Shown here one piece after another: positions 1 to 64,000 of a DNA stretch of 64,000 nt (its first letter is position 1; each line of letters starts with the position of its first letter). The notes beneath the pieces are model-generated. The model saw only the letters and a program-made list of their open reading frames with translations, was not told where the DNA came from and made no database searches. The translations under genes and the position numbers were made by a program. Location: NCBI GenBank assembly GCA_023014365.1, contig JAEBUN010000002.1, positions 372,001 to 436,000 of the forward strand, in the 5' to 3' direction. This DNA comes from Lepiota brunneoincarnata. Lineage: Eukaryota > Basidiomycota > Agaricomycetes > Agaricales > Agaricaceae.

Positions 1-2719
1 TCGGTTTGAGCATCTGGGAGACCTCGGAGATATTCAAGAAGCGATTGACGTGCACCGAACGGCTGTTGAGCTCATGCCTCCTGACCATCCAGACCTTCCC
101 GGATGGCTCAATAATCTTGGAATTTCTTTTCAAACTCGGTTTGAACGTATGAGTGACCTTGGAGACATTCAGGCGGCAATTGTTGTACAGCAGAAAGCAA
201 TTCACCTCACCCCTCCTTGCCATGCAGAGCTACCTATGCTACTCAACAACCTTGGCGTTTCATTTCAAAGACGATTTGAACGCACAAGAGACCTTGTGGA
301 TATTGAGGGAGCCATTTCTGTACTCCGTAGATCCATTGAACTCACTCCTCCTGGCCACTCCGACCTCCTTGCTAGGCTCAACAATCTCGGGGCTTCATTC
401 TTGATTCAATTCCAATATACAGGAAATGCGGGAGATATTCAAGAGGCAATATCTTTGCATCGAAAAACCGTTGACCTCACTCCTCCCGGCCACCCAGACT
501 TGTCAGGATGGCTCCACAATTTCGGAAATTCATTCCAAATCCAGTTTGAACACACAGGTGACCTCGGAGATATTCGGGAGGCAATATCTATACTGCGCAA
601 ATCTATTGCGCTCACCCCCACCGACCATGCCGAGCTGCCTTCCAGACTCAACAGCCTTGGAATTTCGTTCTTCACTCGGTACAAAATTACAGGAGATATA
701 GGAGACATCCAGGAAGCAATAACATTGCTGCAGAAGGCCGTTGCGCTCACACCTCTTGGCCATGCAGGCCTTCCTGGTATGCTCAGTGAACTTGGGAAAC
801 TATACCGAACCCAGTATCAGGTCACCATGGAAAGTGCCGTCCTGAATAAAGCCCTTGACTGCTTCCGCCGAGCAGCTCACGCTCCCACTGGGACTCCCAC
901 TACACGCCTCGCCGCTGCCCGACTGTGGGCTCGCCTCTGTCAGCTATCTGATCCACCACAGTCATTGACCGCATTTGACAAGGTCATTGAATTGCTTTCT
1001 CTGGTCGCTGGTTTGGAACAAACAATGCATAGTCGTCATTCGCAGTCCTCAGGGTTGCTGATACATCCAATCTTTCGTTGGAAGCAGCTGCTACTGCATT
1101 TTCACTCGGGAGCGTTGAAAAGGCTTTAGAGTGGCTCGAACAAGGCAGGTGCATCGTCTGGACCCAACTCAATACCTTACGCACCCCACTCGATTCCCTC
1201 CGCGCCCATGATAAAACACTCGCCGACCGTATTCTGCATGTCTCGAGGTCCCTCGAGGCGGCAGGTTCCCGCACGGCTCCACTGATCCCCAACAAAGACC
1301 ACACAGGAGAAGAGAATATGACATTACACGCCGAGGCGAAGCGACATATTGAGCTTGCCAAGGAATGGGACCAACTGCTTGCAACCACCCGTGAAATCCC
1401 GGGCTTTGAAACTTTCCTTCGTTCAACACCCGCATCTGCTCTGATCGAGGGCTTACCATCATGGGGCACGACGATTGTCATAAATGTTCACCGTGACCGT
1501 TGCGATGCCCTTGCCCTCTCTTCCAATCCTCGAAGCCAGATTCACATTCCACTCCCTCATTTTTCATATGACAAGGCATCTAAGCTCCGCGGACATTTGC
1601 AGAAAAGCTTAGCCGACATGGGTATGCGGGCGCGGGGATACGAGGCAGGGCTCGACAGCAGGGGAGATGTGGAAAGCGATATTGAAACAGCGGCCGAGGA
1701 TGGAGCTCGAGATGCCGCCAACCGAGGAGGACGTCCCTCGCCCTTTGTTCCAAAGACGATCAGAGCAATCTTGAAGGAGTTGTGGATTGATGTGGCAAAG
1801 CCAATCATTGACCGTCTCGGGTATTTGGTGAGCATGCACCACTTATGGTACATAGATTTGGTGCTAACAATGCAAATATCATGTTCTGTAGTCGTTAAGT
1901 CTCCCAGCGGAGAAGCATCGGATCTGGTGGTGCACCACGGGTCCTCTTACATTCTTGCCGCTTCATGCCGCAGGCATCTACGATGCACCAGATGGGCCCA
2001 AGCTCTCCAATTTCATAGTGTCTTCTTACACCCCTTCCGTCAGCGCCCTCGCTCAGCGTGCTGAAAGTCCTCATATCGTTGATCGAGGCATGCAGGGGGT
2101 ACTCATGGTCAGTCAGCCTGATACGCCAGGCCAACACCCAATCCCAGCCACAACGGAAGAGATCAGGATCATCGAGAAGCGGCTTGCTGAACATGATGTT
2201 CCCTATTTGACCCTGGAGGGAGGGGACGCGAATCTCGAAACAGGGATGGCCAACATTGAAGCATACAGCTCTGTCCATTTTGCGTGCCACGCCGGGCAGA
2301 ATGTTGTTGATCCGCTGAAGAGCTGTTTCTTCTTCCATGATGGCCCACTCGAATTATCGACGATCATCAAGGCCAGCTTGGAGCATGCAGACCTTGCCTT
2401 TCTATCTGCTTGTCAGACGAGTCAGGGAGATGAGAAGCTTTCCGAAGAGGCGGTTCACTTGGCAGCTGGGATGTTAGCAGCAGGGTATCGTGGAGTGATT
2501 GCGACGATGTGGTCGATCCGGGATAAGTGTGCTGTGGGGATCGCAGATTTATTTTACAAAGAGCTTCTGGCACGCGAAGTACGGGCAGGAGGGAAAGGAG
2601 TGAATGGAAGTCATGCAGCGTATGCGCTTGGCCATGCCACTGAAGAGTTTCGGAAGTCGCTTCGGGACACGGATTCCGATTTCCTCACCTGGATTCCTTA
2701 TGTACACTTTGGTCTGTAA
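1..2719 (+). CDS. TPR-CHAT protein, copy A (5' partial, frameshifted)
   Basis: Caspase-like (clan CD) CHAT peptidase with an N-terminal TPR array; such proteins are thought to act in cell death or self/non-self responses, but the role here is inferred. The window opens inside the array. Six 45-residue TPR units are read in the frame starting at base 2, followed by the linker with EWLEQGRCIVW. Two extra bases near 1040-1047 relative to the paralogues shift the frame, and reading resumes in the frame of 1078. A 64-nt phase-0 intron (1828-1891; GTGAGC donor, CTAAC at 1864, TAG acceptor) joins to exon 2 at 1892. Exon 2 holds the CHAT core. The likely catalytic His is codon 2288-2290 in HFACHAG and the Cys is codon 2411-2413 in LSACQT. 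The protein ends in VHFGL at 2719. The frameshift could be real or a sequencing insertion. Confidence 0.85.
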
Positions 2720-3480
2720 GATTCCAGATTCTTTTCGTACAAGTAGGCCTTCGTGCGTGTTCAAGTGCTTTCGCGATTTCTGTTGATGATTGCGCATCTA
2801 GTCCCCCAGATCCTTTGAGCTGTAGTATCGCAGATGTATAACAGACTTGAGTTCACGACGGCGAACAATGTAATTCTCCTCCCTCTGTCATCCCCAGCAT
2901 TCAACACACTTAATTATCAGAAGCCCTTTCAACCACGTCTCCGCTCAGATAGTATCGGGATTCTCGTTTAGAATCTTTGTCCGTTCTGCACCCGGCTCCT
3001 TCTCAAGCACTACCAAAATTTGTTGGTTATTAGACTCGCAACAGGTTTGCTAATATGTAAAGTATGGAAACAGGATATTGGCAGTTGTAATCCCTAGCAG
3101 GTGCTCAACTCGGATCTCCCTATGCATGAAGCGAGTTGCATGGAGAGGTACCCCCTCTTTGGGGTGGCTGCAACCGGGGATGTCCGGCAGTACCACATAG
3201 AAAGCCCCGGAAAAGTTGTTAACGATCCTTGGAAGATTAGGATCAATGTTGTTCTCAATACCGAGAGCATCCATAACCGCGCAACATTCTCAACCATGTC
3301 TCCTCCCATTTTATAGGATGCGGGGAATGTTTTGTTGCCGGAGGAACTGGACGCAGTGCGCATGTCAATTCACTGTGAGGTTGAAGCGTCCTGCTCCAAC
3401 GAATCTGCACCGCATTGGAGCACTACTGCTCAAGGTTGAAAGACGTCGATTATTTCGCAATAACCTGAGATTTCCAATAA
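2720..3480. repeat. Duplicated 3' flank of TPR-CHAT genes
   Basis: The flank after copy A is homologous to that after copy C (56437-56960), and its first part also matches the flanks of B (10021-10120) and D (62821-62930). Near 3098-3240 the minus strand has a short reading frame containing TRFMHREIRVEHL. The paralogous stretch near 56830-56930 reads ARFVSTEIRVEHL. This could be the tail of a small minus-strand gene or simply duplicated flank. No ATG-to-stop gene can be defended, and I see nothing else from 3280 to 3480. Confidence 0.5.
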
Positions 3481-3499
3481 CCATATTTACATGAAAAAG

Positions 3500-4371
3500 G
3501 GTAAAAGGATGTACCGGCTCAAAGACATTCTTGAAAATTCATCCATAATGCCATCCCTCAGGGGTGCGTTCAATGCGCATCCTTTTCCATTTCCCCTCGC
3601 CTCATCCTCCTGAGCTCCTGTACCAGGGAAGTACTCGCCAAACTTGTGAAAACTGCACGTCATAACCCTGTCTGTTGTAGGAAAACGCCTCTTCCACGCC
3701 ATCTCCACGATCGCAATCGATGTAGACGTAAAAGACTCAAGGATATGCACGCAGCAGTTTGAGGATACCAAGCACGATGTCGCCGACATGGCAGAAGCCC
3801 GATGCTTTGGCCTTTTTGGCAGTGGTGGAGGCCTCCAGCCCAGTTTGTAGCCGGCAGCGCCTGCAGTTGTTGATTTAGTAGACTTTCGGCGCAGGCGGGG
3901 GTGAGGACGTACATAGTGAGCCGCCGGCCGATGCTGAACAGAATTTGACATGCCTTCGAAGACTGGGTTGTCCCCTCCCACGTAAAAAGATCCACCTTGT
4001 GAGTTTGCAAGGGTGGAGACACTCTTCTCTGTCTCTGGGGTAACACGGGTGAGGAAATGGGTGTGTTCATCAGCGTGGAATGCGGTCATCATCACAGGAG
4101 TGGCACGTTTGGGCTGCTAAAAGGAGAATACGCTAAGCGCATCAGGAATAGTACACAGCTCCAGCAAGGCGACTTACGAGGGTGTGCATTTTGGGAAGCA
4201 TATCATAGGCAGCGACCAGGTCGTGCGTGACCCTTATGCGATGTGGCTTCATGGGACATCCGAGACCGAACGAACACGAGCCAACGTCATCTGAGAATGC
4301 ATTAGAACTTAGAATAAAAGGAAGTAGTAGAACGCACCGTCGTAGTAGTACGCAACCTTGTATTTCAACAT
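3500..4371 (-). pseudogene. Class I histone deacetylase (Rpd3/Hos2-like) remnant
   Basis: Class I HDACs remove acetyl groups from histone lysines in the nucleus. Three exons are recognisable on the minus strand. Exon 1 (4371-4338) starts M-L-K-Y-K-V-A-Y-Y-Y-D. Exon 2 (4290-4178) has PMKPHRIRVTHDL. Exon 3 starts at 4116 with the RATPVMMTAFHADE region. Further on come a DNPVFEG segment, NWAGGLHH and TTDRVMTCSFHKFGEYFPGTG-like catalytic-core sequence, and a final KNVFEPV read in another frame. The splice sites are good (GTAAGT after exon 2). The core has several frameshifts and stops near 3485, roughly half of the usual 400-odd residues. Retained introns argue for a genomic duplicate, not a retrocopy. 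The catalytic GDGVEEA stretch is damaged, so no function is expected. Confidence 0.75.
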
Positions 4372-4931
4372 AACCTCACGTGGCCTGTAATCTCCTTCAC
4401 CTTCCGCTCCATGTCCCAGGGTGGGCAACAGCACATAGTCGTCGAATGAGCATTAACTGTGAAAATAAAGGGACACTTCTCAATTCTCACATGCCACCAG
4501 AAAAAGAGGGCACAACGCAGAGAGACACGTAGTACAATACAGCCTCAGAAGACTGTTGCTCATAGGCCTCCTCGTCCACCTCGTTTCCATCGGCTGTCTT
4601 TGACTGCTACTTCACGAGCCCAGTTGTCTATGGAATGAAAAGCTTTCAGCTCAAGAAGTTGGAGGCGGAACGGCTGGTCCTGATCGTTGGTACGTGTTCA
4701 TCCTATCGGTTCATCAATCGAGTATTAATCAATGTCCTAGGTGATGGCTTACGTGCTGACCTGTTGTTCAGCAAGAGCTCATTTCCAAAACCAAGGACTC
4801 GCCGAGAATTGTTGCCCCGTATCTGAGATCCGTCGTTGGGACATGCAGAGCATTCAGGATCTCGCATACGAGGGTGCCTACGGAGAACATGTCGCTATCA
4901 TTGCTCGAGGGTGGCCCCCGACGCTATCAAA
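4372..4931. other. Intergenic, nothing recognised
   Basis: No reading frame here shows a recognisable protein pattern, and no terminal repeats or RNA genes are apparent. It separates the divergent HDAC remnant (minus) and kinase-like remnant (plus). Confidence 0.4.
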
Positions 4932-5606
4932 ATGGACATGAAGCATCCCGCTGCACCATTCACGAGGGGCCAAATTCTGGTTGCTCAAGTATCTTCTGCA
5001 GAAACCGCAGAATATTTGCAACCACCCCGAGAGGTTCCATTCGTTATCAAAGTCTACGACCCCCACTTCTTCGATCATCGCCAACTCAAACACAGACACA
5101 GGCCTCGGAAATATGCTGCCAAATACGAAGCCGCCCAAAATCACACACCCGCCAAGGCTCGGGATTCCAATTTCGAAACGTGGGTATGACCTGAAGACGA
5201 GGATGCGGCAGGCTGGGAAGAATGGTATTACCAGAATGCGGAGGCACGGTATCACCACGAAATTACTGCATATCAAAGGCCGACCCCCTTCCAGATACTA
5301 AGGGAGAGGGGACTAAGACTCTGACAGAGTGATATCCCCGCATCTTATTCTGCTTGAATTTGTAGCTGACGCAGAGGGACTGAACGATTCGGCGAACTTG
5401 GGTGGTGCATACGGATATGACCCCAGGGAACACATTGTTTGCTCCAGGTGAGCGTCCTACGCATGCTGTAGGCATCGACTTTGGAGAATCAGGCTCCGAG
5501 AGCATGAGTCGGATGAGGAATGGGTAAAGATCGTCAAAGAGAATGCTGATACTATTTGGACGGGGAAGTGTTTGAAGCGTTTTCTGAATTTGGATGTAAC
5601 AACATA
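4932..5606 (+). pseudogene. Protein-kinase-like gene remnant upstream of TPR-CHAT B
   Basis: The first half reads VPFVIKVYDPHFFDHR followed by a WEEWYYQNAEARYHHE segment, the N-lobe style of fungal kinase-like proteins, with an in-frame TGA at 5187. After a gap the C-lobe reads GVVHTDMTPGNTLFAPGERP (catalytic loop HxD...N) and IDFGES (DFG). It then shifts frame to DESDEEWVKIVKENADTIW and ends near 5606. Related C-terminal pieces lie upstream of copy C (12535-12584) and copy D (57950-58207). There are several frameshifts and the middle is missing, so it is not functional. Confidence 0.75.
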
Positions 5607-5904
5607 GCCCAGTGCTTTGTGTATTGCAGCAGGCAATGGCTGTGTCCGTGTATGACGTCAGGGTGATCAGGATAGGCTGTTGATAAATCGATTGCCTAAA
5701 GCTGTATCAGCACACGGCTTGAGCTGCGGCATAGTTGCTGCCTCTTGACACTTTCTGCTCCCCGCCTACACAAGAACGAAACTGGAGGCGTGTCGGTCAG
5801 ACTCAGGTTCTTTGTTCAGGAGCTTCGGACGCTCATCGATGTTGCAGATATAATGGGATCAAACATATCACGTATTGGCGACGGTAGTGGAATCGGCCGT
5901 AAGC
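5607..5904 (+). promoter_or_regulatory. Conserved promoter/leader of TPR-CHAT B
   Basis: This stretch aligns with those upstream of C (12777-13100) and D (59001-59220). It contains a perfect palindromic CRE/bZIP-type site TGACGTCA at 5653-5660 in a conserved GTGTATGACGTCA context. Other shared blocks are GCACACGGCTTGAG, GTTGCTGCCTCTTGAC and GTTCTTTGTTCAGG. An ATG at 5853 begins M-G-S-N-I-S, as in D, but its frame closes at 5930. The main body opens from ATG 5905. Confidence 0.6.
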
Positions 5905-8900
5905 ATGGAATCGCACGGACAATGGCATGACAGTGACGAGGTTCAATATCCTCATATATCACTAGGGGATATGCTGGATTTCATGCAGGAGGCGATATCT
6001 GAAGAACTCAGGCACGCCCCTGACAGCGAAGGCCGGCGGCATAAACTGCTCGGTGCTCTGGGGGGTTTGTTCGTCACTCAATATGAGCACACAAGAGACG
6101 TTGCATATATTCAGAAAGCGATTCCCGTACTACGGAAGGCTATCAGTCTGACTCCCCGTGGCCACCCAGATCTCCCCACCAGGCTCGGTTATCTCGGCGG
6201 TTCATTCCAAATTCGATTTGAACATTATGGAGACCCTGAGGATGTTCAGACGGCAATCTCTGTTTTGCAGAAGGCCGTTAAGCTTACTCCTCCTGGTTAC
6301 GCGGGTCCTCATTTCTGGCTTGATCACCTCGGGTGGTCGTTCATCCATCGGTTCGAACACTCGGGAGACCCTAGAGATATTCAGGAGGCAATTTCTGTGC
6401 AACGGAGAGCTATTACGCTTACTCCTCCCGGACATATTGACCTACTTGGAAAGCTCAGCAACCTCGGAGGTTCGCTCCGAATGCGGTTCGAACGTACGGG
6501 AGACTTTAAGGATCTCCAGGAGGCAATGCGTGTGCTGCAAGAAGCAGCTGAGCTCGCTCCCCCTGGGTATTCACACCTGCCCACCGTACTCAATAATCTC
6601 GGGCTTTCATTCCAAACTCGGTTTGAGCACACAGGAGACCTTGAGGATATTCATGAGGCAGTTTCTGTGCTGCGTAGGTCTGTCGAGCTTACTCCTTCTG
6701 ACCATCCGGATCTCCCTCCCAGGCTCAACAATCTTGGGGGCTTACTTGCCGCTCGATGTGGACGCTTGGGAGACCTTGAGGACATCCAAGAGGCAATATC
6801 CTGCCAGCGGAAGGCTATTGGTCTCACGCCTCCTGACCATCCAGATCTGCCGCGATGGCTCCACAATCTCGGAGATTCCTTCCGAACTCAATTCGCACAC
6901 ATGGGTGATCTTGAGATCTCTGGAGATATTCAGGAGGCAGTTTCTGTAATGCGTAAATCTGTCGAGCTCACCCCTCCCGGCCATGCAGGCCTGCCTGCCA
7001 GACTCAGCAGTCTCGCAAGTTTGCTCCGAAATCGGTTCAAGTGCACAGGCCACCTTCAGGAAATCCAGGAGGCAATTTCTATGCAACAGAGAGCGGTTGA
7101 GCTCGTTCCTGCTAGCCATCCACGCCTGGCTGCAGGGCTCAATACTCTTGGGATTTTGTTCTCAGATCGGTTTGATCATGCAGGAGACCTTGGAGACATT
7201 CAGCAGGCAATTTCCATGCAGCAGCAAGCCGTTGAGCTCATCCCTCCTGACCATCCAGACCTATATACAGTGCTTGGTAATCTTGGGGGTTCGCTCAATG
7301 CTCGGTTTGAGCATCTGGGAGACCTCGGGGATATTCAGGAAGCAATCCACGTGCACCAGAAGGCTGTTGAGCTCACGCCTCCTGATCATCCAGACCTTCC
7401 TGGATGGCTCAATAATCTTGGTATTTCATTCCGGACTCGGTTTGAACGTATGAGTGATCTTAGAGACCTCCAGGAAGCAATTGTTGTGCAGCAGAGAGCA
7501 GTTCACCTCACCCCTCCTTATCATGCAGAGCTGCCTATGCTACTCAACAACCTTGGGATTTCGTTTCGAAGACGATTTGAACGCACAAGAGACCTTGTGG
7601 ATATTGAGGGAGCCATTTCTGTGCTGCGTAGATCCATTGAGCTCACTCCTCCTGGCCACTCCGACCTCCCTGGTAGGCTCAACAATCTCGGGACCTCGCT
7701 CATGGTTCAATTTCAACATACACGAAATGCGGAACATATTCGAGACGCAATATCCCTGCATCAAAAAGCTGTTGACCTCACTCCCCCCGGCCACCCAGAC
7801 CTGTCGCGGTGGCTCCACAATGTTGGAACTTCATTTCGAATTCAGTTTGAGCACACGGGTGATCTCGGAGATATTCGGGAGGCAATATCTCTTCTGCGCA
7901 AATCTATTGCGCTCACCCCCACCGACCATGCTGAGCTGCCTGCCAGACTCACCAGTCTTGGAGTTGCGTTCTTCACTCGGGGCGGGGTTACAGGAGATGC
8001 AGGAGATATCCAGGAAGCAATATCATTGCTCCAGAAGGCGGTTGCGCTCACGCCTCTTGGCCATGCGGACCTTCCTGGTATGCTCAACGAACTTGGGAAA
8101 CTGTACCGAACCCAACACCAAGTCACTGGGGACAATGGCGTTCTGAATAAAGCCCTTGACTGCTTCCGCCAAGCAGCTAATGCTCCCACTGGGGCCCCCA
8201 CTTCACGCCTTGCCGCCGCCCGACTGTGGGCTCGCCTCTGTCAGTTATCTGATCCACCACAGTCACTGACCGCATTTGCCAAGGTCATTGAATTACTTTC
8301 TCTGGTCGCTGGTTTGGAACAAACCATGCATGGTCGCCATCGTAGCCTCCGGGTTGCTGATACATCCAATCTTTCGTTGGAAGCAGCTGCTACTGCATTT
8401 TCACACGGGAGCATTGAAAAGGCTTTAGAGTGGCTCGAACAAGGCAGGTGCATCGTCTGGACCCAACTCAATACCTTACGTACCCCACTCGATTCCCTCC
8501 GGGCCCATGATAAAACACTCGCCGACCGTATTCTGCATGTCTCGAGGTCCCTCGAGGCAGCAGGTTCCCGCATGGCTTCACAGATTCCCCACAAGGACCA
8601 CACCGGAAGGGAGAACATGTCATTACACCTCGAGGCGAAGCGACATATTGAGCTTGCCAAGGAATGGGACCAGCTGCTTGGAACCGTACGTGAAATCTCA
8701 GGCTTTGAAACCTTCCTCTTTTCAACGCCTGCATGTGTTCTGATCGAGGGCTTGCCGTCATGGGGGACAACGATTGTCATAAATGTTCACCGTGACCGGT
8801 GCGACGCTCTCGCTCTCTCTTCCAATCCTCGAAGCCAGATTCACATTCCACTCCCTCATTTTTCATATGACAAGGCATCTAAGCTCCGCGGACACTTGCA

Positions 8901-10020
8901 GAAAAGCTTGACTGATGCAGGTATGCGGGCACGTGGATATGAAGCAGGGCCCGACAGGGAAGGTGACGTGGGAGTAGATATTGAAACAGTGACCGAGGAT
9001 GGAGTTCAAAATGCCACCAACCGAGGAGGACGTCCTTCATCCTTCGTCCCCAAGACGATCAGAGCAATCTTGAAGGAGTTGTGGATTGACGTGGCAAAGC
9101 CAATCATTGACCGTCTCGGGTATTTGGTGAGCGTGCACCACTGATAGTGCACAGATCTGGTGCTAACCGAGCAAATATCTCGTTTTGCAGTCCTCAAGTC
9201 TCCCGGTAGAGAAACAGAGGATCTGGTGGTGCACCACAGGTCCTCTTACATTCTTGCCAGCTTCATGCTGCGGGCGTTTATGATGCACCCGATGGGCCCA
9301 AGCTCTCAAATTTCGTAGTGTCTTCCTACACCCCTTCTGTCAGCGCCCTCGTTCAGCGTGCTAAAAGTTCTCCTATCGTTGATCGAGGCATACAGGGGGT
9401 ACTCATGGTCAGTCAGTCAGATACGCCAGGCCAACACCCAATCCCAGCCACAACCGAAGAAATCAGAATCATCGAGAAGCGGCTTGCTGAACATGATGTT
9501 CCCTACTTGACCCTGGAGGGAGGAGATGCGAATGTTGAAGCAGGGATGGCCAATATTGAAGTATACAGCTCTGTCCATTTTGCGTGCCACGCTGGGCAGA
9601 ATGTTGTTGATCCACTGAGGAGCTGCTTCTTCTTCCATGACGGCCCACTCGAGTTGTCGGCGATCATCAAGGCCAATTTGGAGCATGCAGACCTCGCCTT
9701 CCTATCTGCTTGTCAGACGAGTCGGGGAGATGAGAAGCTTTCCGAAGAGGCGGTTCACTTGGCAGCTGGGATGTTAGCAGCGGGGTATCGCGGCGTGATT
9801 GCGACGAATGTGGTCGATCCGGGATAAGTGTGCTGTGGAGATCGCAGATTTATTTTACAAAGAGCTTCTGGCACGCGAAGTACGGGCAGGAGGGAAGGGA
9901 GTGAATGGAAGTCATGCAGCGTATGCGCTTGGCCATGCCACTGAAGAGTTTCGGAAGTCGCTTCGGGACACGGATTCCGATTTCCTCACCTGGATTCCTT
10001 ATGTACACTTTGGTCTGTAA
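5905..10020 (+). CDS. TPR-CHAT protein, copy B (longest array; two frameshifts in CHAT)
   Basis: This is the most complete copy. One open frame from ATG 5905 to the intron at 9127 encodes 15 tandem TPR units of 45 residues (consensus GDLxDIQEAISVxxKAVELTPPGHPDLPxxLNNLGxSF). Unit 7 carries three extra residues. A linker follows with ALEWLEQGRCIVW, GLPSWGTTIVINVHRDRCDAL and LKELWIDVAKPIIDRLGYL. The intron is 9127-9190 (64 nt, phase 0, CTAAC branch, GCAG end). Exon 2 has one extra A at about 9259 and another at about 9806 relative to the paralogues, so the CHAT domain is read in three frames. The His (9588-9590) and Cys (9711-9713) codons are present. Start choice: ATG 5853 is better conserved but out of frame. 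Either a recent pseudogene or unpolished sequence. Confidence 0.85.
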
Positions 10021-10356
10021 GATTTCAGAACCCTTTAGTACAAGTAACCTGTCGTATTGCGTTTGAATACTTTTGGTTCTGTGTATACCTGCATGCCTAG
10101 CCTCTTAAATTCCTTGACTTGTACTACCCTTGAATAGAACACCCACACCTCAACGTCAAAATAGTGATTGTGACATTTAAAAGTCGCGATAGCAATCATG
10201 GAACATAAGCTGAGCTACGTTCACCAGGGCACTCGGGCAGAGTGAGGTTGATCCGCCTGGAGCTAATTGCAGAACTGGTGAAACTGTTATCATAGACGGT
10301 CATGATCCCTTGGTCACTAGTTGCTCAATAGCAGTCGCATTGCTTGCCATTGCAAT
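10021..10356. other. Flank of copy B, no gene seen
   Basis: About the first 100 bases match the flanks of copies A, C and D, for example the shared CAAGTAACCTGTCGTATTGC. The remainder has no recognisable coding or repeat structure up to the MITE target site. Confidence 0.4.
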
Positions 10357-10364
10357 GTAGAACC

Positions 10365-10948
10365 TAGGGTTCTGTCAAATATTCCCAGTGGATTTCTTAC
10401 CATGCTTACAAACATCGCCAAAGCTGAACCCAATTATTTACCATGTTTACAAACCTTGAGTTTATTGCATTAGAAACATGTAAGAAATGTTTGGAAGCCG
10501 CGGTTTATTATTATTTCGAAGTTTTTAAAAGATTATCTACCAACCCCACTGGATATCACGTTTTGTTTGAGTTTTCGGCTCATCAGAAGCTGGTTCTGAA
10601 GCCGTGTGTGAGGACTCCTGCAAGTTCATCGGCTTTCCAGAGAGCATGTCCATGAGAGCCCGGGATTTCAAATCAACCAAGGTGTCAACAAAGAGGAAGG
10701 ATGGTGTCGGGGCTTGTGGACCTGCTTCGGCACCAACACCTTGGTCATCTGACTCGTCTTCATCGCTGTCATGGCCACCACTCTTGTCCTCACTGAGTGA
10801 CTGAAAGCGGTCTAGTTGCTCCTTTTGAATTTCTTACATTTTAAAAACCAGTCCATTCTGGCCATGAATTTCTTACATGTTTATAAACGGTTTGCAAACC
10901 GTATTTAAAAACCATGTTTGCAAATACTGAATTTTTGACAGAACCCTA
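10365..10948. mobile_element. hAT-like MITE, 584 bp
   Basis: The ends are perfect 15-bp terminal inverted repeats, TAGGGTTCTGTCAAA and its complement TTTGACAGAACCCTA. They are flanked by an exact 8-bp target duplication GTAGAACC (10357-10364 and 10949-10956). An 8-bp duplication with a YARNG-type terminus is typical of hAT elements. Subterminal copies of CATGTTTRCAAAC-like motifs recur near both ends. It is too short for a transposase. About 10540-10800, read on the minus strand, encodes an acidic DSDEDESDDQG stretch that may be a transposase or captured-gene fragment. Confidence 0.85.
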
Positions 10949-10956
10949 GTAGAACC

Positions 10957-12260
10957 GCAGGAGATGAGACGCATAAACTGGGTGTTTCCGGGTGTGGCAA
11001 GGCTTGAGATCCATGAGACTGAAAAGGTCAATGCCCTGATTCATCCTGGTTGCGCAGTCACGAAAATAATGTGCAGCGCGCCGGTAATGAACAGGCGGGT
11101 GGTTTCGATCGAATTAGGGAGTAATAGCATCTGCTCCTCAGCAAACGTCTTTTCTCTGCGAACCAATCAACTTTCCTATATAACGAATTGGGAGAAGGTC
11201 CGAAGGAAAATGCAGTGAAAAGAGGCAGTAGAATTTTGGACAATTGAGCTTACCGATGGCTAGGATTCGTTAAGGATGATCCAGCCGCACATTCTGAACC
11301 GTTTCCACAAAAGACCGCACCTCCATCGGCTGCTATTTCAGCTAAAGCCACTCCAACTCGGGAATTGCAAACAATAGCGGTGATTGGGTCTCATGTATCA
11401 CCGCTGCCATCTCACTTCACCTGGTCTCCCCCACAATCCTGTACAATAACGTTGTAGCAATAGCCAGGAGGTTGATCAATATAACGTTATCACCTATGAT
11501 AGGTGGAACGACTTGGCATAACTGGAAGCCCCATGGTTCTGCAGGCATAGTTGCGAATCTGCCACAGACGAGTTCATGTTGACAGAGAAAGCTATCTCGC
11601 GGTCCTATTGACAGCATCCAGGGCAGCGTCTGGTATATGTGAAGACATGTACGAAGCAGTGAAACGTTGAGAACATAGCCATAGCCAAAACCCTGTACAT
11701 ATTTCTGAGTGGACAAATGCTTCACTCCTTATCAACGGCTGGTGCGATGAAGCGCTGAATTGCGCCGTGGAGTCGCGGTCGCCACAAGATCATAAGAATG
11801 GTGAACGGTCCTAGCAAGGGAGAAGTTAGTCATTTTAGGATCTGCTCCAACAAGTATGAGGTGGAAGCAGAACTAGGCTGCTGTTTGTAGGTTCAACAGT
11901 CGGGCAGGGCATATACAATATGATAAATAATCTGTGTACCGGAAGTCAGTCACGTTCATCGCACATAACAGTTGAGTAGCAGAGGGCTAAATTGGATTGG
12001 AAAATAGGAGTATGCGATATCAATGGCTTGTCGAGCACATGCTGCCAATCTACCGTCCAGAATTAAGCACAGATTCTAGCGACGTCTCACTGCGGCCAAA
12101 GAGCGTCGCCCACACCTCCATCAAGAGGTCAAACCGAGGTATATGTTCAGAGGGAATAAGTTCCGTACCTTTCATGGATGCAATTGCCGTGAGATCAGTG
12201 ACCGAGGACCCAGTCTCCCACACAGACGAAAAAGCCGTAGTGTAAAAGACTACGCAGTGG
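10957..12260. other. Unrecognised stretch with scattered minus-strand coding-like pieces
   Basis: No intact gene is visible. Minus-strand segments look protein-like but are interrupted by stops and frame changes. Examples are around 12290-12050 (VWATLFGRSETSLESVL), around 11725-11417 (INLLAIATTLLYRIVG) and 11180-10960 (TTRLFITGALHIIFVTAQPG). They may be a decayed gene of unknown family. Confidence 0.3.
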
Positions 12261-12534
12261 GCCGGCCTCTCATCAGGTAACCATGCCACGAGGGGTCCGA
12301 GTGGGAGGGATGCCCCAGGCCCAGCCCTCCCTTCCTACCTAGCTGTACGGGGTCCCGGAGGCACCCCGGCGCGCTAGCCGGTCCGGCAGATCAATTAATA
12401 TATTGATTCATACTCCCCACAACCACCCCAAGTTAGGTAGTCTAATTGTGTCACTACACGAGCCAAGGCGGGTCAGGGCAGCGATTAAGCAGCCCCTTCG
12501 CAAGGGCGAAACCCGCATAAGTCCCCCCAGCTTT
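12261..12534. other. GC-rich, hairpin-prone non-coding segment
   Basis: The segment from about 12290 to 12390 is unusually GC-rich for this window. It contains GGGAGGG...CCCTCCC (from 12301) and other short self-complementary runs that could fold. 12481-12534 is also C/G-rich. No tRNA, snRNA or known ribozyme pattern could be assigned. Confidence 0.3.
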
Positions 12535-12584
12535 GGATGGAGAAGCGTTTGAAACGGTTTTTGAATTTGGACAGACTATCATAG
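12535..12584 (+). pseudogene. 3' end of kinase-like remnant upstream of TPR-CHAT C
   Basis: Reads WMEKRLKRFLNLDRLS and a stop. It aligns with the end of the remnant at 5560-5606 and with 58175-58207. Only this tail survives. It marks the left part of the duplicated module before copy C. Confidence 0.6.
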
Positions 12585-12776
12585 TGTAAATTGGTGGAAC
12601 AAACGCCGTAGTTAGATATTATAGCAGGCATTCCGATTAGACGATCCCTTGCACCCCGGGGACTGATCGTGTGCCAAAGGCCCCTCTTGTATTCCACTTC
12701 ATGCCAAAGATCACGAGATCAGTTAGTGTCTCGTCAGGCACATATTTTCTTCATCATAGCACACATGTATTGCCGG

Positions 12777-13100
12777 CGAATGGCTGTGCCCGTGTGTGAC
12801 GTTAGTGTGAACAGGATGGGCTCTGTTAAAGCTGTATCGACACGCGCCTTGAGTTGGGGCACAGCGGTTGCCTCGTGGCACTTTTTGTTACCCGTTTACA
12901 CACGAACATAATAACAGAGTCAGTCAAGTTCTTGGTTCGTATAGCTCGGAGCACTCATCAATCATCATTTACAGGCACATTGGTATAATGGGTTCAGATA
13001 TATCACATCCCAGCAGCGGCAGTATTGCGATCAGCTGTAAGCACGTGGATCGAGACATGGCATTGACCGGGTTGAAAATCTTTATGTATCGCTAGGGGAT
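12777..13100 (+). promoter_or_regulatory. Conserved promoter/leader of TPR-CHAT C
   Basis: Contains TGACGTTA at 12797-12804 in place of TGACGTCA, plus the same downstream blocks as B and D (CCTTGAGTTGGG, GTCAAGTTCTTGGTTCG, CATCAATCATCAT). ATG 12988 starts M-G-S-D-I-S, but its frame runs into a stop at 13095 without joining the main TPR frame. Confidence 0.6.
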
Positions 13101-14713
13101 ATGCTAGATAGAATCATGCAAGAGGCGAGATCTGAACACACGCCTCCTGGCAAGGACTGGCACGAAGTACTCGGCACTCTCGGGTGTTTGTTCGCCGCCC
13201 AGTTTGAACACACAGGAGATCTTGCACATATTCAGAGGGCGATAACTCTACTACAGAAGGCTATTGATCTGACTCCAAATGGACACCCAGACCTACCCAC
13301 CAGACTCAGTTATCTCGGAAGTTCGCTCCATATTCGCTTCCAACGTTTTGGAGACAATGAAGATATACAGATGGCGATTTCTTCGTTGCAGAAATCCGTT
13401 AAACTCGCTCCTCATGAACATACATGCTTGCATTTCTCGCTCGACCACCTTGGAACTTCGTGCGTCGATCAATTCAAATGTTCGGGAGACCCCAAAGATA
13501 TCCAGGAAGCCATTTCTGTGCAGCGGAGAGTTATTGCACTTACACCTCCTGACCATCCCGATCTGCTTGGTAGACTCAGCAATCTCGGAGACTCACTCCG
13601 AATTCGGTTCGAACACATGAGCGACCCCAAGGACATACAGGAGGCAATGTTTTTGCTTAGAAAAGCTATTGAGCTTGCTCCTCTGGGCTATCCACACCTA
13701 TCTACTGTGCTTCACAATCTTGGACTTTTATTTGAAACTCGGCTCGAGCGCACAGAAGACCTTGGAGATATTCACGAGGCAGTTTCTGTGTTGCGTAAGT
13801 CTGTTGAACTCACTCCTCCCAGTCATCCAGATCTGCCTGTCGGGCTCATCAGTCTTGGGTGTTCCCTCGCTATCCGGTTTTTACACCTAGGAGACTTTAA
13901 AGATATTCAGGAAGCAATCAGTCTGCACCAGAAGGCTGTTGAGCTTACACCCCTTGACCATCCCGAACTACCCAGATGGCTCAACAAGCTCGGACTAACA
14001 CTGCAAGTTCGGTTTGAGCGCACAGGTGATCTTGGAGACATTCGAGAGGCAATGTCTGTACTGCAAAAGTCCATCAAGCTCACTCCTCCCGGCCATGCAG
14101 AATTACCCGCCAGGCTCACCAGTCTTGCGTGCTCGCTCCGAGGCTGGTTTACGTGCACAGGGCACCTTCGGGATATTCAGGAGGCGATTTCCATGCAGCA
14201 GAGAGCAGTCGAGCTCACTCCTCCCAGCCATCCATACATGGTCCCTAGGCTTGAGACTCTCGGAGTTCTGTTCGGGGATCTGTTCAACCATGCAGGAAAC
14301 CTCGAAGACATTCAGTGGGCAATTTCCGTGCAGCAGAAAATAGTTGAACTCACTCCCTCCGGTCACCTAGATCTACCTGCCAGGCTTGGCAATCTTGGAG
14401 GTTCACTTATGGCTCGATTCGGTCACCTGGGAGACCTTGGAGATGTTCAGGAGGCGATTCACATGTACCAGAAAGCTGTTGAGCTCACGCCTCCTGGCAA
14501 TCCAGACCTGCCCGGGCGGCTCAGTAATCTTGGAAGTACGTTCGAAACTCATTCGCATGCCTGGGCGAACTTGAAGACATTCACGGGGCTATCGTCGTGC
14601 AGCAGAAAGCAGTTGCTCTTACTCCTCCTCAGCATGCCGAGCTGCCGAGGCTGCTCAACAATCTTGGAATTTCATTTCTACGACGATTCAAACGCACAGA
14701 GGACCTTGAAGAT
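13101..14713 (+). pseudogene. TPR-CHAT copy C, 5' part (interrupted by retrotransposons)
   Basis: Encodes the N-terminal cap (YVSLGDMLD lies just upstream in frame) and ten full TPR units. A one-base deletion near 14550 then shifts the frame, and the eleventh unit continues in the shifted frame as IVVQQKAVALTPPQHAELP up to TEDLED at 14713. At that point element E1 has inserted. The sequence resumes at 54010 after the repeated AGAT. The disruption makes this copy non-functional whatever the small indels. Confidence 0.9.
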
Positions 14714-15428
14714 TGAAGAGGGTCAGACTCTCCGACAATGCGATCGCGTCGGTACGGAAACGGCTACGCGAAGCAAGCCGAAACAAAACCGAGACCGAAG
14801 CGGGAACAAATGAAACAACGAAACAAGGCGCGAGCGTGATCGGCGAAACGATCACTGGGCTTCAAAGACCTCGGGAATGCGTTATAAGGGTTGGAGAAGT
14901 AGAGTTCGAAATAAAGAGGTGAATTCCGGGTCTATAGTTGACTGGAGAACTCGTCTCCGAGGTTCCTACTTTATATACACGGAAACAACGAGTAATTAAG
15001 TTTTTCCTACACCGAAATGGCAAGGAAAATGTCGGCTACTGAAGCTAGATCATATCTGGGATATAAGAGACGTGAAACAGGAGACTCGCGAAGTTTTTCT
15101 CAACTACGCTAGCCAAAGATTAGGGAACAGGAAACGATAGGATAAAAGCGGTGATATGCAAAGCACAGAGAAAACTAAAAGAGGGAGGAAATTTACTCTA
15201 TGATCGAGCTCGTGAAATGGAATGGAGAAATGAATAGGAAAATTTGTCTGCCCTTGAACACATGCAGCTGTCGACGGGACGGATACGCCGACGAATGATA
15301 GCTGTCCCTTGTTGCGCGAGCGCTCCGAAAGTCATGATCCGGGGTTCGGGTTCCGAGTTCGACTCCCAAAAGTACAAGAGGTGGCATGGGGCAGCCGTTG
15401 CGCATGCAGCCGCATGCCAACCTCTACA
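14714..15428 (-). repeat. E1 3' LTR (left copy)
   Basis: 715 bp. Begins TGAAGAGGGTCAGACTCTCC and ends CCAACCTCTACA on the + strand. It aligns with the right LTR, which lacks about 370 bp (here roughly 14770-15135). Seven base differences were seen in the aligned parts, all at CpG. Near 15340-15370 is a GTTCGACTCCC motif resembling a tRNA B box, but no full tRNA fold. Confidence 0.85.
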
Positions 15429-15939
15429 ACTCCTCGGTACTTAAGAAACTGACCTCCCGGTCAGAGCGACAGTGGGTCTGCATGCGTTCGAAGGGGGGCC
15501 GAAATCCGTGGGAAAGATCAGTGGGGAGAGCGTCAAAGGGTTGTTGCAGGCGAGGAGGGGGGAGTTGTCGGTAGCAGGGCCGCAGGAAATGATGAACGAG
15601 GTGTAAGAATATAAGACTCAGTCACTCGTTATACGCACGAGTACTGGTATATTAGCTAACCTGTAAGAATATAAGACTACGAACATAAGCTTAACATAAG
15701 TATAGTGGATGTAAATGTGGATGCTCACCTCAGTCACTCGTTATACGCACGAGTACTGAGGAAAGCCTAGCTACGTGTCCGTATGCCAGGTAACCAAAGT
15801 TTTACTGAATGGGAATAGAAATAAAATAGTAAATAAATCGCGAGATCGCGATTTGCACAAGTAGGGTCCATGTCCAAATAGAGACTAACGAGAGAGTCCA
15901 GCCGACGTCGTGTCGACCGTCCACTGGCTTGTAAAATTC
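15429..15939. other. E1 3' untranslated region with hairpin repeats
   Basis: Lies between the integrase stop and the 3' LTR. A hairpin-forming segment occurs twice, at 15617-15646 and 15728-15761: CTCAGTCACTCGT, TATACGC loop, ACGAGTACTGAG. Each is linked to a TGTAAGAATATAAGACT repeat. No coding sequence is seen. Confidence 0.6.
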
Positions 15940-17312
15940 CTACACGAGGTGGTTGAACACCTTGTCCGGCTCGATGGGAGTTATGTCCGAAAGAGAATCG
16001 AGCTTAAGGGAATGTTGGAGAGAAAGGGGGGCTGGGGCCGTGCTAAAAGATGCAAGATGCAACTCATCTGTTGTATGTGTATCCTCGTCCTCCGCTACCT
16101 TCGCTTTTTGTGGTGGGCCATTTGGGGAGGTATCCGCATCATAAGTAAGCTCTTCAAGCGTGTCGGGCGGCAGGTCCGTGATTTTTGTGACCGGGATCGC
16201 TTGGAGATCCCTAGGAAAGTATGGTACGAGCCAGAATGCAGCAAAGCGAAGCTTCAAGATAGATCCATTGAGCTCGGCGAGGATGTAGGATCCTCCCGTC
16301 GTCCTCCTGAGCACTATGAGTGGTCTGTAATACCGGGGCTTGGTCTTGCTGCCTACATCGTGGTCATATCGCGAGTTTCTGACTAGAACTAGGGAGCCGG
16401 GGGAAAAGTTAAAGTCCCGAATGGAGTTGAAATACTTTTCATTAAACTGCCGAACAGACTTGAAGCGAGCCTTCAATACCATTTCCTTGACCTTGGCAAG
16501 ATCTTGAGGCCGTTTTTGTAACTGGGTCGCCCGATTAGCGAGAAGGTCAGCGGTCGAGAGAGGCTTGATGAGATTGGGCGCCAGGTACGTTGCTTCTGCG
16601 AGATCGAAAGGGAGGAGAGGTTCTAGGCCATGCGCGATGTAATATGGGGAATACCCTGTAGACTTTTGAATAGAAATACGTTCAGCCCAGAAAACTGAAG
16701 GCGCAGCTGTTGCCCATTTCTTCTCATCACCCTCGGCTGCCTTCACCAGTGCTTCCCAAACATCAAAATGCTGGCGTTCCATGGGACCGTTTGCTCGAGA
16801 GTTGTAGGGCAAGATCCGGATATGATTGATTTTGTATTTTTGCGCTAGAAATTCGACTGCCTGTACGAAGGCGGGGCCATTGTCGGTTACGATTTCTTCG
16901 ATGGCGCCCCATCGGCAGAGGATGTCTTCGAATACAAATGTTCTGAGTGTTTGGGCATTCTCAAGGTGGAGCATTCACCATTCCAGATACGAGGAAAGAG
17001 AGCATCGTGCGTGGACTATGTACCGGAAACCGTTTGATTTAGGCATGAACATGGTATTGATGTATGCTTTCTGGAATAGTGTGAGGGGAGTAGGGACTGT
17101 TGGTGGAATGTGGAAATTGTGTAGTAGTCGAGTTTGGCATTCGTGGCATGTCTTGATGAACCATCAGACGTCCTGTTCGAGTTGGGGCCACCAGAACCGC
17201 TCTAACAACCATATCCAGACCGTAAAAATACCTTTGTGACCCATCTCGTCATGGGCTTGTTGGATGAGCTCATAGCAATTTTCTTTGGCTACCACCAGCT
17301 TGTGTTTCATTT
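15940..17312 (-). pseudogene. E1 integrase remnant
   Basis: Ty3/gypsy integrase inserts element cDNA into the host genome. On the minus strand the zinc-binding N-terminus is visible (HDEMGHKG...CHEC). The catalytic core follows with IVTDNGPAF and GPMERQHFDVWEAL, and then the GPY/F-like C-terminus ([12 protein letters not shown]). A stop precedes the methionine at 16974, splitting the domain. No chromodomain follows. Confidence 0.8.
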
Positions 17313-17406
17313 TCGGATCCTTCTTCCAGAGCCTACCATCTCACATGAAAAACCCGGATGAGAATCAGACAAACCTCCTGAATGCTTCATCGGCCAAATC
17401 CTCAGG

Positions 17407-19673
17407 TCATGTGGGATTGTTGAGAAACGCTTGAACTTGTCTGAGTTCGAGATCGCGGTGCTGTGCTTTATCCGAGCGAGGAATGATGGGAAAAGATGGT
17501 GGAGGTGAGTGGGAGACTTCACTTGACAGAATTCCAAAATGTTTTGACTTGGAAATAGCAGTGTTGGATGTGGGACACCCGAGTGAGTATAGGGGCACCC
17601 GAAGCGAGCCAGTTTCATTCAGGAGTTCGATCGCGAATGTGTTTGATGCCCAGGGCCACCATGCGCTGTCAAGTGGTAAAGGGACATGATGAGCGCATAT
17701 GTTATTGAATGAATTTGCCGAGTCGATCCATTCTTCGTAATTGTCATTTATTTCGGGATCTTCTGGGGCTCGGGGACGTTGTGACAGGCCATCAGGACCA
17801 TGTTCTTTGCCGGGGACATGTCTAAGGTGGAAGTCAAATAGCAAGATTGCCGAAATCCAGCGATTGATGGTGGCGGATGGCTGGACATCGGGATTATTGA
17901 TCATACCCTTTATATATTTTGCATCAACTTCCACGACTAAGTTCCTGACCCTGATAATCCATATCCTGACATCTTTTAGTGCTCGGAAGAGGCCGAATAA
18001 TTCTAGCTTTGCCTGGGAGTACCGGGATTCGCGTTCATTGAGCATAATAGATCCAAATCATGAAGGGTATCTTTTGGTGTCATCTCCGAGCTGTGAAAGA
18101 ATATATCCAACTGCGATTTTTGATGTGTTGACGCCTAGGATGACCTTGTTAGTACTTGAGTAGTTGATGGCTCGGATACACGGTGAACCCCTCGCCAGTT
18201 CCTTCAAAATGCTCATCGCAACTTCTGCTTCTTCGCCAAACTCAAACTCAACTCCTTTCTTTGTCAGCTTAACCAGGGGTTGTGATATGGCAGCAAAATT
18301 GCGAATAAAGATCCGGATGGTTCCAAGAGTGCCGAGAAAACCTCGGACTTCGGTGACATTGGAGCACATGGGCCAGTTAATGATCTTCTGAATTCTTGAG
18401 GTGTCTGGAAGTTGTCCCTTGTATGTACACAGATGTCCAACCACAACTGCTGACGGAGTGCAAAAGCGAGATTTGGGCCTGGAGAAGGTGCCTCTGGCAT
18501 GTTTGATTTGCTGGATAACTCGGTTGACGTTCTGTAGATGCTCCCACACAAATCGGCGAATTCCTGGATTTTCAGGTATTGTCTCGTACTGATTATCAAC
18601 CTCATAGTGTGTCGCTGGTCCTTTTACTGGTACATCATCAACAAAAGGTAATGCAACATGGGGAATCTTGTCTTGTAGTAGGAATGTGAGGTTGCCTTGC
18701 TGTATCTGCATTGAATTTGTGTATCCCATAGGTATCGAAGTGAGTCATAAGGTTCCGAGTGGGGTTTGGAAGGTGGTGAGGTTGCGGGATTCAGGTGCTA
18801 AGGCATGCTGGTCAAAACCGACAAAGAGGTCAAAAATCCCATAGCATCCACGGCCGCCGAAAGACTCAGCGTAAGTTTCCACAATAGGTGGAACACCCGC
18901 ATCCTTGATTGTTACTGTGTTGAGGGGCTGGAGGTCATGAACGAGCCTGAGGGATTTTCCATCCTTTTTGAGTACGCAGAACCAATGGGATTGGTAAGAT
19001 GAGTTTGAAGGCTCATAAACACCAGCAGCAATTTTGGCCTTGATCACGTTGACTACCCGTTGGAAGTTGCCAGGGGGGATGGGTATGTTTCAGAGGGACC
19101 AGGGAACATGCTCGATGGTGGGAATAATGATGGGATCAAAATAGTCGCTGGAGAACTTCCCTTTCTCATCTTTGGTCCATGCAAATCCGAGTTCTTGGGC
19201 CTTGATTAGGTAATGTATGAGTTTCTCTTCTTCTGGCCATAGAAAGCCATCTGGATTGACATTTGTAGATATCTTGCGTTCTGCAGTGTAGTGAGTGCCA
19301 GGGTTGAAATCGGGTGGGTTGGTAGGTAAAATGGGCATGTTTTCAAGGGGATCTGTAGGTATTCGTCGGACGATCCGGTAGTTTTCAGGTAGTGTGGTAG
19401 CTACCGGTTTGATTCTATTGGCAACCTTTTTGTATGCATGGGCCGATATTTTGCTTATTTTGCATGATTGGGGGCTTTCCGGAATATCAATTTCATATAT
19501 TTCTTGTGGGCAGTGTAAGGGGGGAAATGAAGCGGTTGTAAACGTGATTGGCAAGATCATTGATAGGGACAAGTGGTTGATGGAATCGGGAAGGTTTTGA
19601 TTGGATGCTGGGGTGTGGGAATTGTAGGGGGCTATGCTATCTCCTCGACTGTGATGAGCCGAATCCTCGATAT
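17407..19673 (-). pseudogene. E1 reverse transcriptase/RNase H remnant
   Basis: Three RT blocks are separated by stops: 19572-19090 (TTLPENYRIVRRIPTDPL), 19047-18745 ([19 protein letters not shown]) and 18729-18058. The last has FVDDVPV in place of the YxDD catalytic motif, and [15 protein letters not shown] shared with E2. RNase H continues to 17407 (LVVEVDAKYI, HVPGKEHGPDGLS). The frame is -1 relative to the upstream protease. Nonsense codons make it inactive. Confidence 0.8.
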
Positions 19674-21032
19674 CTAAAAACCTGAGTTCGACTGAGCTGA
19701 CGGTCGCATCCTCACCATGGTTGGTATCGTGATGGTTTCTTGGGTATTTGGGTCGAAGAGTGTGAGGTGCGAGTCGCCGTTCGAGTAGTGATGCGTCTGA
19801 GCCTGAGTTAAGGTAAGAAATGGTCGCCCCAGTAGCATCTCATAGGGCGCGTGCTCAAATACTTGTACTTGCAGATAGAACACGCTACTCCCGACGCGTA
19901 CCGGAAGATCACGGAGAAGTCCCAGGGTTATCTCCTTGGTTGCGTTAGCAGATTCCATCATGATGCTTTGGTCTCAGAGGAGGGGAAGGCCAAGTTTTTC
20001 CCAAATGTCCTTTTGAATGCCGATCACTTGAGATCCTTCGTCGAGTATAGCATCAACTGTAATCTTCCCATTGAGCTCCAGTGGAATGGTGCATAAATCT
20101 TCGATGTGATTGGCGACTATTATAGGGTTGGAAGGGGATGAAGAATTATGTTGCAGGAGTGCCGAGGGGAGCAGGCTGGATTCATTTTCGAAGTTCTCAA
20201 GTGCCGAGACGTTTGTGGCTGTTCCGGCTGGAACGTGGTGAGTTGTTACCTGCTCTTTAATATGCTTTCGGATATCTGGTGCAATGGCATAGAGCTCCCT
20301 CTGCAAAATTGTTACTGTGCCATCTAGGCTCCTCTGTATAACATTTTGAATCGTTTTTGGGTCTTCAATCGGTGATGAGAAGTGGTACTGCGGTTGTTGT
20401 GGGGTAGGAGTCGATTGGGGAATGGGGAATTTTGACGGAGCTGCAGGCCAGTGAGTGGAGGGATTACTAGGCTCGTTCAGAACTGAGGCAGTTTTGTTAG
20501 ATGGTGCCGGAGGACTTGAGGGCATGTTTTTGGCGTTCCCAGTCAATCCGATGCGTTTGCGAATGGCCTCCTGACGTTTGATAGCTGCCAGGGAGACTGC
20601 CTCAAGTCTCGCAAGTTCTTCTTCATCTTCCGTGATGTTCAAGGTGGAGAGGGATGTAGCACATGTTGGGGGAGTACCGGACACACCATCTGAGGCTTGT
20701 GTTACTGCCAGGAGGTTTGCCTGTGCTTGCACAATACCTGGTGAGCGTGATTTATGCCAGTTATCTAGCCGTTCCTTCATATCTCGCCCAGGTGCAGTCC
20801 GTGGTGACACTTGTATGCCGTCTGGAGTGCATATGCGATTGGTGTTGTCCCAGGTGCACAATCCTCGGCGAAGGTAGTCATTGAGGCAGCTGCAGTTTCG
20901 GAATGCATGCTCAGTGCTACCACAGAAACCACAAGGCCAATTTTGCCGATTTTGCTGAGGGTTTTGCTGGAGTGAAGGCTGATATGAGGATTGGGGGGTA
21001 TTATGGACAGGACCAGCTAATTTTCCAGCTAG
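19674..21032 (-). pseudogene. E1 gag zinc knuckle and aspartic protease remnant
   Basis: The downstream part of gag has a CX2CX4HX4C knuckle (CGFCGSTEHAFRNC). It is fused in frame to a retropepsin-like domain with DAILDEGSQV, where E replaces the usual S/T of DSG/DTG, and MLLGRPF. One in-frame TGA lies near 19974, probably a former CGA. The frame ends at the TAG at 19674, and RT continues in the -1 frame. The upstream part of gag is displaced by the E2 insertion at 21037. Confidence 0.75.
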
Positions 21033-21036
21033 ACGG

Positions 21037-22321
21037 TGATACGCCGATTTCACGCCTATACATGAATTCCGTACTCCGGAACGATTCTCTACATAGAATC
21101 ATTGGCTATATCATTAAAGAACTCTATAGAGGATTGGTACTATGTCCCGTAGTAGCCAGTTCGACCGAATTGAGGATATTCGAGCCTTGGAAGTGTTCAA
21201 ACCAGTTCATTATCACTAAGCTTAGTGAACCAAACTGTCGGAACACTTTCCAGAGGGATTCAGGACTCTACATAGTCTATCGAGTATACTCCGGTCGCAT
21301 CAAGGGACCTTACAAGCAGTTTTCTGATGAACCCGGATGCGTTTGAATATAAAGAATGTACCTAGCGGCTGTCGCAGGAGTATTACGTCGAAAGCGAGCC
21401 CAATAATGATGACCGGACCACGGAACGGAATGTTCAACGTTCGGGAGGCGACACCCGATGCCCAAAACCCTAGAAATATCAAAGACTCCTAATTAACGAG
21501 TGCTTTGTGGGTCCCGGCACCTCAGCCTATTGCTTAACTGAGATTAATTACAACGGATCAAGGGACTGTCCATCCGCTATACATTCCGATCATAATTGAT
21601 CCGGAGTCTTAACGCGCTCGCGTGGACGCAGAATAATGCAGACGAGCACGAAACACGTCTGGCTGGATTGCCATTCGTTAATCAGAGAAAAACCCATAAC
21701 CCAGGGCAAGGTAGAAATGCTGCCGAACCTTCCAAAATGTTCTACAGTGCCTGTAACAATTAAGCTTATTGTTTTCTATTTCATATTTACTATCTCTCGT
21801 ATGTATCTAAACAATATAAATACGGTCGCACTTGTTCGTGGAGAAGCAAGAGGTCTCACCCCCGCTTCCACACGCAAGTCTGCGAGCCGTGATCAAGAAC
21901 GGTTTCAGAGGGCTATTTAGTGTGCGTCGTTAAGTGTGAATTCTTTGGTCGTCGACCAACCCAGAGACAGAGACAGAGACCAGAGTTCAGAGTTTAGAGT
22001 TCCAGAGTGCTAGAAACAGAGACAGAGACAGAGACCAGAGACCAGAGACTAGAGACCCCGCGCTTTGAATTGACAGGGATTGTCCTTTCATTGTTGCACC
22101 GTACGGCTAAGATAACTTCAACGGCTGTTCGTTAACCTCTAAAACACTACTCTCTTGAATTTCGCTGTCAGAACGCACCCCCAGAACACCCTAAAAGACG
22201 AAACTGTTCCTTATCTATCTCATTCCACTTGTATTAGCTTAAGCTTATCGAATTTCGGCTAAGCTTAGTGAAAACAAGCCCACTATCCATATTAAAACAT
22301 ACGAACGTTTCTACCTTTTCA
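21037..22321 (+). repeat. E2 5' LTR
   Basis: 1285 bp, TGATACGCC...ACCTTTTCA. A TATAAATA at 21815-21822 is a likely promoter element. 21960-22058 is a GAGACA/CAGAGACC low-complexity tract. It contains four TAAGCTTA sites, including the 14-bp palindrome CACTAAGCTTAGTG at 21214-21227. A solo copy of this LTR lies at 52610-53894. Confidence 0.95.
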
Positions 22322-22323
22322 TC

Positions 22324-22342
22324 TGGAGCCCACCGCGAGGGG
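22324..22342 (+). promoter_or_regulatory. E2 primer binding site
   Basis: TGGAGCCCACCGCGAGGGG starts two bases after the 5' LTR, the normal place for tRNA priming of minus-strand DNA. The identical 19 bases occur at the same place in E1 (52354-52372, minus strand). I could not assign the tRNA. Confidence 0.75.
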
Positions 22343-22625
22343 GGTTTTCAGTTGAATTTCACGAGACAAACACCAAAAGACTTGGACACTGGCCCGCCTT
22401 TCACCTGCGAAGCAGAAAAAGGTTCAAGCAAAGACCGTAAAGTCACCCAAAACGTCCTTCGAGAGCAGTCTCAGGAAGGTCGACCCACCAAAACAGAGAA
22501 CTACTCGGAACTCCAATCGTCCAGAAGGTTCTGAAGGCCTCATCGCCGCTAGTACCTCTCGAAAGCAAAAAGATCCCGTTAGCGCTTTAGCTGCGAACAC
22601 AGCGAGTGGTTCAGCAGTTGCAGTA

Positions 22626-24368
22626 TTGAGAGAAGCCGTACCGCCGATCTCTACTGCTCCCAGAATTACTATAAGGCTTCCAGCCTCAGCTCGCAACATA
22701 GCGCATATTCTGCACACCGAAAACCAGGACGGTCAGACCGTTCCTACGCTAAGCTTAGCGTTACCAAACCAAAACTCGTTTCATACGAACCCTTTTGGTG
22801 CCCCCATGGTACCACAGATATCACAGTCGACTCCGACTGTACAGACAAACCAAACTACGCCGTCGACGACGACTACAGCTAGCAAAATGGGACACGAGCG
22901 TATGCCAATTCCCTTTAGCAATAATGCTCCCAGGTGGGATGCATCAAAACCACAGACATTGAGAAATTATCTCTGGATGCTGGAACGTCTCTTCACGATA
23001 ACGAAGACGACGGACGAGGCAGAAAGAATAAATTGGGCGGTGTCATATGTGGACCAGGATATCCGTGAAGAGTGGATGAGTTTTGCGGAGTTCTTAGCAG
23101 GAAGCTGGACAGGCTTCGTAGAGAGATTAAAGAAAGAGTATCCCGAGGCTGTGGCAGCCGAGCAGGGCTCAGTGCGACGCTTGAGGGAACTCTGTGCAGA
23201 GAGTAGAGGCATTGCGATGAATGAGGAGCATAAAGTCTTGGACTTTAAAAGGCGATTCATTCTCGAAGCAGAGAAGTGTCTAAAGTCGCCGGCGGTAGTC
23301 TCGAACCGAGAGCTAGTCGAGTTATTTACGAGCGCACTGGACTCGGTGTTCCAGGATGTGCTCAATGCGAGATTAGCGATCACCAGGGCGCGTAGAACCG
23401 CAAGTGATGGGTCGGCACTGACTGCAAAGGATTTACGCGAAGAGGACCCCTATGATTGGAGGATTGTCGTGGATAAAGCTGTCGAAATTTCGATTGGCAA
23501 AACACTTATGCGATCCCTTCATCAGGATTTGAGGCCGGTAAACTCGGCATCGATGAGCCATCCACCTGCGACGTCCAGAACAGGGACTTATGACCCAGTG
23601 GTAAAGCGAGAACTGCAAAGCTTAAAGCAGAAATTTCAGGATGAAGTCTCGCAGATGGCAGGTGGCCTCGCTGAGCTTAAGGACCTCATGAATATCCAGG
23701 GGCATACCTTAAAAACATATTTAGAGAGCTCGGCGAAAGACGGACATAATCATGCCAGTTATAATCACGCCCAGAGGAATACCGGAAGTGGGCCGGCAGG
23801 GTCGCTTTCCGATCGCAAGTGCTTCTACTGCTGGTTATTAGGGCATAGTTGGTTATTCTGCCCGGACATGGAGGCGGATAAACAAGCCGGCCGAATTAGA
23901 GTCGAAGGGAACAAAATATATATGGGAGACGGCTCGAGTATCCCTCGAGGAGAAGGGCCTATTAAAGAGAAAGTGGCAAAGTACTATGTGACAAAGGGAC
24001 AACTCTTCGTTCAGATACCAGAACTGCCGGAGGTTGAGCCTGAGTTACTGCAAGTACCAACGTCAGCAGTGTTTGCACAGAGAGCGTTCCCGAGGTCAGA
24101 AAACCAAAGGTCGCCAGCGGAAGAAGAAATCCGCCGTCTGAAGCAGCGCATGGAAATGTTGGAGACAGCTGCCATCCACGCTGGGAGTACCCCAAAGGTT
24201 AAGCTTATGACAAGAAAGGATGATAACGTCGAGATACAGTCTTTGGCCAAGCAATTGGCCCAGATACAGGCTAAGCTTAGTGGTCTGACGGATGGTACGC
24301 CCTCGGCAAGCCAGTATTTGGACACCAGGAGTGGCGCGAAGACTTGGAACTCGGAGTCGGGTTTCTAA
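22626..24368 (+). CDS. E2 Gag
   Basis: Structural capsid/nucleocapsid protein of the retroelement. The frame is open upstream of 22626, to at least 22500, without an ATG. The first in-frame ATGs are at 22806 and 22887 (MGHERMPIPFSNNAPRWD), where the conserved Gag-like sequence begins. A CX2CX4HX4C zinc knuckle (CFYCWLLGHSWLFC) lies near 23820-23870. A helical segment, EEEIRRLKQRMEMLE, precedes the C-terminus. It ends at the TAA 24366-24368, overlapping the protease frame by about 90 nt. Confidence 0.85.
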   Translation: MREAVPPISTAPRITIRLPASARNIAHILHTENQDGQTVPTLSLALPNQNSFHTNPFGAPMVPQISQSTPTVQTNQTTPSTTTTASKMGHERMPIPFSNNAPRWDASKPQTLRNYLWMLERLFTITKTTDEAERINWAVSYVDQDIREEWMSFAEFLAGSWTGFVERLKKEYPEAVAAEQGSVRRLRELCAESRGIAMNEEHKVLDFKRRFILEAEKCLKSPAVVSNRELVELFTSALDSVFQDVLNARLAITRARRTASDGSALTAKDLREEDPYDWRIVVDKAVEISIGKTLMRSLHQDLRPVNSASMSHPPATSRTGTYDPVVKRELQSLKQKFQDEVSQMAGGLAELKDLMNIQGHTLKTYLESSAKDGHNHASYNHAQRNTGSGPAGSLSDRKCFYCWLLGHSWLFCPDMEADKQAGRIRVEGNKIYMGDGSSIPRGEGPIKEKVAKYYVTKGQLFVQIPELPEVEPELLQVPTSAVFAQRAFPRSENQRSPAEEEIRRLKQRMEMLETAAIHAGSTPKVKLMTRKDDNVEIQSLAKQLAQIQAKLSGLTDGTPSASQYLDTRSGAKTWNSESGF

Positions 24369-25477
24369 AGGGTTCGAGGAAGGAGCCGGCTCTGAAGAAG
24401 AAGGTCGCCTTCGCCAGAGGACAGACTCCTGAGGATGCGTCGGATTCCGAGCGATCAGAAGAATCAGAAAATGAGGAAATAGGGCAGACAACGGAGGAAC
24501 CAGTGCGTGCTGCAGCAGGGGAATTACCATATAGAAATGTGAAACCACTGCGCCCGGTTGTTGAGGTGCCACCGTTGCCTGTCAGAAGGATGGAACCATC
24601 TAAGAAGGAGCCTGCGTATAAGCACCAGGCCCCTATAGAGAGGAGTGTCGATGTGGAGGAAGTACTCAGCAGGGTATTGAAGCGAGAAGCCTCAGTATCG
24701 CATGGAGAACTCTTGGCATTGTCACCGATATACAGGAACGCTTATAGGGAGCGCATTATGAGAAAACGGGTACCCACGAGTCAAAGCTTAATAGCAGGAG
24801 TAGGGCCCTGGGACGATGATACAGAAGATATAGAGATTAATAGTGGGCCAGTACAAGTCATGATAACGGAGCTAGCAGACGGCACTCGGAAGTATGATAC
24901 AGTGCTCCGAGAAGGCTCGGCAACCCAAGCCTGGGTAGCGCAGGATCCAATCATGCAGTACTTGGAGTCACTTCCTCGAAGAGACAGGGGACGGCAAGTG
25001 TTTATTGCGAAAGAATGCGAGCCGTTGAGAGTAGTGCCAACTCTGATAAATGGGATTCGGCAGGAAGAGGCCTTGCTAGATAGCGGGTCACAGATCGTCT
25101 CCATGAGTCAGGAAGCGGCGATTGCATGTCAAGTTTCTTGGGATCCAGATACTACGATAAATTTGCAGAGTGCAAATGGGCAGGTTGAAAAGACTTGTGG
25201 ACTGGCAAAGAACGTAGGCTTTACCTGCGGGGGAGTCACAATCTATTTGCAAGTTCACATCGTTCGTAACCCTGCGTATCGAGTACTCTTGGGACGACCC
25301 TTTGATGTAATGACGGCTAGCGAAGTCAGGAATAGCGCCAGTGGCGAGCAAACCTTGGTTATTACGGACCCAAATACCAGAGAACGGGCTGTGTTACCAA
25401 CTTATGCTCGAGGAGAGTGTAATCCTCCTAAGCTTAGGGAAAACAGTCAAAATTTTCAAGAAACCTCGATGAGTTGA
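24279..25477 (+). CDS. E2 protease (retropepsin) reading frame
   Basis: Opens after a TAG in the -1 frame relative to gag and has no convincing initiator, so frameshift expression is likely. The retropepsin active site is EALLDSGSQIVSM near 25070-25110, and the second conserved block is RVLLGRPFD near 25280. The domain is expected to cut the Gag-Pol precursor. It ends with TGA at 25475-25477, overlapping the RT frame by 40 nt. Confidence 0.8.
24359..24365 (+). promoter_or_regulatory. Candidate -1 frameshift site, gag/protease (E2)
   Basis: GGGTTTC read in gag phase as G GGT TTC, an X-XXY-YYZ heptamer directly before the gag TAA. Slipping back one base leads into the protease frame. The Z base is C, which is weaker than A or T. 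Confidence 0.55.
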
Positions 25478-28400
25478 CTGAGGGACAAGGAGAGGTGGCT
25501 TGTATAATAGACTATGATGATGAGAAGGGCCCTGTCATCGCACAAACACTAAGCTTAGCAAAAGGAAGCTTCTCAGAGGCCGAGCTACAGCTAATGTTCA
25601 TTGACCGAGTCATACGCAATGAGGACTGCCCACAGGAAGATAGAGCAACGGCGTTATCGTGCCTAGGGCGCATCGCCAACGCACAGGATATGGAGGGTCA
25701 GGGAATGACTGTCTTCGAAACTGAAGGGGATGACGAAGATATTGTACAATGCCTGGCTGGGAAGAAATATAAACCAGTCGCTTTAAAAGTGAGGCCAGTG
25801 TTAGGTGATTTACCGGAGAAATTCAGGATAAAACGAGAAATAAAAGGGGATCCGCTGGCAGAAATGCCTAAGCTTAGCATGCATCCTCCAGAGTTTGTCC
25901 CGACAGGCAGATATACGGAGGAGCGCAAGCTTAAGCTGGATGAAGCCCATGCAGGGGATTTCTTGTGGCCAGAAGAAAGAAAGCTGATGCACCAAGTCAT
26001 GATGCTTCAAGAAAGGGCATTCGCATGGACAGATGAGGAGAGGGGATGTTTTAGGGAAGACTTCTTCCTGCCGATCGAGATACCGACGGTAGAACATACT
26101 CCGTGGGTGGAGAAGCCCATTCCGATTCCACCAGCGATCTATGATGAAGTCTGTGCCATTATAAAGAGAAAGATTAGTGCTGGTGTATACGAGCCGTCGA
26201 ACTCATCCTATAGATCCCGATGGTTCTGTGTGGTGAAGAAAGATGGGAAAAGTTTGAGACTGGTACACAGCTTGGAGCCGCTGAACAGAGTGACGATAGC
26301 GCATTCAGGACTGCCGCCAGCAACGGAAGATTTGGCGATGCACTTCGCAGGCAGAGCTTGCGGAGGCATTCTGGATCTATATGTTGGCTATGACGAGTGA
26401 CTGTTAGCTGAGTCGTCTCGGGACTTAACAACGTTCCAGACGCCTTTTGGAGCGCTACGCTTAGTGACATTACCCATGGGATGGACCAACTCAGTGCCTA
26501 TATTCCATGAGGATGTAACAGCGATCCTAGCCAGTGAGATACCAGAATACACGATGCCGTACATAGATGATGTACCTATCAGAGGGCCGAAAACTAGATA
26601 TGAGTTGCCAGATGGCACGGAAGAGACGTTGAAAGAGAACCCAGGGATCCGAAGATTTGTATGGGAACACATGCAGACCGTCAATAGGATTCTACAGAGG
26701 ATGAAATACGTAGGAGGGACCTTCTCTGGGCCCAAGACGACTATCTGCGCTGATGAAATCACCGTGGTGGGTTTTGAATGCTCATATAAAGGACGGTTGC
26801 CTGCTACAGACACCATTGGGAAGATATTAAGATGGGGGGATTGCGAGAATGTCTCCGAGCTAAGGGGTTTTCTAGGAACAGCTACGCGCTGCAGGAATCA
26901 TATCCCAAAGTTCATAGCCATAGCGGCACCTCTGTACGAAAAGCTTAAAAAAGGGCAAGAGTTTGAGTGGGGAGAAAACGAACGGAAAGCGCAGCAGGAG
27001 CTGAAGGATGCGATTCAGCGCTGTTTCCCGACCAGGAACCCCGAATTTCCGAGTAAACAACCCATAGTAGTAGCCATGGATACCTCATGGAGGGCGGTGG
27101 GATACTACATATATCAGAGAGATGGAGAAGACGCTAAGCTTATACATTATGTGAAGTTTGGGTCAATATTATTGGATGAAAGACAGCAGAGATACTCTCA
27201 GCCCAAGCGAGAGCTATGCGGCTTAAGAATGGTGCTGGAACAAGAGAAATATTTACTGTGGGGATCAAGAAACTTAGTGGTGGAGACGGATGCGAAGTTT
27301 CTCTTTGGGATGTTAAACAACCCAGGGAAGCTCCCGAACGCCACAGTAAACCGCTGGGTGGACTTCATTAGGTCGTTCCACTTCACGCTAGTACACAAAG
27401 AAGGGAAGAACTTTGGACCGGACGGACTGTCCAGGCGACGCTACTATCCCGGTGATGAGACAGCCCGTCGCTTCGATGATGGATCCAAGGATGAAGGAGA
27501 GGAGTTCGAACTGATCAAAGAAGATCCAGGGGCCGCAGATCCTTTACCCTTGGAAGCCTTCTGTGATGAGATCGACAGTCGCTCTGGCTTCAACCAGGGT
27601 CTGGCGCGTGATGTGTATGATTTTGAGTATGAGCTGGATCAAGCCCGGGAAGAGTACTTGGATGAACAACAGGCTAAGCTTAGGGTTATAGAAGACCCAG
27701 CCTGTCCAGAAAACCATCGACAAGTACTAAGCTTAATGACGGATGTCAGGCTAGTGCCAGGTTTCGAAGAGGAAAAGTCGGCCGAGATAGAGGAAACATA
27801 TGATGAGTCGCGCAGGACAGATACAGCGCGAATACAAGATGAAAAGATACCCAAAGTCAGGGAATACCTGAAAACAGGGGGCAGTAGCGCAGCTGAAGGC
27901 TTGGATGAGCCAGATCTGCGTAAGCTTAAGCATATGGTAGAGCATTTCTTCTTGGATAAAGAGGGGAGGCTGTATAGGACGAGTCCTAGCGGTCAGCATC
28001 AGCTAGTAGTGGATAAGGAGCAACGTATGTATATGTTGCGAGCCAGCCATGACTTCCTAGGACACAGAGGAATATACGCAACCACTAAGCTTATAACGCA
28101 GAGGTTCTGGTGGCCGGAAGTTGAAGGAGACGTAGCTTGGTATGTGCAATCGTGCCATCTATGCCAGCAACGGCAAAAGGTGATCATCGAGACGCCGCCA
28201 ATAGTAACGCCCACGCCGTCGATATTCCAAGTGCTACATGTGGACACACTACATATGACGCCAAGTTCTAATGGGTGTAGTTATATTGTGCATGGAAGGT
28301 GTGGACTGTCATCTTGGATGGAGGCAAAAGCGTTGAGAAAAGAGAACGCCAGTTCGATCGCGCAGTGGTTATTCGAAGATATCATTTGCCGATGGGGCTG

Positions 28401-29223
28401 TATAGTGAAGATTGTCACGGACAACGGTTCTCCATTTAAGAAAGCTGTTCGATGGCTGGAAGAAAAATATGGGATAAAGGGAGTAACGATATCTCCTTAC
28501 AATTCCAAAGCGAACGGGATTATTGAGCGACCCCACTGGGATGTGCGACAAATGTTGTACAAAGCTACAGATGGAGACGTCAAAAAGTGGTATTGGCACC
28601 TACCGCACGTTATGTGGGCAGATCGGATCACCATTAGAAAAGGAATGGGGTGTTCCCCGTACTTTTTGGTAACCAGAGCGCACCCGACGCTACCTTTGGA
28701 TGTCAAAGAGGCCACTTGGCTGGTGCAGCTACCGAATAAGTACTTGACCACGGCCGAGTTGATAGGATATCGAGCTCAGGCTTTGGCAAAACATGTTCGG
28801 CATGTTGAGGAGATGCGTCAGCGTGTTTCAGACACTAAGCTTAGCAAGGCTTGGGAAATGGAACGGCAAGCAGCGCATAAGATAAAAGACTATCGCTTCG
28901 GCGCGGGAGATTTAGTATTAGTGAGAAATACGGCTATAGAGAGCTCAGCAGACAGGAAGATGAAACCCAGGTATCTAGGACCCATGGTGGTCATATCTAG
29001 ATCAAAGGGAGGATCTTATATCCTGGCAGAGTTGGACGGTTCGGTATGGCAGAATAAAGTGGCGGCGTTCAGAGTAATTCCCTACTTAGCCAGGAAACAT
29101 ATACCGTTGCCGCCGGAATTACAAGAGTTGATAGATCTGTCGCCAGAGGGACTGAAGACCCTGGAGGAGACTACTGAGGATGAGCCTAGTGACAGATGGG
29201 AGCCGGAAGAGTTGGAAGGATAG
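25438..29223 (+). CDS. E2 reverse transcriptase-RNase H-integrase (one in-frame TGA)
   Basis: The polymerase polyprotein copies element RNA and integrates the DNA. RT blocks: [39 protein letters not shown], and PYIDDVPI as the YxDD motif. RNase H starts near 27060 ([21 protein letters not shown]). Integrase has the HHCC finger (HDFLGHRG...CHLCQQ) and core residues in IVTDNGSPF and [13 protein letters not shown], then the [10 protein letters not shown] and [13 protein letters not shown]-terminal fold. There is no chromodomain. A TGA at 26398-26400 interrupts RT just before [12 protein letters not shown], probably a CGA to TGA change. It is otherwise intact. Confidence 0.85.
25450..25456 (+). 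promoter_or_regulatory. Candidate -1 frameshift site, protease/RT (E2)
   Basis: AAATTTT read as A AAT TTT lies inside the 40-nt overlap (25438-25477) of the protease and RT frames. It is in the correct phase and fits the canonical slippery rule. Confidence 0.65.
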
Positions 29224-29301
29224 AAAAAAAACCTGATATTGTGGACAGAACTATCTACTTATCGACGGAAAACTATCCTAGGGACTGTAAAAGCGTTAAG
29301 C

Positions 29302-32300
29302 TTAAGTGGGGAGGGGCTTGTCCAAGTCGGAGAGGTTGCGCAAAAGACTTTTGAGACGGATGCGCTCTTGAATGAGGAATTGGAACCTCTTTAAGTTAGC
29401 TTCGAGCGAGGGAATAGCCTCGATGAAGTCCCGGCTGAGCGAATTGAGGTCGCATTTGACAGACCGAGCGTCGTCACTGCGAGATTCAGACTCGTACTCG
29501 TCGCGAGAGTGAGACAGGAGGTTTTGGAGTTCCTGGAGCAAACGAGCTGCCCGGGAAAAGTGTCAGAACCGCTAAGCTTAACGAACAGAAGTGAGAAATT
29601 GCCCACCGGATAAGCCTGCGAAGGTGCGCTCATCAGAAGCAGACTTGGTACGGGCGCGTTTGGCAGTATTGGCGCTGGCTTTGGCTAGAACCTGTTCAGC
29701 CCGGACATAACAGCAGTGTTTAGTGTTCATATTGGGAACTTGACAATAGGGAAGAAGACGGACAGAGCCTTTAGACGATGAGGACTTTTTGACAGTCTCC
29801 TAGAGAGAGAAGAAGTCAGAATCAGTGGTTGGGGGGAGTGGAGCTGGCGCACCACGTCGGAGGTAGACAAACGACGCTTGCGATAAGGCGGAACTACACG
29901 AACCTCTTCGACGATAGCTTGAGAGACCTCCTCGTCGACCATCATGTCCTGAAGGCGAGCGATGATCTCAGCCAATGTAATAGGTTGAGAAGCAGCTAGA
30001 TTACCGTGTCAGCACCAGTTGCTTGGGAGTTGGAGGCACTATTTGTTATCAGAAACCACATCAGAAGGACAGTTAAATTTAGCTCATATTCCCATGTCAC
30101 TATGAAACTATCAGTAGTGTACATCAGAAGGACTATTCTTAAATATGCGCCTCATGTTTTCTTATCTCTGACTTGTAGTTACCCCGGTCTGGACTATTAT
30201 AGTAGGAGTACAGCCACACTTAGAGATATATAAGGATACAGTACATACCTTGTATCCTTATCTTAGTGTTATACAGTTCTTGCCTCCTATACCTCTTTGC
30301 CTTTAAACCGGCTGGACTATAGTGCTCCGTCGTCTCTAAGTCACGCCTAGTAGGACAAGACCAAGTCTGTATAGACATCTTGCCACGAACGCCGTGCTAC
30401 TCAAGAGCGAACCCCTAACCCGGGTAACAAAACACTAAGATACTCTGCTGCTTATCTCTTGCTCGCCCTCTACTCTGCTCTGCTTTACCGACGTACTGAA
30501 CGCGTCGAGGTACCCTGGTCGTTCAAAACGACGTACGAAAGAAAACCCCCTCTCTGTGTAGCCATCGCTACGTCCCTCAACCTCTCCCCGCCAGACGACC
30601 TGGCTTACCTACTTATCTTCGTCTTCACCTCTACCGCCACCCTCATCGCCTATCGAATCATCACCCTAGAACTCGAACGTATCACGTGCCCCTGTCACTG
30701 TTGCGTCGTCAGATCGTGGAATCTATACTCAGGGATATCCATAATCGCCACCCAATTCTTCATACTTCTAGCGATAATCGATTGCTAGACAAATATCACC
30801 ACGCCTCCAAAAAAATTCTCGGCCCGAGAATCCCCATCACCCCCACCTCCCAAATCGAGAACCAGAATCTCAGGATCAGGAACCAAAAACCCGGATCCCA
30901 GAAGAAACCCTATCTCCACGCAGACACCATCCCCATTCTACCCCCCATCTCCATTCGATTCACCCACTCCAAGTACATCGACACGTACAAGGACAAGTTT
31001 TGCTGACAAACTAGCAGAACGACAAAGACTACAACACGAAAAAGAACTACAAGAACATTACGAACGAGAAGAAGAAAGACGCAAACAAGCCGAAGAATAC
31101 CGTGCTAAAGTAGATCCATTAAACGACTACAAACTCCAAAGACTTAAGAACGCCCTCAAACAACCAAGAGGACTTTCTGCATCAGAAGAGAACTTACTCA
31201 CACGCCACGAATACGCCGTAAATCAAGGAAAACCCCAAGAAGACAACGACTCCGACGTCTATATAACAGACGACAACCAATCAAATCCCGATCCGCAACC
31301 ACCTGCCTTACCAGCACCAACCATACCCTTAGCCTTACCGGCTCCACCGTTACGACCAACGCAACCCCCATCACCACTGCCACCTGGACAATTACCAATA
31401 ATGGCCGCTGCAGCCACCCCAAAGGAGTTAGGACTCCTCAAACCCATCGCCTTCGATGGAACTAGAAGACTATTCGAAGATTGGATCTTCCAATGCGAAG
31501 TTTACGTGCTCGCTAATGCGACCACCTACAACACCGACCTCGCTAGGACTCTATTCGTCCTCTCGACAATGCAATCAGGAGATGCCCGAGCCTGGGCTAG
31601 ACAATACCTCCACGAGAGAAACGCCCAAACTCCACCAGGACAAACCATAGTCATGGAGTCATGGGACAACTTCACCGCCCGACTTAGGGCCGATTTCACC
31701 CCAGCAGACGAACATGCGTACGCGCATACCCGACTCCAAACCCTGCACCAAGCAGGCAAACCGATGACCGAATTCAATGCTCAATTCAAGGAACTCGTCC
31801 GACAATCCGGACTAAACGAAGATCGCACTCTGATTGATCTATACCGCAAGGCAATCGACCGCCGCATTGCCATGAAAATCGATGAATCAGAAAACCCCCC
31901 GACAACTATAACTGCTTGGTACACCCGAGCAAACAAACTTGACGATAACTTTCGCCGAATTAACGCCCTCTACGGGACCCCCAGAAACACGTTTCCCCAA
32001 AGAAACCAGTACCAACCCAACCGAGGACCAAGCCGTCCAAACAATAACGTGCCCTACGCACAATTCTACCAAAGGAGCAATGCTCCACGATTTACCCCAC
32101 GCGACCCACATGCCATGGAAGTAGACCATGTCACTATAGAAGAAGGATTCGAAGATCCTTATCCCGAAATCCCACAACCGGAATACACCAAAGAAAACTC
32201 CGCACAAGAACCATTGGAGTTAGATGCCGTTGTCACCGGACAACAAATGAAAGCATACCAAAACCAGGAATGCTTCCGATGTGGAGCTAAAGATCATTGG

Positions 32301-35300
32301 GTCAGCAAATGTCCCCAACCACCGCCAGCTAGACGCTTCCCAGGAATGCGCACCAATCCCCCTCGTCCTGCGAGAAATCCCAATCGTCCCTTCCCTGGAC
32401 AACAAAACACTCGTCCCGGATTCCCAAACAGGAACGCCCAACAATCACCGCAACGCAAGTACTCCCTTGCCGTCGCAGAAGTTGCATCTCAGATGCGCCA
32501 AATGGTCGATGACCTCGACCCGGAACTCCAACAAGAACTCCACTCCGCGCTAGCCGAGGACCCGGAGATGTGTCCATTCCAGGATTTTTAAAAAGGAACG
32601 CTGTCGACAGATGTGCCCCTGCACGTTCCAGAACTCAGAAGGACATTTCGTACTCTCACTCCCAGAAGGACATTTTCTCGATAAACTCTGTACAATTACG
32701 ACTATCCCCGAATAAACGATCCCTTTTCTTACCCATCGAGATTTGGAGTGAACGGACATCAAAACCTGTGGCCATCACCGCCCTGATAGACTCAGGAGCC
32801 CAAGGGAACTTTATTTCCCACAAAGTCGTTGAACGACATGGTTATCAAACCAAACGGCTGGACCAACCAATTCCACTCAGTAACGTTGACGGAACTGATA
32901 ATCAACATGGCAAGATCCATGAATACATCAAAATCAGAACCATCATTGATGGAAGAGATTGCACGCTAGAAGCGTACGTCACAAACACTGGTGAGAAGGA
33001 TCTCATCATCGGATTTCCCTGGTTGGAACAATACAACCCCGACATCAACTGGAAGACCAAGACATTCTCTTGGAAACCCCAAATCGATCACCAAGACTTT
33101 TCCAAACTCCTCAGAACCCTACGACGACCTGTCGAACTCAACTCCATCGCCATGGACATAATGGCCGGAAAAACCTCTCAACCCGAGGAAAATCCCGAAG
33201 AATACGTCAACCTGTCAAATGTTGACCTCGACACCTTCTCTCTAGAAAGAGAAATGAACCCCATGCTTCTAACCCCATTAGAAGTAAACGCCAAAGCGAC
33301 ACACGCTACAACGCTCCACAATGAGCAACATAACCCGACAAGATCGGCAAACCAAAAAGGAAAACAACCAGAATCAAACAAGGAACCACCCGAGATCCCT
33401 CGGAGATTCGCCCGATGGGCCAAAATATTCAACAAGAAAGCCTCCGAACGATTCCCACCATCAAGAACGTTTGATCACGAAATCGAACTAAAACCGACAT
33501 TCGAAGCAAAATCAATGAAACCTTATCAAGTGGCACCTGCCGAAGAAAAAGCGTTAAAAGAATTCATAGATGAAAACCTCCGAAAAGGGTACATCCGACC
33601 CTCAAAATCCCCTATGGCATCACCCTTTTTCTTTGTTGCCAAGAAAGGAGGAGACCTCCGACCCTGCCAAGACTATCGTTATCTAAACGATCACACCGTC
33701 AAAAACGCTTACCCAATCCCCATGATTTCCTCTATCATGGACAAACTCAAAGGAGCTAAGTATTTCACTAAGCTTGACGTCCGCCTAGGATACAATAACG
33801 TCAGAATCAAAGATGGCGACCAATGGAAAGCAGCGTTCAAGACTCCCATGGGTCTTTTCGAACCAACTGTCATGTTTTTCGGACTTTGCAACAGTCCCGC
33901 GACGTTCCAACATATGATGGACACGTTATTCTCCGAAATAATGGAGAAAGGAGGAATCATCATCTACATGGATGATATCCTAATCTATGGTAAAACCCAG
34001 GAAGAAACCGACCGACTTACGGAAAAAGTACTGCAAATCTTGCAGGAAAACGACCTCTACCTCAAAACGGAGAAATGCAAGTTCAACAAACAACGACTCG
34101 AATATCTTGGCATGATCATCACGCCAGACGAGATCAAAATGGATCCCGGAAAACTCAAGGGAATAGAAGATTGGCCCGTGCCAAAAACAGTCCGACACGT
34201 TCGGAAATTCATCGGATTTTGTAACTTCTACCGGAAGTTCATTCGCAGCTACTCCCACCACACCAAACCCCTGAACCAACTCCTTTCCAAATCAAACAAA
34301 TTCGAATGGAAAGAAGAACAGCAGAAAGCGTTCGAAACACTCAAGAACGAATTCCTAAAGGAACCGGTACTCCTCATGCCCGACTCCACAAAACCCTTCG
34401 AAATAGAAGCCGATGCTTCTAAATTCGCATCAGGAGCCGTCCTGTATCAATATGACATCAACGGAATACGAAAACCCGTATCGTTCTATTCAAAAACGTT
34501 CGGACCAGCGGAACGCAACTACGACATCTATGATAGGGAACTCCTCGCTATTATCCGAGCCCTCGAAGAATGGCGTCACTACCTCCTTGGCAGCCCCCAT
34601 ACTGTCCGTATCAGAACGGATCACCAAAACCTAACCTACTGGCGTAAACCCCAGAAAATCAATCGCCGACAAGCACGATGGGTACAGACCCTCGCTGATT
34701 ACAACTTCAAGTTAGAACACGTCCCAGGATCAAAAATTCCTGCACCAGACGCACTATCAAGACGTCCAGACCACATCCCTGACGAGGATAACGATAACGA
34801 AGATGTCACCATACTTCCAAAGAACCTCTTTGTCACCACCGCCGACATAGAAGATCAAAATCTGATCACAATACTCCCAGAACACCTCTTTATCGCCACC
34901 GTCGATATGAAACTCCAAGAAAGAATCACAGAATCACCAAAATACGACGCTAGAACCACCGAAGCGTTCAAACTCCTAAAAGAAGCCCACCCTAACGCCG
35001 CCGATAAAGACTTCGGAACAGTTCCAACCCCAAACGGTTCACTCCTCACGTTCCAAGAGCGTGTCATCATTCCAGAGGACCTCCAACTCAGACGCGATGT
35101 CATCGCAAGATACCACGACCATCCTACACGTGGTCACCCTGGAGAACAGGAAACATACCGCCTCGCCAAGAAAGAAGTATATTGGCCAGGAATGTCGACA
35201 TTCATAAAAAACTATGTCAAAGGCTGTCCAGAGTGTCAGCAACACAAAATCATACGCAGACCGGATCGCGCGCCGACTCAACCGATCCCTCCGCCATCCT

Positions 35301-38300
35301 CTAAACGCCCATTTGCCCAGATCTCATGGGATCTTATCACCGGTCTACCACCTAGCGCCGGCCATAATGCGATATTGTCCGTGGTGGACCACGGCCTTAC
35401 GAAGGGGGTAATTTTCATCCCAACCTCAGATCGATCAAACGCCGATGACATCGGACGACTATTAATAGAAAAAGTCTTCACCAGATTCGGACTACCCGAC
35501 AAAATCATATCTGATCGAGACCCCAGATTTGCCGCCAACTCCCTCCGACAACTAGCCAAACGCCTTAACATCCAACAAGCATTCTCAACCGCATACCATC
35601 CCCAGACAGATGGTTCCACAGAACGATACAATCAAGAAATTGAGACTTATCTCGCCATATATTGCACCAGAAATCCCCTTGACTGGTCAGAAACCCTCCC
35701 TATCGCCGAGTTCGCACATAACTCCAAAATACATGCCTCGAGGCAAAAATCCCCATTTGAACTAATCATGGGATACAACCCCCCACCGATACCCACGGTA
35801 ATGGAAACATCGAACTTTCCATCAGTAGACGAACGCATCAGACTCCTTGATGATGCCAGAAAAGAAGCACACACGGCACATCAACTCTCCGCCGACATTA
35901 TGAAACAAAGAACCAGAAGAACTGTCAAACCCCTTGAAACACGTCAAAAAGTATGGCTAGAAGCCAAGAACCTCAAACTTCCTTTCATCTCCAACAAAAT
36001 ATCCCCAAAACGACTAGGACCCTTCCTTATCACAGAAGTCCTATCACCACTCACCTACAAACTAAAACTTCCGATCAAATGGAAGATACATCCAATATTC
36101 CACAGAAATCTTCTAACCCCATATACCGAAACAGAAGCATACGGATCTCATCCGACTCCACCACCACCAGACATCATCAATGAAGAAGAAGAATACGAAA
36201 TAGAAGCCATTCTAAACCACCGACAACATCGTGGAAAACTACAATACTACGTCAAATGGAAAGGATACTCCCACATGGAGAATGAATGGATCACCGACGA
36301 AACGCTTTACGAAAACGCCAAAGAATACTTGTACGAGTATAAAGAAGCTCATGGAATTCTCCAGAAAGAACAGGAACCCACCAGAACCAGCCAAAGACCA
36401 CTTCGCTCCCACAACAAACATACTTAAAGATGCCCATGAACCTCGACCTCACTCGCCCCCAAACTACTCCCCCCTTCTCAACAACACCTTCACCAACCTC
36501 CTCATCATCCTCCGTCGTTATCATAAACAATGCAAGCGTCGAACATACAACACTTCAGACAACTCCCGTTCCGGCCCCATCTCCCTACACCCCCTCTCAC
36601 ACCTTCGCCGCAACATACGCCTCCCCTAGGGACGAGACCCCCGACCCCAATGACACCCCAGAACCAACAGCCGCCCCAGCTGCCTCCCTTAGATACCATA
36701 CAGCTGGAGTACGATCATATGGACCAGATCACCCTTCTGACGGAGATCTGCGCGAGGCTGCCACCGACGGAGCCTTTACGATTAAATTGGAACACACTCC
36801 AATTTCAGAATACGACCGACAACTCTGGTACGACTATACCCACCACGTACGACAGACTAAGGCTCTCGCTACTGTGTACAATACGCAACGTGCCTGGGCA
36901 GAATCACTCGAGCGACTTCTCCGCTCAAGATCGGGCCTCATGTCCGAGGTGTCGAAGAACCTACCCAAACGAAATGAGGTACATACCTCGCAGCCCCCCA
37001 CCACAACCATCCCCACCACTACCACAACGACCACTGCCGCTATCATCACCACCGCCCCCAGCAAGGGAAGAAAGCCCACCAGTATCAGAAATCCCTTCAG
37101 ACTTCTCACCCCCACCAAGGACACCACCCACACCGTCACCAGTAACAACGTCCCGATTCGGAACTCCCCCAATCCCGTTCACCAGCGAACCAACCCCCGA
37201 ACCACCGACAGATCAGTCTGTATCCAATGCAGACACACAGGACACTGGGCCATGGATTGCCCCCAATTTGCTTGCCTTGGATGTAAGCAATACGCCCCAG
37301 GGCACTACTCATACGACTGCATCAAATACAGATGCCCCCACTGCGCCGTTTTTCAACCACGCCATAAACGGACCGAATGCCCAAGTCGAAAGACTCGACA
37401 CGCCCCCTACTCCAGAAATCCTACAACCCGTCCCTCGACCACTCCCACAACTCATCATCGATACATCGACCTCACCCACAACGACTACTATGAGGAATGC
37501 TACGACGACGTGGCCGAATCCAACATCACAGGAGAACCATGTGGTTCCTTCTGAAACAAACCAACTCACCCCACCAGAAGAAAGAATCGAAAGTCCCCAT
37601 TTCAGACGCCTTCTTTACGATATCTTTTACCCAGGACAACCCCCATCCCCAGAAACCGCCGCTGCACTCGATCTTCACAGAACTCCCACTCCTACCTTCT
37701 CCCCCGTTATTCCCCCCAGACCAGACTCCACCGACCTACCTCAGATCGATTACTACGAACCAAACTACTTAGCCGAATATCCGGAAGAAGGAAACTAACG
37801 AGTTGTATGGAAAACAACTCTAGAAACGGACCTAATGTTATCAGAAACCACATCAGAAGGACAGTTAAATTTAGCTCATATTCCCATGTCACTATGAAAC
37901 TATCAGTAGTGTACATCAGAAGGACTATTCTTAAATATGCGCCTCATGTTTTCTTATCTCTGACTTGTAGTTACCCCGGTCTGGACTATTATAGTAGGAG
38001 TACAGCCACACTTAGAGATATATAAGGATACAGTACATACCTTGTATCCTTATCTTAGTGTTATACAGTTCTTGCCTCCTATACCTCTTTGCCTTTAAAC
38101 CGGCTGGACTATAGTGCTCCGTCGTCTCTAAGTCACGCCTAGTAGGACAAGACCAAGTCTGTATAGACATCTTGCCACGAACGCCGTGCTACTCAAGAGC
38201 GAACCCCTAACCCGGGTAACACTATTCATACTCTCCGCAGGCTCGGTATCGGTGTCTACCACAACAGCAGCAGAGATAGGGGCCTTGCGACCCTTGCGAG

Positions 38301-38832
38301 GCTAAGCTTATGCATGAGAAGACGATTTGAAGCCAAAAGAACGCTAAGCTTACGCGTTTGGGGACAGCAGAGCCTTCGGCAACGTTGGAGGAAGTAGAGC
38401 CAGTCGTGGACGACGGGTTCTGAGCCTCTTCGGTACGGGTTTTGTGGGATTCTTCAGAGCGGACGCGATTAATGCGGCTACAGCATTCAGAGAGCGCCTT
38501 ATAGATCGCGGGCATCTCATAAGACGAATGGTAGTTGTTTTGGTAAATTTCGTAGAGCTTGCGAATACGGAAGACGTAGTCTTGGTTGACATGAAGCTTG
38601 ATAGCTTCATTATCCTCCGATAACGCTTCAATATAAGCAGACTAGAAATGATTGAGGAACAGCGAGAGAAGCATGAAAAGAATAGACATACCCCAGGGGC
38701 GTCGAATGCGAGGAGAGCCTTCTCGACGAGGGGACGAGCGACTTGACCGTTTTGCAGGCGCTGAAGATGACCTTTGGTGTTGCTGATGAGATCGTCGAGC
38801 TCGACTTGAAGGTTGGGGATTGAAGAAGCCAT
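29302..38832 (-). CDS. E2 antisense gene 2: six-exon, 359-residue protein of unknown function (E3 in intron 3)
   Basis: Exons on the minus strand: 38832-38692, 38641-38354, 38301-38232, 29995-29853, 29799-29607 and 29546-29302. All phases agree, giving one 359-codon frame from MASSIPNLQVELDD to DLDKPLPT. Donors are GTATGT, GTAAGC, GTATGA, GTGCGC and GTGGGC; acceptors are all YAG. Intron 3 was 53 nt with a TGCTGAC branch before E3 inserted into it. Visible features: a Ser/Thr/Glu-rich middle, basic patches (RPRKGRK, YRKRR, KRARTK), a CQVP...HCCYVR cysteine cluster and a C-terminal helical run (LKRFQFLIQERIRLKSLL). I do not recognise the family. Introns can persist because they lie antisense to the genomic RNA. 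Confidence 0.75.
30044..30429 (+). repeat. E3 5' LTR
   Basis: 386 bp. TATATAA at 30227-30233 is a TATA box. About 30 bases downstream is TATCTTAGTGTT (30259-30270), the likely start of the transcript. ACATCAGAAGGAC occurs twice within the LTR. Confidence 0.95.
30375..30788 (+). CDS. E3 leader ORF: small hydrophobic protein or Gag N-terminal extension
   Basis: A frame open from 30375 in the LTR to TAG 30786-30788, in phase with gag. It has no ATG; TTG 30459 is a possible start. The last 60-odd residues contain two membrane-like segments (LAYLLIFVFTSTATLIAY and IIATQFFILLAII) around a CPCHCC cluster. Compared with E4, about 17 of 20 codon differences that I counted from 30544 onward are synonymous, suggesting selection on the protein. 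How it is initiated is unclear. Confidence 0.5.
   Translation, partial: TSCHERRATQERTPNPGNKTLRYSAAYLLLALYSALLYRRTERVEVPWSFKTTYERKPPLCVAIATSLNLSPPDDLAYLLIFVFTSTATLIAYRIITLELERITCPCHCCVVRSWNLYSGISIIATQFFILLAIIDC
30431..30442 (+). promoter_or_regulatory. E3 self-primer binding site
   Basis: AACACTAAGATA, one base after the LTR, is the exact complement of TATCTTAGTGTT at 30259-30270, where transcription probably begins. There is no TGG-starting tRNA site. This is the arrangement used by Tf1-type elements, where the 5' end of the RNA folds back as primer. E4 keeps the same pairing. Confidence 0.75.
30789..32591 (+). CDS. E3 Gag
   Basis: Capsid/nucleocapsid protein. The frame opens right after the TAG of the leader ORF. 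The first in-frame ATG is 31401, but the Pro-rich region before it (TQTPSPFYPPSPF, SDVYITD) is conserved in E4, so the true start may lie upstream or be non-ATG. The core has LKPIAFDGTRRLFEDWIF and a retrotransposon-gag helix region. The zinc knuckle CFRCGAKDHWVSKC (CX2CX4HX4C) lies near 32270-32310. It ends TAA 32589-32591 and overlaps pol by about 20 nt. Confidence 0.85.
   Translation, partial: TNITTPPKKFSARESPSPPPPKSRTRISGSGTKNPDPRRNPISTQTPSPFYPPSPFDSPTPSTSTRTRTSFADKLAERQRLQHEKELQEHYEREEERRKQAEEYRAKVDPLNDYKLQRLKNALKQPRGLSASEENLLTRHEYAVNQGKPQEDNDSDVYITDDNQSNPDPQPPALPAPTIPLALPAPPLRPTQPPSPLPPGQLPIMAAAATPKELGLLKPIAFDGTRRLFEDWIFQCEVYVLANATTYNTDLARTLFVLSTMQSGDARAWARQYLHERNAQTPPGQTIVMESWDNFTARLRADFTPADEHAYAHTRLQTLHQAGKPMTEFNAQFKELVRQSGLNEDRTLIDLYRKAIDRRIAMKIDESENPPTTITAWYTRANKLDDNFRRINALYGTPRNTFPQRNQYQPNRGPSRPNNNVPYAQFYQRSNAPRFTPRDPHAMEVDHVTIEEGFEDPYPEIPQPEYTKENSAQEPLELDAVVTGQQMKAYQNQECFRCGAKDHWVSKCPQPPPARRFPGMRTNPPRPARNPNRPFPGQQNTRPGFPNRNAQQSPQRKYSLAVAEVASQMRQMVDDLDPELQQELHSALAEDPEMCPFQDF
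32570..36427 (+). CDS. E3 Pol: protease-RT-RNase H-integrase-chromodomain
   Basis: An uninterrupted polyprotein of about 1285 residues in the -1 frame relative to gag, with no ATG. The probable slip is at T TTT TAA (32585-32591). Domains in order: retropepsin (ALIDSGAQGNFIS), RT with IYMDDILIY, RNase H (EIEADASKFASGAVL), integrase zinc finger (HPGEQETYR...CPECQQHK), integrase core (ISDRDPRFAAN, GSTERYNQEIE), and a C-terminal chromodomain (EEYEIEAILNHR...YYVKWKGYS...NEWITDETL). The chromodomain would steer integration to modified chromatin. Length and motifs are those of a complete chromovirus. Confidence 0.95.
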   Translation: MSIPGFLKRNAVDRCAPARSRTQKDISYSHSQKDIFSINSVQLRLSPNKRSLFLPIEIWSERTSKPVAITALIDSGAQGNFISHKVVERHGYQTKRLDQPIPLSNVDGTDNQHGKIHEYIKIRTIIDGRDCTLEAYVTNTGEKDLIIGFPWLEQYNPDINWKTKTFSWKPQIDHQDFSKLLRTLRRPVELNSIAMDIMAGKTSQPEENPEEYVNLSNVDLDTFSLEREMNPMLLTPLEVNAKATHATTLHNEQHNPTRSANQKGKQPESNKEPPEIPRRFARWAKIFNKKASERFPPSRTFDHEIELKPTFEAKSMKPYQVAPAEEKALKEFIDENLRKGYIRPSKSPMASPFFFVAKKGGDLRPCQDYRYLNDHTVKNAYPIPMISSIMDKLKGAKYFTKLDVRLGYNNVRIKDGDQWKAAFKTPMGLFEPTVMFFGLCNSPATFQHMMDTLFSEIMEKGGIIIYMDDILIYGKTQEETDRLTEKVLQILQENDLYLKTEKCKFNKQRLEYLGMIITPDEIKMDPGKLKGIEDWPVPKTVRHVRKFIGFCNFYRKFIRSYSHHTKPLNQLLSKSNKFEWKEEQQKAFETLKNEFLKEPVLLMPDSTKPFEIEADASKFASGAVLYQYDINGIRKPVSFYSKTFGPAERNYDIYDRELLAIIRALEEWRHYLLGSPHTVRIRTDHQNLTYWRKPQKINRRQARWVQTLADYNFKLEHVPGSKIPAPDALSRRPDHIPDEDNDNEDVTILPKNLFVTTADIEDQNLITILPEHLFIATVDMKLQERITESPKYDARTTEAFKLLKEAHPNAADKDFGTVPTPNGSLLTFQERVIIPEDLQLRRDVIARYHDHPTRGHPGEQETYRLAKKEVYWPGMSTFIKNYVKGCPECQQHKIIRRPDRAPTQPIPPPSSKRPFAQISWDLITGLPPSAGHNAILSVVDHGLTKGVIFIPTSDRSNADDIGRLLIEKVFTRFGLPDKIISDRDPRFAANSLRQLAKRLNIQQAFSTAYHPQTDGSTERYNQEIETYLAIYCTRNPLDWSETLPIAEFAHNSKIHASRQKSPFELIMGYNPPPIPTVMETSNFPSVDERIRLLDDARKEAHTAHQLSADIMKQRTRRTVKPLETRQKVWLEAKNLKLPFISNKISPKRLGPFLITEVLSPLTYKLKLPIKWKIHPIFHRNLLTPYTETEAYGSHPTPPPPDIINEEEEYEIEAILNHRQHRGKLQYYVKWKGYSHMENEWITDETLYENAKEYLYEYKEAHGILQKEQEPTRTSQRPLRSHNKHT
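36430..37554 (+). CDS. E3 accessory ORF a (zinc-knuckle protein, overlapping ORF b)
   Basis: 374 codons from ATG 36430, two bases after the pol stop. The N-terminus is Thr/Pro/Ser-rich. The C-terminal third has three zinc knuckles: CIQCRHTGHWAMDC, CLGCKQYAPGHYSYDC and CPHCAVFQPRHKRTEC. This suggests a second nucleic-acid-binding protein. E4 keeps this frame except for stops at former CGA codons. It overlaps ORF b for 1025 nt. Confidence 0.65.
   Translation: MPMNLDLTRPQTTPPFSTTPSPTSSSSSVVIINNASVEHTTLQTTPVPAPSPYTPSHTFAATYASPRDETPDPNDTPEPTAAPAASLRYHTAGVRSYGPDHPSDGDLREAATDGAFTIKLEHTPISEYDRQLWYDYTHHVRQTKALATVYNTQRAWAESLERLLRSRSGLMSEVSKNLPKRNEVHTSQPPTTTIPTTTTTTTAAIITTAPSKGRKPTSIRNPFRLLTPTKDTTHTVTSNNVPIRNSPNPVHQRTNPRTTDRSVCIQCRHTGHWAMDCPQFACLGCKQYAPGHYSYDCIKYRCPHCAVFQPRHKRTECPSRKTRHAPYSRNPTTRPSTTPTTHHRYIDLTHNDYYEECYDDVAESNITGEPCGSF
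36530..37798 (+). CDS. E3 accessory ORF b (Pro-rich protein, overlapping ORF a)
   Basis: 422 codons from ATG 36530 in the +1 frame relative to ORF a, ending just before the 3' LTR. It is very Pro/Thr/Ser-rich, with a non-repetitive C-terminal block (EERIESPHFRRLLYDIFYPG, DYYEPNYLAEYPEEGN) that E4 also conserves. That block lies mostly beyond ORF a and is the best evidence that this frame is translated. Function unknown. Confidence 0.6.
   Translation: MQASNIQHFRQLPFRPHLPTPPLTPSPQHTPPLGTRPPTPMTPQNQQPPQLPPLDTIQLEYDHMDQITLLTEICARLPPTEPLRLNWNTLQFQNTTDNSGTTIPTTYDRLRLSLLCTIRNVPGQNHSSDFSAQDRASCPRCRRTYPNEMRYIPRSPPPQPSPPLPQRPLPLSSPPPPAREESPPVSEIPSDFSPPPRTPPTPSPVTTSRFGTPPIPFTSEPTPEPPTDQSVSNADTQDTGPWIAPNLLALDVSNTPQGTTHTTASNTDAPTAPFFNHAINGPNAQVERLDTPPTPEILQPVPRPLPQLIIDTSTSPTTTTMRNATTTWPNPTSQENHVVPSETNQLTPPEERIESPHFRRLLYDIFYPGQPPSPETAAALDLHRTPTPTFSPVIPPRPDSTDLPQIDYYEPNYLAEYPEEGN
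37836..38221 (+). repeat. E3 3' LTR
   Basis: 386 bp and identical to the 5' LTR by direct comparison, so insertion is recent. Confidence 0.95.
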
Positions 38833-39453
38833 TTTCTTACGAAGAGTGTCTGCTAGAATGAGACGTCGCTCCCTCGCTTTTATAAGAAAAGGCTGTCGGC
38901 AGTGATGACAAATCATGACGAGTGGATAAAGAGCACCCTCCACCCTAAGCTTATGACCTGAGAGGCCTAGGAAACCTGTAATCTTGAGTAGCCAGCCTTC
39001 GACAGACTAGCTGAACCACAGTTGCCTTATTGGGTAACAGGTCGCCAGGGTCTCGCGGTTATCAGTGTGCACAGGGATTCGGATGGAACGGTGAGGGCAC
39101 CGATTTCAATTTGGCTAGGGGGAGACGGGCCCCAAGTGGCACAAATGGCGCGTCAAACCCCGTGTACAGGCTGGTTCGGGTTCGGGCTTGTAAATGAAGC
39201 CGGAACGGATGACCGGTTCACTACACATGGCAAATCGTGGCACACTGAGATGTCAATAAACATAGCAGAAGTATCAGAGAAATATCTGATGAGCGTATAA
39301 GCGGCTGGAAGCCTTAGCTTAGCTTGGGATATTCCAGAAGGGCCTTAAGCTTAACTCAGAAAGATACCAAGAGACAAGAATAGTTAAGCGAAATGTAACT
39401 ATATACAGGACAAGAGGATATATTACATTCAAGAGAGGAAAGGGAAGCAGGCA

Positions 39454-41492
39454 CTAGTTCAAGTCCTCCAAGACAGACTCCGGATCCTGAGTTATCGGGA
39501 AAGCGAGGAAGAGGAGCGATTTGAGCTCCTCGAATTCTTCGTATGTCGGGACCCCCGGAAAGTTGTCAGCAAACTCGAAGAACGCCTGGACGTCTTCGAG
39601 GGACTCGGCCATACCCATCTCCACAAACGCCACGTCGTTACCGTCCAAGGCCGTCCTGGTAGCTTGCATCTCCTGGACGAACTGGTAGATTACACGGCGG
39701 TGGTGGAAGGCTGATGCCTCGTAGGCAACACGATTGGCCTCCAGACTGACCAAGCTGGAGGACGCAACACATGCGAAGGCAGCAAGATCTGGGAAATAAA
39801 AAGTGAATAAATGGGAAAAACAGTGAACAGAGAAACTTACGGTATTCACTGGTCAGTGAGGACGTGACCAGGGCGTTCGCAACGCCAGCCGAGACTCGCG
39901 GATGGTCTGCGAAGGTACAGGGGTAGTTGTACAGGTCGCAGCTGCGACACTTCTTACCCTTGCCCAGAGGCTCGCACTCCAACTTACGAGCGGCGCAAGT
40001 AGTGCACCGAGACCGAGGCGGCACGTACTAGGGAAGGGGCAAAACAGTTAATAAGGAAACACGAGAAAAACTTGGAGAACGTACCGAAAGCTGGCTAGCT
40101 GCCAGCAGCCTAGAAAAGTCCTCACAAAAGAGCGGGACTGGGTGCCGGTATCCATGATCCCGGATTATTTCGGCTTCAGAACGTCGGATGCGCGCCCGGG
40201 GAGTATATTTCTTCGGGCGCGTGTTAGAGCTTTTCTTCGGTAGGGTTACGCGCGCGCGACGCGACCCTGAAGGTCCGGCTTGGGGAGGCAAGGACTGGGA
40301 TGTGTCTGGGACCACCGGGCTTGGCAAACGAGAGGGGACGGGGGTTGGAGAAGCTAAGAATGAGTCTTGAAAAACGAACGCCGGCTCCTGGGGAACAGGC
40401 AAAGGCTCCAAGAGGAGCTCCAAATCTGGAGAAGGCGAAGCCTCCGCGGGACTTGGGAGAGACTTGACTGAAGCAGAAGCCAAGTGAGGAAGCGAGGGCG
40501 TAGGACACCTGGGAGAGGCCAATGCGTTCCGCTCGACCAGGGTAGAGGACCAGTTAAAAATTTTGAAGAGGTCTTCTTGGGAGACCTCTGGGACCGGAGA
40601 ATGTGATGGCGAATTTGAACTCGCCAGGAACAGAGGCGACGGGGGCGGCGCAGATGACTGTGCACGTTGCTTGCCTTTGAGAGCGGCAGGGATACAAGCT
40701 ATGAGGCACACTATTAGCAGGAGCGGAGAAATAAGCAGAAAAAGGCTTAAGCTTACGCGTAGAAGTAGCCGAAGAGGCTACAGGAGAGGAGGGGCGGTTT
40801 GTTGAAGGGCCCGGCACCTCTGAACCTGACGCAATACCCAGGGGAGGGAGCACCAGCGAGCCTTCACCGTCCAGGGTGCGCAGAGAGACGGCGAGAGGGG
40901 GCAGCAACATTGAACTGGACGGAGCCTCTGTGGATAATCCATCAGAGGGCCCGCCGACAGGGATACCTAACAAAAGTTCTGTGGACAATCCGGCAGAACT
41001 CTCGTCAGTTGGATTGCACAGTGACGCGATTGAGATGACGCGTTGCGGCACAGGAGTGGACAGGGGAGTGGCCGGCCGAGGGGTTGGTTCGCGGGGCGGC
41101 GAGTACGGTGGGGGAGGGGTCCTATCCACACCTCCCTGGCGATTTCCGCGAGCTCCTCGTCCCACTTGCCCTCCTCTAGCTCTCCTAACACATGGTGCTG
41201 GTGGTTCCCATTGAGGAAGGAGGTTGCGACGCGCCAGGAGGCGAATAGTGAGACCTAAGGACAAAGAAAGCATGAGGAAAACAACGAGAGCGAGAGAAAA
41301 GAGACTTACGTTGCGCAATCGACAAAGAGGGCGCGTCCTGAGAGGCCAGAGGGGCAGTGCTAGGCCCAGCGTAGTCTGAGGACAGTGTGAGGAAAAACAA
41401 AGATGATTGTAACACAAACTCTACTCACCAGAGGAGGAGTCCGTGTCTACTTCGTATTGGGCACGTTTGCTGCTGCGCGTGTTTCTGTCCAT
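39454..41492 (-). CDS. E2 antisense gene 1: Zn(2)-Cys(6) cluster protein, six exons
   Basis: Exons on the minus strand: 41492-41429, 41375-41310, 41254-40757, 40698-40085, 40027-39841 and 39788-39454. Phases agree and give about 587 codons from MDRNTRSSKRAQYEVDTDSS to VLEDLN. Donors are GTGAGT, GTAAGT, GTAAGC, GTACGT and GTAAGT. Exon 5 encodes CTTCAARKLEC then C..C......C, spacing CX2CX6CX8CX2CX6C. This is the fungal Zn(2)-Cys(6) DNA-binding signature. Upstream is a long Pro/Ser-rich region ending KKYTPRARIRRSEAEIIRDHG. The C-terminal exon is acidic and helical. Exon 3 is uncertain: another frame (GELEEGKWDEELAEIAREV) also looks coding. Predicted nuclear DNA-binding protein encoded by the transposon. 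Confidence 0.75.
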
Positions 41493-41805
41493 TGTTGATA
41501 GAAGTGGGCGTTAAGGAGTGATCTGCGAGCAGGATAAAACGAATAAAGAGTGAGAGGGAGAACGAAAGAGAGGAAACGAGACCTTGGGACATTTAAAAGA
41601 CCCAATAAAGAGATAAAAATTTAAGCTATAGCAACAAGAAGTTGATCTATACATTTAAACTCGGTGACATGACATCATTTGGAATAAGCTTAGCGAAAGT
41701 GCGCTACCCTCGAAGCTGGTGAACGTTCTAGACCATAGAGCGCGTCAGAGAGACTCAGATACTGCGAATTTGAAGGAGATAATGACTGAGGACAGTCAGC
41801 AATTG

Positions 41806-41817
41806 GTTAGGGGGAGA
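41806..41817 (+). promoter_or_regulatory. E2 polypurine tract
   Basis: The purine-rich run AGGGGGAGA lies directly before the 3' LTR, as expected for plus-strand priming. Confidence 0.6.
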
Positions 41818-43102
41818 TGATACGCCGATTTCACGCCTATACATGAATTCCGTACTCCGGAACGATTCTCTACATAGAATCATTGGCTATATCATTAAAG
41901 AACTCTATAGAGGATTGGTACTATGTCCCGTAGTAGCCAGTTCGACCGAATTGAGGATATTCGAGCCTTGGAAGTGTTCAAACCAGTTCATTATCACTAA
42001 GCTTAGTGAACCAAACTGTCGGAACACTTTCCAGAGGGATTCAGGACTCTACATAGTCTATCGAGTATACTCCGGTCGCATCAAGGGACCTTACGAGCAG
42101 TTTTCTGATGAACCCGGATGCGTTTGAATATAAAGAATGTACCTAGCGGCTGTCGCAGGAGTATTACGTCGAAAGCAAGCCCAATAATGATGACCGGACC
42201 ATGGAACGGAACGTTCAACGTTCGGGAGGCGACACCCGATGCCCAAAACCCTAGAAATATCAAAGACTCCTAATTAACGAGTGCTTTGTGGGTCCCGGCA
42301 CCTCGGCCTATTGCTTAACTGAGATTAATTACAACGGATCAAGGGACTGTCCATCCGCTATACATTCCGATCATAATTGATCCGGAGTCTTAACGCGCTC
42401 GCGTGGACGCAGAATAATGCAGACGAGCACGAAACACGTCTGGCTGGATTGCCATTCGTTAATCAGAGAAAAACCCATAACCCAGGGCAAGGTAGAAATG
42501 CTGCCGAACCTTCCAAAATGTTCTACAGTGCCTGTAACAATTAAGCTTATTGTTTTCTATTTCATATTTACTATCTCTCGTATGTATCTAAACAATATAA
42601 ATACGGTCGCACTTGTTCGTGGAGAAGCAAGAGGTCTCACCCCCGCTTCCACATGCAAGTCTGCGAGCCGTGATCAAGAACGGTTTCAGAGGGCTATTTA
42701 GTGTGCGTCGTTAAGTGTGAATTCTTCGGTCGTCGACCAACCCAGAGACAGAGACAGAGACCAGAGTTCAGAGTTTAGAGTTCCAGAGTGCTAGAAACAG
42801 AGACAGAGACAGAGACCAGAGACCAGAGACTAGAGACCCCACGCTTTGAATTGACAGGGATTGTCCTTTCATTGTTGCACCGTACGGCTAAGATAACTTC
42901 AACGGCTGTTCGTTAACCTCTAAAACACTACTCTCTTGAATTTCGCTGTCAGAACGCACCCCCAGAACACCCTAAAAGACGAAACTGTTCCTTATCTATC
43001 TCATTCCACTTGTATTAGCTTAAGCTTATCGAATTTCGGCTAAGCTTAGTGAAAACAAGCCCACTATCCATATTAAAACATACGAACGTTTCTACCTTTT
43101 CA
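41818..43102 (+). repeat. E2 3' LTR
   Basis: 1285 bp. It differs from the 5' LTR at eight positions, every one a C/T or G/A change at a CpG. Confidence 0.95.
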
Positions 43103-43106
43103 ACGG

Positions 43107-43447
43107 TTCAAGAATGCATCTGACATTAGTATCTGTTCAATAGATGACATATCAAACGTTTGTCGTGGTGATGGAGCGAATGATGTGATGGGGGTTGTTG
43201 TCATTTGAGGGGGGGGTGCTGGGGAAGTACCAGGTAAAGTAAGGCTGTATCCGGACCCAGTTCCTTCTAACAAAAATCATGCGGCTTCTTCAATGTCATC
43301 AATATTCCAGGGTTCATCTGCATGATGCCTCGGGTCCTGGAGATGAAGTTGAGTGCGTAATCGCTGGTGGAAATTGATATGGAATCCACTGATAAAGAGT
43401 TTATTTCGCTCCCTTTGTGAGATTCGGTTGCGATTGAGGAGCCACGC
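43107..43447 (-). pseudogene. E1 gag, middle part (between E2 and E4)
   Basis: Minus-strand frame with WLLNRNRISQRERNKLFISG and INFHQRLRTQLHLQ. It joins the gag N-terminus at 51587 once E4 is taken out, and the zinc-knuckle part at 21032 once E2 is taken out. Stops occur near 43140-43160. Confidence 0.7.
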
Positions 43448-43832
43448 TGTTACCTGGGTTAGGGGTTCGCTCTTGAGTAGCACGGCATTTGTGGCAAGAT
43501 GTCTATACAGACTTGGTCTTGTCCTACTAGGCGTGACTTGGAGACGACAGAGCACTATAGTCCAGCCAGTTTTAAGGGCAAAGAGATATAGGAGGCAAGA
43601 ACTGTATAACACTAAGATAAGGATACAAGGTATTGTACTGTATCCTTATATACTTCTAAGTGTGGCTATACTCCTACTATAATAGTCCGGACCAAGGTAA
43701 CTATGAGTCAGAGATAAGAGACATGAGGCATATGGTAAGAATCGTCCTTCTGATGTACACTACTGATAGTTTCATAGTGACATGGGAAATGTAGCTAAAA
43801 ATAACTGTCCTTCTGATGGAATTCTGATAACA
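43448..43832 (-). repeat. E4 3' LTR
   Basis: 385 bp, TGTTACCTGGG...CTGATAACA on the + strand. It differs from the other E4 LTR at about eight sites, nearly all CpG when compared with E3. Confidence 0.9.
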
Positions 43833-43869
43833 TTAGGTCCGTTTCTAGAGTTGTTTTCCATACAACTTG

Positions 43870-45238
43870 TTAATTTCCTTCTTCCGGGTACTCGGCTAAG
43901 TAGTTTGGTTTGTAATATTCGATCTGAGTTTGGTTGGTGGAGTCTGGTCTAGGGGGAATGACTGGAGAGAAGGTGGGAGTGGGAGTTCTGTGGAGATCGA
44001 GTATAATGGCGGTTTCTGGGGATAGGGGTTGTCCTGGGTAGAAGATGTCATATAGTAGGCATCTGAAGTGGGGACTCTCTATTCTTTCTTCTGGTGGGGT
44101 GGTTGGGTTTTCTTCAGAAGGAACCGCAGGGTTCTCCTGTAATATTTGATTTGGCCATGTCGTCGTAGCATTCCTCGTAGTAGTTGTCGTGAGTGAGGTC
44201 GATGTATCTATGATGAGTTGTGGGAGTGGTCGAGGGACAGGTTGTTGAATTTCTGGAGTAGGGGGCGTGTTGAGTCTTTCAACTTGGGCATTCGGTCCGT
44301 TTATGGTGCGGTTGGAAGACAGCGCAATGGGGGCATCTATACTTGATGCAGTCGTATGAGTAATGCCCTGGGGCATATTGCTTGCATCTGAGGCAAGCAA
44401 ATTGGGGGCAATCCATAGCCCAGTGTCCTGTGTGTCTGCATTGGATACAGACTGATCTGTCAGTGGTTCGGGGGTTGGTTTGTGAGTGAACGGGATTGGG
44501 GGAGTTCCGAACTGGGACGTTGTTACTGGCGACAGTGTGGGTGGCATCCTTGGTGGGGGTGAGAAGTCTGAAGGGATTTCTGATACTGGTGGGCTTTCTT
44601 CCCTTGTTGGGGACAGTGGTGATGATTGCGGCAGTGGTCGTCATGGTAGTGGTGGGGACGGTTGTGGTGGGGGGCTGCGAGGTATGTATCTCATCTCGCT
44701 TGGGTAGGTTCTTCGACACCTCAGACATGAGGCCCGATCTTGAGCGGAGAAGTCGCTCGAGTGATTCTGCCCAGGCACGTTGTGTATTGTACGCAGTAGC
44801 GAGAGCCTTAGTCTGTTGTACGTGGTGGGTATAGTCATACCAGAGTTGTCAGTCGTATTTTGAAATTGAAGTGTGTTCCAATTTAGTCGTAAAGGCTCTG
44901 TCGGTGGCAGCCTTATGCAGATCTCTGTCAGAAGGGTGATCTGGTCCATATGATCGTACTCCAGCTGTATGGTATCTAAGGGAGGTGGCTGGGGCAGCTG
45001 TTGGTTCTGGGGTGTCATTGGGGTCGGGGGTCTCGTCCCTGAGGGAGGTGTATGTTGCGGCGAAGGTGTGAGAGGGGGTGTAGGGAGACGGGGCTGGAAC
45101 GGGAGTTGTCTGAAGTGTAGTATGTTCAATGCTTGCATTGTTTATGATGACGACGGAGGATGATGAGGAGGTTGGTGAAGGTGTTGTTGAAAAAGGGGGA
45201 GTAGTTTGGGGGCGAGCGAGGTCGAGGTTCATGGGCAT
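43870..45238 (-). pseudogene. E4 accessory ORFs a and b (overlapping)
   Basis: Both E3 accessory frames are recognisable. ORF a starts at 45238 and is broken by stops near 44846 and 44279, the latter within former CGA context. ORF b runs from 45138 with one stop near 44641, and its conserved C-terminus (SPHFRCLLYDIFYPGQ) ends at 43870. Zinc knuckles are preserved around 44330-44450. Confidence 0.65.
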
Positions 45239-45240
45239 CT

Positions 45241-48200
45241 TTAAGTATGTTTGGTGTGGGAGCGGAGTTGTCTTTGGTTGGTTCTGGTGGGTTCCTGTTC
45301 TTTCTGGAGAATTCCATGAGCTTCTTTATACTCGGTTAGGTATTCTTCAGCGTTTGTGTGGAGTGTTTCATTGGTGATCCATTCGTTCTCCATGTGGGAG
45401 TATCCTTTCCATTTGACGTAATATTGGAGTTTTCCGCGATGTCGGCGGTGATTTAGAATGGCTTCTATTTCGTATTCTTCTTCTTCATTGATGATGTCTG
45501 GTGGTGGTGGAGTTGGATGAGATCCGTATGCTTCTGTTTCAGTATATGGGGTTAGAAGGTTTCTGTGGAATATTGGGTGTATTTTCCATTTGATCAGAAG
45601 TTTTAGTTTGTAGGTGAGTGGTGATAAGACTTCTGAGATAAGGAAGGGTCCTAGTTGTTTTGGGGATATTTTTGAGGTTTTTGGCTTCTAGCCATACTTT
45701 TTGACATGTTTCAAGGGGTTTGACAGTTCTTCTGGTTCTTTGTTTCATAATATTGGCGGAGAGTTGATGTGCCGCGTGTGCTTCTTTTCTGGCATCATCA
45801 AGGAGTCTGATGCGTTCGTCTACTGATGGAAAGTTCGATGTTTCCATTACTGTGGGTATCGGCGGAGGGTTGTATCCCATGATTAGTTCAAATGGGGATT
45901 TCTGCCTTAAGGCATGTATTTTGGAGTTGTGTGCAAACTCGGCGATAGGGAGGGTTTCTGACCAGTCAAGAGGGTTTCTGGTGCAGTATATGGCAAGATA
46001 GGTTTCGATTTCCTGATTGTATCGTTCGGTAGAACCATCTGTCTGGGGATGGTATGCAGTTGTGAATGCTTGTTGGATGTTTAGTTGTTTGGCTAGTTGT
46101 CGGAGGGAGTTGGCTGCGAATCTGGGGTCTCGATCTGATATGATTTTGTCGGGTAGTCCGAATCTGGTGAAGACTTTTTCTATTAATAGTCATCCGATGT
46201 CGTCGGTGTTTGATCGATCTGAGGTTGGGATGAAAATTACCCCCTTCGTAAGGCCGTGGTCCACCACGGACAATATTGCATTGTGGCCGGCGCTAGGCGG
46301 TAGACCGGTGATAAGATCCCATGAGATCTGTGCAAATGGGCGTTTGGAAGATGATGGTGGAATCGGTTGAGTTGGTGCGCGGTCCAGTCTGCATATGATT
46401 TTGTGTTGCTGGCACTCTGGACAGCCTTTGACGTAGTTCTTTATGAACGTTGACATTCCTGGCCAATATACTTCTTTCTTGGCGAGGCGGTATGTTTCTT
46501 GTTCTCCAGGGTGGCCACGTGTAGGGTGGTCATGGTATCTTGCGATGACATCGTGTCTGAGTTGGAGGTCTTCTGGAATAATGACACATTCTTGGAACGT
46601 GAGGAGTGGACCATTTGAGGTTGGAACTGTTCCGAAGTCCTTATCGGCAGCGTTAGGGTGGGTTTCTTTTAGGAGTTTGAACGCTTCGGTGGTTCTAGCG
46701 TCATATTTGGGTGATTCCGTGATTCTTTCTTGGAGTTCCATATCGACAGTGGCGATAAAGAGGTGTTCTGGGAGTATTGTGATTAGGTTTTGGTCTTCTA
46801 TGTCAGCGGTGGCAACAAAGAGGTTGTTTGGAAGCATGGTGACGTCTTTGTTATCATTATCTTCATCAGGGATGTGGTCTGGACGTCTTGATAGGGTGTC
46901 TGGTGCAGGGATCTTTGATCCTGGGACATGTTCTAATTTGAAGTTGTAGTCAGCGAGGGTCTGGACCCATTGTGCTTGTCTGCGATTGATTTTCTGGGGT
47001 TTGCACCAGTATGTTAGGTTTTGGTGGTCTGTTCTGATATGGACAGTGTGGGGGCTGCCAAGGAGGTAATGGCGCCATTCTTCGAGGGCTCGGATAATTG
47101 CAAGAAGTTCCCTGTCGTAGATATCGTAGTTGCGTTCCGCTGGTCCGAACATCTTTGAATAGAATGATATGGGTTTCCGTATTCCGTTGATGTCATGTTG
47201 ATACAGGACAGCTCCTGATGCGAATTTAGAAGCATCGGCTTCTATTTTGAAGGGTTTTGTGGAGTCGGGTATGAGGAGTACCGGTTCTTTCAGGAATTCG
47301 TTCTTGAGTGTTTCAAACGCTTTCTGCTGTTCTTCTTTCCATTCGAATTTGTTTGATTTGGAAAGGAGTTGATTCAGGGGTTTGGTGTGGTGGGAGTAGC
47401 TGTGGATGAACTTCCAGTAGAAGTTACAGAATCCGATGAATTTTCGAATGTGTCGGACTGTTTTTGGCACTGGCCAGTCCTCTATTCCCTTGAGTGTTCC
47501 GGGATCCATTTTGATCTCGTCTGGCGTGATGATCATGCCGAGATATTCGAGTTGTTGTTTGTTGAACTCGCATTTCTCCGTTTTGAGGTAAAGGTTGTTT
47601 TCCTGCAGGATTTGCAGTACTTTTTCCGTAAGTTGGTCAGTTTCTTCCTGGGTTTACCGTAGATTAGGATATCATCCATGTAGATGATGATTCCTCCTTT
47701 CTCCATTATTTCAGAGAACAATGTGTCCATCATGTGTTGGAATGTCGCGGGACTGTTGCAGAGTCCAAAAAACATAACAGTCAGTTTGAAAAGACCCATG
47801 GGAGTCTTGAACACTGCTTTCCATTGATCGCCGTCTTTGATTCTGACGTTATTGTATCCTAAGCAGATGTTGAGCTTAGTGAAATACTTAGCTCCTTTGA
47901 GTTTGTCCATGATAGAGGAAATCATGGGAATTGGGTAAGCGTTTTTGACAGTGTGGTCATTTAGGTAACGATAGTCTTGGCAAGGTCGGAGGTCTCCTCC
48001 TTTCTTGGCAACAAAAAAGAAGGGTGATGCCATAGGGGATTTTGAGGGGCGGATGTAGCCTTTTTGGAGGTTTTCGTCTATGAATTCCTTCAGTGCTTTT
48101 TCTTCGGCAGGTGCCACTTGATAAGGTTTCATCGATTTTGCTTCGAATGTTGGTTTTAGTTCAATTTCGTGATCAAACGTTCTTGATGGTGGGAATCATT

Positions 48201-49077
48201 TGGAGGCTTTCTTGTTGAATATTTTAGCCCATCGGGCGAATCTTTGAGGAATCTCGGGTGGTTCCTTGTTTGATTCTGGTTGTTTTCCTTTTTGGTTTGC
48301 CGATTTTGTCGGGTTGTGTTGCTCATTGTGGAGGTTTGTGGCATGTGTCGCTTTGGTGTTTACTTCCAATGGGGTTAGAAGCATCAGGTTCATCTCTCTT
48401 TCCAGGGAGAAGGTATCGAGGTCAACGTTTGACAGGTTGACGTATTCTTCGGGGTTTTCCTTGGGTTGAGAGGTTTTTCCAGCCATTATGTCCATGGCGA
48501 TGGAGTTGAGTTCGACAGGTCGTTGTAGGGTTCTGAGGAGTTTGGAAAAGTCTTGGTGATCGATTTGTGGTTTCCAAGAAAACGTCTTGGTTTTCCAGTT
48601 GATGTCGGGATTGTATTGTTCCAACCATGGGAATCCAATGATGAGGTCTTTCTCACCAGTGTTTGTAATGTACGCTTCTAGTGTGCAATCTCTTCCATCA
48701 ATGATGGTTCTGATTTTGATGTATTCATGGATCTTGCCATGTTGATTATCAGTTCCGTCAACATTACTGAGTGGAATTGGTTGGTCCAGCCATTTGGTTT
48801 GATAACCATGTCGTTCAACAACCTTGTGGGATATGAAGTTCCCTTGGGCTCCTGAGTCTATCAGGGTGGTGATGGCCACGGGTTTTGATGTCCGTTCACT
48901 CCAAATCTCGATGGGTAAGAAAAGGGATCGTTTATTTGGGGATAATCGTAATTGTACAGAGTTTATCGAGAAAGTGTTTTTCTGAGAGTGATGGTATGAA
49001 ATGTCCTTCTGAGTTCTGGAACGTGCAGGGGCACATCGGTCGACAATGTTCCTTTTTAAAAATCCTGGAATGGACGC
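45241..49077 (-). pseudogene. E4 pol remnant
   Basis: About 90% or better identity to E3 Pol by eye. Protease (ALIDSGAQGNFIS equivalent at about 48860), RT with [10 protein letters not shown] near 47660, RNase H, and integrase (SPFELIMGYNPPP region missing its mate after a stop near 46190) are all recognisable. Stops and frameshifts occur near 48190, 47640, 46190 and 45680. SER to S-K-stop near 48195 is CG to CA plus CG to TG. Confidence 0.85.
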
Positions 49078-50835
49078 ATCTCCGAGTCCTTGGCTAGCGC
49101 GGAGTGGAGTTCTTGTTGGAGTTCAGGATCGAGATCATTGACCATTTGGCGCATCTGAGATGCGACTTCTGCGATGGCAAGGGAATACTTGTGTTGTGGT
49201 GATTGTTGGGCGTTCTGGTTTGGAAATCCGGGACAAGTGTTTTGTTGTCCAGGAAAGGGACGGTTGGGGTTTCTTGCAGGACGAGGAGGATTGGTGCACA
49301 TTCCTGGGAAACGTCTAGCTGGCGGTGGTTGAGGGCATTTGCTAACCCAATGATCTTTGGCTCCACATCAGAAGCATTCCTGGTTTTGGTATGATTTCAT
49401 TTGTTGTCTGGTGACAATGGCATCTAACTCCAATGGTTCTTGTGCAGAGTTTTCTTCGGTATATTCTGGTTGTGGGATTTCGGGATAAGGATCTTCAAAT
49501 CCTTCTTCTATTGTGACATGGTCTACTTCCATGGCATGTGGGTCGTGTGGAGTGAATCGTGGAGCGTTGCTACTCTGGTAGAATTGTGCGTAGGGCATGT
49601 TGTTGTTTGGACAGCTTGGTCCGTGGTTGGGTTGGTATTGGTTCCTTTGAGGGAATGTATTTCTGGGGGTGCCATAGAGGGCGTTGATTTGGCAGAAATT
49701 GTCATCGAGTTTATTGGCTCGGGTGTACCAAGCGGTGATAGTTGTCGGAGGGTTTTCCAATTCGTTGATCTTCATGGCAATGCAGCGGTCGATTGCCTTG
49801 CGGTATAGATCGATCAGGGTGCGATCTTCGTTTAATCCGGATTGTCGGACAAGTTCCTTGAACTGAGCATTGAACTCGGTCATTGGTTTGCCTGCTTGGT
49901 GCAGGGTTTGAAGTCTGGTATGCACGTATGCATGTTCGTCCGCTGGGGTGAAGTCGGCTCTAAGTCGAGTGGTGAAGTTGTCCCATGACTCCATGGCTAT
50001 GGGTTGCCCTTGTTGAGTTTGGGCATTTCTCTCGTGGAGGTACTGTCTGGCCCAGGCTCGGGCATCTCCTGATTGCATTGTCGAAAGGACAAATAGAGTC
50101 CTAGCGAGATCGGTGTTGTAAGTGGTCGCGTTGGCAAGCATGTAAACTTCACATTGGAAGATCCAATCTTCGAACAGTCTTCTAGTTCCATTGAAGGCGA
50201 TAGGTTTGAGGAGTCCTAGCTCCTTTGGGGTAGCTGTGGCGGCCATTATTTGTAATTGTCTAGGTGGTGGCGGCGGTGGTGGTGATGGTGGTTGTGTTGG
50301 TCGTAAAGGAGGAGCCAGTAGGGCTAAGGGTGCGATGGGTAATGCAGGTGGTTGTGGATCAGGATCTGATTGGTTGTTGTCTGTTATGTAGACATCTGAA
50401 TCATTATCTATGGAAGTTTTTCCTCGGTTGAGTTCGACAAAGGCTTCATGTCTTGAAAGGAGATTCTCTTCAGAACCTGTGAGTTCTCTTGGTTGTTGTA
50501 CGGCTTGTTGAAGTCTTTTAAGTTTGAGTGGGAAAAGCTGGTTTGCGATGATATCGTGTTTTTCTTGTTCTTCATGTTGTCTTTGTTTTTCGGCTAATGC
50601 GGCTGAGAAACTTGATGATGTTGTTGGGACTAGTTGAATGGACATTGATGCACATGGTTTAGGTGAAGCAAATGGGGATGGAGGATAGAATGGGGATGGT
50701 GTCTGAGTGGGGATAGGGTTTCTTCTGGGATCTGGGTTTTGGGTTCCTGATCCTGAGATTCTGCTTCTCGATTTGGGAGGAGGGGGTGATGGGGATTCTC
50801 GGGCCAAGAATTTCTTTGGAGGTGTGGTGATATTT
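49056..50835 (-). pseudogene. E4 gag remnant
   Basis: A frame of about 590 codons, open except for one TGA at 49368 inside the zinc knuckle (QECF-stop-CGAKDHW), where E3 has CGA. The N-terminal Pro-rich region and coiled-coil-like EKQRQHEEQEKHD are present. It overlaps pol in the -1 frame as in E3. Confidence 0.85.
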
Positions 50836-51196
50836 GTCTAGCGATCAATTATCGCTAGAAGTATGAAGAATTGGGTGGCGATTATGGATATTCCTGAATA
50901 TAGGTTCCATGATCTGACGACACAGCAGTGGCAGGGGCACGTGATGCGTTCGAGTTCTAGGGTGATGATTCGGTAGGTGATGAGGGTGGCGGTAGAAGTG
51001 AAAACAAAAATGAGTAGGTAAGCCAGATCTTCTGGCGGGGAGAGGTTGAGGGACGTAGCGATGGCTACACAGAGAGGTGGTTTTCTTTCGCACGTCGTTT
51101 TGAACGACCAGGGTACCTCGACACGTTCAGTACGTCAGCAGAGCAGAGCAGAGTAGAGGGCGAGCAAGGGATAAGCAGCAGAGTATCTTAGTGTTT

Positions 51197-51581
51197 TGTT
51201 ACCCAGGTTAGGGGTTCGCTCTTGAGTAGCATGGTGTTCGTGGCAAGATGTCTATACAGACTTGGTCTTGTCCTACTAGGCGTGACTTGGAGACGACGGA
51301 GCACTATAGTCCAGCCGGTTTTAAGGGCAAAGAGATATAGGAGGCAAGAACTGTATAACACTAAGATAAGGATACAAGATATTGTACTGTATCCTTATAT
51401 ACTTCTAAGTGTGGCTATACTCCTACTATAATAGTCCGGACCAAGGTAACTATGAGTCAGAGATAAGAGACATGAGGCATATGGTAAGAATCGTCCTTCT
51501 GATGTACACTACTGATAGTTTCATAGTGACATGGGAAATGTAGCTAAAAATAACTGTCCTTCTGATGGAATTCTGATAACA
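51197..51581 (-). repeat. E4 5' LTR
   Basis: 385 bp. On the minus strand AACACTAAGATA follows it directly at 51184-51195, complementary to TATCTTAGTGTT in the LTR. Confidence 0.9.
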
Positions 51582-51586
51582 CACAC

Positions 51587-52177
51587 GGCTCGCGTCAGGA
51601 ATTCTCAGTAATACTCCCCAAACTGAATTCGGTCTTTCATGGGCATAGCGGCATTTTGTTCTACAAAGACTTCGAGGTCGGTCACATTATACTTTGCATC
51701 GTCTTCTGCTCCTGGGTACATGGCTGTGATCTCTCCTTTGAAGTGGACCCAGTCAGCTCCAGTGGCCGATGGACAGCTAGTCCAGGCATCATATTTTCGG
51801 CTGTCAAGGTAGCGAAGGGTGTGGAGGATTTGTTCATGATCAGTAAGTCCACATTCTCGGCCTAGCATTTCTATCTCATTGAAGAACCTTTTTAGAGACC
51901 TAGGGTGTCCATCAAATTTAGGGGTGTTCCGGTCAAAGCGAGATGGCATGTGGCGAAACTGTAGTTGCTGATGGAAGGGAAATGGTTGCTGATTAGGGGG
52001 TTGGGCTTGTGGACTGGCTTGACCAGGAAATTGGGCTGGTCTGAATCCAGGGGGGGGCTGACCTTGCAGAATGGGGAAATGCCAAGCTCCATATCCTGGT
52101 GGGTTCCCTTGCTGCTGCTGTTCATTATTGTCATTGAGGTCAAGTCCTAGGTCTACCTCTGCTCCTATATCGGCCAT
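51587..52177 (-). pseudogene. E1 gag, N-terminal part
   Basis: From ATG 52177 (MADIGAEVDLGLDLNDN), with a Gln/Pro-rich region (NPPGYGAWHFPILQGQ) and then the capsid-like FDGHPRSLKRFFNEIEML. A TGA near 51605 (EYY-stop-EFLTRAV) is probably former CGA. E4 interrupts the frame just after this. Confidence 0.8.
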
Positions 52178-52353
52178 TACAAGTTCGAGATGAAAAGAAG
52201 AATCTGAAGGGGAAATAGAGCTGGAATTGAACGAGAAGAATTCGCTGGCAGTTGCTAGAGTTTCAAGGGATAGGTTGTGGGGATTGTGAAGGGACAATAT
52301 GACTTCTTGGGCAAGATTTCGGGATATGCTGGTCCACTAGGTAGGTTTGAAGC

Positions 52354-52372
52354 CCCTCGCGGTGGGCTCCAG
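52354..52372 (-). promoter_or_regulatory. E1 primer binding site
   Basis: On the minus strand TGGAGCCCACCGCGAGGGG begins two bases inside the 5' LTR edge at 52375. It is identical to the E2 site. Confidence 0.75.
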
Positions 52373-52374
52373 TT

Positions 52375-54009
52375 GAAGAGGGTCAGACTCTCCGACAATG
52401 CGATCGCGTCGGTACAGAAATGGCTACGATAGGATAAAAGCGGTGATATGCGAAGCACAGAGAAAACTAAAAGAGGGAGGAAATTTACTCTATGATCAAG
52501 CTCGTGAAATGGAATGGAGAAATGAATAGGAAAATTTGTCTGCCCTTGAACACATGCAGCTGTCAACGGGACGGATACGCCGACAAATGATAGCTGTCCC
52601 TTGTTGCGCTGAAAAGGTAAAAACGTTCGTATGTTTTAATATGGATAGTGGGCTTGTTTTCACTAAGCTTAGCCGAAATTCGATAAGCTTAAGCTAATAC
52701 AAGTGGAATGAGATAGATAAGGAACAGTTTCGTCTTTTAGGGTGTTCTGGGGGTGCGTTCTGACAGCGAAATTCAAGAGAGTAGTGTTTTAGAGGTTAAC
52801 GAACAGCCGTTGAAGTTATCTTAGCCGTACGGTGCAACAATGAAAGGACAATCCCTGTCAATTCAAAGCGCGGGGTCTCTAGTCTCTGGTCTCTGGTCTC
52901 TGTCTCTGTCTCTGTCTCTAGCACTCTGGAACTCTAAACTCTGAACTCTGGTCTCTGTCTCTGTCTCTGGGTTGGTCGACGACCGAAGAATTCACACTTA
53001 ACGACGCACACTAAATAGCCCTCTGAAACCGTTCTTGATCACGGCTCGCAGACTTGCGTGTGGAAGCGGGGGTGAGACCTCTTGCTTCTCCACGAACAAG
53101 TGCGACTGTATTTATATTGTTTAGATACATACAAGAGATAGTAAATATGAAATAGAAAACAATAAGCTTAATTGTTACAGGCACTGTAGAACATTTTGGA
53201 AGGTTCGGCAGCATTTCTACCTTGCCCTGGGTTATGGGTTTTTCTCTGATTAACGAATGGCAATCCAGCCAGACGTGTTTCGTGCTCGTCTGCATTATTC
53301 TGCGTCCACGCGAGCGCGTTAAGACTCCGGATCAATTATGATCGGAATGTATAGCGGATGGACAGTCCCTTGATCCGTTGTAATTAATCTCAGTTAAGCA
53401 ATAGGCCGAGGTGCCGGGACCCACAAAGCACTCGTTAATTAGGAGTCTTTGATATTTCTAGGGTTTTGGGCATCGGGTGTCGCCTCCCGAACGTTGAACG
53501 TTCCGTTCCGTGGTCCGGTCATCATTATTGGGCTCGCTTTCGACGTAATACTCCTGCGACAGCCGCTAGGTACATTCTTTATATTCAAACGCATCCGGGT
53601 TCATCAGAAAACTGCTCGTAAGGTCCCTTGATGCGACCGGAGTATACTCGATAGACTATGTAGAGTCCTGAATCCCTCTGGAAAGCGTTCCGATAGTTTG
53701 GTTCACTAAGCTTAGTGATAATGAACTGGTTTGAACACTTCCAAGGCTCGAATATCCTCAATTCGGTCGAACTGGCTACTACGGGACATAGTACCAATCC
53801 TCTATAGAGTTCTTTAATGATATAGCCAATGATTCTATGTAGAGAATCGTTCCGGAGTACGGAATTCATGTATAGGCGTGAAATCGGCGTATCAGCGCGA
53901 GCGCTCCGAAAGTCATGATCCGGGGTTCGGGTTCCGAGTTCGACTCCCGAAAGTACAAGAGGTGGCATGGGGCAGCCGTTGCGCATGCAGCCGCATGCCA
54001 ACCTCTACA
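52375..54009 (-). repeat. E1 5' LTR (right copy, interrupted)
   Basis: Matches 14714-15428 but lacks about 370 bp after 52433 and is split by the E2-family solo LTR at 52610-53894. It ends CCTCTACA beside the AGAT duplication. Confidence 0.85.
52610..53894 (-). repeat. E5: solo LTR of the E2 family
   Basis: 1285 bp, reverse complement of the E2 LTRs. It is flanked by the 4-bp duplication GCGC (52606-52609, 53895-53898) and has no internal element sequence. It is the product of LTR-LTR recombination after insertion into the E1 LTR. Confidence 0.92.
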
Positions 54010-56436
54010 AGATATTCAAGGGGCCGCTCCTATGCTGCATAGATCTGCTGAGCTCACCCCTCCTGGACACTCGGAGCTACCTGCCAGGTTCAACAATCTT
54101 GGGGGTTTATTTTGGGCTCAGTTCCAATATGCCGGAAATGTGGAAGATATTCAAGAGGCAATATCCCTACATCGAAAAGCTATCGAGGTTACACCGCCTG
54201 GGCACCCATACCTCCCAGAATGGCTCCACAATTTAGGAAATTCATTCAGAGTTCACTTTGGACACACACATAATCCCAAAGATATTCGGGAGGCAATATC
54301 TGCGTTATGCAAGTCTGTTGAGCTCACCCCTCCTGATCACATAATGTTGCCCACAAGACTCAACAGTCTTGGGAATTCGTTCTCCGCTCAGTATGCATTA
54401 ACGGGAGATGTGAGAGATATTCAGGAAGCAATATCCTTGCAACAGAAGGCCGTTGCACTCATGCCTCTTAACTACGCAGGGCTTCCGGCTATGCTTGGTG
54501 ACCTTGGGAAACTGTACCAAGCTCTAAGCAGTATCACTGGGGAAAATGGTGTCCTGAATAAAGCCCTTGACTGCTTCCGCCAAGCAGCTAATGCCTCCAC
54601 CGGAGCTCCCACTATATGTCTTGCCACCGCTCGATTATGGGCTCGCCTCTGTCAGCTATCTGATCCGCCACAGTCATTGACCGCATTTGCCAAGGTCATT
54701 GAATTGCTTTCGCTAGTCGCTGGATTGGAGCAAACAATGCATACTCGCCATCGCAACCTTCGAGATGTTGACACATCCAATCTTTCGTTGGAAGCAGCTG
54801 CTACTGCATTCTCACTCGGGAGTCTTGAAAAGGCTTGAGAGTGGCTCGAACAAGGCAGATGCATCGTCTGGACACAGCTCAATACCTTACGCACCCCACT
54901 CGATTCCCTTCGCACCCATGATAAAACACTCGCTGACCGTATCCTGCATGTCTCAAGGTCCCTCGAGGCAGCAGGTTCCCGCACGGCTCCACAGATCATC
55001 GACAAAGACCATACCGGAGAGGAAAATATGACATTGCAAGCTGAGGCAAAGCGACATGTTGAGCTTGCCAAGGAATGGGACCAACTACTTGCAACCGCAC
55101 GGGAAATCCCAGGCTTTGAAACCTTCCTTCTTCAAACACCCGCATCTGCTCTGATTGAGGGCTTGCCATCATGGGGGACAATGATTGTGATTAATATTCA
55201 CCCTGACCGTTGCGACGCTCTCGCTCTCTCTTCCAATCCTCGAAGCCAGATTCACATTCCACTCCCCAAATTTTCGTACGACAAGGCATCGAAGCTCCGC
55301 GGACACTTGCAGAAAAGCTTGGCTGATGCAGGCATGCGGGCGCGGGGACGCGAGGCAGGGCCCGACGGCGGGGGAGATGTGGAAAGAGATATTGAAACAG
55401 CGGTCAAGGATGGAGCTCGAGGTGCCCCCCACCGAGGAGGACGTCCCTCATCCTTCGTCCCCAAGACGATCAGAGCAATCTTGAAGGAGTTGTGGATTGA
55501 CGTAGCAAAGCCAATCATTGACCGTCTCGGGTATTTGGTGAGCGTGCACCACTGATAGTGCACAGATCTGGTGCTAACCGAGCAAATATCTCGTTCTGCA
55601 GTCCTCAAGTCTCCCGGCAGAGAAACACAGGATCTGGTGGTGCACCACAGGTCCTCTTACATTCTTGCCACTTCATGCTGCGGGCATTTATGATGCACCG
55701 AATGGACCTAAGCTCTCAAATTTCGTAGTGTCTTCCTACACCCCTTCCGTCAGCGCCCTCGTTCAGCGTGCTGAAAAACCTCCTATCGTTGATCGAGGCG
55801 TGCAGGGGGTAGTAGGTACTCATGGTCAGTCAGTCAGATACGCCAGGCCAACACCCAATCCCAGCCACAACTGAATAAATCAGGATCATCGAGAAGCGGC
55901 TTGCTGAACATGATGTTCCCCACTTGACCCTGGAGGGAAGGGACGCGAATGTCGAAACAGGGATGGCCAACATAGAAGCATACAGCTCTGTCCATCTTGC
56001 ATGCCACGCTGGCCAGAATGCTGTTGATCCACTGAAGAGCTGTCTCTTCTTCCATGACGGCCCACTCGAGCTATCGACGATCATCAAGGCCAACTTGGAA
56101 CATGCAGACCTCGCCTTCCTATCTGCTTGTCAGACAAGTCGGGGAGATGAGAAGCTTTCCGAAGAGGCAGTTCACTTGGCAGCCGGGATGTTAGCAGCGG
56201 GGTATCGTGGTGTGATTGCGACGATGTGGTCGATCCGGGATAAGTGCGCTGTGGAGATCGCAGATTTATTTTACAAAGAGCTTCTGGCACGCGAAATACG
56301 GGCGGGAAGAAAAGGAGTGAACGGATATCAGGCAGCGTACGCACTTGGCCATGCCACCGAAGAGTTTCGGAAGTTGCTTCAGGACACGGATTCCGATTTT
56401 CTCACCTGGATTCCTTATGTGCACTTTGGTCTGTAA
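54010..56436 (+). pseudogene. TPR-CHAT copy C, 3' part
   Basis: Resumes at the repeated AGAT in the TPR unit cut at 14713 (DIQGAAPMLHRSAELTPPGH). It carries on through the last TPR units and linker. TGA 54836-54838 replaces a Leu codon before EWLEQGRC. The intron is 55538-55601 (64 nt, phase 0). Exon 2 has a seven-base insertion near 55810 (GTAGTAGG context) and TAA near 55875 replacing Glu. The His (56005-56007) and Cys (56128-56130) codons and the VHFGL end are kept. True substitution-type damage distinguishes it from A, B and D. Confidence 0.9.
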
Positions 56437-57375
56437 GATTCCAGACTCTCTTAGCACAAGTAACCTGTCGTATTGCACTGGACACTTTGGTTCCGTGTAT
56501 ATTCATGTGTCTAGCCCCCCAGATCCCTTGACTTGTAGTATTGTTGGTGTGTGGCGTGCTTGGGTTCACGGCGGCGGGCAATGTGGTTCTCCTCCCTCTG
56601 TCACCCCCAATATTCAACGCATTTAATTGTCAGATACCATTTCAACCACTTCTCATTCAGATAATATCGGTGTTCTCGTTTCCGATCTCTGTCCATTCCG
56701 CACCCGGCGCCTTCTCAGGCACCACCAGAATTTGCTGGTGGGTAGACTCACAACAGTAAGTAAGATGTCAGGGGGGAATGTTAGCAGTTGTATTATCTGG
56801 CATATTGCTGCCTCAGGTGCTCGACCCGGATTTCCGTAGACACAAAACGAGCTGCCTGGAGAAGTAGCCCGCTGAACTTTTGCAACCAAGGATTGTCTTG
56901 CAGTACCATGTGGAAAGCTTCCTGGAAAAGTTGTTGGACGAGGTAGAGGTGTGATTATGTTACTGTGTAATGCCCAGTAGTGCATTCTGCTGCAAGGGGC
57001 ATAAAGATAAACCCTCCGTCTTATCCGAGCCAAACAACGCAGCCGCTGAGTGGGTGTACAGCCAGACACAATTCGAGTGGGTAGATAGGGCAAGGAGAAC
57101 GCCCATGGTGGACCCTGGACGGTGGAGATGCCCACTGAACCAACGCCGACTTTCTATTTGGCGTCGCCGATGGAACCAAATAAGCCACCTCCAGATTCAA
57201 CAGGTATGTCCCCATGCGTGTATTCGATACAGCTCACATGCCATTCACATACCCGCAAACAGCTATTACGTGTTACACGGAATCACAACAGTAGTGCGCC
57301 AGGTCAACATTGAACAGAAACTTCTATCAAGTGCCGACAAGAACAGTGACCAAAACTCGACATTAGCGCCAACAC
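56437..57375. repeat. Duplicated 3' flank of copy C and spacer
   Basis: 56437-56960 matches the flank of copy A, including the minus-strand ARFVSTEIRVEHL frame that ends at a TAA near 56805. From 56960 to 57375 there are minus-strand coding-like pieces (GGGLFGSIGDAK near 57190) without a defensible exon structure. They may belong to the small gene that begins at 57666. Confidence 0.4.
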
Positions 57376-57379
57376 TTAC

Positions 57380-57666
57380 CTAGGAAAACGAGATATCTTC
57401 CTTCTTTGCCGGTTATTATGCTTGTTCTTCGCCTCCCACTCAATTCTGTCATCCTCTCTGAACGTCGCCACAATGTGTCTAGCCTCATCATATGCGTCGG
57501 CATCATACGTCTTCAACCCAAAGCTCCCCATAAAGTTGTGCTGACCGCCGTACGTCTTGTAATAGTGATAGTCGGAGGAAGGGACCCAGGCCTTCCCTCC
57601 GTCTGAAGTGGAGCTCTGGGCGTCGTTGGCGCTGTTTGGATCATTGCGGGAGTCGTTGCCGGGCAT
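57380..57666 (-). CDS. Small conserved-looking fungal gene, first exon
   Basis: Starts at ATG 57666 (MPGNDSRNDPNSANDAQSS) and reads WVPSSDYHYYKTYGGQHNFM, then a charged stretch RIEWEAKNKHNN. A strong GTAAGT donor follows at 57379, so at least one more exon lies to the left; without splicing the frame stops at 57376. It resembles short soluble mushroom proteins with a GGQHNFM motif, as far as I recall. Function unknown. It is divergent from the kinase-like remnant on its right. Confidence 0.5.
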
Positions 57667-57949
57667 TGTGAGCGGGAGATTTACTGGCTGCTGGAGGAAG
57701 TCTTATGCGTAATGGGAAGGTACCGTCCATTGTCCCTGACATACCCTTCTTATATCGCAGCCATGTCTCACATATTTCTGCCAGGACGACTTCTGATATC
57801 ATGTAGCGTAAATATCGATGACGCAGGAAGCGTAATGTGCGTCATCGAGCACAAACGACAGCAGCAAAGCGTCAGCGAGTCAACATAACGCATCGGGGCT
57901 TGGTATGGATACGCTCGCCACACTCATCCGCCGTGGAGGGGCTGGACAA

Positions 57950-58207
57950 GGTCAACTCTCAGGCAATAGATTTGCCGCTTGCTCGATCGCTTGTCGACGC
58001 CGTTAGACGATTCGGCGATCCTGGAGTGGTCCACACGGATATGAACCCAAGGAGCATTTTGCTCGCTCAGGGTGAGCGTCCAACGCATGCTGTGGTCACT
58101 GACTTCGGAGAATTAGGCTACCGAGAGGATGAGTCGGATGTGGAATAGGCGGGGATCGTCAAAGAGGATGGAAAGCCATTTGAAACGGTTCTTGAATTTG
58201 GATATAC
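57950..58207 (+). pseudogene. Kinase-like remnant upstream of TPR-CHAT D
   Basis: C-lobe only: ARSLVDAVRRFGDPGVVHTD and NPRSILL (catalytic loop HxD...N), then VVTDFGELGYREDESD (DFG), stop at 58146-58148. The tail KPFETVLEFGYT continues to the solo LTR. The N-lobe is absent. It aligns with 5390-5606 and 12535-12584. Confidence 0.75.
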
Positions 58208-58750
58208 TGTGGGAGTAGTCTCCTGGCTACGCGTGGAAACGATACGGAAGAGGACGAGCGTCGGACTCAGATGACGAACGACGGAACGGAGCGACGACCC
58301 TGGGCCACGCGTACCCTCGGTCTTCAGATAAGTCCCCTCCCGTTGAAACATATGTAAATTTTTCTTCATTCCTTAAGTTTTTCTACACCTTTAGTACAGC
58401 CGTTCCCTCTCCTTCCTTCTAGCTACCTTTTCCTTCCTAGCGTACTTGTAAGTTTTTCTCCAGGTTCCTGTTTCACGAAAATTTGTCTTCGCTACATTTT
58501 GTTTCACTTACACGGCCTCTCGTAGTTATACAATTTCGCTCCTTTTCGTGTACGTTCGCTGTCTTCTCTGATAACCGACGAAAAACGTAGTATTTATTTC
58601 TTTACCGTATTTAATGTAGAAGAGGGAGGATTCGTCCTCCAGTGAAAAATATATACCCTCTATCTCGAAAGTTCTGTCACGATCTCTCCCTCTCCTTGAC
58701 TCAGCTCAACGACGCTTGCCTCCCCTCTCGAACTCGCAAACCTTCATACA
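58208..58750. repeat. E6: solo LTR of a separate family
   Basis: 543 bp, TGTGGGAGTAG...CCTTCATACA, with a 4-bp duplication ATAC (58204-58207, 58751-58754). Removing it restores base-for-base alignment with the stretch upstream of copy C (12573-12610), which acts as an empty site. Confidence 0.8.
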
Positions 58751-58754
58751 ATAC

Positions 58755-59220
58755 TGAGATAGCGTAGACTGCTGGAACACACGTTTGAAAGTATTCGTAT
58801 TTTGCAAGCAATCTGACTAGAGGGTTCAAATTTTACAACCTCTCTGTACCCCCGGGGGCCATCAGAGAAGCATAGGGTGTGGTGGTGTACCAAAAGCCCC
58901 TTTTACCCTCGTGCCGTCTCATACCAAAGATTATGGCAGTAGTTAACATCTCATCTTCTGACGAACATGCATAGCTTTCTCATTCTGGCACACAGATTTT
59001 CGGCGAACGGCTGTATCCGTGTATGACGTCAGCGTGAACAGATGAATCGATTGCTGAAAGCTGATCGACAACAGACACCTTGAGTTGGGACATAGTTGCT
59101 GCCTCTTGACTCTTTTTGCTCCTCATTTACCGACTTACACAGGAAAGCCTAGCAGCACCGTCAGTCAGGTTCTTGGTTCGTCTGGTTCGAAACACTCATC
59201 AATCATCATCTGCAGGCACA
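58755..59220 (+). promoter_or_regulatory. Promoter/leader of TPR-CHAT D
   Basis: TGACGTCA at 59024-59031 in GTGTATGACGTCAGCGTGAACAG, plus the CCTTGAGTTGGGACATAGTTG and GTCAGGTTCTTGGTTCG blocks shared with B and C. CTGCAG just before the start codon may be a 3' splice site of a leader intron. Confidence 0.6.
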
Positions 59221-62200
59221 ATGGGTTCAAATATATCAAGTCCCAGCAGCGGCAGTGCTGGAGTTGGCCGTAAGGGCATGGAAGTTGGCAATGACGGAGT
59301 TGAAAATCTTTATGTATCACTAGGGGATATGCTAGATACCATACAAGAGGCGATATCTGAACACACACCTCCTGACAACAAAGACCGGCACGAAATACTT
59401 GGCAATCTCGGGTGTTTGTTCGCCGCCCGTTTCGAACACACAGGAGATCTTGCACATATCGAGGAGGCAATTTCCGTACTACAGAAGGCTATTGATCTAA
59501 CTCCAACTGGACACCCGGACCTACCCATCAGGCTCGGTTATCTCGGCAGTTCACTCCATATTCGCTTCCAACGTTTTGGAGACCACGAAGATATTCGGAC
59601 GGCGATTTCTGCATTGCAGAAATCCGTTGAACTCGCTCCTCGTGATCATGTATTCCTGCCTTCCTGGCTTGATCATCTTGGAGCTTCGTACGTCGATCGG
59701 TTCGAATGCTTGGGAGATTCCAAAGACATTCAAGAAGCCATTTCTGTGCAGCAGAGAGTCATCACGCTTACACCTCCAGGCCATCCTGACTTGCTTGGTA
59801 GACTCAGCAATCTCGGAAATTCATTCCGAATTCTGTTCGAACATACGGAAGACATTCGGGACATCCGGGAGGCAATTTGTGTGTTGAAAAAAGTTGTGCG
59901 GCTTGCTCCCCCGGGCTATTCCCACCTGCCCACTGTGCTTAACAATCTTGGGCTTTCATTCCAAACTCGGCTCGAGCACACCGGGGACCTTGAAGATATT
60001 CATGAGGCGATTTCCGTGCAGCGGAAAGCGGTTGAACTCACTCCCCCCGACCATCTTGACATGCCTGCCTTGGCTCAGCAATCTTGGAGGTTCGCTCATG
60101 GCTCGATTTGAGCATCTGGGAGACCTTGGAGATATTCAGGAGGCAATTCACATGCACCAGAAAGCTGTTGAGCTCACGCCTTCCTGGTCATCCAGACCTT
60201 GCCCGGATGGCTCAACAATCTTGGAGGTTCATTCCAAAATCGGTTTGAACATATGGGCGACCTCGGAGATCTTCAGGAGGCAATCGTTGTACAGCAGACA
60301 GCTGTTCATCTCACCCCTCCTTGTCATGCAGAACTGCCCATGCTGCTCAACAATCTCGGACTTTCATTTCGAAAACGATTTGAGCGCACAGGGGATCTTG
60401 GAGATATTGAGGGAGCCATTTCTGTGCTGCGTAGATCCTATTGAGCTCACTCCTCCTGGCCACTCCAAACTCCCTGCTAGACTTAATAATCTCGGGGCTT
60501 CATTCTTGACTCAATTCCAATATACAGGAAATGTGGAAGATATTCAAGAGGCAATATCCTTGCATCGAAAAACTGTTGACCTCACTCCTCCTGGTCATCC
60601 GGACCTGTCTGGATGGCTTCATAATCTTGGAAATTCACTCCAAATCCAGTTTGAACACACAAGTGACCTTGGAGGTATTCGGGAGGCAATATCTGTGCTA
60701 CGCAAATCTGTGGAGCTCACCCCCTCCGATCATGCGGAGCTGCCTGGCAGGCTCAAGAGCCTTGGGAGTTCGCTCTCCATTCGGTACAAATTCACAGGAG
60801 ATATGGGGGATATCCAGGAAGCAGTCTCCTTGCAGCAGAAGGCTGTCGGGCTCACACCACATGGCCATGCGGGCCTTCCCTGATATGCTCAACAATCTTG
60901 GGAAATTGTACCGAACTCTTCACCAAGTCACTGGGGAAGATGGTGCCTTGAATAAAGCCCTTGACTGCTATCACCAAGCGGCTAATGCTTCTGCTGGGGC
61001 ACCCACTATACGCCTCGCCGCTGCCCAATCCTGGGCTCGTCTCTGTCAGTTATCTGATCCAACGCAATCATTGATGGCATTTGCCAAGGCCATTGAATTG
61101 CTTTCACTAGTTGCTGGTTTAGAACAAACAATGCATACTCGCCATCGCAACCTTCGAGATGTTGACACATCCAATCTTTCGTTGGAAGCAGCTGCTACTG
61201 CATTTCTCACTCGGGAGTCTTCGAAAAGGCTCTAGAGTGGCTCGAACAAGGCAGGTGCATCGTCTGGACCCAACTCAATACCTTACGCACCCCACTCGAT
61301 TCCCTCCGCGCCCACGATAAAACACTCGCCGACCGTATTCTGCATGTCTCGAGGTCCCTCGAGGCAGCAGGTTCCCGCACGGCTCCACAGATCATCAACA
61401 AAGACCACGCTGGGAAAGAGAATATGACACTACAAGCCGAGGCGAAGCGACATATTGAGCTTGCCAAGGAATGGAACCAACTGCTTGCAACCGCACGAGG
61501 AAATCCCAGGCTTTGAAACCTTCCTTCTTCCAACACCCGCATCTACTCTGATTGAGGGCTTACCATCATGGGGCACGACGATTGTCATAAATGTTCACCG
61601 TGACCGCTGCGACGCTCTCGCTCTCTCTTCCAGTCCTCGAAGCCAGATTCACATTCCACTCCCCCATTTTTCATATGACAAGGCATCTAAGCTCCGCAGA
61701 CACTTGCAGAAAAGCTTGGCCGATGCGGGTATGCGGGTGCGGGGGATATGAGGCAGGGCCCGACAGGGAAGGAGAAGTGGGAGTAGATATCGAAACAGCG
61801 GCCGAGGATGGAGCTCGAAATCCCGCCAACCGAGGAGGACGTCCTTCAGCATTTGTCCCCACAACTATCAAAGCGATCTTGAAGGACTTGTGGATTGACG
61901 TAGCAAGGCCAATCATTGACCGTCTCGGATATTTGGTGAGAACACGCCGTTGAGAGTACATATAAGTGGGTTCTAACCGGGCCCTTTAGTCGTCGAGTCT
62001 CCATGCAGAGAAGTGCAGGATCTGGTGGTGCACCACAGGGCCCTCTTACATTCTTGCCGCTCCATGCTGCGGGCGTCTATGATGCGCCGGATGGGCCCAA
62101 GCTCTCAAATTTCGTAGTGTCTTCCTACACTCCTTCTGTTAGTGCCCTCGTTCAGCATGCCAAAACCCCTTCTATCGTTGATCGAGGCATGCAGGGGGTA

Positions 62201-62820
62201 CTTATGGTCAGTCAGCCAGATACGCCGGGTCAGCGCCCAATCCCGGCCACAACGGAAGAGATCAGGGTCATTGAGAAGCGGCTTGCTGAATATGATGTTC
62301 CCTACTTGACCCTGGAGGGAAGGGACGCGAACGTCGTGATAGGGATGACCAACATTGAAGCATACAGCTCTGTCCATTTTGCATGCCATGCCGGGCAGAA
62401 CGCTGTTGATCCGCTGAAGAGCTGTTTCTTTTTCCACTGATGGCCCGCTCGAATTATCGACAATCATAAAGGCCAACTTGGAAGCATGCAGACCTCGCCT
62501 TTCTATCGGCTTGTCAGACAAGTCGAGGAGATGAGAAGCTTTCCGAAGAGGCGGTTCACTTGGCAGCCGGGATGTTAGCAGCGGGGTACCGTGGTGTGGT
62601 TGCGACGATGTGGTCGATCCAGGATAAGTGTGCTGTGCAGATCGCGGATTTATTTTACAAGGATATGCTGGAACGCGAAATACAGGCAGGAGGAAAAGGA
62701 GTGAATGGATATCACGCAGCATATGCGCTTGGCCATGCCACTGAAGAATTTCGGAAGTCACTCCGGGCCACAGATTTCGATTTTCTCATTTGGATTCCTT
62801 ATGTACACTTTGGTCTGTAA
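59221..62820 (+). pseudogene. TPR-CHAT copy D (about 12 single-base insertions)
   Basis: Starts MGSNISSPSSGSAGVGRKG, an N-myristoylation-type start, and runs in frame into YVSLGDMLD and the TPR array. The frame is then broken only by added bases relative to paralogues: near 60068, 60184, 60208, 60430, 60886, 61205, 61223, 61499, 61742, 62037, 62437 and 62483. No nonsense substitution was seen. The intron is 61936-61989 (54 nt, phase 0, CTAAC). The CHAT His (62387-62389) and Cys (62512-62514) codons are kept, and it ends VHFGL at 62820. Either a recent pseudogene or a functional gene with uncorrected insertion errors. Confidence 0.85.
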
Positions 62821-64000
62821 GATTCCATGCTCTCTTCATGCGAGCAGCCCTTTGTGTCCGTTCAAGTGCTTTTACCATTTCCGCTGCTAATTGGATATCT
62901 ACCCCTCCGTATCCTTTGACCCGTAGCAGGCCCCCTGAGAAGTACGAGATTAGCCGAATAGCACGACGGGAATTTCATAATGAATCAGAGGGGAGAGGTT
63001 ACTTGTATTGTTTCTTGGCCCTCACCTGGGATTGGCGACAGAAACGAAGACAACAACTGGCGTTACCTCGTCACTAGGGCCTGCCCTTGACCCAGAGTCG
63101 GCCAACGGAGCCCCAGAAAGCCTGGTGCAGGGAGGGTGTCGGATTACATGTACAGATCTTGTTGTACGGGAAACTTATTGTGGGGCTGCTTCGAGTTCTC
63201 GGGGGTAAAAAGATATGTTTCGCGTAGCTACGTGGCACGTCTTTTATAGAGTCTACGAGAATCTGAAGTAAATGGAATGCTATGGTATGTAAACGAGAGA
63301 TCGAGAGTGTAAATGAGCGAGTTTTCTACGTTGAGTTTGTAAGGGATTATGTGTAGGATAAAGAAGAGATAAAGAGAGATAAAGAGAGAGCCGGATTACC
63401 AGTATACACTAGATAATCGTAAGCATCCTTGCAGTAGCCGAGAGGACGTCCCTACATTATCATGCTGGCCGTGGATGAGTAATCTCCCTGATGAGACCCA
63501 TATCACGCAGCCGCAAGATTTCAGCTTTGCCCACAGCGCTTTCAATATCGCCCTTGGCAGCCACTGTCCGCTATCGAGTGGAGACAATATGTTGAAAAAT
63601 ACAGAATCTGCAGGGCTTGCTGTCCCAGATGTCGAAACCTTCCGAGGATCGGCACTGTACACACAGGCAGGACCTGCTTCCACGAGGGTCCAGGTTATCT
63701 GTCAGTAGTTGTCTGCACCTTATGCTGATAAACGTGCCATCCTGACTCCTGAGTCTACGCTTCCGAGTCGGGCCTCGATTTTAATGCGTACCTAGAGAGC
63801 CTCGTTTGCCCTGCTACCGCGCCCCGGCAGGGGCATTGACTCGGCACCTGGCTACACTGTCTTTTTCCATTCCAGCACCCCGCTCTCATTCGACAACTCC
63901 CGACCTGGTCCCCCCCCTGTTTGATAATGCACATTCTCCCCGGAAGTCCGTGATTCGGTCAAGCCAGCAAGGGCCATCCACTTGTAATATAAAATTCAGC
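62821..64000. other. Flank of copy D and unassigned sequence
   Basis: Homology to the other 3' flanks ends near 62930, suggesting a breakpoint. 63360-63390 is an AGAGATAA-type microsatellite in an A/G-rich stretch that resembles LTR sequence, but no ends were found. 63475-63708 could encode 77 residues (MSNLPDETHITQPQDFSFAH) with no family recognised. Nothing is identified from 63710 to the end. Confidence 0.3.

Follow-up and report, generated by a model that had tools for sequence, protein, structure and literature searches.

The Ty3/gypsy retrotransposon E2 carries exact copies of one palindrome, TAAGCTTA, through its LTRs, coding frames, introns and antisense promoters. Judged from the sequence, this array probably serves as a set of putative binding sites for the Zn2Cys6-type protein that E2 itself encodes in its antisense gene A, and would single out copies of the family to be activated or protected from silencing. 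The evidence comes from motif counts in the window (the whole 64-kb stretch of DNA analysed), from the placement of sites relative to codons and promoters, and from their fate in other copies of the element.

Distribution of the palindrome in the window and the genome

E2 is a Ty3/gypsy LTR retrotransposon, as shown by its LTRs, a 4-bp target duplication (ACGG on either side) and RNase H and integrase domains (PF17917, PF17919 and PF17921); the domain scan of its split frames gave no match to an RT domain. Two predicted antisense genes, A and B, lie between pol and the 3' LTR, and gene B is interrupted by a second element, E3 (Table 1); copy L006 has the gene B region without this insertion. 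Antisense ORFs of at least 150 aa were absent from E3 and numbered one in E4 (168 aa), as compared with the two spliced antisense genes of E2.

Table 1. Features of E2 and its surroundings, with positions in the window.
Feature	Position	Strand	Details
E2 5' LTR	21037..22321	+	1285 bp, TG...CA; TAAGCTTA at 21217, 21761, 22240, 22260; TATAWA at 21815
TAAGCTTA in LTR	21761..21768		46 bp 5' of TATA-like box at 21815
Paired TAAGCTTA-N12-TAAGCTTA in LTR	22240..22267		exact at 550 genome places
TAAGCTTA in gag frame	22750..22757		LSL register
Two TAAGCTTA at gag frame end	24200..24279		24200 and 24272, both KL
TAAGCTTA in second frame	25429..25436		KL
TAAGCTTA in third frame	25550..25557		LSL
TAAGCTTA (KL)	25869..25876		in 16/31 aligned rows; TGAGCTTA in remaining 15
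CAAGCTTA in window	25926..25933		TAAGCTTA in the 15 rows without the 25869 site
pol frame of E2	26401..29220	+	six TAAGCTTA (27135, 27675, 27728, 27921, 28086, 28836); domains: RNase H, integrase zinc-binding
TAAGCTTA spanning gene B stop codon	29297..29304
Gene B, 3' part	29302..30043	-	predicted; gene split here by E3
TAAGCTTA in gene B 3' part	29573..29580		retained in 30/31 rows despite differing flanks
E3	30044..38221	+	inserted in gene B; separate chromodomain-containing Ty3/gypsy element; LTRs identical; zero TAAGCTTA
Gene B, 5' part	38222..38832	-	predicted; ATG 38832; TATA-like box 38884
Two TAAGCTTA (38303, 38345)	38303..38352		at either end (acceptor, donor) of a single predicted intron in gene B
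TAAGCTTA 5' of gene B	38946..38953		~60 bp upstream of gene B TATA-like box
TAAGCTTA between genes A and B	39346..39353		TTAGCTTA in 11/31 rows
Antisense gene A	39454..41492	-	579 aa from 6 predicted exons, the one at 39841-40027 of Zn2Cys6 type
TAAGCTTA at gene A intron 3 donor (GTAAGCTTA)	40748..40755		retained in 31/31 rows
TAAGCTTA 5' of gene A	41685..41692		~190 bp upstream of gene A ATG
E2 3' LTR	41818..43102	+	99.4% identity to 5' LTR; four matching sites 41998, 42542, 43021, 43041
E2-type solo LTR	52610..53894	-	four sites as in E2 LTRs; GCGC on either side

The whole window held 34 exact TAAGCTTA, whereas 100 dinucleotide shuffles gave a mean of 0.54 and at most 4. The initial annotation had claimed at least 28 copies between 21037 and 43102; the exact count there is 28, and the 16 site positions it gave, as well as that at 15686, proved correct. 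Since the 3' LTR duplicates the 5' LTR, the number of independent sites is 24 rather than 28: the unique E2 sequence (12.6 kb; one LTR, without E3) contained 24, at a mean spacing in E2 of ~525 bp, against a mean of 0.19 and no more than 3 in 300 Markov-1 simulations. The sites are also exact, with only nine one-mismatch neighbours in the same unique sequence, and no wider repeat was found in their flanks.

Two single sites apart, only the E2 family carries the motif inside the window: E3 and E4 (43448-51581) had none, in keeping with the earlier claim, and just two lone sites (6279 and 15686) were found in the 32.5 kb outside E2, E3, E4 and the solo LTR. An E2-family solo LTR had been placed at a further element, E1, as well; self-comparison of the window revealed a single E2-type solo LTR, the one listed in Table 1. 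Genome-wide (55.6 Mb), TAAGCTTA occurred 5370 times and the reversed word 842 times.

Sites in coding DNA and at promoters, and their turnover among copies

Half of the unique E2 sites (12 of 24) lie in the gag/pol frames, and there they are read in the two codon registers originally reported, xKLx at nine sites and LSL at three. When synonymous codons of gag/pol were shuffled, a mean of 0.10 sites and at most 2 were recovered in 2000 trials, compared with the 12 observed, so that the proposal of selection on DNA instead of protein is well supported. The synonymous shuffle together with the two registers rules out protein-level selection for KL or LSL, while the dinucleotide, Markov and synonymous shuffles rule out chance or base composition. 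Conservation of residues at the pol sites was barely below average (p = 0.08 and 0.07), and departures from the consensus of relatives showed no clear excess at these sites (3 of 23, vs 9.7% elsewhere). Sites were found upstream of three start regions, those of the LTR, gene A and gene B, and three others sit at predicted antisense splice positions, where retention may partly serve splicing.

Two sets of 31-row alignments, each consisting of the window reference, the window's own locus (L005 or L043) and 29 other copies, were used to follow the sites. Apart from one locus, the aligned loci leave out 22750, 24200, 24272 and 41685; many of the copies are near-identical, representing few independent lineages (two main subfamilies and a few mosaics). 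Diverged copies are located at C18:15777, C37:202803, C52:168293, C25:1454978 and C1:3278031, and Agaricus bisporus has relatives at 67% in pol. The majority of covered sites were retained in other copies, and six (27135, 27728, 27921, 28086, 28836 and 29297) were exact in 31 of 31 rows. At 25869 and 25926, on the other hand, two alternative sites 57 bp apart are exchanged between subfamilies. Identity across intron 3 of gene A was no more than 59-62% in four divergent copies, yet the site at its donor was kept in every row.

With one divergent copy per region, 12 of 14 testable sites were retained, against 8.4 expected (P = 0.014); the intact fraction was 0.90 vs 0.65 for the 11 sites of the pol set (p about 0.02) and 0.64 vs 0.37 for the 3 sites of the antisense set (p = 0.17). 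LTR sites were compared among five LTRs: none of the 32 motif positions varied in the three subfamily LTRs, compared with 89 of 1099 other non-CpG positions, a difference that is not significant (P = 0.07). In a count across LTRs, the motif pair was exact in 550 of 597 places at no more than two mismatches (reversed control, 11), one control word just 3' in the LTR was exact in 57 of 513 (reversed control, 39), and a second, adjoining 21761, in 530 of 628 (reversed control, 110). Because this second control word behaves like the motif, and one of two controls was thus equally invariant, the LTR counts fail to show motif-specific conservation and were dropped as proof of it. Across the compared copies, motif-specific conservation appears only moderate.

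Antisense gene A and the probable reader of the array

Gene A, spliced as predicted, is open. Its Zn exon has the spacing C-X2-C-X6-C-X8-C-X2-C-X6-C, which fits the Zn2Cys6 transcription-factor pattern C-X2-C-X6-C-X5-12-C-X2-C-X6-8-C. Against five divergent copies (dS about 0.55-0.60 over the gene), dN/dS was 0.17-0.23 over all exons and 0.04-0.08 over the Zn exon, the strongest constraint within the gene in each comparison; gene A thus looks like a gene that is open once spliced and is maintained by purifying selection. The Zn exon had 138 matches in the genome, counting fragments, five of which have E > 0.001. A Pfam scan placed Zn_clus (PF00172) at 13.6 and 15.9 bits, under the 21-bit cut-off, beside just a sub-threshold zf-ChsH2; it returned no further known domain and neither DUF1985 nor DUF287. 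A full-length search, in which shorter proteins were not candidates, gave no homologue of the protein, a second homologue search gave one match (99 aa, 98%), and there was no PDB match; a single-sequence AlphaFold model of the Zn exon was poor (pLDDT 57), insufficient for a fold search. A relative of gene A, C35/C60, with 61-63% identity in the Zn exon, is possibly host-encoded; in 4.5 kb (two pieces) around the C35 copy there was no TAAGCTTA, no E2-type LTR was seen and no motif of its own could be recognised.

The following mechanism would account for these features. Selection on its DNA has led the E2 family to acquire and preserve TAAGCTTA, a putative protein-binding site, across LTRs and genes as well as in introns and antisense promoters, the likeliest reader being the gene A product, which may bind the palindrome as a dimer. 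As dense sites are a mark of E2-family copies and of little else, such a protein could locate its relatives anywhere in the genome; it would switch on transcription from the LTR and the antisense promoters and keep the whole E2 body accessible against host silencing. Having no CpG, the motif would itself be safe from CpG methylation or decay.

The same array might instead be read by a recruited host protein (an activator, a nuclear organiser or a replication factor), with gene A otherwise employed. Promoter-near sites would suit any activator, lone sites exist outside E2, and the possibly host-encoded relative, whose C35 copy lacks nearby sites, could be counted on this side. We nevertheless consider a host reader unlikely, since within the window the array is limited to the sole family with an antisense gene of DNA-binding type, constraint on gene A peaks in the Zn exon, and such a site density would presumably pull the host factor to hundreds of parasites. 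That the gene A protein reads the array as a repressor, so as to limit copy number or keep out related elements, draws on the same support as activation, and sequence cannot separate activator from repressor; we regard it as distinctly unlikely, because the exchange of coding sites at 25869/25926 with their number unchanged is simpler if sites benefit the copy that carries them, and because self-repression would be expected to favour site-less escape copies.

A role in RNA, where self-complementary UAAGCUUA would act in genome dimerisation, packaging or splicing, is suggested by the palindrome and by the three sites that coincide with predicted antisense splice sites, but appears very improbable: sites lie upstream of three start regions, the majority are away from splice sites, and two dozen packaging signals across a whole RNA would be unusual. 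As for the array having no function and reflecting inherited composition, codon use or the spread of a short repeat, one LTR control word was as invariant as the motif and, because many copies are near-identical, the sites they share are not independent; the shuffles, synonymous ones included, the flanks without a wider repeat and the 24 exact sites against nine near-misses leave this reading a negligible probability. Activation or anti-silencing by the gene A protein is the reading we favor.

Comparison with known systems

Several LTR retrotransposon families have antisense genes in the interval from pol to the 3' LTR, with roles given as unknown in the excerpts of two reports (PMC7264820, PMC11963269), and a matching dispersed motif provides a concrete candidate target for one such gene. 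If the proposed reading is true, element-encoded sequence-specific anti-silencing would extend beyond plant DNA transposons to retrotransposons of fungi, coding DNA would have been bent to carry protein-binding sites, and a site-directed tool to derepress chosen fungal loci might become possible. Among the open-licence literature matches listed, judged by title or the start of the abstract, no comparable fungal LTR-retrotransposon system was recognised.

TAAGCTTA has no CGG triplet, and CGG-triplet sites are usual for Zn2Cys6 factors, though not universal. According to the excerpted text of one report, XYR1 recognises GGCTAA as a single site as well as in double and inverted arrangements spaced 10-12 bp, and the Zn2Cys6 factor ACE2 binds GGCTAATAA (PMC5468973); GCTAA is common to the XYR1 site as given there and the extended E2 site GCTAAGCTTAGC. 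XYR1/XlnR and ACE2 share the six-cysteine spacing with gene A; they are host regulators, whereas gene A is element-encoded and under the Pfam cut-off. Element-encoded proteins that act on the element's own promoter include TnpA of the plant CACTA element En/Spm, whose sites are subterminal only, and HTLV-1 HBZ, which is antisense like gene A and is a bZIP cofactor. To our knowledge, neither has sites written through coding DNA.

Closer in layout are the aORF-3R retrotransposons (including Boty in fungi), which like E2 have an extra antisense ORF between pol and the 3' LTR; for some of these ORFs, nuclear location or predicted DNA binding is reported, and the excerpted accounts describe tandem repeats in some regions and no cognate dispersed motif (PMC7264820, PMC11963269). 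In E2 an antisense ORF likewise lies between pol and the 3' LTR and is retained in most copies (the 138 Zn-exon matches, fragments included). Unlike them, E2 is predicted to carry a pair of spliced antisense genes, of which one is of Zn2Cys6 type.

VANDALs are Mutator-type DNA transposons, from which E2 differs as an LTR retrotransposon with 1285-bp LTRs and gag/pol; furthermore, VANC proteins have DUF1985/DUF287, whereas gene A is of Zn2Cys6 type. VANC proteins strip DNA methylation from the elements they target, and related VANDAL families differ in both motif and protein specificity. As excerpted from two Arabidopsis reports (Nat Commun 2017, PMC5735166; EMBO Rep 2023, PMC10398659), the VANC21 motif is YAGTATTAY and the VANC6 motifs are AGTTGTCC and AGTTGTAC: short, CpG-free, family-specific words that are dense in the element, gained and lost between subfamilies and accompanied by an extra element-encoded protein, all as in E2. 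In E2, too, the motif is dense in its own family and rare elsewhere (24 unique sites; none in E3 or E4; two in 32.5 kb). The VANC sites described in those excerpts (PMC5735166; PMC10398659) are non-palindromic, in one orientation, tandemly repeated and mainly non-coding, whereas E2 sites are single palindromes, half of them in gag/pol frames. The VANDAL parallel drawn in the initial annotation therefore holds in principle (a family-specific CpG-free short motif, an element-encoded factor, and site gain and loss) and breaks down in detail (palindromic, single, half coding). It is quite possible, though we propose it tentatively from sequence comparison, that E2 represents an independent VANC-like system of self-recognition and anti-silencing in a fungal LTR retrotransposon, in which an antisense Zn2Cys6 protein and a palindrome placed throughout the element would tag each copy. 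On the best reading of these comparisons, the E2 system would work like VANC/VANDAL without being a member of it.

Abundance and form of the palindrome in E2

The palindrome TAAGCTTA occurred 28 times in the Ty3/gypsy retrotransposon E2 and 34 times in the whole window, where 0.54 were expected, which agrees with the initial annotation of at least 28 copies across this element; with the LTR counted once, E2 held 24 against 0.19 expected. The other gypsy elements, E3 and E4, had been described as lacking the palindrome and indeed held none, and two were found in 32.5 kb of other DNA in the window. The gap between E2 sites averaged 525 bp and reached at most 1450 bp (E3 length subtracted). Only nine words in E2 differed from the palindrome by one base versus 24 exact occurrences, so exactness of the word is maintained. 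The commonest preceding base was C (16/24) and the commonest following base G (10/24), thus the full site in E2 may be GCTAAGCTTAGC. Genome-wide (55.6 Mb, 95 contigs), the palindrome was found 5370 times versus 842 for its reversed control word.

Coordinates and properties of the elements, genes and flanking sequences
Feature	Position	Strand	Description
E2	21037-43102	+	Ty3/gypsy-type LTR retrotransposon; LTRs 1285 bp, 99.4% identical, TG...CA; ACGG either side
E3	30044-38221		gypsy; LTRs 100% identical; CTATT both sides
E4	43448-51581		gypsy; opposite orientation to E3; 91-92% identity to E3
Gene A	41492-39454	-	six predicted exons, GT-AG introns; 579 aa, no stop
Gene B	start 38832	-	here cut by E3
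L065	C35:356700-359000		stand-alone gene A relative; open-looking frames
E2 gag/pol frame overlaps	24281-24365 and 25438-25474
Stop in E2 pol frame	26398-26400		splits the frame
E2-type solo LTR	52610-53894		GCGC both sides; sits in a copy of the 15134-15429 sequence (flanks 52426-52609, 53895-54010)
Empty site	15134-15429		empty site for the solo LTR insertion
Tandem gene family	1-14713 and 53900-62930		on both sides of the element cluster, with blocks ~70-90% identical; tetratricopeptide-repeat type (two frames scanned)

The E2 pol frame carried RNase H and integrase zinc-binding domains, and its nearest named relatives were Agaricus bisporus proteins (66-67% identity), which points to an Agaricomycete as the probable host. 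The frame is interrupted in the window; an open frame of 1261 aa was present in many other copies. TGA stops were seen in many of 49 scored copies, a pattern that we infer to be the one expected from CpG decay. Since the frames of the gag/pol region overlap, frameshifting or splicing may be needed. E3 is a separate, chromodomain-bearing element nested in E2, and its identical LTRs and flanking repeats mark it as very recent.

Selection on the word and its conservation among copies

The gag/pol frames of E2 contained 12 sites, nine read as xKLx and three as LSL, so the two coding registers seen initially were recovered. Synonymous-codon shuffles within each frame yielded a mean of 0.10 sites and at most two (2000 trials), which upholds the proposal that selection acts on DNA rather than on protein. 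Five of the seven KL dipeptides in E2 pol were encoded by the palindrome. Residues at pol sites often differed in relatives (for example, L509 is F in 9/10 close relatives), the overall drop in conservation being only marginal (0.47 vs 0.66, p = 0.08).

Genomic copies of E2 were fetched as 30 pol loci and 30 antisense loci, each set including the copy in the window itself. In the aligned rows, sites 27135, 27728, 27921, 28086, 28836 and 29297 were exact in 31/31, 27675 and 29573 in 30/31, and 25429 and 25550 in 29/31 and 28/31 respectively. Site 25869 was exact in 16/31 rows and site 25926, 57 bp away, in the remaining 15: an either/or arrangement by subfamily, in which the change is K to E at 25869 and silent at 25926 (codons read by eye). 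In the antisense region, 40748 was exact in 31/31 rows, 38946 in 29 and 39346 in 19, while 38345, lying at the edge of those loci, was visible in only 16. Equivalents of 38303 and 38345 were present in 27/31 pol rows; of the four rows lacking them, two represent the copy in the window, which E3 interrupts. Between subfamilies, 12 of 14 covered sites were kept versus 8.4 expected from local identity (P = 0.014; one divergent copy per region). Against CpG-free background words, p was ~0.02 for the pol set and 0.17 for the antisense set. LTR counts gave mixed results and were set aside as evidence of motif conservation.

Antisense genes and their relatives

Two genes, A and B, lie on the opposite strand between E2 pol and the 3' LTR. 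Gene A encodes C-X2-C-X6-C-X8-C-X2-C-X6-C, a Zn2Cys6-type spacing that scored under the Pfam cut-off. Against five divergent copies, its dN/dS was 0.17-0.23 over the whole gene and 0.04-0.08 in the Zn2Cys6-type exon (compared with 0.06-0.08 for pol in four copies). Thus gene A behaves as a constrained protein gene, with the strongest constraint on its presumed DNA-binding part. The whole gene B region was visible in an E2 copy without E3 (L006); three scanned pieces, covering part of the gene, gave no Pfam match. One further copy was a mosaic, with gene A exons 95-99% E2-like and flanks from a different lineage, so lineages of E2 may swap antisense genes.

A relative of gene A was encoded at two places, C35 and C60 (63% and 61% identity in the Zn2Cys6-type exon), which shared 98% identity with one another across 1.8 kb of DNA. 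The 4.5 kb around the C35 copy (two pieces) contained neither TAAGCTTA nor even AAGCTT, and nothing in it matched the E2 LTR. The relative could belong to the host, being either akin to the element's gene A or descended from it; the stand-alone C35 copy (L065) is possibly a host-domesticated copy, or the source gene.

A putative reader of the sites

One site each is found upstream of the LTR TATA-like box (at 46 bp), the TATA-like box of gene B (~60 bp) and the ATG of gene A (~190 bp). Others coincide with gene signals: intron 3 of gene A and one gene B intron both have GTAAGCTTA as predicted donor, TAAGCTTAG is the predicted acceptor of that gene B intron, and the gene B stop codon falls inside site 29297. 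Across the four divergent copies compared, identity in gene A intron 3 was only 59-62%, yet the site there was intact; the donor half of this site may be held by splicing.

That the word itself is selected as DNA throughout E2 is the best-supported step of the mechanism proposed from these sequences. Its putative reader is the gene A protein, as suggested by the co-occurrence of gene and sites, the constraint on the Zn2Cys6-type exon and the suitability of a palindrome for a dimer; a main rival is that a host protein, rather than the gene A product, reads the sites. A gene A reader would activate family copies or counter their silencing, a direction to which the sites upstream of three start regions and the parallel with VANC21, an Arabidopsis VANDAL anti-silencing protein, both point; the other main rival is that the reader acts as a repressor. 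The usual preference of Zn2Cys6 proteins for CGG is a weak objection to a gene A reader, because the fungal Zn2Cys6 regulators XYR1 and ACE2 are described as binding GGCTAA-type sites (PMC5468973). In the case of VANC21, a role of motif density in localisation has been suggested (PMC5735166).
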